Assembly: GCF_014196225.1 (NCBI RefSeq)
Contig: NZ_JACIDI010000002.1
Coordinates: 186,001 to 250,000, forward strand
Direction of reading: 5' to 3'
Origin: Bacteroides pyogenes
GTDB lineage: Bacteria; Bacteroidota; Bacteroidia; Bacteroidales; Bacteroidaceae
DNA: 64,000 nucleotides
Shown: positions 1 to 64,000 of the stretch, one piece after another
Position numbering within the stretch: the first letter of the stretch is position 1
How the letters are laid out: the number at the start of each line of letters is the position of its first letter
Program-made: the position numbers and the translations under genes
The notes under the pieces: generated by a model
The model's input: only the letters and a program-made list of their open reading frames with translations
The model's database searches: none
Told to the model about the DNA's origin: nothing

Positions 1-490
1 CGGGTTTCTGCATCGGTAGAAAGAAGCCGGGAAATAGGTGAGAATGAATAACCCTCTCTCTTACTCCGAATCATACCACCGGTAGAAAGAAACGAAGAAA
101 TAGGTGAGAATGAAAAAACTTCCCCTTATTCCGAATCATACCACCGGTACAAAGAAACCGGAAAACGGATGAGAATGAATAGCCCTGCTCCTTATTACGA
201 ATCATACCATCGGTAGAAAGAAACCGGAGAAATAGGTGAGAATGAAAAAACCGACTCCTTATTCCAAATCACAGCATCGGTAGAGAGAAACCGAGGAATA
301 GGTTAGAATCAAAAAACTCCACCTTATTCCAAATCATAGCACCGATAGAAAGAAACCGAAAAGTAGGTGAGAATGAAAAATCCTACTCCTTACTCCGAAT
401 CATACCACCGATAGAAAGAAGTCCGGGAAGCAGAAGAAAACAGGCATGCTACTCCTTTTTCGAGTCGATACACCGATAAAAAGAAGACGG
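1..490. repeat. 66-bp imperfect tandem array upstream of the porin gene
   Basis: Eight units begin at 11, 77, 142, 208, 275, 340, 406 and 471 (spacing 65-67). Each opens with CAYCGRTAGAAAGAAACCG, followed by an AGGTGAGAATGAAAAA block and a CTTATTCCRAATCATA block. The array starts at or before the window edge and fades into the 5' region of the porin gene. The units are diverged and not a multiple of a shorter exact repeat, although the GAAAGAAAC and GAATGAAAAAAC blocks inside a unit sit about 22 bp apart. The 560 bases before the porin start hold nothing else I recognise. Confidence 0.9.
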
Positions 491-543
491 GAAGCAAGGG
501 GAAGATTCATAACCAAACCCATTGCCGCAATCGTTATTTTATG

Positions 544-551
544 TACTTTTG
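544..551 (+). promoter_or_regulatory. Possible -7 element (TACTTTTG) of the porin gene
   Basis: The octamer fits the Bacteroides TAnnTTTG consensus. It lies only 8 bases before the ATG at 560, so a transcript from it would be almost leaderless for that start. It would give a normal leader for an alternative start near 638, which is preceded by AGGAG at 623-627. Confidence 0.4.
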
Positions 552-559
552 CGGGCATT

Positions 560-1879
560 ATGAAGAAAATGATGTTGACACTTGCGGCAGTTTTATTCAC
601 TGAAGCAGGAGATAACCACATAAGGAGCATAAGAAGTTTGTTGACACTTGCGGCAGTTTTATTCGTTGCAGCAGGAAGTCTGGCGCAAAAGAAGGACTTC
701 AGCTACAAGTTTTACGGTCAGGTGCGCACAGACCTTTACTACAACAGCCGCGCAAATCAAGAGACGGTAGACGGATTGTTCTACATGTATCCGAAAGACA
801 AGAACCCCGACCCGGCAGGAAAGGACCTGAACGCCACACCCAACAGCAACTTTTACACACTATACTCACGGCTCGGAGTGAACATCACAGGACCGGAGCT
901 GGGCAATGCCACCACTTCCGCCAAGGTGGAGGCCGACTTCCGAGGCACGGGAAGCAGCTTCTCGGTGGTTCGTCTTCGCCACGCTTATTTCCGGATGGAC
1001 TGGGGAAAAAGCTCCTTATTGGCGGGACAAACGTGGCATCCGCTGTTCGGCGATGTGTCTCCGCAGATACTGAATCTTTCGGTAGGAGCGCCTTTCCAAC
1101 CCTTCAGCCGAGCTCCGCAACTGCGATACCGATATACGGGAAATCACATCCGGCTGACCGGATCTGCCGTATGGCAGTCGCAATACCTTTCGCAGGGGAT
1201 TGATGAAAACAACCCGATGAAAAGCAAAAAGAGCCAGGAATATATAAAGAAGAGCATGGTTCCGGAGCTTTTTGCGGGAATAGATTATCATTCGAAACAT
1301 TTTCTGGCGGGACTCGGCGTAGAGTTTCTCTCAATGAAACCGCGTACACAAGCCACAGGAGCCGACGGGAAAACCTACCGGGTGAGCGAGCGAATCAACA
1401 GTCTGTCTTATGAGGCACACGCCAAATATACCGCGAACGACTGGTTCATCGCCGCGAAAAGCGTATTGGGGTCGAACCTTACACAGACCTCCGGACTGGG
1501 CGGTTTCGGTGTCCGTTCGGTCGATTCAGCAACCGGAGCGCAAAAGTACACCCCGATACGTTTCTCAAGTTCGTGGCTGAACCTTGTATACGGCAAAAGG
1601 TGGAAACCGGGAATATTCGCGGGGTATGCCAGGAATCTCGGCACGCGCGAAGCGCTGCAAGAAGGCACTCCGCTGTACGGAACGGGCACGGATCTGAAAG
1701 ATCTTGCTTCACTCGGCACGGAGCTTACCTATAATACGCCCCATTGGAAGTTCGGCGTGGAATACCTGTACAGCATTGCAAACTACGGGAAAGACATCGA
1801 CCGGAAAGACGGGAAGATGCTCGATACGCATCCGGTGAAAAACCATCGCTTCGTGGCGGCAGCCATGTTCATGTTCTGA
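560..1879 (+). CDS. Porin-like outer-membrane beta-barrel protein
   Basis: The protein has 439 residues from the ATG at 560. A signal peptide is followed by KDFSYKFYGQVRTDLYYNSR and then alternating amphipathic strands to a C-terminal phenylalanine (AAAMFMF), as in outer-membrane barrels. It resembles the DcaP/porin-like proteins common in Bacteroides; no substrate can be read from it. The reading frame stays open upstream to 446, but those codons fall in the repeat array. The N-terminus is odd: the block LLTLAAVLF occurs twice, 22 residues apart, from a 24-base perfect DNA repeat at 575-598 and 641-664. Only the second copy leads into a normal cleavage site (AAGSLAQ), so a non-ATG start near 638 behind AGGAG (623-627) is a real alternative. 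It converges on the lyase gene. Confidence 0.75.
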   Translation: MKKMMLTLAAVLFTEAGDNHIRSIRSLLTLAAVLFVAAGSLAQKKDFSYKFYGQVRTDLYYNSRANQETVDGLFYMYPKDKNPDPAGKDLNATPNSNFYTLYSRLGVNITGPELGNATTSAKVEADFRGTGSSFSVVRLRHAYFRMDWGKSSLLAGQTWHPLFGDVSPQILNLSVGAPFQPFSRAPQLRYRYTGNHIRLTGSAVWQSQYLSQGIDENNPMKSKKSQEYIKKSMVPELFAGIDYHSKHFLAGLGVEFLSMKPRTQATGADGKTYRVSERINSLSYEAHAKYTANDWFIAAKSVLGSNLTQTSGLGGFGVRSVDSATGAQKYTPIRFSSSWLNLVYGKRWKPGIFAGYARNLGTREALQEGTPLYGTGTDLKDLASLGTELTYNTPHWKFGVEYLYSIANYGKDIDRKDGKMLDTHPVKNHRFVAAAMFMF

Positions 1880-1902
1880 TAGAAAAGCATACGCAACGGA
1901 AC

Positions 1903-2065
1903 TTAGCCGTATTCCTTCCAAACCGTTGTGTGGAATACCATCGCGCTGAGCCTGCTTCAGTTACGGCTTAGCCGCTTTCCTTCCAAACCGTTGTGTGGAA
2001 TACCGTCGCGCTGAGCCTGCTTCAATTACGGCTTAGCCGCTTTCCTTCCAAGCCGTTGCCGTTAG
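1903..2065. repeat. 65-bp tandem repeat, about 2.5 copies
   Basis: Units begin at 1903, 1968 and 2033, each with TTAGCCG. The first two full units differ at only about four of 65 positions; the third breaks off after about 30 bases. Degenerate CCTTCC-AAACCG blocks continue to about 2200. This fills most of the gap between the convergent porin and lyase genes; I see no clear terminator there. Confidence 0.9.
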
Positions 2066-2246
2066 TTGCAGAATCAGGCATTGCGCCTTCATATCCACAA
2101 GAGCTTATCTCTTTTCTTCCCGAACCGTTAGTTTAAGAGCGGCAGTATGCCCCATATCCAATAAGGCTTGTACCGCATTCTTTCCCAAACCGTTTAAAAG
2201 CCGCCCTCTCCTTAATAAAGGCACGGCACAAGCCTTGCTCCGCCCC

Positions 2247-5200
2247 TTATTTCGTGAGCCTGACTTCGAAGCTGCGACCTTCCCGGCAAAGGAAGCGAAG
2301 TTGCGTCTGCCGTTTATCGGCGGAAACAATCCGGCAATACGGAGTCTCTTCCACTTTCCAGCGCCCTCTCAGTGTAACGGTCACCGCAATCTCCCCGCTT
2401 TCATTATTGATCCACGGACGCGAGTAGATACTGCGTTCGATACGCTTTCCGTCGGCATCGAATGCTTCGTCGCTCGCTCCGCGATAGAGCGCAAGGTCGG
2501 GCTGAGCCACCGTCAGCAGCCACTGCTTCGCCGATTCTTGGCGGGTCATCACCAAGCAGGATGTATCCGCACGTTGAAGCAACGCACCGGGCAAATCCGC
2601 CTGAGGAGTGTCGAACAAGACGTACGAAGTGACCCGATCGCCGCCAAACTGCACGATATGCGCCCCGCGATCCTTACGCAACACCTTATAAGGTATACGC
2701 TTCAGCAAAGCAGACATCCTTTGCGCATCCGCCTGAGGGAATACGGCATATTCGTATCCCGCAGCCTTCGGCGCTTTCCCATGATCGATGACCAGCGACA
2801 CCCAGTCGCCTTTCGTCTCCGCGCCCGTATTCTGCATACGCGACAGTTGCGGGAAGTTTTTCTCGAAACGGGCAGCTACGGGCACATAGTATCCCGTCCC
2901 CAAATGGTCGGTCCACAGTTTCCGGTTTCCCGCAGGAGCATCTTTCCAGAACTCCCGTCCCTGCTTGTCGGTCACAGCCAGTTGGAATACGGTAGTCTCC
3001 GTAGGATACTCCGCATTCGCGTTTTCGATGTCCGACCCGAGACAGACAATCATTCCGTCGAGGAAATGGAACGATTTGCGCGCGCGGTGCGTACCGTTGT
3101 ATTTATCATGCTCGTGCAGTATCATACCGAAGTTTCCATCGGCTCCCTGCTGCGAAAGCCCGCCCGCAAACGCCTCATCCGAATAGAGCATCTCCTCGAT
3201 GCCCGAGTATCTGTCTACGTTCAGCACGTTTGCTTTCAGCAGTTCCCAAGGCAGATGAATGGAGGTTGTGCCCGGTATCCGGTTCCAGTCAAAGCCGGGT
3301 TGCACCCAGCCGCTCGTTGCGGGAGTCACTGTCTGTCCTGGCGCAGCCGTCAGAACCTGAAGGCTCCCGTGTGCCAGATAACGTCCGTAGAGGTTGGCTC
3401 CCAAGTAGTGCTCCGCCGCCCAGAGGTAGCGGGAATGCCCGCGAATCACAGCAGCCCAGTTGCTCCGCCGCTGCACCGACACGCAGCCGTAGCCGAGCGC
3501 AAGATTTCCCTGAGGGTCATTCTCCGCGCGGAATCCTTGAGCCGTGAGCCGCCGGGCTATCTCCCTTTCGCGGACATCGGATACTTTGGGCATGTATTCG
3601 GGTTCCTGTCCTGCCGCAGGGGCATCGGCAACCAGGCGAAGATAAGCCGAAGCCATCTCTCCGTCGACGGCTGACTTTCCGTCGGGAGTGCCTGCCATCG
3701 CCATCATGGCATAATGCATGGGAACGAGTTTGCCCTTTCCGTCGGGATGACGCCCCGACATAGAGAGCGGAAAGTGAAGTGTATTGCAATAAAAACGCAT
3801 CGCGGACAAGACGTTCTTGACCGTGCGGTGCGCCAGTTCGGAAACGGCAAACCCGGTTCCGTGAAGCAGATAAATCATATTCGTAGCCCCGTCTAGCCCG
3901 CCTACGGCATAAGCCGGGTAATGGTTGCGGTGATGGAAAGCCGCTCCGTCGGTCTTGAACGAACCTGCCAAACCCGTAGCCGGACGGCAACCGTAGTCTA
4001 TCCACCGCGAGAACGACCGCAGATATTGCAGCTTCTCCGGCGTGTCTTCCATCATCAGGATGCTGGCAATGCGCCCGGTGGTCTGCGTGTTGAACGAGTC
4101 CATATCGATTCCGTTACGTTCGGGTTTGGGATAGACTTCATTGGTGATGGCATACCACCGAAGCGTACGTTCGGCTTCGTGCAGCTTGCCCGCTTGTCGC
4201 AGCACGTCTTTCATCAGGAAGTAAGCCGGATAAAGCCCGCGCACGCTGTAGCCGTAGTGATGGATGTTTCCCCAGCAACTGCCGTATGCCACTCCCTGAT
4301 CGGTGATGTGATCGTACATGGCGAGAAACTTGCTCTTCATCTCTTCCCTCACCTCCGGATTCCCGCCGCTGTTGTTGTAAGCCACAGCAATACGCTTCAT
4401 CAGGTCGAAGTAAGCACGCATCTCCACCCCTTTTTTGGTCAGCATATCTTTGTCCCAACCCGGTATCAGCCGTTCGTAGGCTTCCGAAGCTCGCACCATG
4501 AAGATGGGCATGCCGCTCACCATGCCGTTGCGATAGGTAATGCCGTAAGCATCGTAACGCTTGCGGATGGCGGCTACCTCTTTCGGGGTGACGGCGGAGG
4601 GCGTATAAATCATGTCGCGGAAGCGCGCTTCAAGCAGTTGCATCTCCTCTTTCTCGCGATTGGTGACAGGCGTCAGCCCGATGTCGGGCTTCAGCAACGA
4701 ATGCTTGTAAACCACCAGCCAGTGGTTCGTTGTTCCCGCATTGACGAAAGGAACCTGCAAGTCGGCGGTTTGCTGGCGGGCATCCACCTTCGTGGCCGTA
4801 ATGAGATGATCGATGAACAGCTCTCCTTTCACAGCCGGAGCAACGATGCGAAGACGGTTCATCCCCTCTTCGGGCACGCCCTCCATGTCGCGCTCGTAGC
4901 ATACCCAAGCGGCACGCCAACCTTTGAAATTGATGCCGAAAGGAAAGGAAGCGCACACACGCCCGTCTTTCAGAAACTCGAAGCGCACGGTGGCATCCTT
5001 CGGCTGTTCGTTGTATATCCACACGATGAAAGCGGAAAGATAGAGGTCTTTCCCCGTAGGGTCTTTCTTCTCGAACTTCAGATCTTTCTCCAACTCAAGC
5101 ACTCCGCCCGGCTCGAAGCTCCACGCGAGCGACTGCCTGCCGTCTTTATAATGCGCCTGCGAAAGCGACAACCGGGAACCGGCAGCCGTAAAACAGGAAG

Positions 5201-5327
5201 GAACCGAAGAGTCTTCGAAAGAGAACATCCGTTCATGAGTGACCAATTGCGCGCCGGCAAATGCCGGGCAGAGAAAGAGGCACAGAGCGAGCGCGCCGCG
5301 CCGGAAAAGAGAGACTTGTTTCATCAT
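2247..5327 (-). CDS. Family 8 polysaccharide lyase, chondroitin sulfate ABC lyase type
   Basis: A secreted or periplasmic enzyme of about 1026 residues that should cleave chondroitin-type glycosaminoglycans by beta-elimination. The start is one of two adjacent ATGs (5327 or 5324), which give a signal peptide ending AFAGA; the open frame to 5450 lacks signal character. An N-terminal sandwich domain (about residues 25-190) precedes an alpha-toroid with [16 protein letters not shown] and [18 protein letters not shown], where the His and Tyr match the catalytic pair of Proteus ABC lyase. Next come [10 protein letters not shown] (Arg) and [13 protein letters not shown], then C-terminal beta domains. 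The length fits ABC lyases (about 1000) rather than AC lyases (about 700). No SusCD pair or sulfatase is adjacent, so the gene stands alone. Specificity is inferred from the family. Confidence 0.88.
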
Positions 5328-5355
5328 GGAATATCCGTTTTTTATTTCGTACCTA

Positions 5356-5363
5356 CAAAGATA
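5356..5363 (-). promoter_or_regulatory. -7 element TATCTTTG of the lyase gene
   Basis: CAAAGATA on the plus strand is TATCTTTG on the minus strand, about 30 bases upstream of the lyase start. It overlaps the end of the inverted repeat at 5361-5390. Confidence 0.65.
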
Positions 5364-5390
5364 CCCCTCTTCCTTGCGGAGAAGGGGTAT
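5361..5390. promoter_or_regulatory. Inverted repeat overlapping the lyase promoter
   Basis: Arms ATACCCCTCTTCC (5361-5373) and GGAGAAGGGGTAT (5378-5390) pair at 11 of 13 positions around a 4-base loop. The repeat covers the -7 element and the DNA just upstream of it, so an operator is more likely than an RNA hairpin. No regulator gene is adjacent. Confidence 0.5.
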
Positions 5391-5534
5391 AAATTGTACA
5401 GAAAACCGTCTCTTATGGTTCAGAGCGGCAGACACTCCGGTTATTTCCACTGCAAAATCACGGCTATCTCCTCATGCCGTACGGAAGCCGGCGCCCTGAA
5501 TGCTTCGGTTCGAAAGCTTTGCCGGCGCTTTGTT

Positions 5535-5622
5535 AAAAGGCGAATCACTGTTTCGAAAGGAACGAATTATTTTCTACCAAAATGCAAATCGTTGTTTATC
5601 AAAAGGCAAATCACTGTTAGCG
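5535..5622. repeat. 22-bp tandem array, four units, in the 5.3-5.9 kb gap
   Basis: Units begin at 5535, 5557, 5579 and 5601, exactly 22 bp apart. The first and last (AAAAGGCGAATCACTGTT and AAAAGGCAAATCACTGTT) are nearly identical and 66 bp apart; the two between are diverged. The rest of the gap to 5905 is AG-rich and holds no recognisable gene or hairpin. Confidence 0.75.
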
Positions 5623-5905
5623 GAGTCTGCTCACAGAATCGTAACAGAAGCAACATTGCGTCAGCAGAAATCGGCAAGTTGCACAGTCAAGCACGGAGAC
5701 GGATTGCTTACCACTACAATAAAAACAGCAAGTATCTCGCAGCAATGAGCTATGCGGACTAAACGCGGATTGTTCACAGGGCACAACGTCGGCAGCAACC
5801 GCCTGCAACAACAGGCATGCCACCCAAGCAGAAAGTACCGGCGGACGCAAAGCAAGCTGGTATCACCCTGCAAGCCATAAGCTACAAAAACGAAACATAG
5901 ATTGC

Positions 5906-6466
5906 TTACGGATGCAACTCTTTGAAAGCCTCGTTTTCCTCCTTCACCTCGCGAACGGTTGCCTCCAGCTCCTCCACTGGCAGGTCGTGCCCATACCAGC
6001 CGGTATAGCAGTCTACCACGTACCACTTCCCGTCCGCCATCAATTCGAACTCTACCCGCAAATCGTTCTCGGATTCTTCGTATCCCGCCTCGAACACTTT
6101 CCGCTTCGGCTCATTCACAATAAACTTCGAGACGTACACGCCGCCCTCTTCCTGCTCCACACGCTCCTCTTTCAGCGTTTCGGCATCCAGCAGCGGCCAT
6201 TTTTCTTTCGTAAACGGAAATTTCTTCTCCGTTTCTCCATCGTCCAAAAGCAGTATAATGGGAGTTCTCAACGGAAACTTCACACGTGTGTATTGGAAAG
6301 CCGCACTTGCGGTAAACTTGCTCAGAAACGTGCGGAAGTCTTCGCCCGCCTGCGCAACCGCTTCACTGTTGGCCCGCGATTTCGAGCTGTTGCCGCAGGA
6401 GATGAACGATATGCCTGTCAGCAACACGGCTGCCAACAGACCGAATATAAACCTTTTTGTTGTCAT
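5906..6466 (-). CDS. Small lipoprotein, DUF4348-like
   Basis: 186 residues with a lipoprotein signal peptide ending in SFISCGNSS, so it is likely anchored in a membrane on the periplasmic side or exported. The mature part has FRTFLSKFTASAAFQYTRVKFPL, an acidic EERVEQEEGG loop and a C-terminal WYVVDCYTGWYGHDLP block. The pattern resembles the DUF4348 lipoproteins of Bacteroides, from memory and without a search. Function unknown. It has its own promoter (6501-6508) and no operon partner. Confidence 0.7.
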   Translation of the reverse strand: MTTKRFIFGLLAAVLLTGISFISCGNSSKSRANSEAVAQAGEDFRTFLSKFTASAAFQYTRVKFPLRTPIILLLDDGETEKKFPFTKEKWPLLDAETLKEERVEQEEGGVYVSKFIVNEPKRKVFEAGYEESENDLRVEFELMADGKWYVVDCYTGWYGHDLPVEELEATVREVKEENEAFKELHP

Positions 6467-6500
6467 AACCTGATATGTATTAAGGCTTTAATTTATACTG

Positions 6501-6508
6501 CAAATATA
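6501..6508 (-). promoter_or_regulatory. -7 element TATATTTG of the DUF4348-like lipoprotein
   Basis: CAAATATA on the plus strand reads TATATTTG on the minus strand, 35 bases before the lipoprotein start, matching TAnnTTTG. Confidence 0.6.
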
Positions 6509-6700
6509 ATCAGAAGTTGGATATACCGATAGAAGAAACCGTTTTTTTATTTTGCAGAAAGGGAAAAGGAAGGGGCAAAGGCAGCGAACAGAATCCGCCC
6601 ACGCCACAGGAACGAAGGTCGGAAGCTGCCCGGCGGAAAGGATAAGGAGCTAAACCGGAGTTCTGCGGGATGCCGGATGCGGAATGGATTCCGGCATAAA

Positions 6701-6942
6701 CAGAGGCTCTGTCCGGCGGAAACAGAGGCTCTGCCAGAAACAAACGGAGCCTCTGTTCGATGCAAACAGAGACTCTGCTCCAAACAAATGCCAAACCCAT
6801 CTGGCAAAGCCACCAAACCAGCTACGAACTGACAGAAGCTCTGCTCCGAACAAATGCCAAATCCATCGGAAGCGAACAGAAAAACTGCATGATAAAAACA
6901 GGGCCTCAGGATGATGTAAACAAAGGCTCTGCTCCTCTTGAG
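6701..6942. repeat. 22-bp phased tandem array, eleven units
   Basis: Units begin at 6701, 6723, 6745, 6767, 6789, 6811, 6833, 6855, 6877, 6899 and 6921, with no phase slip. Many contain the dyad CAGAG-N-CTCTG; others carry a TGCCAAAYCCATC type. Two neighbouring blocks of three units repeat as a 66-bp block: the 35 bases from 6767 and from 6833 agree at 31. The array fills the gap between two minus-strand genes. There are no unique spacers, so it is not CRISPR. Confidence 0.93.
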
Positions 6943-6980
6943 CAAAATTACCGGTCTTTCGAGCCACAACAGGCCAACGT

Positions 6981-8543
6981 TCAACGTCGCATATATTCGT
7001 ACCCGAAACGGCAGTACAAACACTTCCGTTGCTCGCAGTAAGCGGTGCGGAGTTGCACCAGCGCCTGACTGTCCGCCGCCGATGTAACCGCCAGTCCGGC
7101 AGCGCTCCACGAACGGACAATGTGGTTGTCTTCCGCCTTCAGCTCATCGAGAAAACGCAAAGCCCGGTCGCACATACGCTCGTCGGCCTTGTGCAACCCG
7201 TAGGCATACAAGAAAGGAACCACCGTATTAATAATGAGCAAATCAACGGACTTTGCGCCTAAAGCTTTCTCACGGCGAGGCGACGGTTTGTGAAACAGGT
7301 AATGCTCCGTCCAGTAGTCTGACGTGCGAGCGGCAAGCATTCCTCTCACCGTTTCGAGTGTTTCGCCCTCCATCAGGCGGGAGAACAGCGTGCTGCCCGA
7401 CCGGTAGAGCCATGCCAACTGCGCCAGACGGATGTGCGGAAAGTTACCGGGACGAAGTCGGAGAAGCCGCCAGTCGGACGCTTGCATCTGTGCGTCAAAG
7501 CCGAATTTATGACGGAGATAACGGTACTCTTTCTGCAAGCGGAAGTAATATTCATCAGCAGGCAAATCCTTGGAGGATGCTTGCTGAAACGCCCTCTTCG
7601 GCAAACCGGCATGGACATCCTTCTCTGACAAACCGTCGGGAGACGTTGCCCGCAGCGCATCTTTTTGCAGGCAGGCACAACAGTCGCCCGAAGACAAGTC
7701 CTCCGGAACGGTTTCCAAAGTCGAAGTTGTCCGCGAATGAAGAGGAAGCCCGTCGGTTTTCGCTTCGGCACGCAAGGCATCGGCAGTGCCGGAAGCGGCA
7801 AGATGCGCCGTCTGTACCTGCGGCGTAGCCGGCCGATTCGAAACGTCCTCACGCGAAGCTATTTCGTCGAGCAATCCCGCCTGCCCGAAAAAGAAAGCTT
7901 CGATCTGAAACAAATCATCGCGATGTTTGTCGACCGCGCGGAACGGAAGCGTTCCCGCCCAACGTTCGAACGCGTCTCCGTTCAGTCCGAAACCGAAATT
8001 ACGGGCAAGAGTAACGAAGAAAGCGTCTTCCCAATTCCGGTCGCATCGCTCCAGCCGTTTTCCTATTTGCAGGGCTTTCTGTTGCAGCCTTTCCGTTTGC
8101 AACGAAGTCAGCCACGAGTGTACGACAACCTTCGGCAGCGCTCCGATCACTTCCGTACAACAAGGGTACCGGTCGGCATTGCGCAACTCTTCGTAATGCG
8201 TCCGCACGACATCGGGGCAGTTTAGTTGCAACTGCGGAAGCGGTTCGCCGTCCGGTCGCACGATATCGGCATCCACTTTGCCCGCCACGTGCAGAATCAC
8301 GGAGTCGTAAGCCCGGTCGCGGTCGTGCCCGTGGCGGAACCAGTCGGACGAAAGCGAATGCACTTCGACATTCCCCACCCAAAGCGTTCCGTCTATCTTG
8401 AGCTTCGCATTGAAAAAGTCAGGCCCTGCATTCGAGTTGTGTAAACCGGGATCGATCACTTCTACCGGCAATCCACCGGTGGTTTGCAACGGCTGCAAAG
8501 GGAATAATTTGTGTTTCCATACGTACTGGAGAAGGTGTTCCAT
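6981..8543 (-). CDS. DUF2851 family protein with internal repeat expansion
   Basis: 520 residues, soluble, no signal peptide. The N-terminal half (PVEVIDPGLHNSNAGPDFFN, WVGNVEVHSLSSDWFRHGH) is typical of the DUF2851 family, common in Bacteroidetes and of unknown function. The family is usually about 420-430 residues as I recall. The excess lies in one stretch, about residues 230-330, made of diverged 22-residue units. LQKD (L292), LPKR (L314) and the likely native LQKE (L336) recur at exact 22-residue spacing, each preceded 9-10 residues earlier by LSSGD, LSEKD or LPADE. At the DNA level this is a 66-bp repeat (7529-7800). The frame is intact. It is divergent from dapB. Confidence 0.9.
   Translation of the reverse strand: MEHLLQYVWKHKLFPLQPLQTTGGLPVEVIDPGLHNSNAGPDFFNAKLKIDGTLWVGNVEVHSLSSDWFRHGHDRDRAYDSVILHVAGKVDADIVRPDGEPLPQLQLNCPDVVRTHYEELRNADRYPCCTEVIGALPKVVVHSWLTSLQTERLQQKALQIGKRLERCDRNWEDAFFVTLARNFGFGLNGDAFERWAGTLPFRAVDKHRDDLFQIEAFFFGQAGLLDEIASREDVSNRPATPQVQTAHLAASGTADALRAEAKTDGLPLHSRTTSTLETVPEDLSSGDCCACLQKDALRATSPDGLSEKDVHAGLPKRAFQQASSKDLPADEYYFRLQKEYRYLRHKFGFDAQMQASDWRLLRLRPGNFPHIRLAQLAWLYRSGSTLFSRLMEGETLETVRGMLAARTSDYWTEHYLFHKPSPRREKALGAKSVDLLIINTVVPFLYAYGLHKADERMCDRALRFLDELKAEDNHIVRSWSAAGLAVTSAADSQALVQLRTAYCEQRKCLYCRFGYEYMRR
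7529..7800 (-). repeat. 66-bp repeat expansion inside the DUF2851 coding sequence
   Basis: Matching positions fall at 7535, 7601, 7667 and 7733, each 66 bp apart, with a weaker unit near 7798. On the coding strand these give 22-residue units. Because 66 is a multiple of three, the frame survives. The unit nearest the C-terminus is probably the native family sequence (YYFRLQKEYRYLRHKFG follows). Confidence 0.85.
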
Positions 8544-8586
8544 GTTAAGAAGACGTTAATGTGCGCGGCAAATGTAATAAAAATCT

Positions 8587-8594
8587 TATCTTTG
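8587..8594 (+). promoter_or_regulatory. -7 element TATCTTTG of the dapB operon
   Basis: Exact TAnnTTTG match 33 bases before the dapB ATG, in the 83-bp divergent gap with DUF2851. Confidence 0.75.
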
Positions 8595-8626
8595 CGACTA
8601 TTATTTTGAATATAAGTCAACAAACG

Positions 8627-9358
8627 ATGAAAATAGCATTGATAGGTTACGGAAAGATGGGCAAGGAGATCGAACGGATCGCCGTCGGTCGCGGACATGA
8701 GATAGTCTGCGTCATCGACGTCGATAATCAGGAAGCTTTCGAGTCCGATGCCTTTAGAAACGCCGACGTGGCAATCGAGTTCACAAACCCTAAGGTGGCT
8801 TACCATAATTATATAAAAGCTTTCAAAGCCGGCGTGAAGGTGGTATCCGGAAGCACCGGATGGATGGCGGAACACGGCGAAGAAGTCAGGCGGCTTTGCT
8901 CGGCGGAAGGCAAAACCTTGTTCTGGTCGTCCAACTTCAGTCTCGGAGTAGCCGTATTCTCTGCGGTGAACAAGTATCTGGCGCGCATCATGAACCGCTT
9001 TCCCGCCTACGACGTGAGTATGACCGAGTCGCACCACGTCCATAAGCTCGACGCTCCGAGCGGCACTGCCATCACACTGGCGGAGGGAATCCTCGAGAAC
9101 ATCGACCGTAAAGACCGCTGGGTGAAGGAAGAAACCTCCGCCGACGACGAGCTTCCCATTCATTCTATCCGCGAGGGTGAGGTGTTCGGCATACACTCCA
9201 TACGCTATGAGTCGGAGGTAGACAGCATCACCATTACCCACGATGCCAAAAACCGGGGCGGCTTCGCCCTCGGGGCCGTAATGGCAGCCGAATACACGGC
9301 AACCCACGAAGGGCTGCTGGGTATGAGCGACCTATTCCCTTTCCTGAAGAACATTTAA
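8627..9358 (+). CDS. dapB: 4-hydroxy-tetrahydrodipicolinate reductase
   Basis: 243 residues; reduces hydroxy-tetrahydrodipicolinate in the diaminopimelate/lysine pathway, in the cytoplasm. The N-terminal nucleotide-binding motif GYGKMG (residues 7-12) and the catalytic signature ESHHVHKLDAPSGTA, with the His pair and the Lys/SGT substrate contacts, are present. The start at 8627 places the GxGxxG site at the proper distance from the N-terminus; upstream in-frame codons overlap the promoter. First gene of an operon: lepB begins 15 bp after its stop. Confidence 0.95.
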   Translation: MKIALIGYGKMGKEIERIAVGRGHEIVCVIDVDNQEAFESDAFRNADVAIEFTNPKVAYHNYIKAFKAGVKVVSGSTGWMAEHGEEVRRLCSAEGKTLFWSSNFSLGVAVFSAVNKYLARIMNRFPAYDVSMTESHHVHKLDAPSGTAITLAEGILENIDRKDRWVKEETSADDELPIHSIREGEVFGIHSIRYESEVDSITITHDAKNRGGFALGAVMAAEYTATHEGLLGMSDLFPFLKNI

Positions 9359-9373
9359 AAAAACAACAAAGCC

Positions 9374-10855
9374 ATGATACAAGCTACACGCAAGCAATGG
9401 ATCAAATTCGCCATCGTCACCGCCATCTACCTCGCTTTCCTTATTTGGGTGCGCAGTTGGTGGGGACTGATTGTGGTTCCTTTCATTTTCGATATTTACA
9501 TCACGAAGAAAATCCCCTGGTCGTTCTGGCGCAAGTCGAAGAACGCGGCGGTACGCACGGTGATGAGTTGGGTAGACGCCATCGTATTCGCTCTGGTAGC
9601 CGTCTACTTCGTCAACATCTATATTTTCCAGAACTACCAGATTCCTTCTTCATCGCTGGAGAAATCGCTGCTCGTAGGCGACTTCCTCTATGTGAGCAAA
9701 ATGAGCTACGGGCCGCGCGTGCCTAATACGCCTCTGTCGATGCCTCTGGCGCAGCACACGCTACCCATAGTAAACACCAAATCGTACATCGAATGGCCGC
9801 AATGGAAGTACAAACGCGTGGCGGGGTTCGGCAGGGTGAAGCTGAACGACATCGTGGTGTTCAACTTCCCTGCAGGCGATACCGTAGCCTTGAACAATCA
9901 GCAGGAAGATATTTACGCCATCGCTTATCAGGCGGGGCGAAGCATCTATCCGAAAGAGGTGGAGATGGACAGCCTTACACGCAACCGGCAACGGGATGTC
10001 TACAACCTGTACTATGCCGCCGGACGTAAATACATCGATTCGAATCCGCGAACTTTCGGGAAGGTGGTTTACCGCCCCGTAGACCGTCGGGAAAACTATG
10101 TGAAACGTTGCGTGGGGCTTCCGGGCGACACGTTGGAGATTGTAGACGGACAGGTGATGATTAACGGCAAGGCGACCGAGAATCCGGAAAATCTCCAGTT
10201 CAACTACTTCGTACAGACCACAGGCCCCTACATTCCCGAAAATATGTTCCGCGACTTGGACATCAGCAACGACGACCGGATATTGATACAGAACGGCGGA
10301 TGGGACGGTGAACTGATAGCGATGGGACTCGACAGCCGCGATTCGTCGGGAAGGCTGAATCCCGTCTACCGGCTTCCGCTGACGAAGAAGATGTACGACA
10401 CGCTGGCAGGCAACAAGAAGTTGGTCGGCAAAATCGTAAAGGAGACGGATAGCTACGACCGGAAGGTGTATCCGCTCAACCTGCACAACCGGTGGGAACG
10501 GAACAACTACGGCCCCATCTGGATTCCTTCGAAGGGAGCCACCATTACGCTGACGGATGACAATCTCCCTATGTACGAGCGTTGCATCACGGCATACGAA
10601 GGCAACAAGTTGGAAGTGAAAGCCGACGGTTTCTACATCAACGGCGAGAAAACCGATTCGTATACATTCCGGATGGATTACTACTGGATGATGGGAGACA
10701 ACCGCGACAACTCGCTCGACTCGCGCTACTGGGGATTCGTGCCCGAAGATCATGTGGTGGGAAAGCCCATCGTCGTATGGCTTTCGCTGGATAAAGACCG
10801 CGGATGGTTCGACGGCAGAATCCGATGGAAACGGCTATTCAAATGGGTACACTAA
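9374..10855 (+). CDS. lepB: Signal peptidase I, active form
   Basis: 493 residues, the large Bacteroidetes form of signal peptidase I. N-terminal membrane segments (about 10-40 and 66-86) are followed by box B IPSSSLEKSL with Ser94 as nucleophile, ENYVKRCVGLPGD with Lys244 as general base, and GDNRDNSLDSRYWGFVPEDH near the C-terminus. The region between boxes is longer than in E. coli LepB, as usual in this phylum. It removes signal peptides at the outer face of the inner membrane. It lies between dapB and an inactive-looking paralog. Confidence 0.96.
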   Translation: MIQATRKQWIKFAIVTAIYLAFLIWVRSWWGLIVVPFIFDIYITKKIPWSFWRKSKNAAVRTVMSWVDAIVFALVAVYFVNIYIFQNYQIPSSSLEKSLLVGDFLYVSKMSYGPRVPNTPLSMPLAQHTLPIVNTKSYIEWPQWKYKRVAGFGRVKLNDIVVFNFPAGDTVALNNQQEDIYAIAYQAGRSIYPKEVEMDSLTRNRQRDVYNLYYAAGRKYIDSNPRTFGKVVYRPVDRRENYVKRCVGLPGDTLEIVDGQVMINGKATENPENLQFNYFVQTTGPYIPENMFRDLDISNDDRILIQNGGWDGELIAMGLDSRDSSGRLNPVYRLPLTKKMYDTLAGNKKLVGKIVKETDSYDRKVYPLNLHNRWERNNYGPIWIPSKGATITLTDDNLPMYERCITAYEGNKLEVKADGFYINGEKTDSYTFRMDYYWMMGDNRDNSLDSRYWGFVPEDHVVGKPIVVWLSLDKDRGWFDGRIRWKRLFKWVH

Positions 10856-10928
10856 AGAATAAGGAGCAAACGGGTTCCGTTTTCGGGAATAAACTTGCGG
10901 AATAAGACAAGAGAACAGATAGAAACAG

Positions 10929-11891
10929 ATGTCGGCAGAAAGCAAAGGTTCGAAAAGAAAAACATGGATAAGGCTGGGGGTAAAGCTTCTGGCCATTATC
11001 GCCGTGGTGTTTCTCATACGAAGCTTTGCCTTCACATCGTGCCTTATCCCGTATTCGGGAATGGAGAACTCCCTCTTTCAAGGGGAGCGTATTCTGGTAA
11101 ACAAGTGGAGCTACGGACTGCGCGTACCTTTCATGTCGCTCTTCTCCTACCACCGATGGCTGGCACGTCCGGTGGGTAAGCAGGAGATTGTGGTGTTCAA
11201 CAATCCGGCAGCCGGCACTAAGTCGGCAATCGACCGACGTGCCGTGTACATCAGCCGCTGCATCGGAACTCCCGGAGACACCCTGCTTATAGACTCTTGT
11301 TTCTCTGTGGTTTCACCCGAAGCGGAAGTCAATCCGGACAAGAAACAGCTGTATGCCTATCCGGCTTCCAAAGAAAAAGATATCGAGTTGCTGCTCCGTT
11401 CGCTCTCCATCACCAACGAAGGTGTGATGGGCAGAAACGACAGTACGCACGTACGCAGCTTCAGCCGATACGAGTTTTACCTGTTGGAACAGGCGACGAA
11501 ACCCAATCGGTGGATATCTCGGTTGCAAGAAGGAGATACCGGAGTGCCGAAGCCGCTCATCATTCCGGGTAAAGGAAAGGTGCTTCGCGTCTATCCCTGG
11601 AACATCACGCTGCTGCGCAACACGCTCGTGCTGCACGAAGGCAGGCAGGCTGAAATAAAGAACGACACACTGTATATAGACGGAAAAACCACGCAGCATT
11701 GTTATTTTACGAAAGACTATTACTGGATGGCGTCCAACGCCAGCTTCAACCTCTCCGACTCCAGACTGTTCGGCTTTGTTCCACACGATCACCTGATCGG
11801 AAAAGCCTCGCTTATTTGGTTCTCGAAAGAGCAAAAGAGCGGACCATTCAGCGGATACCGTTGGAACCGCTTCCTGAGGAAGGTCAGATGA
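10929..11891 (+). CDS. Signal peptidase I paralog lacking the catalytic Ser and Lys
   Basis: 320 residues, one membrane segment (about 16-36), clearly homologous to the preceding lepB (ERILVNKWSYGLRVP, CIGTPGDTLLID). Aligned to lepB, IPSSSLE becomes IPYSGME, so the nucleophile position is Gly44 (a serine remains one place earlier, Ser43). YVKRC becomes YISRC, so the general-base lysine is Ser109. GDNRDNSLDSRYWGF becomes SNASFNLSDSRLFGF. The frame is intact and the fold motifs are kept, so it is a probable pseudoenzyme rather than a pseudogene. A partner or regulator of LepB, or a protease of changed chemistry, are the alternatives. It begins 73 bp after lepB, same operon. Confidence 0.85.
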   Translation: MSAESKGSKRKTWIRLGVKLLAIIAVVFLIRSFAFTSCLIPYSGMENSLFQGERILVNKWSYGLRVPFMSLFSYHRWLARPVGKQEIVVFNNPAAGTKSAIDRRAVYISRCIGTPGDTLLIDSCFSVVSPEAEVNPDKKQLYAYPASKEKDIELLLRSLSITNEGVMGRNDSTHVRSFSRYEFYLLEQATKPNRWISRLQEGDTGVPKPLIIPGKGKVLRVYPWNITLLRNTLVLHEGRQAEIKNDTLYIDGKTTQHCYFTKDYYWMASNASFNLSDSRLFGFVPHDHLIGKASLIWFSKEQKSGPFSGYRWNRFLRKVR

Positions 11892-11993
11892 AGCAGCCTT
11901 AAACGTCCGATGAATATAGAATAACAATACAGATTCTATTATTTAGAAGTAATAGCGATAACAACCAGTCAATCACCTCCCATCATTAATTTT

Positions 11994-12629
11994 ATGAAAA
12001 CAGCCTATTTGTCTTCCGCTTATCTTGCCCCCGTAGAGTACTACACGAAGTTCCTGATATACGACCGGATCTATGTGGAGCAGCACGATCACTACACCAA
12101 GCAGACGTACCGCAACCGGTGTACTATTGCCGCACCGGACGGCGAACTGGCGCTCTCCATACCCACCGTAAAACCGGCTCAGGCGAAATGTCCGATGAAA
12201 GACATCCGTATTTCCGACCACGGCAATTGGCGGCATCTGCACTGGAACGCTATCGAATCGGCTTACAACAGCACGCCTTTCTTTGAATATTACAAGGACG
12301 ACTTCCGCCCTTTCTATGAGAAGCGATATGAGTTTCTCGCCGATTTCAACGAAGAAATATGCCGCTTGGTCTGCGAACTGATTGACCTTCATCCCCGCAT
12401 CGAGCGGACACCGGAATACAAGACGGAGTTTACAGCCGGAGAAGCGGACTTCAGGGAGGCGATCCATCCGAAGAAAGACTTCCGGACAACAGATTCCGAG
12501 TTCATCCCCCACCCCTATTACCAGGTATTCGAACCGAAGCTGGGATTCCTTCCCAACCTCAGCATCATCGATCTGCTCTTCAACATGGGCCCCGAAAGTT
12601 TACTGGTGCTTCAGCAGAGCATCAGATAA
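11994..12629 (+). CDS. WbqC family protein
   Basis: 211 residues, cytoplasmic. It matches the WbqC-like family: AYLSSAYLAPVEYYTKFL at the N-terminus, YRNRCTIAAPDGELALSIPT, W-rich HGNWRHLHWNAIESAYNSTPFFEYY and a C-terminal YYQVFEPKLGFLPNLSIIDLLFN. Members occur in O-antigen and surface-glycan clusters, and the biochemical role is not settled. Last gene of the dapB-lepB operon, 102 bp after the LepB paralog. Confidence 0.85.
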   Translation: MKTAYLSSAYLAPVEYYTKFLIYDRIYVEQHDHYTKQTYRNRCTIAAPDGELALSIPTVKPAQAKCPMKDIRISDHGNWRHLHWNAIESAYNSTPFFEYYKDDFRPFYEKRYEFLADFNEEICRLVCELIDLHPRIERTPEYKTEFTAGEADFREAIHPKKDFRTTDSEFIPHPYYQVFEPKLGFLPNLSIIDLLFNMGPESLLVLQQSIR

Positions 12630-12635
12630 AACACA

Positions 12636-12811
12636 GCGGGCAGATATGTTCGGCACGGTGGGTATATATGGTCATCACGGTGAGTATATATAGTCAGCTA
12701 TGGTGAGTATATATGGCCAGCATGGTGGATATATATGGCCAGCATGGTAGGCATATATACCCACCGCAGTGCACATATATAATTTATAGGGCAGGCATAT
12801 ATACCTGTAAC
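12636..12811. repeat. 22-bp array, TATATATGG family (locus 1)
   Basis: Units begin at 12657, 12679, 12702, 12724, 12746, 12768 and 12790 (22-23 bp). Most contain GGTGAGTATATATGGYCA or a decayed form. A weaker unit (about 12636) lies 7 bp after the wbqC stop. The same unit family is found at about 33300-33490 and 54460-54640, in the same orientation. The array separates wbqC from the convergent PUL 1. Confidence 0.9.
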
Positions 12812-12867
12812 GACAAAGCATGTTTTATTCCGCCGTCAGAGAAATTATGCCGGACAAAAACTGCATA

Positions 12868-12907
12868 ATAAAAAATAGAAGCTGCATCGTAGCATTACGA
12901 TACAGCT
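12868..12907 (-). terminator. Intrinsic terminator of PUL 1
   Basis: Arms 12880-12891 and 12896-12907 form a 12-bp stem with one wobble pair and a 4-base loop. On the minus strand the stem is followed by a T-rich run (complement of the A run at 12870-12875). It lies about 18 bases after the GH3 stop codon. Confidence 0.75.
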
Positions 12908-12924
12908 CCAAAATGCATCCTGAA

Positions 12925-15177
12925 TCATTCGATCACTTCGAAATCTGCCGAAAGTCCTTCCTCACTATTCGTTCCTACCCATAAAGTAAAGTCTCCGGGC
13001 TCCACGACCTTCTTCATGTCCCGATTCCAAAAAGCCAGATTCTCAATCGGTAACGTGAAAATGAGAGTTTTATGCTCTCCCGGCTCCAAAGAAACGCGCT
13101 GGAATCCTTTCAGCTCCTTCACCGGGCGAGTAACTGAACCGACATGATCTCGCACGTACAACTGTACGATCTCTACACCCGTATACTTACCCGTATTGGC
13201 AAGTTCGAAACGAACCGTTAACGTATCCCGAGTATTTAACTTTGCTGCGGAGAGCTTTAAATTACTGTACGCAAATGCTGTGTACGACAATCCGTAACCG
13301 AACGGGAACAAAGGGCCAAACCCCGCATCCATGTGGAAAGAAGTACATCCCAGCGAAGTTTGTCCTGCTTCCAAAGGAATATTGTCAATCAATGTTTCTT
13401 CCCCGGTGGGAGCGCGTCCAGTACGATTATGCGCATAATAAACCGGTACCTGCCCCACCATCTTTGGAAATGTTACGGGAGTCTTACCACTGGGAACAGC
13501 TTTGCCGAAAAGCAAGTCGGCAATGGCGGGACCACCCATCGTGCCCGGATGAAACATATATAAAACAGCAGCAGACTCATCTACCTCCTTACCAATGGTA
13601 AGCGGACGCCCCGCCATCACCACAGTTACAAGAGGCTTGCCTGTCTGAGCCAAAGCTGTAATCAAATCGGACTGTGCACCGCGTAAACTCAAGTCGGCCA
13701 GTGAATGTGCCTCGCCCGACAAAATGGACTCTTCACCAACAAAGGCTACAACTACATCAGCCTGACGGGCAGCGGCAATCGCCTTATGGAAGGCCGCCTT
13801 ATTGTTATCGCGGCTATACATCAGTCCCGGTTCGTAAATCACTCGGATTTTATCTCCATACAGTTTGCGTAAGGCATTCAAAGGAGTCTGTGTCTGGTTC
13901 TTCTCACCATCAAAACACCATGTTCCGAGCTGGTCGTGGGGAGCATCCGCCATCGGCCCCACAACAGCGATAGTACGCACTTTCTCACTCAGGGGCAAAA
14001 CGTTGTCTGCATTCTTCAGCAAAATAGCCGACTGCTCTGCGGTTTCCTTAGCTTTTTCCAAATGCACCTCTGTGTACTTCACGGCCTGAGGAGTAGCAAC
14101 ATAAGGGTTTTCGAATAAGCCTAACCGAAATTTCAATCGCAAAATATTACGAACAGCATCATCTATCGTGGTAATTGAAACTTTTTTCTCATCCACCAAC
14201 GCCTCCAGACTCTCTATGAAAGCACCACTCACCATTTCCATATTCACGCCAGCATTAACAGCTATGGCAGCCGCCTGTTTCCTGTCTTTGCAAAATCCAT
14301 GCGCTATCATTTCCGTTGCCGATGCCCAATCGGTAACAACCATTCCATCGTATTTCCACTCATCACGAAGTATATCTTTCAATATGAATGAGTTTCCGGT
14401 AGAGGGTACTCCGTCATTATCGTTGAAAGAAACCATAAATGTGGCACACTTAGCTTTAGCTGCCGCTTCGAAAGGCGGAAAGTAGACATTCCTCAGCAAT
14501 CGCTCCGGAATGAATGTCGAGTTATAATCTTTGCCAGCTTCTGCAGCCCCATATCCTACGAAATGTTTAGCGCATGCGGCTATGGCAGAAGGATCGCTTA
14601 ATTTTTCTCCTTGGAAACCACGGATCATCGCCTCTCCCATTACCGCATTCATCAACGGATCCTCACCAAAACTTTCGGCTATACGCCCCCAACGCGGATC
14701 TCTCGAAAGATCGACCATAGGTGCAAAAGTCCATCGAATTCCATCGGATGAAGCCTCAACCGCTGCTATACGAGCCCCTTGTTCGACTATCTCAGGATTG
14801 AACGTAGCAGCTTGTCCCAACGGAATGGGAAAGATTGTTTTATATCCGTGGATCACATCCCGGGAAATCAGCACCGGAATCTTCAAACGAGACTCTTTCA
14901 AGGCTATTTCATGTAACTTGTTGACTAATTCCGGATCTGTGAGATTCAATAAAGAACCTATTTTCCCTTCTTTAATCAATCCGGCAATCTCTTCCACATT
15001 ACCGGAATAGTTCATTTGATTCATCTGACCGATTTTCTCTTGCAAAGTCATCTTGGCCAGCAAAGCCTCTACTCTGTTTTCTGTTTCTTTATCTCCTTCC
15101 TTAGCCGCCTTCGGAACACAAGCCCAAACTGCAAGCAAGCACAGGCACATAGATAAAGGTTTACCAAACTTTATCAT
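12925..15177 (-). CDS. GH3 beta-glucosidase, lipoprotein, PUL 1
   Basis: 750 residues with a lipoprotein signal (VWAC, Cys20), so likely membrane-anchored in the periplasm. It has the BglX-type GH3 layout: an N-terminal barrel with RWTFAPMVDLSRDPRWGR and KHFVGYG, nucleophile Asp283 in GMVVTDWAS, a second domain with the acid/base region FVGEESILSGEAHS, and a C-terminal fibronectin-III-like domain. It should release glucose from oligosaccharides made by the neighbouring GH16. Last gene of the PUL 1 operon, 11 bp after GH16, followed by a terminator. Linkage is inferred from the neighbour. Confidence 0.93.
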   Translation of the reverse strand: MIKFGKPLSMCLCLLAVWACVPKAAKEGDKETENRVEALLAKMTLQEKIGQMNQMNYSGNVEEIAGLIKEGKIGSLLNLTDPELVNKLHEIALKESRLKIPVLISRDVIHGYKTIFPIPLGQAATFNPEIVEQGARIAAVEASSDGIRWTFAPMVDLSRDPRWGRIAESFGEDPLMNAVMGEAMIRGFQGEKLSDPSAIAACAKHFVGYGAAEAGKDYNSTFIPERLLRNVYFPPFEAAAKAKCATFMVSFNDNDGVPSTGNSFILKDILRDEWKYDGMVVTDWASATEMIAHGFCKDRKQAAAIAVNAGVNMEMVSGAFIESLEALVDEKKVSITTIDDAVRNILRLKFRLGLFENPYVATPQAVKYTEVHLEKAKETAEQSAILLKNADNVLPLSEKVRTIAVVGPMADAPHDQLGTWCFDGEKNQTQTPLNALRKLYGDKIRVIYEPGLMYSRDNNKAAFHKAIAAARQADVVVAFVGEESILSGEAHSLADLSLRGAQSDLITALAQTGKPLVTVVMAGRPLTIGKEVDESAAVLYMFHPGTMGGPAIADLLFGKAVPSGKTPVTFPKMVGQVPVYYAHNRTGRAPTGEETLIDNIPLEAGQTSLGCTSFHMDAGFGPLFPFGYGLSYTAFAYSNLKLSAAKLNTRDTLTVRFELANTGKYTGVEIVQLYVRDHVGSVTRPVKELKGFQRVSLEPGEHKTLIFTLPIENLAFWNRDMKKVVEPGDFTLWVGTNSEEGLSADFEVIE

Positions 15178-15188
15178 CTTTTTTTTAT

Positions 15189-16295
15189 TTATTTTTTCTG
15201 AAACACACGTACATAATCTATCTCATAGGTAGCAGGCAGGCACGATTCGTCAACCCCCTGGGCACCACCCCAGTTTCCTCCCCAAGCCAGATTCAATTTC
15301 AAATAAAAAGGAGTATTGAAAGGCCAGGTATTTTTATTGTTCTTCTTATCGTTCTCAAAGAAGAACAGTTCTTTCCCATCCACATAAGTACGAATAAAAT
15401 CCTCTGTCCACTCCAATGCATACACATGGAACTTTTGCTGAGCGGTAGGCAGCAAAATCTCTCTTGTTTTCTGCGTACCTATCAAATGGTTATAAGCCTT
15501 ACAGTGAATAGACGAAGAGACATAGTTAGGGTTATAACCAACCTCTTCCATAATATCGATTTCCCCATCATCAGGCCATGCAGTAAAGTTCTTCGGCATC
15601 ATCCAGAAAGCAGGCCAAGTGCCTTTTCCAACGGGAAGTTTCAAACGAGCTTCGAAATAACCGTATTTCCAGCTTTTTATCGTATTCATGCGAACGGAAT
15701 AAACCTCACTACCCACTTTTTTAGCGATAATTTTCAAGGTTCCCTTGTCTACTTTCGCACAAACTTCTCCATTCAGCTTAGCCGGAATATAAGTTTGCAA
15801 TTCATTGTTTCCCCAGCCACCGGCACCATTCTCATACCACCAGAGCGATTCATCGGGCGTAGAAATGGCTTTATCATTAAACTCATCCTGCCACACCAGT
15901 TTATATCCTTCAGGAACTTGAATATCCGGATCCGGAAGAGCTTCAGGCTTCCCTTCCTGACGGACAGGAATTGCTATCCGGCTCTTTCCGGACTTTACAA
16001 CGACTTTACCCTCTCTCACTTCTGTTTCCTGATTGGGAGAAACAGTTACGGTAAAAGTTCCTTGAGGGTCAATAGACCCTGTCGGTTGACAACTGATCCA
16101 ATCTTCATCACTATATACGGTCCACTCACGAATTGCCGTTACATTTACCGTAACACTGTTCGACAGACAATCCACACTAATTTCAGAGGGAGTACACGTC
16201 AAATCTTTATCTGTAAACACTCCTTCACTCTCTTTATCTCCACAGCTTGCAGAAAGTAAAGTCAAAACCCCAAATAACAAATTCATTTTCTTCAT
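15189..16295 (-). CDS. GH16 endo-beta-glucanase (laminarinase type) with BACON-like domain
   Basis: 368 residues from the ATG at 16295; the frame upstream to 16358 lacks signal character. A lipoprotein signal (LLSASC) precedes a BACON-like domain (about residues 30-115, WISCQPTGSIDPQGTFTVTV) and a GH16 domain (about 130-368). The GH16 domain has the catalytic box EIDIMEE, where the two glutamates act as nucleophile and acid/base, and the aromatic cleft motifs WPAFWMM and ALEWTED. The extra Met in the box is typical of beta-1,3(4)-glucanases and laminarinases rather than carrageenases or agarases. It probably cuts the polymer at the cell surface before SusCD uptake. Confidence 0.92.
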   Translation of the reverse strand: MKKMNLLFGVLTLLSASCGDKESEGVFTDKDLTCTPSEISVDCLSNSVTVNVTAIREWTVYSDEDWISCQPTGSIDPQGTFTVTVSPNQETEVREGKVVVKSGKSRIAIPVRQEGKPEALPDPDIQVPEGYKLVWQDEFNDKAISTPDESLWWYENGAGGWGNNELQTYIPAKLNGEVCAKVDKGTLKIIAKKVGSEVYSVRMNTIKSWKYGYFEARLKLPVGKGTWPAFWMMPKNFTAWPDDGEIDIMEEVGYNPNYVSSSIHCKAYNHLIGTQKTREILLPTAQQKFHVYALEWTEDFIRTYVDGKELFFFENDKKNNKNTWPFNTPFYLKLNLAWGGNWGGAQGVDESCLPATYEIDYVRVFQKK

Positions 16296-16360
16296 ATCAA
16301 TAGTTTCAAACAAGGGGAAACACACAATCGCATATATTGATCGTCCCCATAAATCCACAC

Positions 16361-18259
16361 TTATTCATTACATACCGACTCTTTAAAGATGATACCGCTT
16401 ATGGTAACTTCGGTATTTTCGGGATTTCCTCCGAAATCAAATACCAGAGAAACTCTGTCCATATCTTTAGCCGCTCTTATCGCCGGCATTTTGAATACGA
16501 AATCCTCATACGCAGTCAAGTCCACTTTTTTGTCAAAAAAGAAATTACCGGCATTGTCTGTCCCATCATCTCCATTCCTGTGCACCAATTTTACAGTGAC
16601 TCCTTTCAGACTCTTACTGGAGTTAAGCACGCAACGAAAATCATAATCCGTCACGGTATTGGCATCCAAGTTTGTATGAAAAGCGACTTGTGCCTGCCAC
16701 ATCTGTACGGTAGCCAACGGCAATGTCACCTTATAAATATGATCCTTGACCTCAAAGCCAGGCGCTTCGGAATAGGGAGTCCAGTTGGCATCGGCATAAA
16801 AGAAAGTATTCGTAATACTTGCAACGTTCCAACGGTTGCAGGCAGAAGCTTGGTTCCAGTTCACACCATCCTCTTCGGACTCTTCCACGACAGTGCCGTC
16901 ATCACAAGCATGTTCTTTCAGAACCACACGACTCACGATAACTTCTGTACCCTCTGCATTTCCACCGAAATCAAGAACCAAATCTACCTTATCCATGTCA
17001 ATACCAGGCATATCTGTCTTTATAAAAACATAGTCCTCATAAGCTTTTAAAGAGACATTTTCCACGAAGTAGTAAATATTATCATTGTCTCCACCACCAT
17101 GCTTCACCAGTTTTACGGTAACATTTTTATGAGCTTTATTCGCATTGAAAACGACAGAAAAATCATAGTTTGTAACGGCATTAGTCGCTATATCCGTAAA
17201 GAACTTTACTTGTGCCTGCCACGTTTGAACCGTAGCTACCGGCATTGTAATTTTATACGAGTTTCCGTTTGCTTCAAACCCGGGATTCTCAATAGGTGTC
17301 CAATTAGCATCGGCAAACCAGAAATCATTGGTAATTGTTGCAGACTTCCACAGGTTGCAAGCATGATCCGGATCATATCCGGCAGGTTTTTCGACTTCGG
17401 CGCTTGTCAGAATATAGTGCCATGCAATACTGCCATTATCTGAAATCAACTCCAGTCTGGAAGGCGTAATACCTACAATCTTATAACGGGGAGATGCATA
17501 TATCTCGTCGTTGGCGACATAAGGAAAAAGTGTTTTTGAAGGGAAAGTGATGTACACATCTTCTCCATCAACATCAAAAGCATAGGTCGTGTTCTGTACA
17601 GCTACAGAAGCCATATAATCTTCCGTCAAATCAGGAGCATATTCGGGGAAAAGTGTGCAGCCTTTGTTGACATAAACCGTGCCGCCTTCACCGGGATTAT
17701 AACTATAACTCATATCTGTTCCAAAGATCAGACGGTCATCATAGATTCCCTTAGCAGCTTTCTCGTCCGGCTGGGCCATCCACCATCCCAATCCTTCGCT
17801 TCCGGATTCTCCGCAACCCAGATGACCGGCTTCCGCGCTTGCCACTCTCCATTCCTTTCCTGAAATCTTTGCAATATACTCATCAAAATTGACCAGCGTG
17901 TTATTTATTGTAAACTCTTTTGTTACCACTCCGTCACTGATGCCGTTAGCATTCATCAATCTTGCCTCTACCGAATAAACTCCGGCCTTTGAATAAACCT
18001 TCGTAAATTTGAACTGTGTGGAATACCCTTTATCTTTCTTTTCACTCTTGTCAAAAGTCCAAAAAGGGATACAACCTTTCATTTCATTCATAGAAAACGT
18101 CACTTGATTTGTTTCCTGATCGACCGTAACCTCTACACTAATATCGGATGCCAGTGGTAAACCAGTTTCCGAAGGATGGGTGAAATCCACCGGCGAGCAT
18201 GCAGTAAATACCAGTACCTTCACCAATAAAATACTTAAATAACGATATATTCGTTTCAT
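16361..18259 (-). CDS. Surface glycan-binding lipoprotein (SusE/F position), PUL 1
   Basis: 632 residues. A lipoprotein signal (VFTACSPVD) is followed by a PKD-like domain (about 30-120), a middle domain (about 125-295) and two homologous C-terminal modules (about 300-450 and 470-632). Each module opens with ACN-W...FADANWTP, continues with V(Q)xWQAQV and ends with DFGGN-TEV. The modules look like beta-sandwich carbohydrate-binding modules and are about 60 % alike by eye. Position after susD and the modular build make it the second surface glycan-binding protein, holding glucan at the cell surface. It is 18 bp after susD. Confidence 0.85.
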   Translation of the reverse strand: MKRIYRYLSILLVKVLVFTACSPVDFTHPSETGLPLASDISVEVTVDQETNQVTFSMNEMKGCIPFWTFDKSEKKDKGYSTQFKFTKVYSKAGVYSVEARLMNANGISDGVVTKEFTINNTLVNFDEYIAKISGKEWRVASAEAGHLGCGESGSEGLGWWMAQPDEKAAKGIYDDRLIFGTDMSYSYNPGEGGTVYVNKGCTLFPEYAPDLTEDYMASVAVQNTTYAFDVDGEDVYITFPSKTLFPYVANDEIYASPRYKIVGITPSRLELISDNGSIAWHYILTSAEVEKPAGYDPDHACNLWKSATITNDFWFADANWTPIENPGFEANGNSYKITMPVATVQTWQAQVKFFTDIATNAVTNYDFSVVFNANKAHKNVTVKLVKHGGGDNDNIYYFVENVSLKAYEDYVFIKTDMPGIDMDKVDLVLDFGGNAEGTEVIVSRVVLKEHACDDGTVVEESEEDGVNWNQASACNRWNVASITNTFFYADANWTPYSEAPGFEVKDHIYKVTLPLATVQMWQAQVAFHTNLDANTVTDYDFRCVLNSSKSLKGVTVKLVHRNGDDGTDNAGNFFFDKKVDLTAYEDFVFKMPAIRAAKDMDRVSLVFDFGGNPENTEVTISGIIFKESVCNE

Positions 18260-18277
18260 CTCTTGCTTTTTTAATGG

Positions 18278-19792
18278 TTAATAATTATTCTGGACCAACG
18301 TACCTTGCGCAGCGTCAATCTCACTTTGCGGAATACATAGATACTTCTTGTTGTTGCTCCACGTGTTCGTGCGATATCCGTACTGATCGGGCACAAGTAC
18401 CGTAGCTGCTTTCCCCGTACGTATCAAATCCCAGTAACGCTTACCTTCACCGACAAATTCCAAATGTCTTTCTTTAATAATGTTATCCATAGTAGGCTCC
18501 GCTTCTCCTTTCAATCCGGCACGATTACGCACGCGATTCAAATATTCCTTTGCATTGCCCGTTCCCGCTCCACGAACGATGAGTTCTGCTGCATTCAGTA
18601 ATGTTTCGGAAAAACGATAGATGCGTAAATTATTATTCCAATTCAACTGCGCACTGGCTTTCTGATCAACGTTATTGCCTGTCAACGCAGCATATTTCTC
18701 CAAGAAGAAGCCTGTGTCTTGATAACGTTTATTGTAATTCACACCTAATGCACCGGCATTCCAGCATGTAGCGTCACGGCGAGCGTCATCCTTTGCATAC
18801 CGTTCATAAGTTTCCACTCGTACCGGACAGAATCCCCATCCCTGATCGTGACCGTGGGTTCCATCAGGCCAACTATGCGGACTAACCAAAGTTGGCAATA
18901 CAGTACCGCCTGCAGCCAAAGGGTTTCCCCAGTCTCGAATAGCGTCGTTATCTTTGTAGTTGATCTCAAAAATCGACTCTATCCCCCACTCTCCCGACTC
19001 TTTAAATATATCTGCATAATTTTCCACTAAATCATATGCTCCGCTATTAATAATCTCCTGCATATATTGCAAGGCTTTGGCAAAACGGGATTCATCATTC
19101 TGATACATGACAATCTCGGCATAAAGCATATATACCATCGCTTTTGTCACACGACCATAGTTTTCGGCTTTCTCTTTCATCGGGAGAGCATTCAAAGCAA
19201 TCACACTTTCCAGATCGGTTACCAATTTCTCATACACCCGTTCTGCCGGATACTGCTCTGCCAAATAAGGGGTGGTGAGATTGGTGTCGAAGTAAGGGAT
19301 ATTCCCCCAGAACTTCCACAGCCAATTGTAATAGAACACACGCAACGCTATTGCCTGCGCTTTGTAGTAAGCATGTCTTTCTTCAGTCACATCCTTTGCC
19401 CAACCCAGATAAGTGATAACATCGTTACAGCGCTTTACACCACTATAAGCTTCCGTCCACAAACCCGAAATGACATTACTTGGAATGGCCTCGTAGTTCA
19501 TCATCAAGTGCCACTTCTGATTGTCCGTTTTATCCTGACCACCAACCCAGAAGTCGTCAGCCATGATGTCGCTCATAATATTGACCGGGTTATATTCACC
19601 CATTCCCCAATCTGGCCAATGCAACGGATCATACGCAGCAACTACGGCTTCCTGAATATGTTCGTCTGTAGTAAAATAACTTTCAATAGATTCATCTGTA
19701 GGCGAGGATACTTCCAAAAAAGAATCGGCACATCCGGTTACCATAAAAGCAAGCATCAAGCCTCCTGTCATTATATACTTATATGTTTTCAT
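18278..19792 (-). CDS. SusD-like glycan-binding lipoprotein, PUL 1
   Basis: 504 residues. A lipoprotein signal (VTGCADSFLE) starts the usual SusD/RagB layout: helical TPR region (RVFYYNWLWKFWGNIPYF), then the C-terminal block NLRIYRFSETLLNAAELIVR and IIKERHLEFVGEGKRYWDLIRTGKA. SusD proteins cap the SusC barrel and bind the incoming oligosaccharide. It starts 27 bp after susC. Confidence 0.95.
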   Translation of the reverse strand: MKTYKYIMTGGLMLAFMVTGCADSFLEVSSPTDESIESYFTTDEHIQEAVVAAYDPLHWPDWGMGEYNPVNIMSDIMADDFWVGGQDKTDNQKWHLMMNYEAIPSNVISGLWTEAYSGVKRCNDVITYLGWAKDVTEERHAYYKAQAIALRVFYYNWLWKFWGNIPYFDTNLTTPYLAEQYPAERVYEKLVTDLESVIALNALPMKEKAENYGRVTKAMVYMLYAEIVMYQNDESRFAKALQYMQEIINSGAYDLVENYADIFKESGEWGIESIFEINYKDNDAIRDWGNPLAAGGTVLPTLVSPHSWPDGTHGHDQGWGFCPVRVETYERYAKDDARRDATCWNAGALGVNYNKRYQDTGFFLEKYAALTGNNVDQKASAQLNWNNNLRIYRFSETLLNAAELIVRGAGTGNAKEYLNRVRNRAGLKGEAEPTMDNIIKERHLEFVGEGKRYWDLIRTGKAATVLVPDQYGYRTNTWSNNKKYLCIPQSEIDAAQGTLVQNNY

Positions 19793-19819
19793 AATTCTTC
19801 AGTTTTATTGTGTGATAAA

Positions 19820-22800
19820 TCAAAACGTCAGATTGGCTCCAACTGTCCAAACCTTTCCTTGCGGATATACGCCATAATCGATACCAAGTGATGTCCCGCC
19901 CGATGATATCTCCGGATCGAATCCATGATATTTGGTAAACGTGAACAGGTTTTCCGCAGCCACATATATACGCAATGAAGAGATAAATGCCTTCTTTGTC
20001 AGAAATGCAGGCAAGGTGTAGCCCAGTTGGATGTTCTTCAACCGCAAATAGCTGCCATCGTATACATAAAGATCGGAAGATTGCCAGTTAATGTTATCGC
20101 CCACCATGAAGCGAGGGATGCGCTTGGAAGTCCCTTCGCCCGTCCAACGGTTCAACATCCACGAGGGCAGATTGGTTGAAGATATGTCGGTACGGCGGGT
20201 AGCATCAAACACATCATTGCCCACGGTACCCTGCCACATCATACTGAAATCGAAATTATTCCAATTGACGCTCAGATTCAGTCCGAAAGTCCAGTCGGGC
20301 ATTCCCTTTCCGATATCCGTACGGTCGTCCGCATCAATCAATCCATTTCCATCTACATCTACAAAGCGCACATCACCCGGAACTGCTTTGGGCTGCAGGA
20401 GTTTCCCTTCGGCATTGGTATATGCATCTACCTCATTCATATTCTGGAATACACCAGCCGTCTTGTATCCATAGAAATATGGAAAGGGTTTACCATTTTC
20501 AGCGCGACTAATAGAGCCTGTTCCATGAAAAGAATCGAGATTCGCCCATCCGGAATCATTTCCGTATTCAATCAACCGATTCTTCAAATAAGTCAAATTA
20601 CCACCAATTCGGAAATTCCAGTCAGATAAACGGAATTTATAGGCAGCCTCCATCTCAAGACCGCTATTTCTCATTTTACCCACATTGCCTATCGGCTTCG
20701 ACTCTCCTACATAAGAAGGAATATTCATTGTCATCAACATTCCGTTTGTTGTTTTTCTGTAATAATCGGCAGTAAAAGTCAACGCATTATTAAAGAGACC
20801 CAAATCAAGTCCGAAATCAAGCTGTTCCGACTCCTCCCACTTCAAATCAGGATTAGCAAGTCCGCTGGCTTTTACACCGTTAGTCAACTTCTCATTGACT
20901 CCGAAAATAGCGTTATTCCCAGTTGAAGTCAACACGGTATATCTAAAGTTGCCGATATTTTCATTCCCGTTTTTACCCCAGGAAAAACGAAGTTTTGCAG
21001 AGGCCAGCCAATCGGGTCGCTTTTGCATAAACTTTTCGTTCGTCACATTCCATCCCAAGGAAAAAGAAGGAAAGACAGCGTAATGATTGTTGGGGCCAAA
21101 GCGCGAAGAACCATCGCGGCGTACAGTAACCTGAAGCATGTAGCGTTCATCGTAGTTATAGCTGGCACGGGCAAAAAGCGAAGCCAGAGTCGCCACTTCG
21201 GAGGGTGCTCCTGCTGAATCGCGATCACCGTTTTCCGCCAATCCGCTACTTGCGCTGATGTAAGGTCGGCTATAATTAATAATATGATTGCGCGATCCCC
21301 AAAGATAAGAGCCTGAATTCTTTTTGGCCGATTGCCCCAGAATGACAGAGAAAGAGTGTTTATCGATCGTTTTGTCATACATCAGTACATTCTCCAACTG
21401 CCACATCGTTCCATCGTGTTTTTCCGAATAAGCGGTAGACCGCACGGACGAACCTCCGTTTCTCAGATAATAAATAGGAGTATAACCATCACTCCCCCAA
21501 AAAGCAAGGTCTGCTCCATAAGAAGTCTTAAACTTCAACTGATCCCACAGTTGCAGTTCTGCCGAGAAGTTTGCCACAAACTTATGGCTCCAGTTCTTAG
21601 CTCCGGGCAAAGACAGATTGGCTATCGGGTTGGTCATTTCTCCAAATTCGGATCCCGGGATACTGAACAGTTTTCCGTTACGCGGGTCGTATCCGGGTGT
21701 ATAGTCAGATGTTCCGGAATATTTATTGAACTGGGCTTCCATCGCCTCTTTCGTTTCGTCATAAACCGTCAGTAGTGGCGATAATGCTAATGCAGACCCT
21801 AAAGGCGCCCCCCAAGTAGAATTCGTTTCGATTCCCGTGGCTTTGATGCGGGCATAAGAGAGATTAGAAGTTATCTTGAGATTATTCAGCCAATTTCGGT
21901 TTTCAGACTCATCCATAATGGTGTAAACTGTATTACTACGCAATGTAAGACGTTCATAATTAGACCGTCCGAAATTACCCCCCACAATACCATCCTGCGT
22001 ATAATATCCGGCAGAAAACAAAAAACCAATTTTTTCACCTCCACCGCTCACACTCACTTGATGATTCATGACGGGAGCATTGTCATTGAACACCTCTTTC
22101 TGCCAGTCGGTCCCTGCTCCATGAGAGTAAGGGTCATTGTACTTAGAAGCTAAACCTGCATTAATATAACCCTCATTTATCATCAGAGCATACTCCGAAG
22201 CATTCAACACATCACGTTTTCTCCATGCATTTTGCCATCCATAAGAGAAGTCATACACTACTTTTGTCCTGCCTGTTTTACCTGTTTTAGTCGTTACCAG
22301 AATAACTCCGTTGGCAGCACGAGCTCCATATACAGCACCTGAAGCCGCATCTTTCAAAACTTCGATAGACTGGATATCATTCGGATTCAAATAATCCAGC
22401 CCTCCCTCTATGGGCATACCGTCTACGATATAAAGCGGATCGGAATTGTTTATAGTACCGATACCACGCACGCGGATACGCGCTGCTGCTCCGGGTTGGC
22501 CTGAGGAAGAGGTGACTGTAACTCCGGAGGCTAACCCTTTCAAGGCATTATCCATGCGCACCGGAGAGGTAGTCGCCAAATCGTCCGCCGAGACTTTAGC
22601 GATAGAAGCAGTTATCACACTTTTCTTCTGAACTCCGTATCCTACTACAACAACCTCTTCCAACAATCCAACATCCTGTTTCAAGACAAAAACAAGCCGT
22701 TGATCACCAACAACTTTTTTAGACTGGGTTATGAATCCTACATAAGAAACCTCAACCTCAGATCCTTCAGCCACATTCGAGATATAGAAATCTCCATTAA

Positions 22801-22993
22801 GATCAGTAATAGCTCCATGCGCCGTACCTTTTATTGAGACGCTTGCACCAATAACGGCCTCTCCGGTCTCATCCGACACATTTCCTCTTACCGCTATGAT
22901 TCGCTGAGCGAAGACTTGCATAGAAAAAACAAACAGCAAGACTGTAAGCAACAGACGTTCAATTCCTCGTATTTGCTTTGAACTGTTTATCAT
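19820..22993 (-). CDS. SusC-like TonB-dependent glycan transporter, PUL 1
   Basis: 1057 residues. A signal peptide (MQVFAQ) precedes a carboxypeptidase-regulatory-like domain (about 35-110, GNVSDETGEAVIGASVSIKG), the TonB box region LLEEVVVVGYG, a plug (RIRVRGIGTINNSDPLYIVDGMP) and a 22-stranded barrel to a terminal Phe. It imports glucan oligosaccharides through the outer membrane with SusD. First gene of the PUL 1 operon; a TATCTTTG element lies at 23048-23055. Confidence 0.96.
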   Translation of the reverse strand: MINSSKQIRGIERLLLTVLLFVFSMQVFAQRIIAVRGNVSDETGEAVIGASVSIKGTAHGAITDLNGDFYISNVAEGSEVEVSYVGFITQSKKVVGDQRLVFVLKQDVGLLEEVVVVGYGVQKKSVITASIAKVSADDLATTSPVRMDNALKGLASGVTVTSSSGQPGAAARIRVRGIGTINNSDPLYIVDGMPIEGGLDYLNPNDIQSIEVLKDAASGAVYGARAANGVILVTTKTGKTGRTKVVYDFSYGWQNAWRKRDVLNASEYALMINEGYINAGLASKYNDPYSHGAGTDWQKEVFNDNAPVMNHQVSVSGGGEKIGFLFSAGYYTQDGIVGGNFGRSNYERLTLRSNTVYTIMDESENRNWLNNLKITSNLSYARIKATGIETNSTWGAPLGSALALSPLLTVYDETKEAMEAQFNKYSGTSDYTPGYDPRNGKLFSIPGSEFGEMTNPIANLSLPGAKNWSHKFVANFSAELQLWDQLKFKTSYGADLAFWGSDGYTPIYYLRNGGSSVRSTAYSEKHDGTMWQLENVLMYDKTIDKHSFSVILGQSAKKNSGSYLWGSRNHIINYSRPYISASSGLAENGDRDSAGAPSEVATLASLFARASYNYDERYMLQVTVRRDGSSRFGPNNHYAVFPSFSLGWNVTNEKFMQKRPDWLASAKLRFSWGKNGNENIGNFRYTVLTSTGNNAIFGVNEKLTNGVKASGLANPDLKWEESEQLDFGLDLGLFNNALTFTADYYRKTTNGMLMTMNIPSYVGESKPIGNVGKMRNSGLEMEAAYKFRLSDWNFRIGGNLTYLKNRLIEYGNDSGWANLDSFHGTGSISRAENGKPFPYFYGYKTAGVFQNMNEVDAYTNAEGKLLQPKAVPGDVRFVDVDGNGLIDADDRTDIGKGMPDWTFGLNLSVNWNNFDFSMMWQGTVGNDVFDATRRTDISSTNLPSWMLNRWTGEGTSKRIPRFMVGDNINWQSSDLYVYDGSYLRLKNIQLGYTLPAFLTKKAFISSLRIYVAAENLFTFTKYHGFDPEISSGGTSLGIDYGVYPQGKVWTVGANLTF

Positions 22994-23047
22994 AATAAAT
23001 AAAAAATTAAAAAGTTAACAATTTAATTCTGTCTATTTACAACTATA

Positions 23048-23055
23048 CAAAGATA
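23048..23055 (-). promoter_or_regulatory. -7 element TATCTTTG of the PUL 1 susC operon
   Basis: CAAAGATA on the plus strand, 55 bases before the susC start on the minus strand. The leader would be about 48 nt. Confidence 0.65.
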
Positions 23056-23281
23056 GAACAAGAAGAAACACATTATATATGCAAGTAACAAAAGGAAGTA
23101 AGTCCATAAAAGTAATAAACTCCTGAAAACAAAAACATTATGATTGAATAGCACTTGTAAAAAGGAAACTTTTTCGATGATAAAAGGAAAGAAACATAGA
23201 CTTTTCTCTATAATAAGAGACATGCAAGACAAACATAACCTCTCCCACTGTAACAGCTTAGATTTTTTATAGCACAAATTC

Positions 23282-23371
23282 TTCGTCTGCCGTTCGCGTT
23301 CTATTCGTCTTTCGGTTGTGTTTTATTCGTCTCTCATTCGGCAGACGAATAAAACACAACCGAAAGACGAA
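23282..23371. repeat. 29-bp perfect inverted repeat with 22-bp internal phase, upstream of susC
   Basis: Arms 23304-23332 and 23343-23371 are perfectly complementary over 29 bp around a 10-base loop. TTCGTCT recurs at 23282, 23304 and 23326 (22 bp apart) and AGACGAA at 23343 and 23365 (also 22). An 11-base segment 23282-23292 can pair with 23339-23349 instead, which would exclude the long stem. It lies about 290 bp upstream of the susC start and 230 bp downstream of the regulator stop. The rest of the gap (22994-23604) is AT-rich, with one further stem-loop at 23532-23557. Confidence 0.9.
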
Positions 23372-23531
23372 CAACTGTTTAAAACACAATCCATATTTTA
23401 TAAATACCCGGGGAAAACGATCATCAATACTTCAATTTTTCCTTAAATAAACATCAGCTTTCAATTGTTCCGAATTTCAAGGATCAATATTTCCTGTAAT
23501 TTCTTATCTCTAAAAAGAAAATACCCGCCCG

Positions 23532-23557
23532 GCGATTCTTACAATTCGAAGAATCGC
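23532..23557 (-). terminator. Stem-loop behind the PUL 1 regulator gene
   Basis: Arms 23532-23540 and 23549-23557 form a perfect 9-bp stem with an 8-base loop, 48 bases past the regulator stop on the minus strand. There is no immediate T run on that strand, so termination is only possible. Confidence 0.35.
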
Positions 23558-23604
23558 TTTTAAAAGTTGCTTTTTTCGCTTGAGCAGCAACAAAAAACAA
23601 AGTT

Positions 23605-25311
23605 TTATATCTGCATTGTACCTAATGAGCGTACAGTATTGGCAAATTCCTCTTTGGGAATAATAGATTTATTGCGCGTTTTCAATCTGTTGTTATAAAC
23701 TGTTTGCGGAGAGCAATGAAGAAACTCAGCAATCTTCACGCTATCATTAATACCCAAGCGTACCAAAGCATAAATACGCAGCTCAGTATTCAGCAGCTCT
23801 CCCTCTTTCAACACAATTTGTTCTTCGGGGTGCAACAAAGCATTAAAATCGCTGACAAAATCGGGGTAAACATGTAGAAAAATGGCATCAAAGTTATGAT
23901 AAAATTCTTTTAGCTCGTTTTGAGCCATAGAGGGCGTATCCGTCAATATTTTCACTTCTTCTACCCTGTTAGCTTTTATCTTTCGGTTGATATTTTTCCG
24001 AAATTCATCCAGCTTGCTGATATAGTTTGAACAAATAGCGAACACATAGCCAATGTACTCCTCCTTCACATAATTCGACTCCTGAAGTTGCCTGTTAGTA
24101 TCCTTCAGTTGTTCGTTGAGAGATTGGAGTTGGTTGTTGACATCAGCCAAACGGCGATAAGTTTCGGATAATTCTTCTACATGAACATTCAACAGCTGAT
24201 TACTCTTATTGAGTTGCGAACGCGAAGCGGACAAACGCTTCATCTGCCTGAATATATAGAAAAAAGCGATCAGGAGTACGACAGAAAGTACACTGACCAT
24301 CACCAGAAAAAAATGTAACCGCTCTTCTTGCTGCCGGTTACGTTCCTGATAAGCACGATGGATTTTATCTTGTATTTCGGAAATTCCTAATACGCGGATG
24401 CGGTTACGATACAATTGAGCATTTTGCAAACAATAATTAATATAAGTATAGGCATGATCAATATCGCCCATCTCATACAATGATGCGGAAAGTTCTTCCA
24501 ATGAAGCAATGTCTTTATTGACAGCACGTATGTCGGCCATTGCCGAATAAATCATATATTTCAGATAGTCATTCCATTGCTGCTGATCACGGAACAACAC
24601 AGCCAAGACATAAGCATTCATCGCATCTCGCCGAGTTTCTAAAGGAGATTCATCTACCACAGCTTTCAACTGCTCTATGGTTTCCTTTGCCCCATTGGTC
24701 TCTCGAAACCGCCATCCTTTATACCATAAAAAATAGGGGTCCTCCGGAGTTATAACCTCATAAATGGAGTCCCGGTAAAGAAGTTCTTTCTGATAGTATC
24801 CTTCGCGAAGATTCACATTGTCGTCGCCCGAATATTGTCCAAAGTGGGAATAGAGATACATCATTTGACCGTAATACTCTACTTGCAGTTCAGCCGTAAG
24901 CTCTTCTTTGGATATGTTTTTTAATTCTTTTAAAGCCTCAGTCAACATTCCCGTAGCAGAAAGCAAGAACGATTTTTTTATTTTCCATTCGGCCCGCCAC
25001 TCTTTATTATTTAATTCGTAGGCAATCGCCAAGTTTCGCTCTACATAAGCCAAGGCCGAATCGGAGTTATATACATAGTACTCATCATAAAACATTTTAT
25101 TGAGCCAATAGCTTTCTTCGCGTGTACGAACATGCTGCCGTTTTTTATACAACTCTCTTATCTTAGCCTCTTTAGTTGCCGTAAAATAGTCTTTTTGCAT
25201 AATCAAAGAATCCAGCTTCGATAAAAGCCTTTCTATCTCTTCATTATAAGACGGTGATGCAAATAAAGATATAGACAAGGTTCCAAACAAGATAACAAAT
25301 AAATATCTCAT
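23605..25311 (-). CDS. SusR-like membrane regulator (TPR, transmembrane, HTH), PUL 1
   Basis: 568 residues. A signal peptide (LFASPSYN) is followed by a helical TPR-like sensor region (about 20-325), one membrane segment ([20 protein letters not shown], about 335-357), a coiled coil with repeated [16 protein letters not shown]-type heptads, and a DUF6377-like cytoplasmic region ending in a LuxR-type HTH ([20 protein letters not shown], then [10 protein letters not shown]). This is the plan of SusR, which senses oligosaccharide in the periplasm and acts directly on DNA at the membrane, unlike hybrid two-component regulators. It is codirectional with PUL 1 but separated by 611 bp. Control of PUL 1 is inferred from position. 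Confidence 0.85.
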
Positions 25312-25451
25312 AGTATTACTCTAAAAAACACAAAGACACACTTCTGTTAACAATCCCATCACTCTATCCGCTTTTAGTCTCACTAAAAGGTATTCATATC
25401 TCATTCCGGTCTAAACGAGATGAAATTAATCCTTGAGGTAAAAGAATAAAA

Positions 25452-25459
25452 CAAAGATA
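25452..25459 (-). promoter_or_regulatory. Possible -7 element TATCTTTG of the PUL 1 regulator
   Basis: CAAAGATA on the plus strand, about 140 bases before the regulator start, which would leave a leader of about 130 nt in an AT-rich gap (25312-25535). No closer match is seen. Confidence 0.45.
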
Positions 25460-25535
25460 AAAACAATTCGGGAGAAGTAAGTCATCGACAAAAGCTTTTC
25501 AAAAGATTTTCATCTTCATTTCACATCTTCTACCT

Positions 25536-26756
25536 TTACCGGTAAATCAATGTAGAAAGATACTCTTCCGCAAACATTTCATTCGCCACCTCCAGCAGTT
25601 GTTCTGACGTCAGCACCTCAATCCGTTTGAAAACCTCTTCCGGAGATTCAATTTTATTATAATGGAGAAAAGTCTTCGCCATTCCCAAAGCATTATTCTC
25701 GTGATTATCCGAAGCCACTCCGATTTGACCGATCAGTTGCTTCTTGGCAGCCGCCAATTGCGAAGGGGTTAATTTCACATCGCGTAGCCGCTTCAGCTCT
25801 TTGTGTGTCAGCCTCAGACAAGTAGACAGATCTTCGGGGTCGGTACCGAAATAAATGCAAAAGGCTCCCGTATCGGTATACGAGGTAAGGTTAGACTCTA
25901 CGGTATAAACCAGTCCGCGCCTTTCACGCAACGACACGTTCAGGCGACTGTTCATGCCGGGTCCGCCCAGAATATTGTTGAGCAGGTAAAGTGCGGTACG
26001 TCTATCATCATAAGCATTATAACCCCGACTGCCCATCATCACATGCGCCTGATGGGTATCTTTAGAAAGAACCTGACGCTGCGGCACGTAAAGAGGAGGA
26101 GGATTCCGATGATTAGAGATTTGCAGACAAGGAAGTTCCATAAAATGTTTTTCCGCCAACCGGCGTACTTTCTTGAAGTCCATCTGTCCGCTAACAAAAA
26201 AGACCATGTTTGCCGGTTGATAAAAACGGCGGGTAAACGCAAGAACATGCTCCGTACGAAAGCTTCTCAACAAATCGGGACGGCCCAGAATATTTCTTCC
26301 CAGAGGATGATCGCGAAAAATAAGATCTTCAAAATCATCAAATATCAATTCCGAAGGAGTATCTTCGTACGACTGTATCTCATCGATAATCACCTCGATT
26401 TCCTTATCGATTTCCTGCTGCGGAAAGGTGGAATGAAACACAATGTCTCCCAGCAACTCCACCGCCCGTTCCAGATGTTCCGAAAGGAAAGCGGCATACA
26501 CCACTGTTTCCTCCTTATTAGTGTAAGCGTTCAAATCCCCTCCCACGTTCTCCATGCGGTTCAGAATGTGCCAAGCCTTTCTCTTCTCGGTTCCTTTAAA
26601 TATAAGATGTTCTACAAAATGAGCCATTCCCTGCTCATCCTCCGCTTCGTCGCGCGTGCCTGCGTCTATCGCAAAACCACAATAAGCCACTTTCGAAACA
26701 GTGGGCCTGTGAATGATACGGAGCCCGTTGGGCAATGTATATTGGTTTAATTGCAT
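25536..26756 (-). CDS. M16 family zinc peptidase
   Basis: 406 residues, no signal peptide. The inverted zinc motif HFVEH (His46, Glu49, His50) and a third ligand Glu126 in IIDEIQSYED, 76 residues on, are intact, so this is the catalytic type of M16 subunit (processing-peptidase-like, similar to PqqL/YmxG). The second half carries GGPGMNSRLNVSLRERRGLVYTVES, the glycine-rich and R/Y substrate region of the family. A peptide-cleaning role is likely; the substrate is unknown. Divergent from the LOG gene. Confidence 0.93.
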   Translation of the reverse strand: MQLNQYTLPNGLRIIHRPTVSKVAYCGFAIDAGTRDEAEDEQGMAHFVEHLIFKGTEKRKAWHILNRMENVGGDLNAYTNKEETVVYAAFLSEHLERAVELLGDIVFHSTFPQQEIDKEIEVIIDEIQSYEDTPSELIFDDFEDLIFRDHPLGRNILGRPDLLRSFRTEHVLAFTRRFYQPANMVFFVSGQMDFKKVRRLAEKHFMELPCLQISNHRNPPPLYVPQRQVLSKDTHQAHVMMGSRGYNAYDDRRTALYLLNNILGGPGMNSRLNVSLRERRGLVYTVESNLTSYTDTGAFCIYFGTDPEDLSTCLRLTHKELKRLRDVKLTPSQLAAAKKQLIGQIGVASDNHENNALGMAKTFLHYNKIESPEEVFKRIEVLTSEQLLEVANEMFAEEYLSTLIYR

Positions 26757-26787
26757 TGATTCCTATCTTCTTGGTGAATTAATGCTG

Positions 26788-26795
26788 CAAAAATA
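26788..26795 (-). promoter_or_regulatory. -7 element TATTTTTG of the M16 peptidase gene
   Basis: CAAAAATA on the plus strand fits TAnnTTTG on the minus strand, 31 bases before the start. Confidence 0.5.
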
Positions 26796-26861
26796 CAACA
26801 AAACTTATTGCTGTTTATAGAAAATTGCAGATATTTGTAGGCTATAACAACAACAGTGTAT

Positions 26862-27395
26862 ATGAGAAATATTGGAATATTCTGTTCCGCCTCTGAAAAT
26901 ATTGACAAAATGTTCTTCGACAGTGCTCGCAGAATCGGGCAATGGATGGGACAAAATAACAAAACGCTGGTATACGGAGGCGCTAACCTTGGGCTGATGG
27001 AGTGCGTGGCCGCTGCCGTGAAAAAAAACGGAGGCAAAGTAATCGGTGTAGTTCCCTCCAGACTGGAAGAGAAGGGAAGGGTAAGCACACTGTTGGATGA
27101 AGTAATACACACGCATAATCTGAGCGACAGGAAAGACGTGCTTACGGAGAAGTCGGATGTGCTGGTAGCGCTTCCCGGCGGAGTCGGTACGCTCGATGAA
27201 ATCCTCCACGTAATGGCTGCCGCTTCATTGGGCTATCATTCCAAAAAGGTGATCTTTTACAACGAGCACGGGTTCTATACCCCGCTGCTTGAAGCTCTCC
27301 GAACCATAGAAACCAAAGGATTTGCACGCAAGCCCTTTTCTTCTTACTATGAAATAGCCAACTCTTTCGAAGAACTGATTGAAAAAATAAATTGA
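26862..27395 (+). CDS. LOG family nucleotide phosphoribohydrolase-like protein
   Basis: 177 residues from the ATG at 26862; a GTG two codons earlier is possible. It has the TIGR00730/LOG fold: SASENIDKMF, LVYGGANLGLMECVA and the signature PGGVGTLDEIL with the catalytic Glu. Family members cleave nucleoside 5'-monophosphates such as cytokinin ribotides; in gut bacteria the substrate is uncertain. It leads a compact group with the SIS isomerase (4 bp gap) and the PfkB kinase. Confidence 0.9.
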   Translation: MRNIGIFCSASENIDKMFFDSARRIGQWMGQNNKTLVYGGANLGLMECVAAAVKKNGGKVIGVVPSRLEEKGRVSTLLDEVIHTHNLSDRKDVLTEKSDVLVALPGGVGTLDEILHVMAAASLGYHSKKVIFYNEHGFYTPLLEALRTIETKGFARKPFSSYYEIANSFEELIEKIN

Positions 27396-27399
27396 ACCA

Positions 27400-28005
27400 A
27401 TGATAGAATCGATTAAACAACTCTTGCAACAAGAAGCACAAGCCGTGCTCAATATTCCTGTGACCGACGCTTATGAAAAAGCTGTGGCGCTGATTGTAGA
27501 ACAGATACACCGAAAGAAAGGAAAGCTGGTAACTTCCGGCATGGGAAAAGCGGGGCAGATCGCCATGAACATTGCGACCACTTTCTGCTCTACCGGCATA
27601 CCGTCAGTCTTTTTGCACCCGAGCGAAGCGCAACACGGAGACCTCGGCATTTTGCAAGAAAACGACCTGTTACTGTTGATCTCCAATTCCGGCAAGACAC
27701 GTGAAATTGTAGAACTTACCCAATTGGCGCACAACCTGAATCCGAATTTAAAGTTCATCGTCATCACCGGAAATCCGGATAGCCCCTTGGCACACGAGTC
27801 GGATGTATGCCTCAGCACAGGGCACCCTGCAGAAGTCTGCGTTCTGGGAATGACTCCCACTACATCGACCACTGCCATGACCGTAATCGGAGATATATTG
27901 GTGGTGCAAACGATGAAACAGACCGGATTCACGATCGGCGAATACTCCAAGCGTCATCACGGAGGATACTTGGGAGAAAAATCAAGATCGCTATGCGAAA
28001 AGTAG
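27400..28005 (+). CDS. SIS-domain sugar-phosphate isomerase, KdsD/GutQ-like without CBS domains
   Basis: 201 residues. The single SIS domain carries GKLVTSGMGKAGQIAMNIATTF, HPSEAQHGDLGI and ISNSGKTREIVEL, then HPAEVCVLGMTPTTSTTAM, the marker of arabinose-5-phosphate isomerases (KdsD/KpsF). The C-terminal CBS pair of KdsD is absent, as in several Bacteroides homologs. A role in Kdo precursor synthesis is likely; another sugar phosphate is possible. Its last 13 bases overlap the start of the PfkB gene. Confidence 0.88.
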   Translation: MIESIKQLLQQEAQAVLNIPVTDAYEKAVALIVEQIHRKKGKLVTSGMGKAGQIAMNIATTFCSTGIPSVFLHPSEAQHGDLGILQENDLLLLISNSGKTREIVELTQLAHNLNPNLKFIVITGNPDSPLAHESDVCLSTGHPAEVCVLGMTPTTSTTAMTVIGDILVVQTMKQTGFTIGEYSKRHHGGYLGEKSRSLCEK

Positions 28006-28916
28006 TAGGAATCGGAGAAACTATTCTCGATATCGTCTTTCGGGGAGGGCAGCCTTCGGTAGCCGTTCCCGGCGGATCGGTGTTCAACGGCATCGTGTCT
28101 CTAGGACGAATGGGAGTGAATGTCAATTTCATCAGCGAGACGGGAAACGACCGCGTAGGAAACACTATTCTGCAATTCATGCGCGAGAATCATGTGCCTA
28201 CCGAACACGTAAACGTGTTCCCCGACGGGAAATCGCCCGTATCGCTTGCTTTTCTCAACGAGCAAAACGATGCGGAATATATATTCTACAAGGATTATCC
28301 CAAACAGCGTCTGGATGTGATTTATCCTGTCTTACAGGAAGACGACATCGTGATGGTAGGCTCATACTATGCTCTCAATCCTGTTCTCCGCGACAAGATA
28401 CTGGAACTACTCGATCAGGCGCGCGAGAAGAAAGCTATCATTTATTACGATCCGAATTTCCGGTCTTCGCATAAAGACGAGGCTATGAAGCTGGCGCCCA
28501 CCATTATCGAAAACCTTGAATACGCCGATATCGTACGCGGTTCGGCGGAAGACTTCTTCTACATGTACGGCATGCGCGATGCAGACCGGATATACAAAGA
28601 CAAAATCAAGTTTTATTGCCCCCGGTTCATCTGCACCGCAGGCAGCGACAGCATATCACTCCGCAGCAATACCGTGAGCAAAGAGTATCCGGTAAAACCG
28701 TTGGAAGCCGTCAGCACCATCGGAGCAGGCGATAATTTCAATGCGGGACTGATATACGGACTGCTGAAATATGATGTCCGATACCGCGATCTGGATAATC
28801 TGAGTGAAGCGATCTGGGACAAAGTGATTCAGTGCGCGAAAGATTTTGCCGCCGAAGTTTGTCGCAGTTACTACAATTCGGTGTCCTTGGATTTTGCCCG
28901 CAGCTACTCCGGATGA
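27993..28916 (+). CDS. PfkB family carbohydrate kinase
   Basis: 307 residues from the ATG at 27993, inside the end of the isomerase gene. It has the ribokinase fold: GIGETILDIVF, PGGSVFNGIVSLGRMGV (first PfkB signature region), ADIVRGSAEDF, and STIGAGDNFNAGLIYGLL with the anion hole and catalytic Asp of GAGD. It phosphorylates a sugar; fructose or a related ketose is plausible but not shown. Translational coupling with the isomerase suggests one pathway. Confidence 0.92.
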   Translation: MRKVVGIGETILDIVFRGGQPSVAVPGGSVFNGIVSLGRMGVNVNFISETGNDRVGNTILQFMRENHVPTEHVNVFPDGKSPVSLAFLNEQNDAEYIFYKDYPKQRLDVIYPVLQEDDIVMVGSYYALNPVLRDKILELLDQAREKKAIIYYDPNFRSSHKDEAMKLAPTIIENLEYADIVRGSAEDFFYMYGMRDADRIYKDKIKFYCPRFICTAGSDSISLRSNTVSKEYPVKPLEAVSTIGAGDNFNAGLIYGLLKYDVRYRDLDNLSEAIWDKVIQCAKDFAAEVCRSYYNSVSLDFARSYSG

Positions 28917-28963
28917 TTGAAAAGAAAAGAATATATCTATTAACTTTGGCTAATTATCAGTCC

Positions 28964-28990
28964 GAAATTACCGGTTTTGCCGGTAATTTC
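28964..28990. promoter_or_regulatory. Perfect inverted repeat at the phosphatase promoter
   Basis: GAAATTACCGG (28964-28974) and CCGGTAATTTC (28980-28990) are an exact 11-bp dyad around five bases. The next base begins the -7 element. Its position suits an operator for a dimeric repressor. Confidence 0.6.
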
Positions 28991-28998
28991 TATCTTTG
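28991..28998 (+). promoter_or_regulatory. -7 element TATCTTTG of the phosphatase gene
   Basis: Exact match, 40 bases before the ATG. A second match (TAACTTTG) lies at 28941-28948, before the dyad. Confidence 0.7.
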
Positions 28999-29030
28999 CG
29001 CAAAGAGATGAACCAAACAAAGAAACTTTT

Positions 29031-30098
29031 ATGCGCAAGAACCTTCTAAGCCGGCTTACCGCTCTACTGCTTCTGACTTCATGTACAGACAATCGCCCCA
29101 ATATAACCGTGGTTTGCGAAGAAAACAGTGTAGGCAACTGCATCATTAAATGGGAGGTGAAACCTGCATTGAAAGGATTAGTCAAAGTCTATGCCTCCAC
29201 CACTCCCGATTTCATCGCTGAACGTATTCCTGTAGCCATAGCCCCCATCTCGGGCGAGAAAATCACAATCATTCCCGACGATCCCACCCAACGCTACTAT
29301 TACCTGATGGTGTTCGACAACAAATACCGGATTAAGACAGCCACCCGCAACATCAACATTCCCGGTGTTCAAAACTTTCGTGACTTGGGAGGATACCCAT
29401 CGTTCGAAACGGGCAAGGCTGTGCGTTGGGGCATGATATACCGGTCGGCCCAAATAGAAGACATCACGCCTTATGCCATACAAGAGCTCAAGAATATGGG
29501 AATACGGACAGTGATCGACCTGCGTTCCGACGAAGAGCGTCCCGCCACTACCTCGCTGCAAAAAGAAGGATTCAACATGGTGCACATCCCTCTTCCTACC
29601 GGGAATATAGATTATCTTCTGCAGGGAGTCCGCGAAGGGAAGATAGAAGCGGATACCATCTATCGGTCGATAGAACAGATAAACCGAGGGTTGGTAACCA
29701 ACTACCGGAAAGAATTCAGGAGATTGTTCACGATTTTACTCGACCGCAACTCCTACCCTGCCGTGGTTCACTGCACATCGGGCAAGGGACGTACGGGAGT
29801 GTTTTCCGCCCTACTTCTTGCTTCTTTGGGAGTAGACGATGACATTATCATGAAAGACTACCGGCTAAGCAACGACTTCTTCAACATCCCCAACGTTTCC
29901 AAGTACGCTTATCAGCTGCCGCCCCATTCACAGGAAGCCATCACCACCATCTACTCGGCAAAAGAGGATTTTCTGAACGCGGCCAAAGAGCAGATAGAAA
30001 GCGAATACGGAAATGTGAAAAACTATCTGGAAAAGGGTATCGGGCTTTCGAAAGAAGAAATCAAGCGTTTACGAAGCATTTTATTAACCGAAGACTGA
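29031..30098 (+). CDS. Tyrosine/serine P-loop phosphatase, exported lipoprotein
   Basis: 355 residues from the ATG at 29031, which gives a lipoprotein signal (LLLLTSCTDN). A fibronectin-like N-terminal part (about 25-115) precedes a Y_phosphatase3-type domain: NFRDLGGYPS, WGMIYRSAQI, TVIDLRSDEER and the P-loop HCTSGKGRTG with catalytic Cys and Arg. The enzyme should act outside the cytoplasm. Substrate unknown; phosphoprotein or phospholipid are both known in the family. Alone on its transcript, with an operator-like dyad at the promoter. Confidence 0.92.
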   Translation: MRKNLLSRLTALLLLTSCTDNRPNITVVCEENSVGNCIIKWEVKPALKGLVKVYASTTPDFIAERIPVAIAPISGEKITIIPDDPTQRYYYLMVFDNKYRIKTATRNINIPGVQNFRDLGGYPSFETGKAVRWGMIYRSAQIEDITPYAIQELKNMGIRTVIDLRSDEERPATTSLQKEGFNMVHIPLPTGNIDYLLQGVREGKIEADTIYRSIEQINRGLVTNYRKEFRRLFTILLDRNSYPAVVHCTSGKGRTGVFSALLLASLGVDDDIIMKDYRLSNDFFNIPNVSKYAYQLPPHSQEAITTIYSAKEDFLNAAKEQIESEYGNVKNYLEKGIGLSKEEIKRLRSILLTED

Positions 30099-30130
30099 AA
30101 ACGCGAATGAAGCAAACCGATAGGCAACGC

Positions 30131-30290
30131 CCGCTCGTTGGATATTGACCGCTCGAAGTTCAAGGCTTGCACATGGAGCAAGACAACATGGAGCAAGACA
30201 AAGTGTACGTGGGGGGCATACCCGAGCGGCTGTTGAAGATCAGGGCTGCGCATGGAGCAAGTGAAGAGGCAAAATACGTATGAGGCATAC
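30131..30290. repeat. 65-bp repeat with an internal 15-bp duplication, two units
   Basis: A block starting TCGAAGTTCAAGGCTTGCAC (30153) recurs at 30233 as TTGAAGATCAGGGCTGCGC. The offset is 80 because the first unit contains ACATGGAGCAAGACA twice; without it the spacing is 65. It occupies the gap between the phosphatase and the helicase. Confidence 0.75.
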
Positions 30291-30391
30291 TTACACTGCT
30301 TTCAGCCATACATTCCCACCTCTCCGTCATTTTTTTCACTCTCCGCATTCAAATCTCTGCCCTGTACCCTCTGATTTTCAAATAATTTATC

Positions 30392-30399
30392 TATCTTTG
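30392..30399 (+). promoter_or_regulatory. -7 element TATCTTTG of the helicase-glutaminase operon
   Basis: Exact TAnnTTTG match 38 bases before the helicase ATG. Confidence 0.75.
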
Positions 30400-30429
30400 C
30401 GCCCGAAATAAAAGATATACAGAGATTTA

Positions 30430-32283
30430 ATGAAGACATTTGAAGAGCTTGGTGTTTCTCCGGAGATACGCAAAGCAATTGAAGAAATGGGATATGAGAA
30501 TCCCATGCCGGTACAAGAGGAAGTGATTCCGTACCTTTTAGGAGAAAATAATGATGTAGTAGCTCTTGCACAGACAGGAACCGGCAAAACAGCCGCCTTT
30601 GGTCTGCCTCTATTGCAGCAGGTAGATATAGAGAAGCGGGTTCCCCAATCTCTGATCCTTTGCCCCACCCGCGAGCTTTGCCTCCAGATAGCGGGCGACC
30701 TGAACGATTACTCCAAATACATCGACGGACTGAAAGTGCTGCCCGTGTACGGCGGCTCTTCCATCGACAGCCAGATACGCAGCCTCAAAAGAGGTGTGCA
30801 CATTATTGTTGCCACACCGGGACGACTGCTCGACCTGATGGAGCGGAAAACGGTTTCCCTCTCCACCGTCTGCAACGTGGTGATGGACGAAGCGGACGAG
30901 ATGCTGAACATGGGCTTTACCGACAGCATCAACGCCATTCTCGCCGATGTGCCCGAAGAACGGAACACGTTGCTGTTTTCAGCCACCATGAGTCCGGAAA
31001 TCGCACGCATCTCGAAGAAGTACCTGCGCGACGCGAAGGAAATTACCATCGGACGGAAGAACGAAAGCACGAGCAACGTGAAACACGTGGTGTACACCGT
31101 GCAGGCGAAAGACAAGTACGAAGCACTGAAGCGTATCGTCGACTATTACCCGCAGATATACGGCATCATCTTCTGCCGCACCCGCAAAGAGACGCAGGAG
31201 ATTGCAGACAAGCTGATGCAGGAGGGGTATAATGCCGACTCGCTGCACGGAGAGCTCTCTCAGGCGCAGCGCGACACGGTGATGCAGAAGTTCCGCATCC
31301 GCAACCTGCAACTGCTGGTTGCCACCGACGTAGCGGCGCGCGGCCTCGACGTAGACGACCTGACGCACGTAATCAACTACGGGTTGCCCGACGACACGGA
31401 AAGCTATACGCACCGCAGCGGACGTACGGGACGTGCGGGAAAGACGGGAACCTCCATCGCCATCATCAACCTGCGCGAAAAAGGCAAGATGCGCCAGATA
31501 GAACGCATCATCGGCAAGAAGTTCATTGCCGGAGAAATGCCGACAGCCGCCGGAATCTGCCAGAAGCAGTTGATTAAAGTGATAGACGACCTTGAGAAGG
31601 TGAAAGTGAACGAGGAAGAGATCGCCGACTTCATGCCAGAGATTTACCGCAAACTGGAATGGCTGAGCAAAGAGGACTTGATCAAGCGGATGGTGTCGCA
31701 CGAATTCAACCGCTTCTCCGAGTATTACCGCGGACGTGCGGAGATAGAACAGCCTTCCGACAGCCGTGGCGACCGGAAAGATGGGGGACGCGAAAAAAGA
31801 AGCCGTAAAGCGGAAGCGGGGTTCACCCGTCTGTTCATCAATCTGGGGAAAACTGATCATTTCTTCCCGAACGAACTGATCAGTCTGCTCAACAACAACA
31901 CGCGCGGACGCATCGAATTGGGACGCATCGACCTGATGCAGAACTACTCGTTCTTCGAGGTAGACGAACGAGAGACGAACAACGTTCTGAAAGCACTGAA
32001 CCGGGCAAAATGGGGAGGACGAAAAGTAGTAGTCGAAGTAGCGGGCGAAGAGAATGAGAAAAGCCGCGAAAAAGGCAGAAGCAAGAGCACGCCCAAAGCA
32101 GAATCGCCGAAAAGAACGAAGAAAGAACCGAAGAAGGAAGGAAAGAAAGAAAAACCCAGCCGCGAAGAACGGGGATATACCAGCGCGCGCGGACCTAAGA
32201 AGAAAGACGACTGGAAACAGTTCTTCAAAGGCGAAGATCCCGACTTCAGCGAAGAGGGATGGGCACGCCGGAAAAAGAAGTAA
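30430..32283 (+). CDS. DEAD-box ATP-dependent RNA helicase, CsdA/DeaD-like
   Basis: 617 residues. All core motifs are present: Q motif with GYENPMPVQ, AQTGTGKT, PTRELCLQ, ATPGR, MDEADEM, SAT, the second RecA domain with RGLDVDD and HRSGRTGRAG. A DbpA-like RNA-binding domain follows (about 455-525, RLFINLGKTDHFFPNELI), then a Lys/Arg/Glu-rich tail (530-617). It unwinds RNA in ribosome assembly, mRNA decay or cold adaptation. Glutaminase follows after 18 bp. Confidence 0.95.
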   Translation: MKTFEELGVSPEIRKAIEEMGYENPMPVQEEVIPYLLGENNDVVALAQTGTGKTAAFGLPLLQQVDIEKRVPQSLILCPTRELCLQIAGDLNDYSKYIDGLKVLPVYGGSSIDSQIRSLKRGVHIIVATPGRLLDLMERKTVSLSTVCNVVMDEADEMLNMGFTDSINAILADVPEERNTLLFSATMSPEIARISKKYLRDAKEITIGRKNESTSNVKHVVYTVQAKDKYEALKRIVDYYPQIYGIIFCRTRKETQEIADKLMQEGYNADSLHGELSQAQRDTVMQKFRIRNLQLLVATDVAARGLDVDDLTHVINYGLPDDTESYTHRSGRTGRAGKTGTSIAIINLREKGKMRQIERIIGKKFIAGEMPTAAGICQKQLIKVIDDLEKVKVNEEEIADFMPEIYRKLEWLSKEDLIKRMVSHEFNRFSEYYRGRAEIEQPSDSRGDRKDGGREKRSRKAEAGFTRLFINLGKTDHFFPNELISLLNNNTRGRIELGRIDLMQNYSFFEVDERETNNVLKALNRAKWGGRKVVVEVAGEENEKSREKGRSKSTPKAESPKRTKKEPKKEGKKEKPSREERGYTSARGPKKKDDWKQFFKGEDPDFSEEGWARRKKK

Positions 32284-32301
32284 AACCAATATCATACAGC
32301 G

Positions 32302-33216
32302 ATGGATTACCAGCAAATACTTTCTGAAATCTACCGGGAGATACAGCCTTACGCCAAAGACGGGAAAGTAGCGGACTACATACCGGCATTGGCGCAGGTA
32401 AATCCCGACCGGTTCGGAATATGTATCACCACCACAGAGGGAGAGACATTTACGTTGGGACAGGCAGACACACGTTTTTCCATACAGAGCATCACGAAAG
32501 TGTTCGCCCTTTCCATGTGCCTCAGCATCCTGGGAAGCGACCTATGGAAAAGAATCGGCAAGGAGCCTTCGGGAACAGCGTTCAACTCGCTCATTCAGCT
32601 GGAAGTGGAGAAGGGGCATCCGCGCAATCCGTTTATCAATGCCGGAGCCATCGTACTGGCAGATATCCTGTTGTCTCACCTGCCGTCGCCGGAAGAAGAC
32701 TATATCAGTTTCGTCCGCTCCATCAGCGGCAGCCGCACGGTGGACTACAACCGGGAAACGGCTGTATCCGAACGCGAAAAGAGCTACATCAACGCGGCGA
32801 TAGCCAATCTGTTGAAATATTACGGCAATCTGGAGAACGATATCGAAAGCGTTCTCCGCTTCTATTTCCTCCAATGCTCCGTAGAGATGAGCTGCACGGA
32901 GCTTTCGAGGGCATTCCTGCCCTTTGCCGACCACCGGTCGCCGTTCAGCTTCAATGGTGTCGATCTGACCTCCTCGCAGGTGAAGCGCATCAACGCCATC
33001 ATGCAGACATGCGGTTTCTATGACGAAGCGGGAGAATTCTCCTACTTAGTAGGATTGCCCGGAAAGAGCGGAGTCGGAGGGGGCATTGCCGCCATCCATC
33101 CGAGACTCTACTCGGTAACGGTATGGAGCCCCAGACTGAACGCCAAAGGCAACTCCATCATGGGCATGAAAGCGTTGGAGCTGCTGACTACACGCACGCA
33201 GGAATCTATCTTCTGA
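32302..33216 (+). CDS. glsA: Glutaminase A
   Basis: 304 residues. It hydrolyses glutamine to glutamate and ammonia in the cytoplasm. The beta-lactamase-like fold shows the Ser63-xx-Lys66 dyad in QSITKVF, the NPFINAGAI block, YNREVAVSE-like YNRETAVSE, and SGVGGGIAAIHP near the C-terminus. Length fits the family (about 305-310). Cotranscribed with the helicase. Its last codons and stop (TTCTGAATACACTC at 33211) are repeated 19 bp downstream. Confidence 0.95.
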   Translation: MDYQQILSEIYREIQPYAKDGKVADYIPALAQVNPDRFGICITTTEGETFTLGQADTRFSIQSITKVFALSMCLSILGSDLWKRIGKEPSGTAFNSLIQLEVEKGHPRNPFINAGAIVLADILLSHLPSPEEDYISFVRSISGSRTVDYNRETAVSEREKSYINAAIANLLKYYGNLENDIESVLRFYFLQCSVEMSCTELSRAFLPFADHRSPFSFNGVDLTSSQVKRINAIMQTCGFYDEAGEFSYLVGLPGKSGVGGGIAAIHPRLYSVTVWSPRLNAKGNSIMGMKALELLTTRTQESIF

Positions 33217-33248
33217 ATACACTCCGGACTTCTGAATACACTCTGGTC
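33211..33248. repeat. 19-bp direct repeat that includes the glsA stop codon
   Basis: TTCTGAATACACTCCGGAC (33211-33229) is followed at once by TTCTGAATACACTCTGGTC (33230-33248). The first copy holds the last glsA codon and its stop. Confidence 0.9.
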
Positions 33249-33296
33249 GAACAATTGACATGTGCAATGACGGACCTCTGTGCGGCAGGTGCTTTT

Positions 33297-33494
33297 TGCC
33301 GCTGAAGTGCCTATATACAGGGCACTGCAATATACATATATGGCTACCGCGGTGTACATATATGGCTACCGTGGTGTGCATATATGGCTACCGCGGTGAG
33401 TATATATGGCTACCACGGTGAGTATATATGGCTACCGCGGTGAGTATATATGATTATTGCGGCAGGTATATATCGCAGTCCCGACGGGCATGCA
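33297..33494. repeat. 22-bp array, TATATATGG family (locus 2)
   Basis: Units align at 33297, 33319, 33341, 33363, 33385, 33407, 33429, 33451 and 33473, exactly 22 bp apart. The middle five carry TATATGGCTACCGCGGTG with few changes; the edges decay. It separates the convergent glsA and PUL 2 regulator genes. The remaining bases to 33616 show no gene. Confidence 0.93.
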
Positions 33495-33616
33495 CGAGCA
33501 TCACGACGGGGTATGTATGCGCATGCTCGTCGAACGTATCTTACCGTCAGGCAGACAGTCTGTACATAGATCGTCAGAGAAGGATGCCGGAAGAAGCAAG
33601 GAAGGGGCTGCAACCT

Positions 33617-36481
33617 CTATTCAAAGTCGATAAGAAAGTCGACAAGAGTGCTTCCTTCGGGAATGGAGAGTTTTTTCCGCAAGCGATAGCGCGCCGCCTC
33701 GACACCGCGGACAGTGAGATTGGTGAACTGCGCGATATCCTTCGTGGAGAGGTTGAGCCTCAGCAGCGCACAGAATTTCAGGTCGCCGGGAGTAAGCGTG
33801 GGATACTGTTTCCGCAGGTTGCGGAAGAAGTTCTTGTGTATCAGGTCGAAGTTCTTGCGGTATATATCCCAGAACTCCTCGTCGTTCACGCTTCCGCTGA
33901 TCTGGCTCAGAATCGCTTCCACATCACGGCGGCTCACGCTTCCCTTCCGCTCCTGTTGCAACATGGCTTCCCTCAGGCTTTCCACCGCTTTGTTGGATGC
34001 TACGGCATCGAGCGCAAGACTTGCCAGTTCTTTTCCCTTTGCGGAGAGTTCGGACTCGAGTAACTGCTGCCGCTGCCGGGCGATAATGTGTTCCTGTTCC
34101 AGCATCTTGAAGTCTTGCTTTATTTTCTCCTCTTCATACTCTTTATTGCGCTTGCGCATCATTCTCGACGTATGCCAACGAGAGTAAAGAAACACAAGGA
34201 CGAGGGCGAGAAACAGATACGCCGCCCAGGCATATACCGACAGATAGAAGGGTCTGGGCTTGCAGAAGTAGTATTCCGCAAAGCCCAATTCCCTGCCGTC
34301 GATGCTTTTCACCGAAGCCGTGAAACGGTAATCGCCATACTCCAGACTGCCGTAAGTGACGACCGGCTGGGCTGATATCGACTCAAGAGCAGGGGATCCG
34401 CCCGCGAGGCAATAGTGGAAAGTCAGCGACTCACCGTTAAAGTCGGGATAAGACAATCTGAAAGTGACATCGCCACGCACCTTCTCATTCGCTTCCTTGC
34501 CGCTTGTCACGGGCAGGAGGTGCAAAGAATGGTCGCGCGACAAGGAGGTGACTGCGCTTATCTGCAAAGCGCGCCCCTCTCCCGCCTCAACTTCCGCATG
34601 CCGCATATCGAGACGCCCGACGCCGTTGTTCAGGCAGAAGTAAACGATGTCGTCATCCACATAAACGTGGCTGTTGTTCTCGTTGCATTCGAGTCCGAAG
34701 AACGAGGCGGGCACAAAACGCACCAGAACGAACCTGCCCTTATCGTACCTGATAAGGCTGTATCCCCGATGATCGGCAAGCCAATACGTATTGTCATCTA
34801 CGGAAGCCGCAGAGTTAATCCCGCCATGGAGTATAGCGTTCAACTGCGTGAAAGGAACGATGGCTTGCTTGATGTCGTCGTACGTATAGGTCTTTTCACT
34901 GTCGGAGAACACCACTCTTCCGCGTATCTTCACCACGTGCATCAGGCTGCGCCCCTTTGCGTTGTCCGAGAGCGACTTGATGTAGTCGCACCCCGCTACT
35001 TTGTGCAAGTCTTTCGAAAGAGTTATCTTATAGATACCGAGACTCATGTGGGCAGCCCATATCGTTCCGCTATGGTCGACCTCGAACTGCCGGACAGGAC
35101 TACGGAAACCGTCGACCGCATGAGAGAAAGTCCACTTCCCTCCCGTCTTCCTGTAGATGCGAAGATCGTAGTACGAAGACTCCAGCAGCACCTCCTGCTC
35201 GTTGATCACGCATTTCCTCAGGCATGTGCTGCCGGTTTCCACTCCCGGAATGCCGTAAGCCACCGCTCCCTCTATCGCTTTGGTTCCGAAGTTGTTTCCC
35301 AGCAGCACCTGCGAATCGAAAGCCGTGACATGCCAGTTGTGCCCTTCCGCTCCTTGTATGGGAACAATGGTTTCCGTCGTAAAAGGATATAGCCAAGCCG
35401 ATTGGTTGGTAGCGATATAGAGGTTGCCGTTAAAGGCATTGACTCCGTATACCATTCCCAGCGATTGCGAATTACGGCCGGGAATGAGCGCTGAGAAAGG
35501 CGATCCGGTATGAATGAGAGCAATGCCCGTATCGAGCGCGGCCCATACGTTGTTGTCGCGATCGCAGAACAAACGCAGTACGGAGTTGTTGCACAAACGG
35601 TTGCTTACGTTGCAGTGCCACCTCTGCCTGCCTTTGCTGTCGATGGCATAAATGCCGTTGCGGATTGTTCCTATCACGATGGTAGAGTCCGACGGAATCA
35701 TCACAGCCCTGTTTACCTGCCGGTTCTTCAGTTCGCCGTCGATACCCGTAAGGCGCGGAGTCAACTTCCTGCCGTCGTAATCGAACAGTCCATGCCACTC
35801 GGTGCAGAGTATCATCCTTCCGCCCGATGTGGGGATAAGCGCTACAACAGCGTCTCCACCCAACTCTTCACGCGTGATGAGAGGTTTATATTCATCATTC
35901 TCGAGAAGACAGAAGTCTCCGTTCACCAACTGCACATAGATATTGCCGTGAGCCTGATGGAAGTATAGCGGCAGCCGGTCGGGATCATAGTGTGCGGTTA
36001 CCTTTTGCCCGTCGTATCTGAACCATGAGCTGAATGACTGGAAATAGATGGAACCTCCGGCTTTGAGTATATTCCATATTTCATCATTATGTGTCTCTCC
36101 GTTCTCCGGGCGGCTCCATAGCGAAGTATACTCGAGCGATCCGAAAGAGTTCCGGGTAAAGTAGCCGAAGTCTTCGTAAGCTCCCACGTATATGCGGTCG
36201 CCATCCACCAGCACCGAACGCACCGTCTGGCTGCCGGGCATCGGGTATTTAGTCCACATGTAGCCGTCGAAGCAAAGCAATCCGGTGTTATTGCCTACAT
36301 ACATCTCTCCGTTCGGACCCTGCGCCAGAGCCCAGTTCTGCAATCCCGATCGGTAATCCTTAGCCGTATAATTGGTGACAACAGGCATAAATGCAGTTGC
36401 CCGGCATACGGAGGGGCAAATGCAAACCGCCGCTATAACGGCCAGTGAGAATATCAAGCTACGCCATCGCATCAAAGCCAT
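33617..36481 (-). CDS. Propeller-sensor transmembrane regulator with LuxR-type HTH, PUL 2
   Basis: 954 residues. Signal peptide, then a large periplasmic two-component-regulator-type propeller (about 35-650; NGEMYVGNNTGLLCFDG, WAALDTGIALIHTG), a Y_Y_Y-like domain (about 660-745), one membrane segment (about 750-772), a coiled coil and a C-terminal HTH (LTPGDLKFCALLRLNLSTKD, then TNLTVRGVEAARYRLRKKL). It has no histidine kinase or receiver, so it is a one-component relative of hybrid two-component PUL regulators. It is divergent from PUL 2 susC and likely controls it in response to a glycan breakdown product. Confidence 0.88.
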   Translation of the reverse strand: MALMRWRSLIFSLAVIAAVCICPSVCRATAFMPVVTNYTAKDYRSGLQNWALAQGPNGEMYVGNNTGLLCFDGYMWTKYPMPGSQTVRSVLVDGDRIYVGAYEDFGYFTRNSFGSLEYTSLWSRPENGETHNDEIWNILKAGGSIYFQSFSSWFRYDGQKVTAHYDPDRLPLYFHQAHGNIYVQLVNGDFCLLENDEYKPLITREELGGDAVVALIPTSGGRMILCTEWHGLFDYDGRKLTPRLTGIDGELKNRQVNRAVMIPSDSTIVIGTIRNGIYAIDSKGRQRWHCNVSNRLCNNSVLRLFCDRDNNVWAALDTGIALIHTGSPFSALIPGRNSQSLGMVYGVNAFNGNLYIATNQSAWLYPFTTETIVPIQGAEGHNWHVTAFDSQVLLGNNFGTKAIEGAVAYGIPGVETGSTCLRKCVINEQEVLLESSYYDLRIYRKTGGKWTFSHAVDGFRSPVRQFEVDHSGTIWAAHMSLGIYKITLSKDLHKVAGCDYIKSLSDNAKGRSLMHVVKIRGRVVFSDSEKTYTYDDIKQAIVPFTQLNAILHGGINSAASVDDNTYWLADHRGYSLIRYDKGRFVLVRFVPASFFGLECNENNSHVYVDDDIVYFCLNNGVGRLDMRHAEVEAGEGRALQISAVTSLSRDHSLHLLPVTSGKEANEKVRGDVTFRLSYPDFNGESLTFHYCLAGGSPALESISAQPVVTYGSLEYGDYRFTASVKSIDGRELGFAEYYFCKPRPFYLSVYAWAAYLFLALVLVFLYSRWHTSRMMRKRNKEYEEEKIKQDFKMLEQEHIIARQRQQLLESELSAKGKELASLALDAVASNKAVESLREAMLQQERKGSVSRRDVEAILSQISGSVNDEEFWDIYRKNFDLIHKNFFRNLRKQYPTLTPGDLKFCALLRLNLSTKDIAQFTNLTVRGVEAARYRLRKKLSIPEGSTLVDFLIDFE

Positions 36482-36800
36482 ACGCTTATAAAGTTATTCA
36501 CCGCAGAGACATGAAAGAATCACGTGGGCAAGTTATCAAGAAATTCCCGAAACTGCAAGACAAGCCCCCTAAAAACCTCAGAACACGACAAACGTAGTAA
36601 AAACGTAGTGCTCTATAACATAAAAGTAGTAGCATGGTACGGAAAACCTTGCAAATATTTCAAAAGAAACATTTCTTTGTGTTATTCATTAGCGGTGCGC
36701 CAGTTTGCGGCAGCGCGTTACTTGTTACTTTACGATGCCTTAGTTTAGATACGTCAGTTTGCTATGAGCCGGCCATTGCCATGCAATTCGTTCACATAAA

Positions 36801-37080
36801 GCAGAATAATCTTAATCGCAATAGGTTAGACTTCGTTGCAACAGATTGAATCTAAGTATAGCAGATTAATCTCATCGCAAAAGATTAAACTTCGTTGCAA
36901 CTGATTAGACCTAATCGCAGCAGATGAAATCTAAGTATAGAAAGGTTAATCTCATCGCAAAAGATTAGACTTTGTTGCAGTAGATTTAGACCTAATTGCA
37001 GCAGACTAAATCTAAGCATAGCAGGTTAAACCTCATTGCGAACCCATTAAACCTTTTAAACCTTAATTGCAAACCGATTG
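36801..37080. repeat. AT-rich array of about 20-bp units with 80-bp superperiod, upstream of PUL 2 susC
   Basis: Units of the type GCAAAAGATTAAACTTCGTT run from about 36801 to 37080. The marker CTCATCGCAAAAGATTA occurs at 36871 and 36951, with decayed forms at 36811 and 37031, so four units make a block of 80. Several units hold the palindrome AGATTAATCT. It ends about 40 bp before the susC ATG. The gap 36482-36800 shows nothing else, and no TAnnTTTG is seen close to susC. Confidence 0.85.
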
Positions 37081-37122
37081 TATCAATTAACCTTATTATC
37101 AACCAAATCTATTTGAGAAACA

Positions 37123-40100
37123 ATGAAAAAGAGAATTTTCTTTCTATTCCTATTCGCCGTCATCTGTCTGGGAGCGGTATTCGCACAGACCGGAACGGTA
37201 AAGGGCACAGTCACCGATCAAACAGGCGAGCCGGTGATAGGCGCCACAGTGCAGGTGAGTGAAACAAAGGCCGGAACAGTGACCGATCTTGACGGGAACT
37301 TCACTCTTGACAATGTTCCGGAGAATGCAACCCTGATCATATCTTACATGGGTATGCAGACCCGGCAGATAAAGCTGGACGGAAGAAAAACGGTGAACGT
37401 GGAGCTGAGGGACGACACACAGAAGCTGGAAGAGGTGGTCGTGATCGGCTATGGAGCAGCCAAAGCGAAAGACCTCACCTCGCCCATCACTGTGCTGAAA
37501 GGAGAACAGCTCACATCCGTTCCCTCCGCTTCGCCTATGGCAGCCATGCAGGGCAAGGTAGCGGGCGTGAATGTTGTGAACAGCGGAACTCCCGGAGACG
37601 GACCGAAAGTGACCATCCGCGGCAAGGGGTCGTTTGCCAACAGCTCCCCGCTCTATGTGGTGGACGGTATGTTCTACGACAACATCAACTTCCTGAACAA
37701 TAGCGACATTCAGGACGTATCGGTGCTCAAGGATGCTTCGGCGGCTGCCATCTACGGTGTGCGCGCTGCCAACGGCGTTGTTATCATTACTACGAGAAAA
37801 GGACAACGCAACCAAAGCGCGAAGATCAGCTACAACGGATACATCGGTATTCAGCGAGCCACCAACGTGCTGGAGATGTGTAACTCGAAAGAATATGCCA
37901 CCATGCTTCTGGAGGCGAACTACGATGCTTACGTGTCGACCATGAAAGCATCTGTCGACAGGTTCGGAGGCAGCTACTCCGACCCCGACTTCCACAACTG
38001 GACATTCGCTTCCGATACGGACTGGTATAAAGAGCTTCTGCGCAAAGCCGCCATCACCAACCATAGCTTAGACATCAGCGGGGGAGCGGAAAAAGCAGTC
38101 TACTCATTAGGAATGAGCTATCTCTATCAGGACGGAGTAATGGATGTGAAGAACAACTACAAGCGGCTCAACTTTCGCGCGGCGTTCGAATATGATGCCG
38201 CAAGATGGCTGAAAGTGGGATTCAACGGCGTGTTCAGCAACTCAGACCGCATATTGCCCAAGAATGCCGCCTGGCAGCAAGCCTTCAATGCGCCGGGAAT
38301 CTATCCGGTCTACGATACGAAGAACGAAAAGACGTTTCCGGATAAATACGCCTCACCCGATGCCGTAGGCTTTACCGCCAACTTCTACAATCCGGTTGCC
38401 ACAGCCCGATACTTCGACTCGAAAAGCGAGAATTATCAGGTGCTTACCAACTTCTACGCGCAATTCCAGCTCGTTCCGCAGAAGCTGAACCTTAAGACAA
38501 GCTACAACTACGACTACTCGTCGATCCGCATGCGCGAGTATATTGCTCCTTACTACGTGAGCAGTTGGCAGCAACAGGCTGTTTCGAAGCTGACGAAGAA
38601 GAACATCAATTACTACAACTACATCTGGGACAATACGCTGAGCTATAACGACCAGTGGGACAAGCACAGGCTTTCCGCCATGCTCGGATACTCCATGCGC
38701 CAGCAACAGTTCAGGGAGTTGTGGGGAACGGCCGACAATGTGCCGGGAGACAAAGAGGAGTGGCTCTACCTGAGTCAGGGGAACGCCGAGGGTGTGCGAC
38801 TGGGAGATGGCGGTCTGTGTTACCGTGGGCAGTCGTACTTTACCCGCCTGAGTTACGACTATGCCGGCAAATACCTGCTGACACTGACCATGCGCGCCGA
38901 CGGTTCTTCGAAATATCAGGAGAAATGGGGGTATTTCCCATCGGTGGGCGCCGCATGGGTGACCAGCGAAGAAGAGTTCATGAAAGGCCTGAAGGGCTTC
39001 GACTACCTGAAACTGCGCGCAAGCTGGGGGCGTTTGGGTAACGACCACGTCAGTGCAAGCGACGGCTTCGCATCTATCGCTACGGGCAATTCGGCATCGG
39101 GCGTATTCGGCAACGTCACTTTCCCGGGATATCAGAACACGACTTATTTCAGTTGGCTGAAATGGGAACTGGTAGACGAAACGAATATCGGGGTGAACTT
39201 CATTACCTTGAACAATCGCCTGAATATAGATCTGGATTACTTCTACCGCATGACCAAGAGAGCTGTAATCTCTCCCCGCCTGCCTTTCAGCAACCAGACA
39301 CTGGCGGGCAACTACGGAAAGATACTCAACCGCGGGGTCGACCTGTCTGCAAATTTCACCGACCGCATAGGGAAGGACTTCAAGTATAACATCGGTATCA
39401 ACCTCTCTTTCCTGAAGAACCGGGTGAAAGATCTCGGAGGGATAGACTACATCAGAGGCGGAAAGACCATTAATATGGTGGGAAAAGAGATGAACTCGTT
39501 CTACGGCTATAAAGTAGTGGGAATCTACCAGACGGAGGCCGAGTGCGCAGCCGACCCGATTGCCGTAGCCAACAAACTGGTGCCGGGCGATTTCAAATAT
39601 GAGGATGTAAACGGCGACAAAGTGATAGACGGCAACGACCGGCAGGTACTGGGCGCTTACCTTCCCAACTTCATCTACGGAATCAACGCCGGGTTCAACT
39701 GGAAGAACTTCGACTTCGAGCTGACAACCTACGGGCAAGCCGGCGCCGAGATGTATAACCGCAAACGTGCCTTGCGCTACGCTCAGTCGAATTACAACTT
39801 CGACAAAGAGCAGTACAGAAACCGATGGACAACGGCAGGCTCCACCAACAGCCACCCGTCGGCGGCGGCTCTCATCAAGGGATGGAACGTGTCCGACCAA
39901 AGGGTTAACTCTTACTTCGTAGAGAGCGCGGACTTCTTCCGGATACAGAACATTACGCTCGGATACAGCATACGAAACATCAGAATGGGCAGCTATATCC
40001 TACCGGGCATTCGGCTGAGCCTGACTGCCGACCGTCCGTTCACGACGTTCAAATCGAACTCGTTCACTCCCGAATTGAGCGACGCCGAAGGATGGGATAC

Positions 40101-40155
40101 GGAAGTGTATCCGCTTACCTCTACCTATACGTTCGGTGTACGAATAGACTTTTAA
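37123..40155 (+). CDS. SusC-like TonB-dependent glycan transporter, PUL 2
   Basis: 1010 residues. A signal peptide (GAVFAQ) precedes the regulatory-like domain (GTVTDQTGEPVIGATVQVSE), TonB box region KLEEVVVIGYG, plug (VTIRGKGSFANSSPLYVVDG) and barrel ending in VRIDF. Outer-membrane uptake of the PUL 2 glycan with the adjacent SusD. SusD starts 66 bp later. Confidence 0.96.
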   Translation: MKKRIFFLFLFAVICLGAVFAQTGTVKGTVTDQTGEPVIGATVQVSETKAGTVTDLDGNFTLDNVPENATLIISYMGMQTRQIKLDGRKTVNVELRDDTQKLEEVVVIGYGAAKAKDLTSPITVLKGEQLTSVPSASPMAAMQGKVAGVNVVNSGTPGDGPKVTIRGKGSFANSSPLYVVDGMFYDNINFLNNSDIQDVSVLKDASAAAIYGVRAANGVVIITTRKGQRNQSAKISYNGYIGIQRATNVLEMCNSKEYATMLLEANYDAYVSTMKASVDRFGGSYSDPDFHNWTFASDTDWYKELLRKAAITNHSLDISGGAEKAVYSLGMSYLYQDGVMDVKNNYKRLNFRAAFEYDAARWLKVGFNGVFSNSDRILPKNAAWQQAFNAPGIYPVYDTKNEKTFPDKYASPDAVGFTANFYNPVATARYFDSKSENYQVLTNFYAQFQLVPQKLNLKTSYNYDYSSIRMREYIAPYYVSSWQQQAVSKLTKKNINYYNYIWDNTLSYNDQWDKHRLSAMLGYSMRQQQFRELWGTADNVPGDKEEWLYLSQGNAEGVRLGDGGLCYRGQSYFTRLSYDYAGKYLLTLTMRADGSSKYQEKWGYFPSVGAAWVTSEEEFMKGLKGFDYLKLRASWGRLGNDHVSASDGFASIATGNSASGVFGNVTFPGYQNTTYFSWLKWELVDETNIGVNFITLNNRLNIDLDYFYRMTKRAVISPRLPFSNQTLAGNYGKILNRGVDLSANFTDRIGKDFKYNIGINLSFLKNRVKDLGGIDYIRGGKTINMVGKEMNSFYGYKVVGIYQTEAECAADPIAVANKLVPGDFKYEDVNGDKVIDGNDRQVLGAYLPNFIYGINAGFNWKNFDFELTTYGQAGAEMYNRKRALRYAQSNYNFDKEQYRNRWTTAGSTNSHPSAAALIKGWNVSDQRVNSYFVESADFFRIQNITLGYSIRNIRMGSYILPGIRLSLTADRPFTTFKSNSFTPELSDAEGWDTEVYPLTSTYTFGVRIDF

Positions 40156-40221
40156 GATGAGAGATGGACTTTCGAGATGACAAAGACAAAGATAAGAACC
40201 AATAACTAATACATTATAACG

Positions 40222-41688
40222 ATGAAAAGCCTGAAGAATATACTGATATATGCGCTGCCGGCACTTATGCTGTGCGGCACGTCGTGCGACTTCCTCGATA
40301 AAGAACCCGAAAACAAGGTTCCGGAGAAGAACGTAGACTTTACAAAGACCGAGAACATGTACCAGCCTGTTTCGGGCGTATATGCCAAACTGAGAACCGG
40401 AGGCATGCACTGGGTGATATGGCCGCTGTCGGTGGTTCGCGACGACGATATCTGGTCGGGACGCATAGACGACCAAGCGACGCTGGTGGCTATGGGCGAA
40501 TATAACTACGATAACACATTCTGGGGACTGAACGAAATGTGGAACCAGTATTACGGAATCATCAAGGTGGCCAACGCCGCCCTCGTCTCGCTCGATTCGT
40601 ATGCCGAGCACATTACCCAAGAGGAAGACAAGGCACGCTACCGCTCTTATTGCGGAGAAGTAAGGTTTCTGCGCGCTTACGCCTACTTCCGGCTTGTTCA
40701 GGCATTCGGGGCGGTCACTATTCTTCGCGACAATGCGCAGACCGACATGACCCGCTCTACGATAAATGCAGTATACCGCTACGCGCTCGAAGACCTGAAG
40801 TACACCGAAGAACATACCCCCAAGCTCCGCCCCAACGAAATGGCTCATTTCGGCGCTGTGACAGCCTTCTCGGCGCAACATCTGGCTGCAAAGATTCATC
40901 TGAATATGGGGCGGTACGAGGAGGTGGAAAAGCTTACCGACAACATCATCAACAGCAAGAAGTTCGAACTCTATCCCGACTTCTACCAGTTGTTCAAGAT
41001 TCCGGGCAAAGTATGCGACGAGTCTCTGCTCGAGTGCCAGTGTACCGATTTCGGCAAAGGTTCGGGCGATATTATAGGACCGGGTGAATGGTTTAGCTTT
41101 CAAGGTCCGGCAAATAACGGAAATATCTCCGGATGGGGATTCATCGGCATCTATAAAGAGTTTCGCCACTGGGCACGCCAACGCGGTGAGAAGGTACGCG
41201 CCACGACCTCATTTCTGGAAGCAGGCACGACGACTCCGAGCGGTGACGTCATCCGCCCCTTGCAGAACCCTACCCAAACCGATTGTTGGAACGGGAAGGC
41301 ATATACTCCGCTCAACCAACTGACCGAAGGGCGTACCAAATATGGCTCGAACAACAATGTGCGTATCCTCCGCTATGCAGACGTGCTGCTGATGAATGCC
41401 GAAGCGAAAGTCCGTCTGGGCAAGAATGGCGATGCGCCCCTGAACCTTGTACGTGCACGCGCCGAGATGCCCGCAATAAATGGGGCTACCATAGAGCAAA
41501 TTCTGGACGAGCGGCGTATGGAACTGGTTTGCGAATGGGGAGAGCGTTACAATGACCTGATACGTACGGGCAAAGCCTCATCCGTGCTCGGAGCCAAGGG
41601 GTGGACGGCGGACAAAACCTACTACCCTATTCCCTATGAGCAGCTTTCAAACGTACCGAGCCTGAAAAACGAACCCAAAGACGAATAG
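40222..41688 (+). CDS. SusD-like glycan-binding lipoprotein, PUL 2
   Basis: 488 residues. Lipoprotein signal (LCGTSCDFLDKEPEN), TPR-type N-terminal half (YCGEVRFLRAYAYFRLVQAF) and the C-terminal VRILRYADVLLMNAEAKVRL and ILDERRMELVCEWGERYNDL blocks of SusD/RagB. It covers the SusC barrel and binds the substrate. The next PUL gene is 878 bp away, behind repeat arrays. Confidence 0.95.
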   Translation: MKSLKNILIYALPALMLCGTSCDFLDKEPENKVPEKNVDFTKTENMYQPVSGVYAKLRTGGMHWVIWPLSVVRDDDIWSGRIDDQATLVAMGEYNYDNTFWGLNEMWNQYYGIIKVANAALVSLDSYAEHITQEEDKARYRSYCGEVRFLRAYAYFRLVQAFGAVTILRDNAQTDMTRSTINAVYRYALEDLKYTEEHTPKLRPNEMAHFGAVTAFSAQHLAAKIHLNMGRYEEVEKLTDNIINSKKFELYPDFYQLFKIPGKVCDESLLECQCTDFGKGSGDIIGPGEWFSFQGPANNGNISGWGFIGIYKEFRHWARQRGEKVRATTSFLEAGTTTPSGDVIRPLQNPTQTDCWNGKAYTPLNQLTEGRTKYGSNNNVRILRYADVLLMNAEAKVRLGKNGDAPLNLVRARAEMPAINGATIEQILDERRMELVCEWGERYNDLIRTGKASSVLGAKGWTADKTYYPIPYEQLSNVPSLKNEPKDE

Positions 41689-41888
41689 CCTTTCGAAAGC
41701 GATTTATCGCAAGGTTCCGCTTCTTCCGCCCAAAGTGGCATGACACAGCATGAAAACCATCGCTTCGCTTCCCAGTCTATATCTGTCTTTTTACTTGCAA
41801 AGAGACATGCAAAGGAAGGAAACACCTGTGAAAGGTTTCATTCATAACACGAGCATCGAGAGATGGAGGCAGGATGTCGTAGCGAATA

Positions 41889-42095
41889 AAGAATCATCTT
41901 TCAGGATTGAAACAGAATCATACTTCGAGTTCGAAATTGTTATTTTCATCTTGCATCTTTTTAGAGGCGCAAGAATTGAAACAGAATCATACTTCGAGTT
42001 AGAAGCAGAATCATACTTCGGGTTAGAACCTGCTGTTGTTGCTTTAAATGTCACTGCTTCGGTATGTTGAAACAGAATCATACTTCGGGATTGAA
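41889..42095. repeat. 24-bp repeats in doublets, between PUL 2 susD and GH144
   Basis: GAATCAT marks units at 41891, 41915, 41984, 42008 and 42075. Pairs 24 bp apart are themselves 67-69 bp apart. The consensus core is GAAACAGAATCATACTTCG. From 41689 to 41888 I see nothing. Confidence 0.85.
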
Positions 42096-42157
42096 ACAAA
42101 TACTTTCTTTCTCTGCCCGGGAGCATCATCCATAAATCGATATCTGGCGATGGATTG

Positions 42158-42400
42158 GTAACGGGCAGTGTGATGATACCGTCATCGGCAAGGCGATGAT
42201 ATCGTCATCGGGAAGGCGATGATACCGTCATCGGCAGAGCGATCATACCGTCATCGGCAGAGCGATCATACCGTCATCGGCAAGGCGATGATATCGTCAT
42301 CGGCAGAGCGATGATTACGTCATCGGTCAGGCGATCATACTGTCATCGGCAGAGCGATCATACCGTCATCGGCAGAGCGATCATACCGTCATCGGGAAAT
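42158..42400. repeat. 23-bp array with exact phase, ten or eleven units
   Basis: GTCATCGG recurs at 42181, 42204, 42227, 42250, 42273, 42296, 42319, 42342, 42365 and 42388, always 23 bp apart. Units alternate between CGATGAT and CGATCAT types. Adjacent units place CGATGA and TCATCG face to face as dyads (CGATGATATCGTCATCG). No spacer of independent sequence is present. It ends about 165 bp before GH144. Confidence 0.95.
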
Positions 42401-42566
42401 AAAGAGGAAAGGAAGCCTTTTGTTCCGGCTTAAAGTTTAATCGATTATGAATCGGAGACCGACAGGAGTTACAACAATTATTCACTCCCTTTTAATCAAG
42501 AAATGTGCGGAAGGAGTGCGGAAAGGGCGAACATGAAAAACCATAAAGAATAATATATGTAAGATT

Positions 42567-43964
42567 ATGAAGCGAATAAAAGCAAGTGTGCTGGTAATGA
42601 TAGCGGTAATGGCCTGCTCATGCACGCAACAAAAAACAAAAACAGTCATCGACTCCGCTCCTGAGCGTCCCGAAGCGTTCGCAAATGATGAGGAGTTGCT
42701 CGACTACATTCAGAAGACACACTTCAACTATATGTGGGAGGGGGCTGAGGAGACTTCGGGCCTGGCACGCGAACGGATACATCTCGACAATATCTATCCG
42801 CAAAACGATAAGGACGTGATTACCACTGGCGGCAGCGGATTCGGCATAGCAGGATTGCTGGTCGCTATCGAGCGCGGATTCATCGGACGCAAAGAGGGTG
42901 TGCAAAGGCTGCATAAGATAGCCGACTATCTTGCAAGGGCAGACCGCTTCTACGGTGTATGGCCTCACTGGCTGCACGGACCTACGGGAAAGACAAAACC
43001 CTTCGGACAGAAAGACGATGGCGGCGACCTCGTAGAGAGCAGCATCCTGATGCAGGGTCTACTGTGTGTGCGGCAATACTTCGGAGAGGGAAATGAAACG
43101 GAGAGAGCTTTGGCTGCGAAAATAGACAAGCTATGGCGTGAGATGGAGTTCGACCGATACAGGAAAGACGGCAAAGAGGTTCTTTATTGGCATTGGTCCC
43201 CCAATTACGGATGGGAGATGGATTTCCCTCTGGAGGGCTACAACGAGTGTCTTATCGCCTATGTTCTGGGAGCCTCTTCGCCCACGCATTCCATACCTGC
43301 CGAATGCTACCACAAAGGATGGGCGCGCAGCGGAGGTATCCAAAGTGATGCCCGCCCCTACGACTGCCCGCTCCGGCTCAGGCACAACGGAGCCGAAGCC
43401 GAAGGAGGGCCTCTCTTCTGGGCGCACTATTCCTATTTCGGGCTCGACCCGCGCAACCTTACCGATCGCTATGCCGACTATTGGGAGGTGGTTCGCAACC
43501 ATGCGATGAGCAATTACCTGCATTGCGTATACAATCCCAAAGGATACAAGGGATACGGAGCCGACTGCTGGGGACTGACTGCCAGCTATTCGGTAAAAGG
43601 ATATTCCGCCCACATGCCGGGCAACGATCTGGGAGTCATCGCTCCGACCGCCGCCCTGTCGTCATTCCCCTACACACCCGAGCAGTCGATGGCGGCCCTG
43701 AAAGGGTTCTATAAGCAGGGCGCATGGATATGGGGGAAATACGGATTCTACGACGCCTTTTCTCCCACAGACCGATGGACGCTTCCGCGCTATCTCGCCA
43801 TCGACCAGTGCATCATTGCGCCGATGATCGAGAACTACCGCACGGGACTTTTATGGAAGCTGTTCATGAGCTGCCCCGAGATACAAGAGGGATTGAAGAA
43901 ACTGGGATTCGGCATAAACGGCAAGAACAAGAGCGAAGATAAAAGAGCGGAGGCGATTCGGTGA
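42567..43964 (+). CDS. Glycoamylase-like GH144 family protein, putative endo-beta-1,2-glucanase, PUL 2
   Basis: 465 residues. A lipoprotein signal (MACSCTQQ) precedes an (alpha/alpha)6-type domain: TGGSGFGIAGLLVAIERG, YGVWPHWLHG, KDDGGDLVESSILMQGLL (acidic cluster about 150-154), YWHWSPNYGWEMDFPLEGYNE, WAHYSYFGLDPR and DCWGLTASYSVKGY. This is the glycoamylase-like family that contains GH144 endo-beta-1,2-glucanases of Bacteroidetes. With a GH3 next door, the pair fits conversion of beta-1,2-glucan to sophorose and then glucose. Family assignment is by eye. The stop codon lies inside the first unit of the repeat at 43961. Confidence 0.82.
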   Translation: MKRIKASVLVMIAVMACSCTQQKTKTVIDSAPERPEAFANDEELLDYIQKTHFNYMWEGAEETSGLARERIHLDNIYPQNDKDVITTGGSGFGIAGLLVAIERGFIGRKEGVQRLHKIADYLARADRFYGVWPHWLHGPTGKTKPFGQKDDGGDLVESSILMQGLLCVRQYFGEGNETERALAAKIDKLWREMEFDRYRKDGKEVLYWHWSPNYGWEMDFPLEGYNECLIAYVLGASSPTHSIPAECYHKGWARSGGIQSDARPYDCPLRLRHNGAEAEGGPLFWAHYSYFGLDPRNLTDRYADYWEVVRNHAMSNYLHCVYNPKGYKGYGADCWGLTASYSVKGYSAHMPGNDLGVIAPTAALSSFPYTPEQSMAALKGFYKQGAWIWGKYGFYDAFSPTDRWTLPRYLAIDQCIIAPMIENYRTGLLWKLFMSCPEIQEGLKKLGFGINGKNKSEDKRAEAIR

Positions 43965-44115
43965 GCAACGGGGATTGAAAGAAACTCTTTATCGACACCC
44001 GAAACAGATGAATCAATCCCTCTCCCTCAACGTCCCGGTCATAGGTACTCTCCTGACCGATACTCGGAACAGATGATTCAAGCCTCATTCAGTGAACAAC
44101 AGCGATTCAATGAAA
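43961..44115. repeat. 65-bp repeat, 2.4 units, starting at the GH144 stop codon
   Basis: GTGAGCAACGGGGATTGAAA (43961) and GTGAACAACAGCGATTCAAT (44092) are 131 bp apart, two units of about 65.5. The middle is confirmed by ATCGACACCCGAAACAGATG (43991) against ACCGATACTCGGAACAGATG (44056). The first copy contains the TGA of GH144. Confidence 0.8.
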
Positions 44116-44159
44116 CGGATATAACATAAAAGAATAACGGATATTAAAAGCACAATGGC

Positions 44160-44325
44160 ATGAAACTGAATATGATAATACGAAAAGACCGGCAACGTGC
44201 AACAAACAATACAAGCATTTTCTCCGGCATGAAACCCAATATGATAATAATACGAAAAGTGGGAGGAATCATCGGAGGAATCGTCGCCGCCAAAGGTAGG
44301 AAACCTAATATGATCATACGAAAAG
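44160..44325. repeat. 69-bp triplication of the GH3 start region
   Basis: A block that reads ATGAAACCCAATATGATAAT in its clearest copy begins at 44160, 44229 and 44298. Each ends in ATACGAAAAG. All three are in frame with the GH3 gene, giving K(L/P)NMIIRK three times. The last copy lost its first ATG (AGG) but keeps the inner ATG at 44310. Confidence 0.88.
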
Positions 44326-46595
44326 GGCTGCTCACAGCCTTGCTTGCAGTCTCTGTCACGACGATACAGGCTGCACGGCAAAATGATGATGACCGCATGA
44401 ACAGGTTCGTCGACAGCCTGATGAAGAGAATGACGCTACAGGAAAAGATCGGGCAACTCAACCTGCCCGTATCGGGCGATATTGTTACGGGAGAAGCAAG
44501 AAGCAGCGACATCGCCGGAAAAATAAGGAAAGGAGAAGTAGGAGGGCTCTTCAATGTGAAGGGAGTGGAGAAGATACGCGAGCTGCAAGGAATTGCCGTC
44601 GGGCAAAGCCGCCTGAAGATACCTCTGCTCTTCGGCATGGACGTCATTCACGGCTACGAAACGGTCTTCCCCATCCCCTTGGCTCTATCATGCAGTTGGA
44701 ACATGGATGCTGTCAGGGCGTCGGCACGTATCGCCGCAATGGAAGCAACCGCGAATGGCATTTGCTGGACATTCAGCCCGATGGTCGACATCTGCCGCGA
44801 TCCTCGTTGGGGGCGCATGGCCGAAGGAGTGGGTGAAGATCCGTACCTTGGCTCCGCTATCGCCGAAGCGATGGTACAGGGTTATCAGGGGAGCGATCTC
44901 AAAGCGGCGAACACTCTCATGGCTTGTGTCAAGCACTTTGCCCTCTACGGAGCTTCCGAAGCCGGACGTGACTACAATACGGTGGATATGAGCCGGGTGA
45001 GTATGTTCAACTATTACTTCCCGCCTTACAAGGCGGCAGTAGATGCCGGTGCAGGCAGTGTGATGACCTCGTTCAACGTAGTCGACGGTATTCCCGCCAC
45101 GGGCAACAAATGGCTGATGACCGACGTTCTTCGCAATCGCTGGGGCTTCGACGGGTTCGTGGTGACCGACTACACCGCCATCTTCGAGATGATTGCTCAC
45201 GGCATGGGCGACTTGCAGCAAGCGTCGGCCCTCTCGCTCAATGCAGGAACGGACATGGACATGGTCTCCGACGGATTCTCGGGCACGCTGGAGAAGTCGC
45301 TCAGGGAAAGGAAAGTAACGATGGAAGCCATCGACAAGGCTTGCCGGAGGATTCTGAAAGCCAAATACAAGTTAGGGCTGTTCGACGACCCTTACAGATA
45401 CTGCGACCCGGAACGCATCGCGAAAGAAGTGTTCACCGCAGAAAACCGTGAGGTGGCACGCAAAGTGGCGACCCAGACTTTCGTCCTGCTGAAGAACGAA
45501 GGCGGACTGTTGCCTCTGCCACGCAAAGGGAAAATCGCACTTATAGGACCTCTCGTGCATACAAGGGAGAACATGCCCGGCACATGGAGCGTGGCCGCTT
45601 CGTTCCAGAAATACAACTCTCTCTATGAAAGCATGAAAGAGGCGGTGGCAGGCAAAGCCGAGCTCTATTATGCGAAAGGCTGCAACCTGATGTACGATGC
45701 ACGGCGGGAAGCAGATGCCACGATGTTCGGGCGGGAGATGCGCGATCCGCGAACCGATAAAGAAATGCTTGACGAAGCGTTGGAGGCAGCCCGTAAATCG
45801 GACATTATCATAGCCGCCGTAGGCGAGTCGTCGGAGATGAGCGGCGAATCGAGCTCTCGCACCAACCTTGAAATGCCCGATGCCCAGCGCGATCTTCTCA
45901 CAGAGTTGAAGAAGACCGGCAAGCCGGTCATCCTGCTCCACTTCTCGGGACGCAGCACGGTGATGACGTGGGAGCAGGAGAACTTCCCCGCCATACTGAA
46001 CGTATGGTTCGGCGGCAGCGAAGCAGCCGACGCCATCTGTGACGTCATATTCGGCAAGGTATCACCGAGCGGAAAGCTGACGACGACATTCCCGAAACAC
46101 GTAGGGCAAATCCCTCTCTACTACAATCACCTGAACACGGGACGTCCGCTTCCCGAAGGAGAATGGTTTACCAAGTTCCGCAGCAACTACCTCGACATCG
46201 ACAACGAGCCTTTGTATCCGTTCGGTTACGGGCTGTCATACACCACCTTCCGCTACAACGGCCTTCACCTGAGCAGCGATTCGATGAGCACCACAGGCAG
46301 CATCAAGGCTTCGGTTACCGTCACCAATACGGGAGACTTCGACGCGGACGAAGTAGTACAACTGTACATCCGCGATTTGGCAGGCAGCATATCCCGCCCG
46401 GTGAAAGAGCTGAAAGGCTTCGAACGCATCAGCCTGAAGAAGGGAGAAAGCCGCACCGTCTCTTTCGACATTACGGCAGACAAGCTGAAATTCTACAACA
46501 GCGAACTGCAATGGGTATGCGAACCGGGCGAGTTCGAAATAATGATAGGCGGAGACAGTCGTAATGTACAGACGGCGAAAATGCGTCTGCAATGA
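44310..46595 (+). CDS. GH3 beta-glucosidase, PUL 2
   Basis: 761 residues from the ATG at 44310, which gives a clean signal peptide (MIIRKGLLTALLAVSV, TTIQA). In-frame ATGs at 44160, 44172 and 44229 lie in duplicated copies of the start region and would add about 50 residues of repeat before the signal, so the start is uncertain. The GH3 barrel shows CWTFSPMVDICRDPRWGR, KHFALYGASEAGRDYN and nucleophile Asp in GFVVTDYTA; the second domain has AVGESSEMSGESSSR, and a fibronectin-III-like C-terminus follows. Probably splits sophorose-type disaccharides made by GH144; by memory a characterised B. thetaiotaomicron GH3 (BT_3567) does this. Last gene of PUL 2. Confidence 0.9.
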   Translation: MIIRKGLLTALLAVSVTTIQAARQNDDDRMNRFVDSLMKRMTLQEKIGQLNLPVSGDIVTGEARSSDIAGKIRKGEVGGLFNVKGVEKIRELQGIAVGQSRLKIPLLFGMDVIHGYETVFPIPLALSCSWNMDAVRASARIAAMEATANGICWTFSPMVDICRDPRWGRMAEGVGEDPYLGSAIAEAMVQGYQGSDLKAANTLMACVKHFALYGASEAGRDYNTVDMSRVSMFNYYFPPYKAAVDAGAGSVMTSFNVVDGIPATGNKWLMTDVLRNRWGFDGFVVTDYTAIFEMIAHGMGDLQQASALSLNAGTDMDMVSDGFSGTLEKSLRERKVTMEAIDKACRRILKAKYKLGLFDDPYRYCDPERIAKEVFTAENREVARKVATQTFVLLKNEGGLLPLPRKGKIALIGPLVHTRENMPGTWSVAASFQKYNSLYESMKEAVAGKAELYYAKGCNLMYDARREADATMFGREMRDPRTDKEMLDEALEAARKSDIIIAAVGESSEMSGESSSRTNLEMPDAQRDLLTELKKTGKPVILLHFSGRSTVMTWEQENFPAILNVWFGGSEAADAICDVIFGKVSPSGKLTTTFPKHVGQIPLYYNHLNTGRPLPEGEWFTKFRSNYLDIDNEPLYPFGYGLSYTTFRYNGLHLSSDSMSTTGSIKASVTVTNTGDFDADEVVQLYIRDLAGSISRPVKELKGFERISLKKGESRTVSFDITADKLKFYNSELQWVCEPGEFEIMIGGDSRNVQTAKMRLQ

Positions 46596-46745
46596 AACCG
46601 CCTGTCACAGACCGTCACGAATGCCCGAACATCTACCGGACAAACGCCTAATTCCATGCAAGAGAAACGTAAGAATATGATACACAAAGGAAGTTTTGCA
46701 AACATTTCATGACAAATAGCCATTGAAAAGAGACAAACAAACCGC

Positions 46746-46753
46746 CATCTTTG
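46746..46753 (+). promoter_or_regulatory. Near-consensus -7 element (CATCTTTG) of the DUF417 gene
   Basis: One mismatch to TAnnTTTG, 40 bases before the ATG and in the usual position. Confidence 0.45.
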
Positions 46754-46785
46754 TAACGTGAATAATAACGTAAAATAGAACTGAA

Positions 46786-47376
46786 ATGAAAGAAAAACTA
46801 TCGACTTTATTCGTTCGCTTGCTAAACGTTTCCGCTTCGCTGCAAAAGCTTGGTATCCAACTTATCCGTGTAGCGATCCTTGTCATTTTCGTGTGGATTG
46901 GCGGACTTAAATTCTGGAATTACGAAGCCGAAGGTATCGTTCCTTTCGTAGCAAACAGTCCGTTCATGAGCTTCTTTTATACCAAAGATGCTCCCGAATA
47001 CAAAGAATACAAACTAAAAGAAGGCGAATTTAACGAGACTAAATATCAGTGGCATGCAAAAAACAACACATACGGATTCTCCCGCGGTTTGGGGATTCTG
47101 ATTATGGCCATAGGGGTAATGACATTCTTAGGCATGTTCTCACCCAAGATTGGATTTGTGGGAGCAGGATTAGCCGTCATTATGACGATCGGGACACTAT
47201 CTTTCCTCGTCACCACTCCTGAGGTTTGGGTTCCCGATTTAGGCAGCGGAGAACATGGCTTCCCATTGCTCACCGGAGCAGGACGCCTCGTCATAAAAGA
47301 CACTGCAATATTGGCGGGAGCCATTGTTGCGCTTGCCGACAATGCCAAAGGTATCTTAAGACAGATAGGGAAGTAA
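46786..47376 (+). CDS. DUF417 (YkgB-like) inner-membrane protein
   Basis: 196 residues, four hydrophobic segments (about 23-43, 105-125, 126-148, 168-186). The motif VFVWIGGLKFWNYEAEGIVPFVANSP is diagnostic of the DUF417/YkgB family, related to RclC of the reactive-chlorine response in E. coli. Function in Bacteroides is unknown. It stands alone. The 288 bp after it hold GCAAAC-rich, weakly repeated sequence and no clear terminator. Confidence 0.9.
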   Translation: MKEKLSTLFVRLLNVSASLQKLGIQLIRVAILVIFVWIGGLKFWNYEAEGIVPFVANSPFMSFFYTKDAPEYKEYKLKEGEFNETKYQWHAKNNTYGFSRGLGILIMAIGVMTFLGMFSPKIGFVGAGLAVIMTIGTLSFLVTTPEVWVPDLGSGEHGFPLLTGAGRLVIKDTAILAGAIVALADNAKGILRQIGK

Positions 47377-47664
47377 GCAAAGAGAGTTGTAAAGGAGAGC
47401 CTGCAGGAGTGATGTTTCCATCTGCAAACGGAAAGAGACACTTCATGCAGGCAAACTCTTTTGTTGACTGAAACGCTCTTTGCATGTGCTTGAACGTGCA
47501 ATTCCTCAGGCAAAATGCGAAAAGCGTTTGAAATGCCCCTAAAGTTCAACGCAAAACTTGTGGAAAGCACTTCATTTAAATACATCACTTCATCACCTCG
47601 TCTGTAAAAATAAAGCTGTTGCCATGAGGTAAGAGTACGAATAAACACATCCGGCGAATCCCCG

Positions 47665-49803
47665 TCAACGCAGCTTCAACTCCCTAATCAGGTTGCCCGC
47701 CTTGCCGTATTTCTCTATCATAAACAGCACGTAGCGTATATCCACCCCGATGCAGCGTTGCAGCATGGGCTCGAAAACGATGTCGCTGCTCATAGCTTCC
47801 CAATTGCCGTCGAACGCCAAACCGATAAGTTCTCCCCGATCGTTGAACATGGCGCTGCCGGAGTTTCCTCCCGTAATGTCGTTGTTCGATATAAAACAGA
47901 CGTTCATATCCCCCTTTCCGTTGCCGTACTTGCCGAAGTCTCCCGCTGAAAGCAAAGCCAACAACTCCGGCTGAACGGCAAAGTCGAGATTACCGGCATG
48001 CTCCTTCACCTTCTCGAAAATTCCCTTCACGGTAGTATGATAGTTGTAAGAAGCGCCATCGAACGGAGAGTAGCCGCAAACCGTACCGAAGCTGAGCCGC
48101 ATGGTGAAGTTCGCATCGGGATAGAAGTCGCGATCGGCATACATCCGTCTCATAGCTGCATTGAGCAACCGCTCCGACTGCTCTATCTGCTCCGAAGCTT
48201 CCGCTATGCTTCGGCTCATATCGTAGTATTTCACGATCAGGTCTAACCCCAACGCAATGGCGGGGTCATCGAAGATCTGAAAAGTGGAGTCCTGCTCCAG
48301 AAATCGTTTCAATCCCGATGGAGAAGTGATCTGCGAAGCGGCGTATAGCGAATCGACATAAGCCTGCGCATTACCGCCGTACACGGTATCTATGCAGGCA
48401 TACAGGGGCGGAAGATACTTCTCGTCCACTTTGCTGCGATACTCGCCGATCATGGCAGCAAACACCTCCTTGTCTATAGCCAGATCCAGATTATCGTATT
48501 TGGCAAGCAACTTCTTCAGACGCGCCAGCACCAACTTCTCTTCCGCACCGAAATCAAAGTTCATAATTTCAAGCGCAAGCTGCACCAACTCCGGCCCATT
48601 CATAAACGATTCGCCGAAATAAGCTAAAGCGCGACCTGTCTCACGGCGATTGCCGTAATTCAGTTCCAGAGTAGAGAACAGTCGCATCAGCTTCTCCCTT
48701 TCGCCCGGATTTGCCTGAATCCATTCGCGCAGAGTGGATTCTGCCCGCCTTTTCTTTTCAAGCACTTTCAATTGCCTGATAGCCTTGTTGGTTCCGATGC
48801 TGTTCTTCCAATAGTTGGAACTCTCATCGTATTTGGAAGCATACCTGATGCGTATGTCGGGGCGAAGATCCATTTCCCGCTTCCAGATTGCCTGCTTCAC
48901 TCCGCGCACGTCAATCATGGCTTGGTTAGCCCCGTTCATCATCTCTTCAATGCCGTATGACGAGAGGTAACGCTCGGTGCTGCCGGGATAGCCGAGAGTC
49001 ATGCAGAAAGAACCCTCCCTGTATCCGTCCAGAGAGATGGGCGCTACATATTCAGGACGATAAGGAACATTGTCGGGCGAGTAATCGGCGGGAGCATTAT
49101 GTTTGTCGGCATAGATGCGGAATACGCTGAAATCGCCCGTATGGCGCGGCCACATCCAGTTGTCGGTATCCCAGCCGAATTTCCCTACCGAAGAAGGAGG
49201 AGCGAATACCAGACGAACGTCGGTGAAGTCGCGGTAAACAGAGAGCCAGAACTCGTTTCCGGCATAATAAGCATCGACTACGCCCGTAAGAGTAGAGTCT
49301 TTTTCGGACACTTCCCGACCGATGACATTCAGCATCGAGTCCACCGCCGCTGTTCGCTCGGCCTCTGTACGCGAAAGCCGGGCAGCACCCAGTACGCGTG
49401 CGGTAACATCCTCCGTACGAACCAGAAAACGGACGTACAACTCCGGATTCGGCAGTTCTTCGGCGAGCGTACGCGCCGTAAAACCGTTCTTCAGATAGTC
49501 GTGCTCCACCGAAGAGTGTTGTTGTATGCTGCTGAAGCCGCAATGGTGATTGGTAAACACAAGCCCGTCTGCGGACACTACCACTCCGGAGCAAAAGCCT
49601 CCGAAGCTGACCACTGCGTCCGTCAGCGACGGCTTGCCGGGATTATAGAGTTTCTTCACCGGCATGCGCAAGCCGAATTCTTTCATCGTCCTTGCAGTGC
49701 GCTTGTTGTTCTTTAAACTTCCCAACATCCACATGCCTTCGTCCGCATAGGCGTGCAACATGCAGAAAAAGAGAAAGGACACCAAAATCAGTCTGAGCTT
49801 CAT
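47665..49803 (-). CDS. S46 family dipeptidyl-peptidase, DPP7 type
   Basis: 712 residues with a signal peptide (LHAYADEGMW), periplasmic. The catalytic triad regions are visible: His in FTNHHCGF, the Asp region, and Ser in NDITGGNSGSAMFN. The S1 residue after it (AFDGNWEAM) is Gly, as in DPP7, which prefers hydrophobic P1 residues; DPP11 has Arg there. It releases dipeptides from the N-terminus of imported oligopeptides. Length matches DPP7/DPP11. Confidence 0.94.
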   Translation of the reverse strand: MKLRLILVSFLFFCMLHAYADEGMWMLGSLKNNKRTARTMKEFGLRMPVKKLYNPGKPSLTDAVVSFGGFCSGVVVSADGLVFTNHHCGFSSIQQHSSVEHDYLKNGFTARTLAEELPNPELYVRFLVRTEDVTARVLGAARLSRTEAERTAAVDSMLNVIGREVSEKDSTLTGVVDAYYAGNEFWLSVYRDFTDVRLVFAPPSSVGKFGWDTDNWMWPRHTGDFSVFRIYADKHNAPADYSPDNVPYRPEYVAPISLDGYREGSFCMTLGYPGSTERYLSSYGIEEMMNGANQAMIDVRGVKQAIWKREMDLRPDIRIRYASKYDESSNYWKNSIGTNKAIRQLKVLEKKRRAESTLREWIQANPGEREKLMRLFSTLELNYGNRRETGRALAYFGESFMNGPELVQLALEIMNFDFGAEEKLVLARLKKLLAKYDNLDLAIDKEVFAAMIGEYRSKVDEKYLPPLYACIDTVYGGNAQAYVDSLYAASQITSPSGLKRFLEQDSTFQIFDDPAIALGLDLIVKYYDMSRSIAEASEQIEQSERLLNAAMRRMYADRDFYPDANFTMRLSFGTVCGYSPFDGASYNYHTTVKGIFEKVKEHAGNLDFAVQPELLALLSAGDFGKYGNGKGDMNVCFISNNDITGGNSGSAMFNDRGELIGLAFDGNWEAMSSDIVFEPMLQRCIGVDIRYVLFMIEKYGKAGNLIRELKLR

Positions 49804-50134
49804 CGTATTCTATTTTTAAATATATCCAGATTTACTTTATTGCGGGTCATTTACACACGGCCATTTGTTTGTCATTCAAGTTTCTTTTTCATCCGGACTT
49901 GGTTCGAGATTAAAGGCGATACATTCCGAATGCTCTTATTATTCAAATTTACCGGATTCCGACAAGGCTGGAAGTCCACAGGGCTTTCTATTCGTGATTA
50001 TTATTAGATTCCGACCTGAAGAAATGGTCTCAACCTTCTACAAGAAAGCATAACCGATGGTTTTCTTACTTGCTTTTTGTTTCAAGACACGTTATATACC
50101 AAGTATTCTTCAAAAAGCGGATTGCATCTTTTTC
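49804..50134. other. Gap between the S46 peptidase and DUF389 genes
   Basis: 331 bp, AT-rich. GATTCCGAC occurs at 49955 and 50007, and ATTCAAG/ATTCAAA at 49874 and 49941 (67 bp apart), but I cannot establish a regular array. No gene, clear promoter or terminator is seen. Confidence 0.4.
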
Positions 50135-51496
50135 TTATTCGGCAATCAGCCTCAACTTCTTGGCTCCCAACCGTGCTTTCAGCCAAGCGCCGATCTTTTC
50201 TTTTTCGGCCACCGAAGGCAGCTTGTTGAATTTCAGCACAGCCAGAGTCAACGTGTCGGCCTTCATCGAACCAACCTGTGTCTCCACCGAGTGCGAGATA
50301 GCAAGGGAAGCGATGGACGGATACAAAACTTTCAGTTCGGGAACCAAATCACGCCCGATCGTTTCATACGATTTATATTGTTCGAGGCTGGTTTCGAGTC
50401 CTTCTATCTTCCTCTGTTGCTCCAACAAACGCAACTCGCTGTTCTTATAAAAATCTTCCATCACCAGTGCCCGTATGGATGATACATCCACTTCGCCACT
50501 GTTCATGCCTTGCAAAACGATGAGTTTGGTATCCTTCAGCTTGTAACTTTCGAGTTTGCCGCGAGCAATAGTGATGGAGGCTTCGGGCACTTCGGGACCT
50601 AACAGCACTACGCGTATCTCTTTCTTCTCGTAGCTTATTTTCCTGTCGAGCACCTGCGTGTTCTCAAAACTAAGCTGTTCGTTGACGAAGCGGTTGGCAG
50701 AGGCTTCATAGAAAGTGCTTTTTACAATATCGTATGTGAGGTACACCGCCGGACACATCGTCAGGACTACTATCCAGATGATATACTTCCTCACGGTTTT
50801 CTCCCGCGCTTTGTCTACAAACTCTTTGCGGTGGAAGTTCATCACTCGTACTCCAAGGAAAGTGGCCAGACTGATGAAAACGGAGTTTATGAAGTAAAGA
50901 TAGAAAGCCCCGAAGAAGTAAATCAGATTGCCCGAAGCCAAGCCATATCCTGCCGTACAAAGCGGAGGCATCAGTGCCGTGGCGATGGCTACACCGGGAA
51001 TCACGTTGCCTTTCTCCTTGGTAGAAAGGGCTACTACTCCCGCCATACCACCAAACAAGGCGATAAACACATCATAGATGGTAGGCGACGTACGTGCCAG
51101 CAGCTCCGAACGGGCTTCCACCAACGGAGTGATGAGGAAGAAGATGGTGGCGGTGGCTACACTGAAAGCCGTTGTTATCAGGAAACTCTTCAGCGAACGC
51201 TTCATCAGCTCGAAGTCGTTCAGACCTACCGAAAGCCCTACTCCCATAATAGGCCCCATCAACGGAGAGATAAGCATGGCGCCGATAATGACTGCCGTAG
51301 AGTTGACATTCAATCCCAGAGAAGCCATGAAAATGGCAAAGATAAGAATCCACAGGTTGGCGCCTTTAAATTCCACACCTTTCCGGATGGAATCCACCGT
51401 TGCCAACTCATTGTCTCTGTCTTTTCTCAAATCCAAGTATTCCTTCAGGAACGACTTGATCGCAAATATCTTCTTGTTTTTACCCTCTGCTTCCAT
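50135..51496 (-). CDS. DUF389 family membrane protein
   Basis: 453 residues. About six membrane segments (residues 45-250) include the family motif NSTAVIIGAMLISPLMGPIMGVGLSV and GVAIATALMPPLCTAGYGLA. A soluble C-terminal part with a coiled coil (about 355-385) follows. Function of DUF389 proteins is unknown. It starts 3 bp after the flippase stop, so the two are one operon. Confidence 0.92.
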   Translation of the reverse strand: MEAEGKNKKIFAIKSFLKEYLDLRKDRDNELATVDSIRKGVEFKGANLWILIFAIFMASLGLNVNSTAVIIGAMLISPLMGPIMGVGLSVGLNDFELMKRSLKSFLITTAFSVATATIFFLITPLVEARSELLARTSPTIYDVFIALFGGMAGVVALSTKEKGNVIPGVAIATALMPPLCTAGYGLASGNLIYFFGAFYLYFINSVFISLATFLGVRVMNFHRKEFVDKAREKTVRKYIIWIVVLTMCPAVYLTYDIVKSTFYEASANRFVNEQLSFENTQVLDRKISYEKKEIRVVLLGPEVPEASITIARGKLESYKLKDTKLIVLQGMNSGEVDVSSIRALVMEDFYKNSELRLLEQQRKIEGLETSLEQYKSYETIGRDLVPELKVLYPSIASLAISHSVETQVGSMKADTLTLAVLKFNKLPSVAEKEKIGAWLKARLGAKKLRLIAE

Positions 51497-51498
51497 TT

Positions 51499-52947
51499 TT
51501 ATTTTCTTTTTACAAATCGATTGATAAACGGTATTTCACTGACAGGCATATCCCGCTTGAGGATATAGGCCGCAAACAGCAACAAAAGCAATGTGCGGAA
51601 AACCATCCGCAAGAAGAAACTGTCTATGGGCATCCACATGCCCGCTGCGTATAAAAGCGCAGTCAGGACGACGTAACGACCTATCCCGCGCAAGTCGTAC
51701 GATATGGGATACTTCTTCTGCCCCACCGCATACGAAAGAATCATGGCAACGGCGTATCCCGTGAAGCCCGCCCATGCGCAGGCCATGTATCCGTACAGGG
51801 GAATCAGGAAGATATTCATCAGAATCACTACCGCGCAGGCAGTGAGCGAGAAGTATGCGCCCCACTTCGTTTCGTCGGTAAGTTTGTACCAGAAAGAAAG
51901 GTTGAAGTAGACTCCCATGAAGATTTCGGCAATCATAACGATGGGAATCACACGAAGCCCTTCCCAATAGTCGCGCCCGATGAGGTAGCGAAGAATGTCC
52001 AGATAGAACATCACCGCCAGAAAAGCGAGCAGGGTGAAGATAATGAAGAACTTCATCGCCTGCGCATACATCCGCTTATTGTCTTTCTCCCGGCTTTTGC
52101 CGAACACGAAAGGCTCGTACGCAAAACGGAAAGCCTGCGTAAACATGGCCATAATCATGGCTATCTTGCTGGTGGCTCCATAGATGCCGAGCTGGACGGA
52201 TGCTTCGGTTTCATCGGGATAGACGAAAGGAAAGATAATCTTGTCCGCCACCTGATTGAGGATACCTGCAATGCCCAATATGAGTATCGGGAACGAATAA
52301 CGCAACATCCGCTTCATCAACGGACGATCTATGCAATAACGGAAGTCGCGGAATTCGGGAATCAGCCCCAGCATGACGATGAAGGAGCAGATGAGGTTGA
52401 TAAGGAACGCAGCTCCTACATCCGTACCTTTCAGTATCACAAAATAGATGATATTGAGCGTGATACTGAGAAAGATAAACAACAACTTCAGTCCGGCAAA
52501 CTTAAGCGGACGCTGCTTGTATCGGAGATAAGCGAACGGAACCGCCTGTATGGCGTCCATGGAAATCACAATCAGCATCATCCCCAGATACCACGGGTGG
52601 TCGGCGTAACGCAGCAATCCGGCTATCGGGCGGAGGAAAACCATGCAAAGCAACAGGAAGCCGATGGAGACCGCACTCACCATAAGCAGCGACACGGAAT
52701 ATACGCGGTTCGGATCGTCTTCTCCTTTGTTGGCATAACGGAAGAAGGTCGTTTCCATGCCGAAGGTAAGCATCACGAGCAGCAGAGCCACAATGGCGTA
52801 CATATTGGTGATGATTCCGTATCCTCCGCCGGAAGCGGGCAATGAAAGAGCATAAATGGGAACCAGAAGGTAGTTCAGAAACTTTCCGATAATACTGCTG
52901 GCTCCGTATATGGCCGTATCTTTGGCTAACGATTTTAAATTCCCCAT
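51499..52947 (-). CDS. Wzx/MATE-type polysaccharide flippase
   Basis: 482 residues with about 14 membrane segments. The N-terminus (KDTAIYGASSIIGKFLNYLLVPIY) and the repeat-related QVADKIIFPF region are typical of the polysaccharide biosynthesis family. It moves lipid-linked glycan units across the inner membrane. No glycosyltransferases are adjacent. It lies behind ruvB on the same strand with a 301-bp gap. Confidence 0.9.
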   Translation of the reverse strand: MGNLKSLAKDTAIYGASSIIGKFLNYLLVPIYALSLPASGGGYGIITNMYAIVALLLVMLTFGMETTFFRYANKGEDDPNRVYSVSLLMVSAVSIGFLLLCMVFLRPIAGLLRYADHPWYLGMMLIVISMDAIQAVPFAYLRYKQRPLKFAGLKLLFIFLSITLNIIYFVILKGTDVGAAFLINLICSFIVMLGLIPEFRDFRYCIDRPLMKRMLRYSFPILILGIAGILNQVADKIIFPFVYPDETEASVQLGIYGATSKIAMIMAMFTQAFRFAYEPFVFGKSREKDNKRMYAQAMKFFIIFTLLAFLAVMFYLDILRYLIGRDYWEGLRVIPIVMIAEIFMGVYFNLSFWYKLTDETKWGAYFSLTACAVVILMNIFLIPLYGYMACAWAGFTGYAVAMILSYAVGQKKYPISYDLRGIGRYVVLTALLYAAGMWMPIDSFFLRMVFRTLLLLLFAAYILKRDMPVSEIPFINRFVKRK

Positions 52948-53248
52948 ATTGTACTTTACACGTTATATGCAGCCTCGAGCTGCCGGTCATCAGGCGATGC
53001 TTGCGGTGAGACTTGCAAAAGCAAGGCTACCGAAGGCATTGCCCTTTCTTTACTAAAAACTTGCTGCCTCTTTCAGGCGGGAAGAAGCGGTACTTTTCCC
53101 GGTTCCGGGATTCCCGTATGCAGCATTGTCGTAAGTTGCCTGAAGAGAGAGCGTTGTTTGCTCAAATCCGGTATCCTCAGACGCACTGTTGTCACGAATG
53201 TCTGAAAAGCAAGTGTTGCTTCTCTCCGGTTCCGGCTTGTAGACAAAA
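52948..53248. repeat. Weak tandem repeat of about 58-69 bp between ruvB and the flippase
   Basis: CCGGTTCCGGGATTC (53099), CCGGTATCCTC (53168) and CCGGTTCCGGCTTG (53226) head related blocks with matching CATTGTCGTAAGTTGCCTGAA and TGTTGTCACGAATGTCTGAA segments 63 bp apart. The blocks are strongly diverged. From 52948 to 53098 nothing clear is seen. Confidence 0.5.
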
Positions 53249-54277
53249 TCAATCGGCAAAAAGCGTTTGCTGACTGCTGTACAGGCTGCGCCCCAAATGT
53301 TTATAAGCAAGTTCCGTCACCTCCCTGCCGCGCGGTGTACGCTTCATAAAACCCTCTTTGATGAGGAAAGGCTCATAGACCTCCTCGATGGTTCCGGCGT
53401 CTTCGCCCAGCGCGGTAGCGATGGTAGTCAGTCCCACAGGACCTCCTTTAAACTTGTCGATAATGGTGCACAGAATCTTGTTGTCTATCTCGTCGAGCCC
53501 GTAGCGGTCAATGTTCAGCGCTTCGAGCGAGAACCGGGCAATGTCCGTATCGATGGAGCCTGTCCCTTTCACTTGCGCAAAGTCCCGCACACGGCGAAGC
53601 AGGGCATTGGCTATACGCGGAGTGCCGCGGCTGCGCGACGCTATTTCCGACGCTGCAGGAATGGAGCAAGGCACATCGAGGATGGAAGCGGAACGGCGGA
53701 TGATCGTACTCAGCACATCGTCGTCGTAATACTCCAAGTGCAGATTGATGCCGAAACGCGCGCGAAGCGGAGCCGTAAGCAGCCCGCTGCGTGTGGTTGC
53801 ACCCACAAGCGTGAAAGGACTCAGGTCGATCTGGATGCTGCGCGCCGAAGGACCTTTGTCTATCATGATGTCGATGCGGTAATCTTCCATGGCGGAATAC
53901 AGATACTCCTCCACCACGGGCGACAGCCGGTGAATCTCGTCGATGAAGAGCACATCGTTCGGTTCGAGACTGGTGAGCACTCCTGCCAAATCGCCCGGTT
54001 TGTCGAGCACAGGCCCCGAAGTGATTTTAAAACCCACACCCAGTTCGTTGGCAATGATGTTCGAAAGCGTCGTTTTACCCAATCCGGGAGGTCCGTGAAG
54101 CAGCACGTGGTCGAGCGCTTCTCCGCGCAAACGGGCCGCCTTCACAAAGATGCGAAGGTTGTCCACCACCTTGTCCTGTCCGCTGAAGTCTTCAAAACTC
54201 AACGGGCGAAGAGCGTTCTCAAAGTCGCGTTCTTTCGGACTGAGCTGATGGTTGCGTATATCGAAATCTTCTTCCAT
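53249..54277 (-). CDS. ruvB: Holliday junction branch-migration ATPase RuvB
   Basis: 342 residues from the ATG at 54277, the usual length. The frame stays open a further 82 codons into the upstream 22-bp arrays, but that is repeat DNA upstream of the promoter. Motifs: [11 protein letters not shown], Walker A GPPGLGKT, Walker B DEIH, sensor GATTRSGLL, arginine finger region RGTPRIAN and a winged-helix C-terminus. It drives branch migration with RuvA. Neither ruvA nor ruvC is adjacent. Confidence 0.97.
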
Positions 54278-54305
54278 GTCTTTTCTATCCAAGTATCTAA
54301 CCGGA

Positions 54306-54313
54306 CAAAGATA
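54306..54313 (-). promoter_or_regulatory. -7 element TATCTTTG of ruvB
   Basis: CAAAGATA on the plus strand, 29 bases before the ruvB start and 40 bp from the edge of the 22-bp array. Confidence 0.7.
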
Positions 54314-54352
54314 AGGAATTTCGCACGAAACGGATAATATGTATCGCAATTT

Positions 54353-54462
54353 ATTGCAGAAGGCGGGGCGGAACATCGCAAAAGATGGGGCGGAAAATTG
54401 CAAAAGATGGGAGAGAGTATTGCAGAAGGCGGGAGCGAGCATTGCAGAAGCAGTCATCGTAC
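54353..54462. repeat. 22-bp array upstream of ruvB, five units
   Basis: ATYGCARAAGRYGGG units begin at 54353, 54375, 54397, 54419 and 54441, exactly 22 bp apart. It runs directly into the TATATATGG array that follows. Confidence 0.92.
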
Positions 54463-54642
54463 AGGGTATATACCCCCCTCGTGGTGAACATATATATCCA
54501 CCGTGGTGAGTATATATACTCATCCCCCATGACTATATATGGCTACCACGCTGAGTATATATGGCTACCACCCATGACTATATATGCTCACCACCCATGA
54601 CCATATATGTATCCGACACACGCCCATATATACGTGCCTCGA
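54463..54642. repeat. 22/23-bp array, TATATATGG family (locus 3)
   Basis: Units marked by (G/C/A)TGA-TATATA begin at 54484, 54506, 54529, 54551, 54574, 54597 and 54620, with one weaker unit before. Two contain TATATATGGCTACCAC as at locus 2. It lies in the divergent gap between ruvB and the SpmA/SpmB-like gene; this is the only family shared between loci. Confidence 0.9.
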
Positions 54643-54709
54643 AAGCAAAACATACCCTCCGGAGAGGTTTCAATCACCGCCTCTTATACCATATTTCAAA
54701 ACTTATCGC

Positions 54710-54717
54710 TACATTTG
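54710..54717 (+). promoter_or_regulatory. -7 element TACATTTG of the SpmA/SpmB-like gene
   Basis: Exact TAnnTTTG match, 36 bases before the ATG at 54746 and outside the arrays. Confidence 0.65.
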
Positions 54718-54745
54718 TCGCAGTATATTTATCGACACACCGCTT

Positions 54746-55978
54746 ATGGTATTAAATTACATCTGGATCGGCTTCTTCGTCATAGCCTTCATCATCGCCT
54801 GTTGCCGGGTAGTGTTCATGGGAGATACGGAGATATTCACCGCCATCATGAACTCCACGTTCGACTCGTCGAAGACGGCGTTCGAAATCTCGCTCGGACT
54901 GACGGGAGTGCTGGCTCTATGGATGGGAGTGATGAAGATCGGCGAGCGGAGCGGACTTATCGAATCGCTGTCACGCTTCCTGAGCCCGGTGCTTTGCAGG
55001 CTTTTCCCCGACATCCCGAAAGGACATCCCGTGCTGGGTTCCATCTTCATGAACATGTCCGCCAATATGCTGGGGCTCGACAATGCCGCCACACCGATGG
55101 GGCTGAAAGCGATGAAGGAGCTTCAGGAGCTGAATCCGCAGAAAGATACGGCTTCGAATCCGATGATCATGTTTTTGGTGATCAACACTTCGGGACTGAT
55201 ACTCATTCCCGTCAGCATCATGGTGTACCGGGCGCAGATGGGCGCAGCGCAACCGACAGACGTCTTTATCCCGATTCTGATAAGCACGTTCATTTCCACG
55301 CTGGTGGGGGTCGTTGCAGTGAGCATCGCCCAGAGAATCAACCTCGTCAATAAACCGATACTGATCCTGATGGGAGCGGTCAGCCTGTTTTTTGCCGCAC
55401 TCATCTGGGTGTTCCTGCATATCTCACGCCAAGCAATGGGTACTTACTCCACGCTGATAGCCAACGTGATTCTGTTCGGTGTCATCGTACTCTTCATCTT
55501 GACGGGAGTACGCAAAAAGATCAACGTATACGACGCTTTTGTAGACGGAGCGAAAGACGGATTCACCACCGCCGTACGCATCATTCCCTATCTGGTGGCT
55601 TTTCTGGTTGCCATCGCCGTCTTCCGCACATCGGGAGCAATGGATTATATGGTCGGCGGCATCGCATCTGTTGCCGGATGGTTCGGACTCGATACGCAGT
55701 TTGCGGGCGCTCTGCCCACGGGGTTGATGAAATCGCTCAGCGGCAGCGGAGCCAACGGGCTGATGATAGACACCATGAAGGAACTGGGAGCCGACTCTTT
55801 CGTGGGGCGCATGAGTTGTGTGGTACGAGGGGCTTCGGACACCACGTTCTACATCCTTGCCGTTTATTTCGGCAGCGTGGGCATCACACGCACACGAAAC
55901 GCAGTGACCTGCGGACTCATTGCCGACGTTTCGGGAGTAATCGCCGCCATCCTCATCAGTTATTTATTTTTCTATTAA
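54746..55978 (+). CDS. Nucleoside-recognition (Gate) membrane protein, SpmA/SpmB fusion type
   Basis: 410 residues from the ATG at 54746; upstream in-frame codons fall in the repeat array. Two Gate-type halves are seen: residues about 40-150 with MGVMKIGERSGLIESLSRFL and MNMSANMLGLDNAATPMGLKAM (SpmA-like), and about 265-405 with VDGAKDGFTTAVRIIPYLVA and SGSGANGLMIDTMKELGADS (SpmB-like). About ten membrane segments. In sporeformers the halves are separate genes; here the role is unknown and transport is presumed. Confidence 0.9.
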   Translation: MVLNYIWIGFFVIAFIIACCRVVFMGDTEIFTAIMNSTFDSSKTAFEISLGLTGVLALWMGVMKIGERSGLIESLSRFLSPVLCRLFPDIPKGHPVLGSIFMNMSANMLGLDNAATPMGLKAMKELQELNPQKDTASNPMIMFLVINTSGLILIPVSIMVYRAQMGAAQPTDVFIPILISTFISTLVGVVAVSIAQRINLVNKPILILMGAVSLFFAALIWVFLHISRQAMGTYSTLIANVILFGVIVLFILTGVRKKINVYDAFVDGAKDGFTTAVRIIPYLVAFLVAIAVFRTSGAMDYMVGGIASVAGWFGLDTQFAGALPTGLMKSLSGSGANGLMIDTMKELGADSFVGRMSCVVRGASDTTFYILAVYFGSVGITRTRNAVTCGLIADVSGVIAAILISYLFFY

Positions 55979-56070
55979 ACCATTATATCCTGCCTGCCGA
56001 TAGTATCTGCGGCAAGAATACCCTGTCATCAGTTATTTATTTTTCCATTAACCATTTTATACGCTTCATC

Positions 56071-56517
56071 ATGGCTGTAACTTATCAAACAGAGGGCACG
56101 AAGATGCCCGATATCAGAAAACGAGAAACCACCGAATGGATCCGGCAAGTGGCCGCTTCGTACGGGAAACGGTTGGGAGAAATTGCCTACATCTTCTGCT
56201 CGGACGAGAAGATTCTGGAGGTGAACCGCCGGTATCTCGAACACGACTACTATACGGACATCATTACATTCGACTATTGCGAGGGCGACCGTCTTTCGGG
56301 CGATTTGTTCATCAGCCTGGACACCATACGCACCAATGCCGAACTGTTCGGCACATCGTACGAAGACGAGCTGCACCGTGTCATCATCCACGGCATCCTG
56401 CACCTTTGCGGCATCAACGACAAGGGACCGGGCGAACGGGAGCTGATGGAAGCCGCCGAGAACAAAGCGCTCGCCATACGAGGTAAAGGAGACAGCAATC
56501 CGGAGCATTTGCCATGA
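56071..56517 (+). CDS. ybeY: Endoribonuclease YbeY (rRNA maturation factor)
   Basis: 148 residues. The UPF0054 signature is HGILHLCGINDKG: the first two zinc histidines are present, while the third position, His in E. coli, is Asp. My recollection is that this Asp is common in Bacteroidetes YbeY proteins. NRRYLEHDYYTDIITFDY and LSGDLFISLDTI also fit. It acts in 16S rRNA 3' end processing and ribosome quality control. It begins 92 bp after the membrane protein gene, likely the same transcript. Confidence 0.95.
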   Translation: MAVTYQTEGTKMPDIRKRETTEWIRQVAASYGKRLGEIAYIFCSDEKILEVNRRYLEHDYYTDIITFDYCEGDRLSGDLFISLDTIRTNAELFGTSYEDELHRVIIHGILHLCGINDKGPGERELMEAAENKALAIRGKGDSNPEHLP

Positions 56518-56550
56518 ACGAAAAAGAGGGGCTGTCGAAACGAACGTAAG

Positions 56551-56790
56551 ACAAGCCCCTGCTATTATAAAGCGAAACAGTGAAAACGACATAAAAGAGT
56601 GCCAGAATCTTTATCGACAAACCTTTACTATTATAAAACGGAACTACATATATGTCGCGCCCATCCTGCACATCAGAATAGCCAAACCCTTACTTTTTAT
56701 AAAGTGGAATCGCTGCAATGAAGCCCCCGTTTTAGCTCCACGTGTCAAACAAACCCTTACTTTTATAAAGCGGAATCGCTGCCCACCGCC
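56551..56790. repeat. 66-bp tandem array, four units
   Basis: ACAAGCCCCTGCTATTATAA-type blocks begin at 56551, 56617, 56682 and 56749 (66, 65 and 67 bp). Each carries AAACCCTTACTTTTATAAA and GCGGAATCGCTGC or decayed forms. It fills the gap between ybeY and the convergent DUF4374 gene. Confidence 0.9.
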
Positions 56791-56796
56791 TTCCCG

Positions 56797-58038
56797 CTAT
56801 TTTCCGAAATACTCTATCGCCATAGGATTGCCTACGGTCGTAATTATCGGCTCAGGATTGATGACACCGGTTGCCGGATTCAAATAATAAATGCCTTTGG
56901 CAGTTACGGAAGCATTCGATATGACCATTCCGTCTTTATATTTCGAAACGAGTATTCCGTAACCGTTAGATAGTTCCAGCCCGTCGATTTTTTTGAGTGT
57001 GCGGTTATAGATGTCAAACTCCACAGCTCTGTTAGAGATGGCAGAGTGTCCGGTTTCTCCGGGCTTGTAATATCCGGGCATATCTATATACCCGTATGCC
57101 TTACCGTTGCCCACATAACAGATCGAGGCGATAAAGCCTCCCGATTTCTCTTCACCGGCAATAGACGCTCCGGTGATGGTCCAGAAATAGGTTGGGTCGA
57201 AATCCGTCTCACCCTTCTTGATACGCAGCATACCCGCCTTATGTCCTGCCACCATACCGAAGTTTCCCAGGCAGGAGATGTAGATGTCTCCTTTCTCATC
57301 CTTGAAAATAGATTTCGGATCGATGGGGCGCGTGGCTTGCGAAAATCCTCTGCTCTTCTCGGAAATCATCTTGACCAGCTTGTCCGTCTTTGTGTCGATG
57401 ACTGCCACATCGGCTTGTTTATAGTCGACCGGACTTGTCCAGCCCGCTACCATCTGGCTCAACCCGGCAAAGACGTAGCCATCGCGCTCAATCATAATGC
57501 CTATATCCGGATTCTTGTCTTGTATGCCCAGCGAGGTCAAGTCTATTTCACCCGTCTTTTGCATCGTTTCAGGGTTGAATATATAGATCATGCCCAGACC
57601 TGCCAGCGAAAGATAAGCCTTTTGGGAGGATATTCTCACAATGCTGTTTGCGCTGTTGTTTGCAGGCAGCGACATGACTCCCCGCTTTTGCAAGACGCCA
57701 TTCACCCTGCTATACTTCACCAGCTCGTTTTTCGTGTCTCCCATATAGCTCGGAAACACAAAGACATCGGAGCCGATCACCAACGGATAAGAACCTCCGT
57801 AGGGTATGTCCAATGCCCGGTTGTTGTTCGTGGCAAGCGTACCGCCGCTCTGAGGCTCTTCGATGAGTTGCATGTAAACCATTCCCGTCATGCCGTCTGC
57901 GTTGGGCAAAGCGGTTGTCAAAAGAATATTGCCTGCTCCTCCTGTCGGTACAGGATTGTCGGAATCGTCTTTCTCACACGAGGTGAAACATTGCGCAGCC
58001 AGCGCCATTGCTGCCAAAAATAAGATTTTCTGTTTCAT
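56797..58038 (-). CDS. DUF4374 lipoprotein, XusB-like
   Basis: 413 residues. A lipoprotein signal (CFTSCEKDD) precedes a beta-propeller-like domain with repeated DV-VFPSYMGD, AYLSLAGLGMIYIFNPET and VAVIDTKTDK strands. DUF4374 proteins include XusB, the surface lipoprotein that captures xenosiderophores in B. thetaiotaomicron next to a TonB receptor. The same pairing is seen here with the gene upstream. Substrate (ferric siderophore, heme or other) cannot be told. No PepSY partner is adjacent. Confidence 0.82.
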   Translation of the reverse strand: MKQKILFLAAMALAAQCFTSCEKDDSDNPVPTGGAGNILLTTALPNADGMTGMVYMQLIEEPQSGGTLATNNNRALDIPYGGSYPLVIGSDVFVFPSYMGDTKNELVKYSRVNGVLQKRGVMSLPANNSANSIVRISSQKAYLSLAGLGMIYIFNPETMQKTGEIDLTSLGIQDKNPDIGIMIERDGYVFAGLSQMVAGWTSPVDYKQADVAVIDTKTDKLVKMISEKSRGFSQATRPIDPKSIFKDEKGDIYISCLGNFGMVAGHKAGMLRIKKGETDFDPTYFWTITGASIAGEEKSGGFIASICYVGNGKAYGYIDMPGYYKPGETGHSAISNRAVEFDIYNRTLKKIDGLELSNGYGILVSKYKDGMVISNASVTAKGIYYLNPATGVINPEPIITTVGNPMAIEYFGK

Positions 58039-58176
58039 TGCTTTAAGTTTTAATGATGGTTTAATTTATAATTGAATTCTTCAACTATGTGCTTTCGGTC
58101 AGGCGTGTATTACACTCGGCACAATAAAGCATACAGTTGCTTTTTGCTGTGAAAGCATCGCCTTTCGAGGAAAACC

Positions 58177-58351
58177 ATACGGCTTTTCGGAGAAAGCCCT
58201 TGAGCATTCCTGTAAAAACCCACGAGCGTTCTTGTGAAAACCCACGAGCGCTCTTGTGAGAACCACGAGCGTTCCTGTGGAAACCCACGAGCGCTCTTGT
58301 GAAAACCCACGAGCGTTCCTGTGAAAACCCACGAGCTTTTATTTGAAAACA
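58177..58351. repeat. 22-bp array seeded at the 3' end of the TonB receptor gene
   Basis: CACGAG marks units at 58221, 58243, 58264, 58286, 58308 and 58330 (22, 21, 22, 22 and 22 bp), with decayed units at 58199 and 58177. The unit at 58330 overlaps the stop and last codons of the receptor gene (stop at 58339-58341). Units contain CACGAGCGYTCYTGTGAAAA. Confidence 0.93.
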
Positions 58352-60678
58352 TAGCGTAACCTGATGTTAAAGTTTCGGCCGGGCAACGGACGGTTGAACT
58401 CGCTTATCATCCGCCGGTCGGTCAGATTATTGATTCGTCCCATTACGAAATAGCGTCCGTCTGCGAAGCTCTGTTCAAAGCCTATGTTGAATGCAAGCGT
58501 GCGCGGAATACGCCGCTGCTGATATTGGCTTTGCTCGAAGTCATACAAGTATTCCTCCACAAGGCTTCCATCGGCAAACAGCCTTGTATTCATACCTTTT
58601 CCTCCCAGCAGGTTTTCTTTGTGAAACTCAAGACCGGCATTCGCCATCAGATAGGGTATGTTGGGCATCCTGCTTCCTTTGGTCGGATTGGGCACTTGGG
58701 TATTCTGTTCATACTTGCGGGTGTCTCGCATATCCTGATAGGTAGCGTTGGCAAATCCGTAGAGCCAACGTGTGATATCGGCTTTCACCTCCGCCTCTAC
58801 GCCAAACGTACGCATCTCGCCGAAGTTTTGATATTGCGACTGCAAGAACCCTCCGGTAAAACGAATCATATCCTTCAGATACATATAATATCCGTTTAGT
58901 TCGATCTGCAGATTGCTGGGCGATTTCCCCGTTTTATCGAACAATATGCCCAGATTGATACTCGTATTGCGTTCGGGATTGAGGTTGCCGGCAGGAGCAA
59001 CGACATATCCGTCGCCCAAAAGCTCGTTTTCGGCAGGCAGCCTCACATCATACCCCACCGAAGCCTTTGCCATCAGGCTGGGAGTGAATCGATAGCGAAG
59101 CGCATTGCTGATCCCGACATTGCTTTTTCGGGTATCAATGTCTTCTGCATGATTCGTCAGTACGCTGGCCATTCGCGTCTTCATCGAATAATAATAGAAC
59201 TTGATGTTGACGGAGTTAAGAAACTTGTCGTTCGATGTACGGAAATCATAGTTCAACCCGGCAACCCAACTCAGCATATCGCTTTTAAAGTTAGTACGGT
59301 AGCCTATTACCTTATCTTTCAGCTCATCCTTCGGATCGGCATGCGCGTAGTTTAACAACGAGTTGAAGTTGATGCTATGCCGCTCATCGATGAGGTAGCT
59401 CAGATTGATTTTATTAGCCAATGTTTGTTTAGGGCTCTTTGACCTGGAAGCCCACTTCCCTATCTCACCTCCATACTGCGATACCGCCGGATAGGTGGTT
59501 CCGTCCCAATGCGTGCGATAGGATGCAGTATCGACAAACTGATAATCCGTATAAATATATGCCAGCTGCCAGTCCAAATCCAGTCCTTCGGAAAGGAAGT
59601 TTTCTTTCTCTATTTTATTGGCGAAGACAAATGCGTTGGAATGGCTATGTGCATGCCGAATGTTGTACTCGATACCTTGTATCTGCTTGTAGGTGTGCAA
59701 GAACATGGGCTCGAACTCAACAAGGTCGAACCACCATTTGCGCGCTTTAAAGCTGCCGCCGATTACGAGTTTCTGAAACTCGTCATGGTCGCGCTTTATC
59801 GTCAGCCCATCCTGAAAAGGCGAACGCATCGTATAACTGTTGTCCGAATAATCGTAGAATCCCCCTGCTCCGAACTCATATCCTTTCGATGCAATGTTCC
59901 GTTTGCTCACAACCGAAACCTTGTGCGTATTGAAACTCCCGAATGAATAATTGACATCCAAATATTTAGGCGGATACTCGCGAATGACGATATTGACCGC
60001 TCCACCTACTGCGGAGCCTCCGAACTTGGCAGGAACAACACCCTTATAGATTTCGATGCGATCTATCATCTCCACCGGGATGTCGTTGATATCTATAAAG
60101 TCCGAGTTGTCATTCATCGGATTCCCGTCAATAAAGAGCCCGATACGCTTCCCTTCGAGCCCTCTCACCGAGATGCGGGAAGCGCTTCCCACACCTCCTG
60201 AGGAACGCACGGTCACGCCCACCGTCTTTGCCAGCACATCCTGCACGTTGTTCACTGTTCCTTGCAGTTGCTTCATGCTGATGACCGATACGGGCATTGC
60301 CAACTCGCGTATCTGCCGGGCTTCACTCTTGGCGGTGATTACAACCTCTTCGAGCGACTGGGCTTCGGGTTTGAGGCGAATGACTTGCTTTTTCGCATTC
60401 TCTTTGGTAACCTTTATTTTTTCCTTCTGTGTGTGATAACCCATAAACGACACGGTAGCGGTATAAGTACCGTAGGGAATATCGGCAAACGAAAACTCGC
60501 CATACCTATCCGTTACACCCCCTCTTTTCAGTTCTTCTATAAAAACCGTTGCTCCGGATAGCGGCGATTCATCGGAGGAGTCTATCACTACCCCTGAGAA
60601 TCTGCTTCCATTCGTTTGAGCCGGTGCACTGAAGCAGACCACCACCGCAAACAAAGAAAAAAGTATTTTCTGTTTCAT
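58339..60678 (-). CDS. TonB-dependent receptor, XusA-like
   Basis: 779 residues. A signal peptide (CFSAPAQ) precedes a carboxypeptidase-regulatory-like domain (about 28-105), the TonB box region SLEEVVITAKSE, a plug (RISVRGLEGKRIGLFIDGNPM, VVPAKFGGSAVGGAVNI) and a barrel ending in RYVFK. Its size and plug are of the siderophore/heme type rather than SusC. With the DUF4374 lipoprotein it probably imports a metal chelate. The last codons are inside the first unit of the 22-bp array. Confidence 0.93.
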   Translation of the reverse strand: MKQKILFSLFAVVVCFSAPAQTNGSRFSGVVIDSSDESPLSGATVFIEELKRGGVTDRYGEFSFADIPYGTYTATVSFMGYHTQKEKIKVTKENAKKQVIRLKPEAQSLEEVVITAKSEARQIRELAMPVSVISMKQLQGTVNNVQDVLAKTVGVTVRSSGGVGSASRISVRGLEGKRIGLFIDGNPMNDNSDFIDINDIPVEMIDRIEIYKGVVPAKFGGSAVGGAVNIVIREYPPKYLDVNYSFGSFNTHKVSVVSKRNIASKGYEFGAGGFYDYSDNSYTMRSPFQDGLTIKRDHDEFQKLVIGGSFKARKWWFDLVEFEPMFLHTYKQIQGIEYNIRHAHSHSNAFVFANKIEKENFLSEGLDLDWQLAYIYTDYQFVDTASYRTHWDGTTYPAVSQYGGEIGKWASRSKSPKQTLANKINLSYLIDERHSINFNSLLNYAHADPKDELKDKVIGYRTNFKSDMLSWVAGLNYDFRTSNDKFLNSVNIKFYYYSMKTRMASVLTNHAEDIDTRKSNVGISNALRYRFTPSLMAKASVGYDVRLPAENELLGDGYVVAPAGNLNPERNTSINLGILFDKTGKSPSNLQIELNGYYMYLKDMIRFTGGFLQSQYQNFGEMRTFGVEAEVKADITRWLYGFANATYQDMRDTRKYEQNTQVPNPTKGSRMPNIPYLMANAGLEFHKENLLGGKGMNTRLFADGSLVEEYLYDFEQSQYQQRRIPRTLAFNIGFEQSFADGRYFVMGRINNLTDRRMISEFNRPLPGRNFNIRLRYVFK

Positions 60679-60833
60679 CGTACTTTTGATTTATGCCCTT
60701 ATGGGCGTTTGAATTAATTATTTAGCTTAATTTTCTTTCTTTTTATTCTTGCTACAACAATGGAAGCAGACAGAATGCCACTACTGCAATATAAAGAACT
60801 CTCAAAAAAGAACAATTCCCTGTTTTGTTCCAT

Positions 60834-60866
60834 AAAAAAACGAGCTGCACTTTTCAGGCAGCCCGC
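60834..60866 (-). terminator. Intrinsic terminator behind the orphan small gene
   Basis: Arms GCTGC (60844-60848) and GCAGC (60858-60862) form a short stem extended by neighbouring G-C pairs. On the minus strand it is followed by seven T residues (complement of the A run 60834-60840). It lies about 40 bp after the stop of the 96-residue gene and upstream of the receptor gene. Confidence 0.6.
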
Positions 60867-60904
60867 TTGATGGAATAAATGTATAACGTTCTGAATAGCG
60901 TATA

Positions 60905-61195
60905 TCATATCGGATGAGGAAGATTCAATAAGTTGTTCACACCCGGATGCTCGATGTCCGTATCCTCATAATGACTCGAAGAAAAGCTGCCCGTTTCTTC
61001 CTTTTCCTCCGGAATATCCGTACTGCGAGCGCTACCGGAAAGGTTACGGCTTTCAGACAAAGAAATTCTCCGCGCCGAAATCCATGATTCTTCACAGAGG
61101 CAGATACCGTTTACGCCTTGAACAAGCGTTACGGTTTCATCGCTGATGATATTAGTGATACTCATATTTATGTATATATTATCTACTTCTTTCAT
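60905..61195 (-). CDS. Small protein of unknown function
   Basis: 96 residues, or 86 from a second ATG at 61165. No membrane segment and no recognised domain. It contains VTLVQGVNGICLCEESW with two cysteines, a serine-rich stretch (RRISLSESRNLSGSARS) and an acidic tail (DIPEEKEETGS, HYEDTDIEHPGV). A terminator-like hairpin follows the stop, which supports a real transcript. No promoter match was found. Codon-position bias is not strong enough to be sure it is translated. Confidence 0.5.
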   Translation of the reverse strand: MKEVDNIYINMSITNIISDETVTLVQGVNGICLCEESWISARRISLSESRNLSGSARSTDIPEEKEETGSFSSSHYEDTDIEHPGVNNLLNLPHPI

Positions 61196-62004
61196 TTAAG
61201 TTCAACCGGGCATGGATATTGTTCGAAACAGCATCTTTTCGGGAGGCTCAAGCATGAAGCCACCTTTGGATATGTTCTTGAGAAAGCCTTTTCCATGCTT
61301 GGATACCCCCTTGCCGGCATTCTCTTTCTTTCATTGCATAGACGAGATACTCCTCTGCGTTCTCTGTACAAAAATACGCGTTTATTTTTATATGAACAAT
61401 CCCTATTTATTGTGATTTTACACGCAGAAAGAAACGAAAACAGAAGGTATTTGAGGATGTGCATTCCATACATCTTCTCAGGTTTACCAATTGTGATAAT
61501 AACCGAAATATGAAGAATTTCAATTATCTAATCTAAAATCAGAAACAGTTGCTTTGCTATTTGCGTGAAGACATAGAGGGCACACCCCCTTGTAACATAA
61601 TTGAATAATTGAATACCACGAATAAAAGCACCGATAACCTTTGATGATTTTCCTTGTAGCATAATTGAATAATTGAATACCTGCTTGTTACCGTCAATGA
61701 ATTGTTTCACCTCCGGCTTACGGTAGAGGGCGGAATATAAAAAGGAGAGACTATGGGATAGCTTGCCCATATGCTATAAGTAAGGCTGCCTCATTCTCTT
61801 TTCGATTCTGAGACAGCCTTTTCCCTTATAAAACAAAACTATAAATATCAGGCATTATATCGAATAAGATGTCGGGATACTGCAAACGGACAACCCTGTT
61901 TCTTATTACTGTTTACTGCATAAACTATTTGAAAGTCTGGATAGACAGAAACTCAATCCACGAGAGCGTAGCCTTGTTTCTTATTCCGTATAAAGCTCCA
62001 TTGA
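61196..62004. repeat. 809-bp gap with a 64-bp direct repeat
   Basis: The 29-30 bases from CCTTGTAACATAATTGAATA (61588) recur with one change at 61652 as CCTTGTAGCATAATTGAATA; the spacing is 64 bp. The shared block itself contains AATTGAATA twice. A hairpin lies at 61782-61820. The rest (61196-61580 and 61830-62004) shows no convincing gene. Confidence 0.7.
61782..61820. terminator. Stem-loop, possible terminator
   Basis: AAGGCTGCCTCA (61782-61793) and TGAGACAGCCTT (61809-61820) pair with one mismatch, followed by TTCCC on the plus strand. Placed about 185 bp past the rubrerythrin stop; the minus strand has no clear T run. Confidence 0.4.
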
Positions 62005-62583
62005 TCAATAATTCTCTTTCTTCACTTCAAAATGCGCTTGTGGATGCAAACATGCCGGACAAGCCTTGGGAGCTTCTTTGCCTACGGTCACGTAACCGCA
62101 GTTACGACACTGCCAAACCACTTCTCCTTCTTTGGCAAAGACGGTCATATTCTCAATGTTGTTCACGAACGCGAGATATCTCTCTTCATGTGCTTTCTCT
62201 GCAATAGCTATGTTGCGATACATGGCGGCAATTGCCTGAAAGCCCTCTTTCTCCGCCACATCGGCAAAGTGAGGATAATCTAATGCCCACTCTTCATGCT
62301 CACCGGCAGCAGCAGCGCGGAGATTCTCGAGTGTAGTGCCGATTACGCCTGCCGGATAGCTGGCGGTAATTTCTACCATACCTCCTTCAAGGAATTTGAA
62401 CATACGCTTGGCATGCTCTTTCTCCTGATCGGCCGTTTCGGTGAAAATAGCTGAAATTTGTTCGTAACCCTCTTTTTTCGCTACGCTCGCAAAGTAAGTG
62501 TAGCGCATTCTTGCCTGCGATTCGCCGGCAAATGAAGTCAGCAGATTCTTTTCTGTCTGAGTTCCTTTAATACTTTTAGTCAT
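62005..62583 (-). CDS. rbr: Rubrerythrin
   Basis: 192 residues from the ATG at 62583. The ferritin-like diiron domain (ESQARMRYTYFASVAKKEGY, EHAKRMFKFLEGG, AIAEKAHEERY) supplies the Glu/His ligands. The C-terminal rubredoxin domain has CRNCGYV and CPACLHPQ for Fe(Cys)4. It reduces hydrogen peroxide in anaerobes, taking electrons from NAD(P)H through partner proteins. The frame upstream to 62706 lacks homology and overlaps the promoter. Confidence 0.97.
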   Translation of the reverse strand: MTKSIKGTQTEKNLLTSFAGESQARMRYTYFASVAKKEGYEQISAIFTETADQEKEHAKRMFKFLEGGMVEITASYPAGVIGTTLENLRAAAAGEHEEWALDYPHFADVAEKEGFQAIAAMYRNIAIAEKAHEERYLAFVNNIENMTVFAKEGEVVWQCRNCGYVTVGKEAPKACPACLHPQAHFEVKKENY

Positions 62584-62648
62584 AATCTTATTGATATTAA
62601 AAAATAATGGATTCTTATCGTAAGTTCCTTTATCTATTGGAATAGATG

Positions 62649-62656
62649 CAAATATA
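62649..62656 (-). promoter_or_regulatory. -7 element TATATTTG of rubrerythrin
   Basis: CAAATATA on the plus strand, 66 bases before the rubrerythrin start; exact TAnnTTTG match. Confidence 0.6.
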
Positions 62657-62905
62657 AGTAATTTATTCGTAATTAGCGTTTTTTTCTCTATTAATCTAAT
62701 AAACACTTATGAGCAGCTATCATATCAGGAACGAACAAACAGGCAATTTATATATCAGCTACGGAAGTAAAGCTTTCGCGCAAGGGGATAAATACGGGGG
62801 ATTGCTGTTCACCCCGAAGAAGCAGTATGGAAAAAGTAGTACCGAAGACACCTTCTTTTACAAAGTTCTCCACACTTCTTTTGTCCACAGCCCAATTATT
62901 TTACT

Positions 62906-62913
62906 TAATTTTG
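62906..62913 (+). promoter_or_regulatory. -7 element TAATTTTG of the SulP transporter gene
   Basis: Exact TAnnTTTG match, 38 bases before the ATG. The rest of the divergent gap (62584-62950) shows no convincing gene; a 79-codon frame at 62709 has no homology I recognise. Confidence 0.6.
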
Positions 62914-62950
62914 CAATCTCTGCTTCACGAAAAACAATATTTAGATAGAT

Positions 62951-64000
62951 ATGAAATTAGTTGAATTCAAACCCAAGTTGGTTTCCTGCCTGAAAAGCTA
63001 CTCGAAAGAGACGTTCACGGCAGATCTGATGGCAGGCATTATTGTCGGCATTGTGGCCCTGCCACTCGCCATCGCTTTCGGTATCGCATCCGGAGTATCG
63101 CCCGAAAAAGGAATTGTAACGGCCATCATCGCCGGATTCATCATCTCGCTGCTGGGAGGAAGCAAGATTCAGATCGGCGGACCGACGGGCGCTTTCATTG
63201 TCATCATATACGGCATCATCCAGCAATACGGCGAGGGAGGACTGCTGGTTGCCACACTGATGGCAGGCGTATTGCTTATCCTGTTGGGAGTGTTCAAGCT
63301 GGGGGCGGTCATCAAGTTTATTCCCTATCCCATCATCGTAGGCTTTACGAGCGGTATTGCCGTTACCATCTTCACCACACAGGTAGCGGATGTGTTCGGA
63401 CTGACATTCGGAGGCGAGAAAGTGCCGGGCGACTTTGTAGGAAAGTGGATGATTTATTTCCGGCATTTCGACACAGTGAACATTTGGAATACGGTGGTAA
63501 GCGTTGTAAGTATCGTCATTATCGCCATCACGCCCCGATTCTCGAAGAAGATTCCCGGTTCGCTCATTGCCATCGTGGCAGTGACTGCTGTGGTTTATCT
63601 GATGAAAACTTACGGAGGCATCGACTGCATCCCCACCATAGGCGATCGTTTCACCATTCAGTCGGCACTGCCTGCCGCTGCGCTTCCCGCTTTAGATTGG
63701 GAAGCCGTCAGAAGCCTGTTTCCGGTTGCCGTCACCATTGCCGTGCTGGGCGCCATCGAATCGTTGTTGTCGGCTACCGTTGCCGACGGTGTGATAGGCG
63801 ACCGCCATGATTCGAATACGGAACTCATCGCACAAGGAGCTGCCAACATCATCACCCCCTTGTTCGGAGGGATTCCCGCCACGGGAGCCATTGCCCGCAC
63901 GATGACGAACATCAACAACGGAGGCCGTACGCCGATGGCCGGAATCATTCATGCCGTTGTGCTTCTTCTTATTCTCTTATTCCTTATGCCATTGGCGCAG
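62951..64000 (+). CDS. SulP family anion transporter (partial, runs off the window)
   Basis: 350 codons to the window end, still open. SulP signature near the N-terminus: FTADLMAGIIVGIVALPLAIAFGIASGVSP, then GGPTGAFIVIIYGI, and the second conserved block LFGGIPATGAIARTMTNINNGGRTPMAG. About ten membrane segments are visible. Family members carry sulfate, bicarbonate or dicarboxylates; the cargo here is not clear. The C-terminal STAS domain, if present, lies outside the window. Confidence 0.93.
   Translation, partial: MKLVEFKPKLVSCLKSYSKETFTADLMAGIIVGIVALPLAIAFGIASGVSPEKGIVTAIIAGFIISLLGGSKIQIGGPTGAFIVIIYGIIQQYGEGGLLVATLMAGVLLILLGVFKLGAVIKFIPYPIIVGFTSGIAVTIFTTQVADVFGLTFGGEKVPGDFVGKWMIYFRHFDTVNIWNTVVSVVSIVIIAITPRFSKKIPGSLIAIVAVTAVVYLMKTYGGIDCIPTIGDRFTIQSALPAAALPALDWEAVRSLFPVAVTIAVLGAIESLLSATVADGVIGDRHDSNTELIAQGAANIITPLFGGIPATGAIARTMTNINNGGRTPMAGIIHAVVLLLILLFLMPLAQ

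Follow-up and report, generated by a model that had tools for sequence, protein, structure and literature searches.

The window (the whole 64-kb stretch of Bacteroides pyogenes DNA that we analyzed) carries many repeats with periods near 22 or 66 bp. Its features are given here with their coordinates; a strand is assigned to the gene. Classes A and B are size classes of events, in which a short duplication surrounds an insert.

446-1879, + strand: porin-like outer-membrane gene (named by inspection of its translation; no NCBIfam match), which carries the event at 573-676
573-676: class B event, 38-bp duplication in two copies at lag 66, with a 28-bp insert at 611-638
6766-6867: class B event, 36-bp duplication (89% alike) with a 30-bp insert at 6802-6831
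61588-61681: class A event, 30-bp duplication (29/30 identical) with a 34-bp insert, lag 64
44157-44325: degenerate mini-array, three copies of a ~31-bp repeat spaced 69 and 69, with two different ~38-bp spacers
56562-56778: degenerate mini-array in which a ~19-bp core occurs four times, at spacings of 66, 66 and 66, with differing intervening sequence
41903-42098: a ~25-bp repeat that occurs four times, at spacings of 69, 24 and 67
11-500: plain tandem array, ~7 copies of a 65-67-bp unit, ~80% alike
1902-2058: plain tandem 65-bp repeat, 2.4 copies, ~94% alike
28150-28184: donor sequence for the class A event L212:3758 (G000:C2), matching its insert at 35/35 bases
53655-53688: 34-bp donor sequence for the class A event L225:5414 (G000:C12), matching its insert at 97% identity
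12632-12781: 22-bp array of the dispersed unit family ATATATGGCTACCGYGGTGAGT, a separate phenomenon from the 66-bp loci
33333-33476: 22-bp array, dispersed ATATATGGCTACCGYGGTGAGT family
54490-54631: 22-23-bp array, dispersed ATATATGGCTACCGYGGTGAGT family
6690-6788: 22-bp array, AACAGAGSCTCTG family, overlapping the class B event at 6766
42164-42395: 23-bp array, 10 copies
54353-54450: 22-bp array
58160-58350: 22-bp array
23282-23332: short 22-bp array, found by TRF

A lag scan of the window gave dominant lags of 22-24, 43-46 and 64-69, plus their multiples. TRF agreed with the scan, and three locally shuffled copies of the window gave 0 lag segments, so the arrays are real and far above chance. 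An earlier note on this DNA had listed 18 array coordinates, and 13 of them have the claimed period at the thresholds used. A period of 20-24 is present at 6701, 12657, 23282 (TRF only), 33297, 42158, 54353, 54463, and 58177, and a period of 64-69 at 11, 1903, 44160, 56551, and 61588. The other five do not hold as described: 36801, claimed as 20-24, has lags of 59 and 79-81; 41889 has the claimed lag of 24 but together with 67-69; and 5535, 30153, and 43961 yielded no segment with the claimed period that reached the threshold. An Rfam search of the window gave no match, and a scan of 50 kb of Escherichia coli found no arrays.

We also scanned 60 stretches of 20 kb from the same genome (with the window, 1.264 Mb of 3.394 Mb) and 2.495 Mb from relatives. 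The B. pyogenes sample contains 196 arrays; 54 have a fundamental lag of 21-23, and a fundamental lag of 63-68 was found at 80 loci, one of which is a true VI-B CRISPR array. In 80 named Bacteroidales loci (1.515 Mb), lags of 21-23 are again a peak (50 of 144 arrays), and a lag of 63-68 was seen once. A further 979,534 bases of relatives gave 19 of 52 arrays at 21-23 and two loci at 63-68, including one true CRISPR array. In total, the relatives have 69 of 196 arrays at 21-23, and just two non-CRISPR loci plus the one true array at 63-68. So the 22-bp peak is order-wide, while the 66-bp peak is nearly private to the B. pyogenes genome that we examined.

The earlier note had proposed that unrelated sequences share one length quantum of 22 or 66 bp, and had set a flat lag spectrum beforehand as the outcome that would tell against this. 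The spectrum is not flat, and the idea of a fixed length common to unrelated sequences is supported. But a single quantum is not supported: the two peaks do not travel together across genomes, and many of the 66-bp loci have a different anatomy, with a duplication and a foreign insert. That 66 is three times 22 looks like a coincidence.

As minisatellites, the 22-bp arrays form a class of their own that spans the order. The family ATATATGGCTACCGCGGTGA has 51 dispersed matches in B. pyogenes (with at most 2 mismatches) and none in 60 relatives. We considered that one repeat family might be behind everything, but ATATATGGCTACCGCGGTGA covers only 22 of the 58 arrays with periods of 20-24; and the listed 66-bp units differ in sequence, so we rejected a single family for these as well. 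Dyad symmetry scores of at least 7 were found for 25 of 131 22-bp units (3/58 from B. pyogenes and 22/73 from relatives), as compared to under 1% of shuffles. Given this enrichment, the 22-bp class may have a binding or hairpin role.

Most split pairs with lags of about 66 are not plain tandem repeats. Instead, a near-identical direct repeat of ~30 or 36 bp surrounds an unrelated insert. The edges of the duplication are sharp, with identity falling to 0.10-0.35 beyond the edge (40 pairs), and the two copies are 0.86-1.00 identical in the events that we kept. The B. pyogenes sample has 163 split pairs, leaving out the true CRISPR arrays at L008 and L110, and 87 of these have lags of 63-67. (An earlier count of 111 left out the L008 array and still included L110.) In the relatives, these lags account for none of the 28 split pairs in 1.515 Mb, none of the 3 in 240 kb, one pair in 360 kb besides a true array, and none in 380 kb.

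Among 42 single events (two repeats and one insert), we distinguish the larger class A (n = 31), with a duplication of ~29-30 bp and an insert of 34-38 bp, from class B (n = 10), with a duplication of ~36-37 bp and an insert of 29-30 bp; one event, with a 25-bp duplication, is in neither, and the boundary at 33/34 bp is our choice, with measurement error in the duplication lengths. These lengths cluster mainly at 29-30 bp and secondarily at 36-39 bp, but the edges are noisy and the classes are not cleanly separated. A few sites, and only these, have the at least three near-identical repeats and different spacers of a CRISPR array: L014:1929-2096, with three 36-bp repeats and two different 30-bp spacers, and L217:5898 and L018:15629, likewise with three repeats. 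A motif search by EM at the duplication edges gave a weak signal, with its score reached by 9/200 control sets for class A and 3/200 for class B. Position -2 of the target flank is T-poor (chi-squared 21.9; one of 32 positions tested).

Many of the inserts come from elsewhere in the genome. We searched 47 of 66 inserts genome-wide; the other 19 are mostly in multi-copy arrays, along with the single events L225:2330 and L225:6344. Eighteen of the 47 are copies of a remote piece of the same chromosome, with matches that include 29/29, 30/30, and 35/35 identical bases. (A partial donor for the L222 insert, 26 nt, is left out of the 18.) No donor was found for the other 29; one search round scored 40 of 85 candidates. 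As controls, the longest match listed for 66 shuffled inserts was 16 nt, and 1 of 31 true CRISPR spacers had a match, also of 16 nt. Inserts differ from their donors by 0-11%, and 14 of the 16 donors examined lie in ORFs of at least 60 amino acids. In the window, 29 bases of the insert at 6802-6831 match G000:C7:103676-103704 (L128:3704-3676) at 97%, and no source was found in the genome itself for the insert at 611-638 or for that of the class A event at 61588-61681. Counted by eye, the published I-B PAM (GG at +2,+3) is beside 3 of 11 class A donors in either orientation, with about 1 expected, and the II-C PAM (C at +6) is beside 1 of 4 class B donors. The earlier note had offered, as one option, a copying process with steps of fixed length; for the 66-bp class, the evidence points to DNA being added in such steps.

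Some events lie within genes. In mutS2 (L119; TIGR01069, E = 9e-255), 22 extra residues correspond to one duplication plus one insert, and none of the 11 aligned relatives has this 66-bp unit. In the window, the event at 573-676 makes the signal peptide of the porin-like gene 22 codons longer; the extra 22 amino acids are found in 0 of 11 aligned homologs, whose N-termini align weakly. The insertions in mutS2, the porin-like gene, and a GH20 gene keep the frame, and we keep just these three genes as hosts. All 7 events inside ORFs of at least 150 amino acids have a lag of 66, but we do not take this as proof that the events are real: it is partly so by construction, since a frameshift would end the ORF. 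We did not keep the L018 ORF as a gene: most rows of relatives' sequence that it matches contain stops, and it seems to be antisense. Nor did we keep the ORFs of L225 and L111, for which no Pfam family matched. The mini-array at 44157-44325 overlaps the start of the BglX gene (44160-46595).

The earlier note knew of no described element that fits. But the dimensions of the 66-bp loci are those of CRISPR repeat-plus-spacer units. The B. pyogenes genome encodes a II-C Cas9, Cas1, and Cas2, as well as Cas13b, and its own VI-B array (36 + 29/30 bp) has the dimensions of class B. In three genomes of the same genus (L103-L105), arrays beside a type I-B Cas1 (TIGR03641, above cut-off) have 29-bp repeats at a spacing of 63-67; the I-B repeat of B. 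fragilis is also 29 nt (PMC9367070). In a first comparison, class A duplications (n = 31) scored z = 3.66 against I-B repeats and 0.79 against VI-B repeats, and class B duplications (n = 10) scored 3.64 against VI-B and 0.40 against I-B, but one of the five "VI-B" repeats, 36 bp long, belonged to a type II locus (L109). A rerun without L109 and without one related class B event gave z = 4.36 for class A against I-B (0/5000 control samples) and 0.75 against VI-B; class B scored 2.68 against VI-B (35/5000) and 0.33 against I-B. Judged by these scores, each class resembles its own repeat type and not the other's. Also, 6 of 10 class B duplications have GYTG at an end, versus 5.3% of random sequences and 0/31 for class A, although the six include two related copies (L006) and we noticed the motif before counting.

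That a gut-type Bacteroides genome has many short inserts and duplications with the dimensions of CRISPR spacers and repeats suggests that CRISPR memory-writing enzymes have been inserting DNA at the wrong places in the chromosome. We propose that the 66-bp loci are scars of off-target spacer integration by Cas1-Cas2, partly from self DNA, and that some of the sites were multiplied by slippage. We put the probability of this at roughly two in three. Cas1-Cas2, loaded with a short fragment that in many cases came from the cell's own chromosome, would insert it at a site that merely resembles a CRISPR repeat. Two staggered attacks and gap filling would duplicate the target and yield site-insert-site. 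Repeated integration at one site would give the mini-arrays, with three or four repeats and different spacers, and slippage between the direct repeats may have produced the plain tandem arrays of a 65-66-bp unit; we read the array at 11-500 as such a multiplied site. The two geometries point to two adaptation modules. Class B, with type VI-B dimensions, was presumably made by the II-C Cas1-Cas2, and the resident type II Cas1 and Cas2 fit this. Class A would require a module of I-B dimensions, perhaps one that was formerly present or is present in the population. We infer the identity of the enzyme, as we do the I-B module and the slippage.

Several observations count against our proposal. The assembly has no type I-B module, so the enzyme needed for the larger class is missing; it has no Cas3 above the cut-off, and just one Cas1 and one Cas2, both type II. 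We saw no events in relatives with I-B modules (G017, 100 kb; G026, 40 kb; G035, 20 kb) and only one in a relative with a VI-B module (G182, 100 kb). And no event of II-C size (47 + 30) was seen at an unrelated site: the sole event at lag 77, L018:5764, is a relic of a II-C repeat. The donors, moreover, did not reveal a PAM.

We also considered template switching during replication via a single-stranded loop of ~65 nt, such as DNA wrapped by one SSB tetramer, which wraps 65 nt. The nascent 3' end would fray over the duplicated length, copy a remote template, and resume at the base of the loop, so that the total length would be fixed while its division between duplication and insert would be free; without remote copying, plain 66-bp tandem duplications would result. 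This would cover split and plain arrays alike, and it accords with the small overlaps at the junctions (0-4 nt, by eye) and with the lack of a clean gap between the classes in the lengths of donor-verified inserts (29, 30, 33, then 34-38). Across the 42 single events, the sum of duplication and insert has a standard deviation of 1.1 within the preselected lag range of 63-68, versus 4.1 and 4.2 for the parts (r = -0.96); for 29 pairs with lags of 45-90 and identity of at least 0.95, it is 4.5 versus 7.9 and 8.1. We had favored a constant-sum loop of SSB size for that correlation, but we demoted it because edge error alone can yield the anticorrelation: the lag is exact and the duplication length is not. 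Template switching also does not predict that each class would resemble a different type of CRISPR repeat or that mini-arrays would have different spacers, and SSB is universal, yet the relatives lack these events. We consider it unlikely.

If double-strand breaks were repaired with filler DNA, or if a retroelement copied DNA by target priming, target-site duplications with templated inserts could result, and hence the site-insert-site anatomy, the remote genomic donors, and the scant microhomology. However, broad lengths would be expected instead of over half of split pairs at lags of 63-67, as would no preference for repeat-like targets, and these routes seem improbable. Still less probable is the earlier note's other option, a protein that reads spacing by phased binding or bending, with selection holding units at 22 or 66 bp. 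The dyad symmetry of the 22-bp units is in its favor, but inserts with donors elsewhere, mostly in ORFs, are at odds with it for the 66-bp class, and the events inside mutS2 and the GH20 gene fit insertion better than selected binding sites. An assembly or chimera artefact tied to a k-mer length near 66 could give a sharp length and exact remote copies by misjoining, but we give it almost no credence, given the diverged copies, the inserts that differ from their donors, the sites with seven diverged units, and the in-frame insertions in the mutS2, porin, and GH20 genes.

If our proposal is correct, then natural off-target integration at scale would be evident from dozens of scars, many of them with a readable donor and target; how targets are chosen, how self DNA is acquired, and how CRISPR arrays are born would become measurable from sequence. 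Small, non-uniform "orphan CRISPR" calls would not necessarily be false: an orphan of B. fragilis that has three repeats and two spacers was considered an artefact (PMC9367070). The length rule of intergenic repeats would be explained without a new element. More tentatively, and with somewhat worse than even odds in our view, CRISPR adaptation may act as a genome-wide insertion mutagen, with two modules placing spacers, many of them self-derived, at some 200 unrelated sites (a figure extrapolated from the 80 loci found across 37% of the genome). This would lengthen genes in frame, create mini-CRISPR arrays de novo with guides that match the cell's own genes, and seed 65-66-bp minisatellites. 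If so, it would be a natural route for the birth of new CRISPR arrays and new tandem repeats.

Nivala, Shipman and Church reportedly described off-target ("non-canonical") spacer integration by Cas1-Cas2 in 2018, in a study cited by PMC11788318 and PMC11687729. To our knowledge, such integration is known only from work with overexpressed enzymes. Among the papers listed in our searches, on tandem repeats in Bacteroidetes or Bacteroides as well as on templated insertions and off-target integration, none describes such loci. As proposed for B. pyogenes, off-target integration puts a short fragment at a chromosomal site outside of any array, but it occurs upon overexpression of Cas1-Cas2 (PMC11788318), whereas B. 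pyogenes has ~80 natural loci in 37% of its genome, with two size classes and same-genome donors for 18/47 inserts.

The 22-bp arrays and the multiplied 65-66-bp units behave like ordinary bacterial minisatellites, except that the 22-bp arrays keep one preferred period across an order, with dyad-enriched units that are mostly unrelated between genomes. Class A shares the 29-bp repeat, 34-38-bp spacer, and 63-67 spacing of Bacteroides type I-B arrays (PMC9367070), but its sites hold one or a few spacers, the repeat sequence differs at each site, and the I-B genes are absent from the assembly. A further parallel is the type II-C Cas1-Cas2 that writes a type VI-B array in trans (Hoikkala 2021, PMC8092290). 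That paper describes, as here, a II-C and VI-B pair in one genome and spacers of mostly 30 bp, and self-derived spacers in VI-B arrays; but those are true arrays, while the B. pyogenes sites are scattered and merely repeat-like.

Scoring ungapped self-matches lag by lag, we found lags of 22–24, 43–46 and 64–69 in the window, with their multiples, and none in three shuffled copies of it. (Neither Rfam at the gathering score nor a tRNA search found anything in the 64-kb window, which spans 186001–250000 of contig 2.) The earlier note had claimed that unrelated arrays share one 22-bp or 66-bp quantum. The lag scan and a tandem-repeat search recovered the claimed period at 13 of its 18 coordinates. 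The common quantum did not hold up: relatives share the 21–23 peak, yet 63–68 is nearly confined to this genome. Our sample of this genome (the window plus 60 stretches, 1.264 Mb or 37% of the assembly, which totals 3.39 Mb in 43 contigs) has 196 arrays, with a fundamental lag of 21–23 in 54 and of 63–68 at 80 loci, counting the true VI-B CRISPR array as one. Among 144 arrays in 80 named Bacteroidales loci (1.515 Mb), 50 have lag 21–23, 52 have lag 7–8, and one has lag 63–68. (By its LepB, this genome belongs within Bacteroides or beside it: among the 80 loci kept in that comparison, the best were from Bacteroides, at up to 80% identity.) Further genomes from the same genus and family (979,534 bases) gave 52 arrays, 19 at 21–23 and two at 63–68; of these two, the one in stretch L163 is a true CRISPR array and the other is an event in a relative, G182 (L154:18392). 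In 50 kb of E. coli, no array was found. Because the counts by lag differ between this genome and its relatives, the 22-bp and 66-bp peaks behave as two separate phenomena. By eye, the many 7-nt and 8-nt tandem arrays of loci L022–L101 are mostly in Prevotella-like loci.

We take the 22-bp arrays for minisatellites with a preferred period. In the 1.264 Mb of this genome, 58 arrays have a period of 20–24; one dispersed unit family accounts for 22 of them and another for 10. The units in relatives (across Bacteroidales, L022–L101 plus the genus loci) are mostly unrelated in sequence, but dyad symmetry is over-represented in them. Dyad symmetry scores of at least 7 were found for 22/73 units in relatives, 3/58 units in this genome, and under 1% of shuffles. 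The arrays are spread over gap types (31 tandem, 16 convergent, and 9 divergent) roughly as the gaps themselves occur (237, 92, and 75).

Many of the 66-bp loci are not tandem duplications. In single events, the match at the lag spans just 25–43 bp and identity past the duplication's edges is at chance level (0.10–0.35, 40 pairs), so a single event is a direct repeat around an unrelated insert. Of the 163 such split pairs with lags of at least 26 in the own-genome sample, 87 have lags of 63–67; of 55 full tandem pairs, 31 have lags of 63–68. Several sites have three repeats and two different spacers (L014:1929, with 36 + 30; L217:5898; L018:15629). At L006:434-796, the repeat spacing alternates 65, 44, 65, 44, 65, 44 (36 + 29 and 36 + 8), and 36-bp repeat units are mixed with the 22-bp CAGAG-CTCTG family. 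In single events sampled across the genome, T is seldom found two bases out from the duplication (0.07 of 84 ends, chi2 21.9), possibly a target preference.

Three events that touch genes all keep the reading frame. In mutS2 (TIGR01069), one duplication and one insert account for 22 additional residues. These are missing from all 11 aligned relatives (of 41 genomes with matches), which carry the duplicated stretch once. A porin gene in the window has 22 additional residues in its signal peptide that are missing from 11/11 homologues, although the alignment is weak there. The third is a GH20 gene; its event falls where the first Pfam domain begins or immediately before.

When 66 inserts were compared to the sampled 37% of the genome, 13 had a non-local copy of at least 24 nt. 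For twelve of these, the copy takes in the whole insert or the greater part of it and ends near the insert's own boundaries; the other is partial (26 nt, in L222). Shuffled inserts gave nothing over 16 nt among the matches listed; of the 31 true CRISPR spacers, one had a match, of 16 nt. In a whole-genome search, at least 18 of 47 inserts had a donor, leaving out the partial one; this may be a floor, as part of the search scored 40 of 85 candidates. Of 16 donors examined, including the partial one, 14 lie inside ORFs of at least 60 amino acids. Examples of donors are:

C1:229303-229331 (contig 1), donor of the mutS2 insert, 29/29 identical
L128:9147-9176, donor of the insert at L014:2031, 30/30 identical
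L003:6582-6616, donor of the insert at L129:17773, 35/35 identical
28150-28184 of the window, donor of the insert at L212:3791, 35/35 identical

This genome's true VI-B array adjoins Cas13b (NF038190, E = 6e-237) and has 36-bp repeats at a spacing of 65–66. A type II locus with Cas9, Cas1, and Cas2, which we take to be II-C from its repeat and neighbours, has 47-bp repeats at 76–77. By eye, two diverged copies of its repeat (89%, lag 77) lie at L018:5764-5887 (contig 7), away from the main array; this is a II-C relic or a second II-C array. About 2 kb from the II-C array is a 65-bp tandem array (L110:6497-6895, contig 8; 6.1 copies, 96% alike). In three genomes of the genus, arrays adjoining type I-B Cas1 (TIGR03641) have 29-bp repeats at 63–67. 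A type II locus in another relative (G029) has 36-bp repeats at 65–67, so the dimensions of class B, below, are not confined to VI-B arrays.

By duplication length, 31 of 42 single events are at 26–33 bp (mode 30), 10 at 34–44, and one at 25. We read these as class A (29–30 bp duplicated, 34–38 inserted) and class B (36–37 and 29–30), with dimensions taken after trimming and from donor matches; donor-verified inserts are 29, 30, 33, and 34–38 long, and the gap between the classes is not clean. Compared to control windows 120–600 bp away, the duplications of class A are more like I-B repeats (mean of 12.29 matches versus 11.21, z = 3.66) but show no such likeness to VI-B repeats (z = 0.79). In class B the likeness is to VI-B repeats (16.40 versus 14.34, z = 3.64), with none to I-B repeats (z = 0.40). 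A stricter rerun, with Cas13b-adjoining repeats as the only VI-B references and one related class B event dropped, gave z = 4.36 and 0.75 for class A and z = 2.68 (VI-B) and 0.33 (I-B) for class B. This genome's VI-B and II-C repeats begin with GYTG. This motif, which was picked post hoc, is at a duplication end in 6/10 class B events (counting both members of a related pair in L006), 0/31 class A events, and 5.3% of random windows.

We propose, with a probability of roughly two-thirds, that the 66-bp loci are scars of off-target spacer integration. Cas1-Cas2 would duplicate a repeat-like chromosomal site around a captured fragment of spacer length, partly self DNA; further integrations at one site would yield several repeats with different spacers, and slippage between the direct repeats could then produce plain 65–66-bp tandem arrays. 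Such integration would leave this combination: a duplication as long as a repeat, an insert as long as a spacer, DNA captured from the cell itself, target sites that look like repeats, and growth step by step with differing spacers. A fixed loop of ~65 nt that sets the summed length of duplication and insert would also suit the data, and the sum is tight (standard deviation 1.1), but the anticorrelation of the two lengths can arise from edge error. We consider the loop unlikely; the unclean gap in insert lengths makes it more likely, and integration slightly less so.

Off-target integration has its own difficulties. PAMs are not evident beside the donors. We did not find a I-B module in this assembly, so class A would need one that was lost or is present at the population level. 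In relatives with such CRISPR modules, events are almost absent from the stretches that we sampled (20–100 kb each), so the modules alone are insufficient. The event in G182 (lag 65, 30 bp) is the sole split event of matching dimensions found in relatives, and G182 carries a related Cas13b.

Known systems offer parallels to integration by Cas1-Cas2. The I-B repeat of B. fragilis is 29 nt (PMC9367070); its II-C repeat, from the same paper, was the comparison for the type II repeat here. Off-target integration under Cas1-Cas2 overexpression is cited in PMC11788318. And Hoikkala 2021 (PMC8092290) shows that VI-B spacers are acquired through the II-C Cas1-Cas2, are mostly 30 bp, and are in many cases self-derived.

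Follow-up and report, generated by a model that had tools for sequence, protein, structure and literature searches.

Our analyses suggest that, on balance, Bacteroides pyogenes has a naturally occurring insertional mutator in CRISPR adaptation: Cas1–Cas2 would paste fragments of the bacterium's own chromosome at sites throughout the genome, making in-frame segments in MutS2, a GH20 enzyme, the signal peptide of a porin-like protein and the DUF2851 protein that vary in unit number between strains. The insertions have a repeat–insert–repeat architecture with defined lengths and ends, they have empty sites and self-derived inserts, whole units differ between strains in three genes, and the species carries CRISPR systems of matching dimensions. 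From these features we infer that Cas1–Cas2 is the agent of the ectopic insertions. Coordinates without a contig name refer to the window, the 64,000-nucleotide stretch of contig NZ_JACIDI010000002.1 that was analysed; C1, C2, C4 and so on are contigs of the same strain unless marked DSM 20611.

The DUF2851 gene and its repeated unit

The DUF2851 protein matches the PF11013 profile with an E-value of 6e-148 and 493 bits, against a gathering score of 25, in two stretches split by an insert. The gene contains the following features.

6981–8543, minus strand: DUF2851 (PF11013) gene, 520 aa, from the Pfam profile match
7578–7859, minus strand: clade-specific in-frame insert, residues 229–322, absent from about 80 Bacteroidales homologs and predicted to be disordered
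7644–7709, minus strand: extra 66-bp unit 1 (VPEDLSSGDCCACLQKDALRAT), from the ungapped unit alignment
7578–7643, minus strand: extra 66-bp unit 2 (SPDGLSEKDVHAGLPKRAFQQA), from the ungapped unit alignment
7512–7577, minus strand: native unit copy (SSKDLPADEYYFRLQKEYRYLR), conserved in the family, from the homolog alignment
7567–7698, minus strand: 132 bp (two units) that the DUF2851 gene of B. pyogenes DSM 20611 lacks, from the strain alignment

A sequence-only reading of this DNA had noticed that LQKD, LPKR and LQKE recur exactly 22 residues apart in the protein and that the DNA repeats every 66 bp. The spacing is as described, and the DNA repeat is borne out by units at 7512–7709 whose score was reached by 0 of 3000 codon shuffles. 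Pairwise DNA identity among the three units is only 29–32 of 66 positions (about 45%), which explains why they escape Tandem Repeats Finder. At lag 66, the three-copy statistic reaches 101/198, compared with a codon-shuffle mean of 68 and a maximum of 86 (3000 shuffles); with any in-frame lag of 45–90 allowed, 0 of 400 codon shuffles reached the observed value, and the protein score of the units is 51 versus a null of −23 ± 11. A 22-bp sub-period is absent from these coding units (23% at lag 22). Residues 229–277, extending up to about 7859, are part of the insert and hold no significant repeat. Homology between them and the 66-bp units was considered and rejected, as the score was reached by 661 of 2000 shuffles for DNA and 660 of 5000 for protein.

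Sixteen columns are identical across the three units and are confined to 43 bp, leaving a gap of about 23–24 columns (p = 0.008); unrelated spacer in part of each unit would be expected to produce such a gap. The units are too decayed, at about 45% identity, for the borders of repeat and spacer to be legible, and a free 36/30 split into repeat and spacer is not significant (p = 0.18). The putative spacers matched no source in the 46% of the strain's own genome searched, and the units are too old for one to be expected.

Among the residues that never vary in the family are GPDF..A and G.VE.H, which are reminiscent of a PD-(D/E)XK nuclease core. A fold search of the protein against the PDB returned no match with E ≤ 0.001, and a literature search on the function of DUF2851 or on 22-bp Bacteroides arrays gave nothing useful.

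The insert in the DUF2851 family

The sequence-only reading had taken the family to be about 100 residues shorter and devoid of the repeated block, and this proved correct: about 80 Bacteroidales homologs, mostly of 421–440 aa (some up to 466), lack about 94 residues and pass directly from FGQAGLL.. to ..DEYY..LQKEY at the site where B. pyogenes carries the extra residues. Among 160 genomes of the genus, the insert was found only in that of the window strain and in one other (G095), which appears to be B. pyogenes DSM 20611, to judge from the identical position of the gene on contig C33. In three other Bacteroidales loci (L034, L036 and L069), unrelated low-complexity expansions occupy the same linker, which therefore tolerates insertions. 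These three expansions are independent repeats of about eight residues or of KNKE type. In the AlphaFold2 model, the pLDDT is 90 or above over most of the chain and falls below 50 at residues 229–327, so the insert is predicted to be disordered.

Comparison with DSM 20611

The DUF2851 gene of DSM 20611 shares 97.5% nucleotide identity with that of the window strain and is exactly 132 bp shorter, with the junction in a conserved patch of the unit. Between the strains, pS is 4.5% in the insert and 5.2–5.7% in the core, while pN is 9.4% and 0.7–1.0%, respectively, about a tenfold difference. The insert is therefore near-neutral rather than hypermutated, and a raised mutation rate was rejected as an explanation, given that pS matches the core. 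Divergence between the units amounts to about 0.9 substitutions per site (Jukes–Cantor), many times the synonymous divergence of about 0.05 between the strains, and thus the units predate the strain split. The array had been read as growing away from a native C-terminal unit. The homolog alignment upholds the identity of that unit as native, but the difference between the strains is not growth: the two divergences speak against the window strain having acquired two units after the strains parted, and on the sequence comparison DSM 20611 most likely lost two units.

Alignment of 186 kb between the two strains revealed indels of 3, 4, 6 and then 132 bp in undisputed coding sequence; the other larger ones are located either in an ORF crowded with repeats or in the stretch that extends the RuvB ORF at its 5′ end. 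The intergenic indels include 43, 44, 66 (three cases), 131 and 133 bp. When the scan was replicated on new stretches, the leading coding lag was again 66 bp, and MutS2 and the GH20 enzyme emerged as further cases. MutS2 carries two units in the window strain against one in DSM 20611, a difference of exactly 66 bp; the GH20 enzyme has three units in DSM 20611 and two in the window strain, and again the difference is exactly one 66-bp unit.

Anatomy of the insertions

The features in the window that bear on the anatomy and origin of the insertions are the following.

6766–6867, no strand: fresh CRISPR-like insertion just downstream of DUF2851, with 36-bp copies at 6766–6801 and 6832–6867 and a 30-bp insert at 6802–6831
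574–675, plus strand: 66-bp insertion that keeps the frame of a porin-like ORF (560–1879) and falls within its signal peptide, comprising a 36-bp repeat (33/36 identical) and a 30-bp insert
11–496, no strand: intergenic array of 66-bp period in which the whole unit is present about seven times, immediately upstream of the porin-like gene
28148–28184, no strand: source, in a gene of the strain itself, of the 35-bp insert at C2:283758 (37-bp exact match)

The MutS2 insertion, which is missing in DSM 20611 and in nine other Bacteroides, is not a 66-bp duplication. It consists of 36 bp copied exactly from the native sequence and 30 bp foreign to the native gene. Similarly, the insertion at 6766–6867 faces a single-copy empty site in DSM 20611, from which it differs by exactly 66 bp. 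In both cases, only 36 of the 66 bp are duplicated, and similarity over the whole unit is found in secondary copies, such as the GH20 units of DSM 20611. The array at 11–496 is also similar over the whole unit and would need later amplification of units. The porin signal-peptide insertion is common to both strains and missing in homologs. Further 36-bp duplications were located at C1:517, C4:1929 and C4:136014 (30-bp insert) and at C1:160434 (29-bp insert). A second class of ectopic loci combines about 27–32 bp with 34–39 bp, and the locus at C2:283758 differs from DSM 20611 by 68 bp.

It had been proposed that whatever produces the 66-bp steps between genes works in coding DNA too, with the frame kept. 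MutS2, the GH20 enzyme, DUF2851 and the porin support this, the DUF2851 array being a probable product of the process. Growth by plain tandem units does not hold, as the fresh cases consist of a 36-bp target duplication with an unrelated or self-derived 30-bp fragment.

On the genome scale, a scan of 1.55 Mb (46% of the window-strain genome) left 72 two-copy loci once the 22-bp families had been taken out, and 62 of these have a period of 62–69 bp. Two control Bacteroides (400 kb) yielded no two-copy locus at lag 62–69, and 52 other Bacteroidales loci (365 kb) yielded none at lag 63–67. No isolated locus was seen at lag 77, the value for the type II repeat length (47 + 30), in the 1.55 Mb. Three repeat–spacer pairs, representing both classes, lie within 420 bp at C2:84181–84601, which looks like an insertion hot spot.

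Origin of the inserted fragments

The inserts of the ectopic loci share no common sequence. Matches elsewhere in the strain's own chromosome, in the 46% of the genome searched, were found for 10 of the 62 inserts versus 2 of 124 flanking controls, and both matching controls sit in one cluster of such insertions. Most inserts (52/62) have no source in the part of the genome searched, and none of the 31 spacers of true arrays matches the strain's own chromosome. In the best cases, the source match stops at the insert borders: the 30 bp in MutS2 match C1:229331–229302, inside an ORF, exactly and end there. Another of these cases is the insert at C2:283758, whose source lies at 28148–28184. The first 28 bp of the porin signal-peptide insert match DSM 20611 C5:141010 exactly, and the insert at 6802–6831 matches DSM 20611 C5:145032–145058 over 26 of 27 bp.

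CRISPR systems of the species

In the window strain, Cas13b and Csx27 adjoin a type VI-B array (C2:1011–2231) whose repeat is 36 bp and whose spacers are 29–30 bp long. Cas9 and Cas1 adjoin a type II array, in which a repeat of 47 bp alternates with spacers of 29–30 bp. DSM 20611 also has a type I-B system with a repeat of about 29 bp and spacers of 33–40 bp, which looks complete, with 35 repeats; the contigs concerned in this comparison are C8 of the window strain and C25 of G095. The lengths of the two ectopic classes are thus those of the VI-B unit (36 + 29–30) and of the I-B unit (about 29 + about 36), and the 47-bp type II repeat length was not seen among the ectopic sites. The only Cas1 found in the window strain is that of type II; because a type I-B Cas1 was not found there, the ~29/36 class would go back to an earlier condition of the strain, or else the assembly would have a gap.

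The ends of the 36-bp duplications agree with the arrays as well. The five exact ones have 25 of 30 matches to GNTG, compared with a random mean of 7.3, a value reached by 0 of 20000 random sets. G-N-T-G, read inward from both ends, is also present in the VI-B (GTTG..CAAC) and type II (GCTG..CAGC) repeats. No clear motif was seen at the ends of the ~29/36 class, and no PAM emerged.

Discussion

We consider it probable that ectopic Cas1–Cas2 spacer integration, followed by gain and loss of units, explains the 66-bp step, which would then be the repeat-plus-spacer unit of CRISPR spacer integration outside CRISPR arrays. The integrase would capture a fragment of about 30 bp (or about 36 bp), often from the bacterium's own chromosome, and insert it into a chromosomal site. 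The target, 36 bp with G-N-T-G ends or about 29 bp in the second class, would be duplicated as a CRISPR repeat would be, yielding repeat–spacer–repeat with a 66-bp period. Within genes, 66 bp would mean 22 extra codons in frame, which may persist in linkers and signal peptides, and later recombination between the repeats would gain or drop whole 66-bp units. The II-C Cas1–Cas2 may serve the 36/30 class and the type I-B enzymes the ~29/36 class. Several observations weigh against this reading: the illegible borders of the DUF2851 units and the lack of a match for their putative spacers in the genome part searched, the missing 47-bp length among ectopic sites, the type I-B Cas1 not found in the window strain, the unclear ends of the ~29/36 class, the 52 of 62 inserts without a source in the part searched, and arrays such as 11–496 that would call for later amplification of units.

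The DUF2851 units may be an old, decayed R1-S1-R2-S2-R3 array in which R3 is native and from which DSM 20611 would have lost two units. An old array of the CRISPR-like kind is in keeping with the 66-bp unit, the preserved frame, the restriction to one clade and the whole units lost. We lean towards such an origin for this array, with less assurance than for the genome-wide mechanism.

For DUF2851, the simplest alternative is that a 66-bp stretch in a tolerant linker was doubled twice by replication slippage and then diverged, with no link to CRISPR. The unrelated low-complexity expansions at the same place in L034, L036 and L069, the near-neutral evolution (pN 9.4%, pS 4.5%) and predicted disorder of the insert, and the lack of clear repeat/spacer borders in the decayed units are all compatible with this. 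We nevertheless regard it as rather unlikely, since simple slippage accounts poorly for the clustering of the identical columns (p = 0.008), for the fresh coding case in MutS2, where 36 bp are joined to an unrelated fragment, and for the 66-bp mode being missing in the control genomes. Another possibility would be a small mobile element or a different integrase that duplicates a target of about 36 bp while inserting fragments of about 30 bp, its CRISPR likeness being convergent. In its favour, Cas1–Cas2 is a putative agent, and the ectopic sites do not show the 47-bp length of the type II repeat. However, CRISPR arrays of this very strain share the target length of 36, the insert length of 29–30 and the GNTG ends, and the inserts, unlike a mobile element, share no common sequence, so that we hold it to be improbable.

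A process with a quantum of 22 bp, or two helical turns, could also be imagined to build all the arrays, coding DNA retaining only the multiple divisible by three (66). Intergenic tandem similarity does peak at 22, 44, 65–66, 88, 110 and 131–132 bp in the 730 kb of the window genome scanned, and several unrelated 22-bp families exist. For the coding cases this process is disfavoured: the coding units show no sub-period of 22 bp, taking out the 22-bp families still leaves 62 of 72 two-copy loci at 62–69 bp, and the GNTG-ended target duplications and self-derived inserts would be left unexplained. We judge it very unlikely.

Short insertions that lengthen proteins in frame are known from the Rickettsia palindromic elements, which are copies of one palindromic family. 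In B. pyogenes, by contrast, both the duplicated target and the inserted fragment differ from one insertion to the next. Nivala, Shipman and Church reportedly described off-target (non-canonical) CRISPR spacer integration in 2018. The two phenomena agree in that spacer-length DNA enters outside arrays and a target of repeat length is duplicated. Unlike the events of Nivala et al., those of B. pyogenes are natural, number 62 loci in 46% of the genome, vary between strains, are often filled from the own chromosome and lengthen conserved proteins in frame. Off-target spacer integration is already known, as cited in PMC9456107 and PMC11687729; judged against the open-access literature, the natural genome-wide scale, the filling with the strain's own DNA and the lengthening of conserved proteins without loss of frame appear to be new. 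In Flavobacterium columnare (PMC8092290), a VI-B array depends in trans on a II-C Cas1–Cas2 for its spacers, self spacers among them. Our proposal resembles that system in the presence of II-C and VI-B in one genome, in II-C acquisition genes serving VI-B repeats and in self-derived spacers, while the F. columnare spacers enter arrays and the B. pyogenes inserts enter genes and intergenic DNA.

If ectopic integration is the correct reading, the CRISPR acquisition machinery would be a standing source of host mutation and protein novelty, beyond immune memory; the 36 + 30 unit happens to equal a whole number of codons. It would also explain strain-variable 66-bp steps that are otherwise filed as tandem repeats. 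The genome would be full of readable integration events outside arrays, which would allow direct tests of how Cas1–Cas2 selects its targets, where self-derived fragments come from and how new CRISPR arrays arise.

The 22-bp arrays deserve a separate description. Several unrelated unit families of 22–23 bp are dispersed over the genome, for example at 12644–12758, 33336–33473, 54507–54609 and 58202–58350 of the window, and weaker signs of 22-bp quantised intergenic similarity were seen in other Bacteroides. These arrays resemble the BrickBuilt elements of Porphyromonas gingivalis (PMC4596501), which are likewise strain-variable intergenic tandem arrays of Bacteroidales; BrickBuilt elements differ from the insertions described here in having a 23-nt unit inside a MITE, in being always intergenic and in lacking the repeat–spacer anatomy. 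At 54352, a 66-bp difference to DSM 20611 lies inside a 22-bp array immediately upstream of ruvB, and the longest ruvB ORF (53249–54523) runs into that array.
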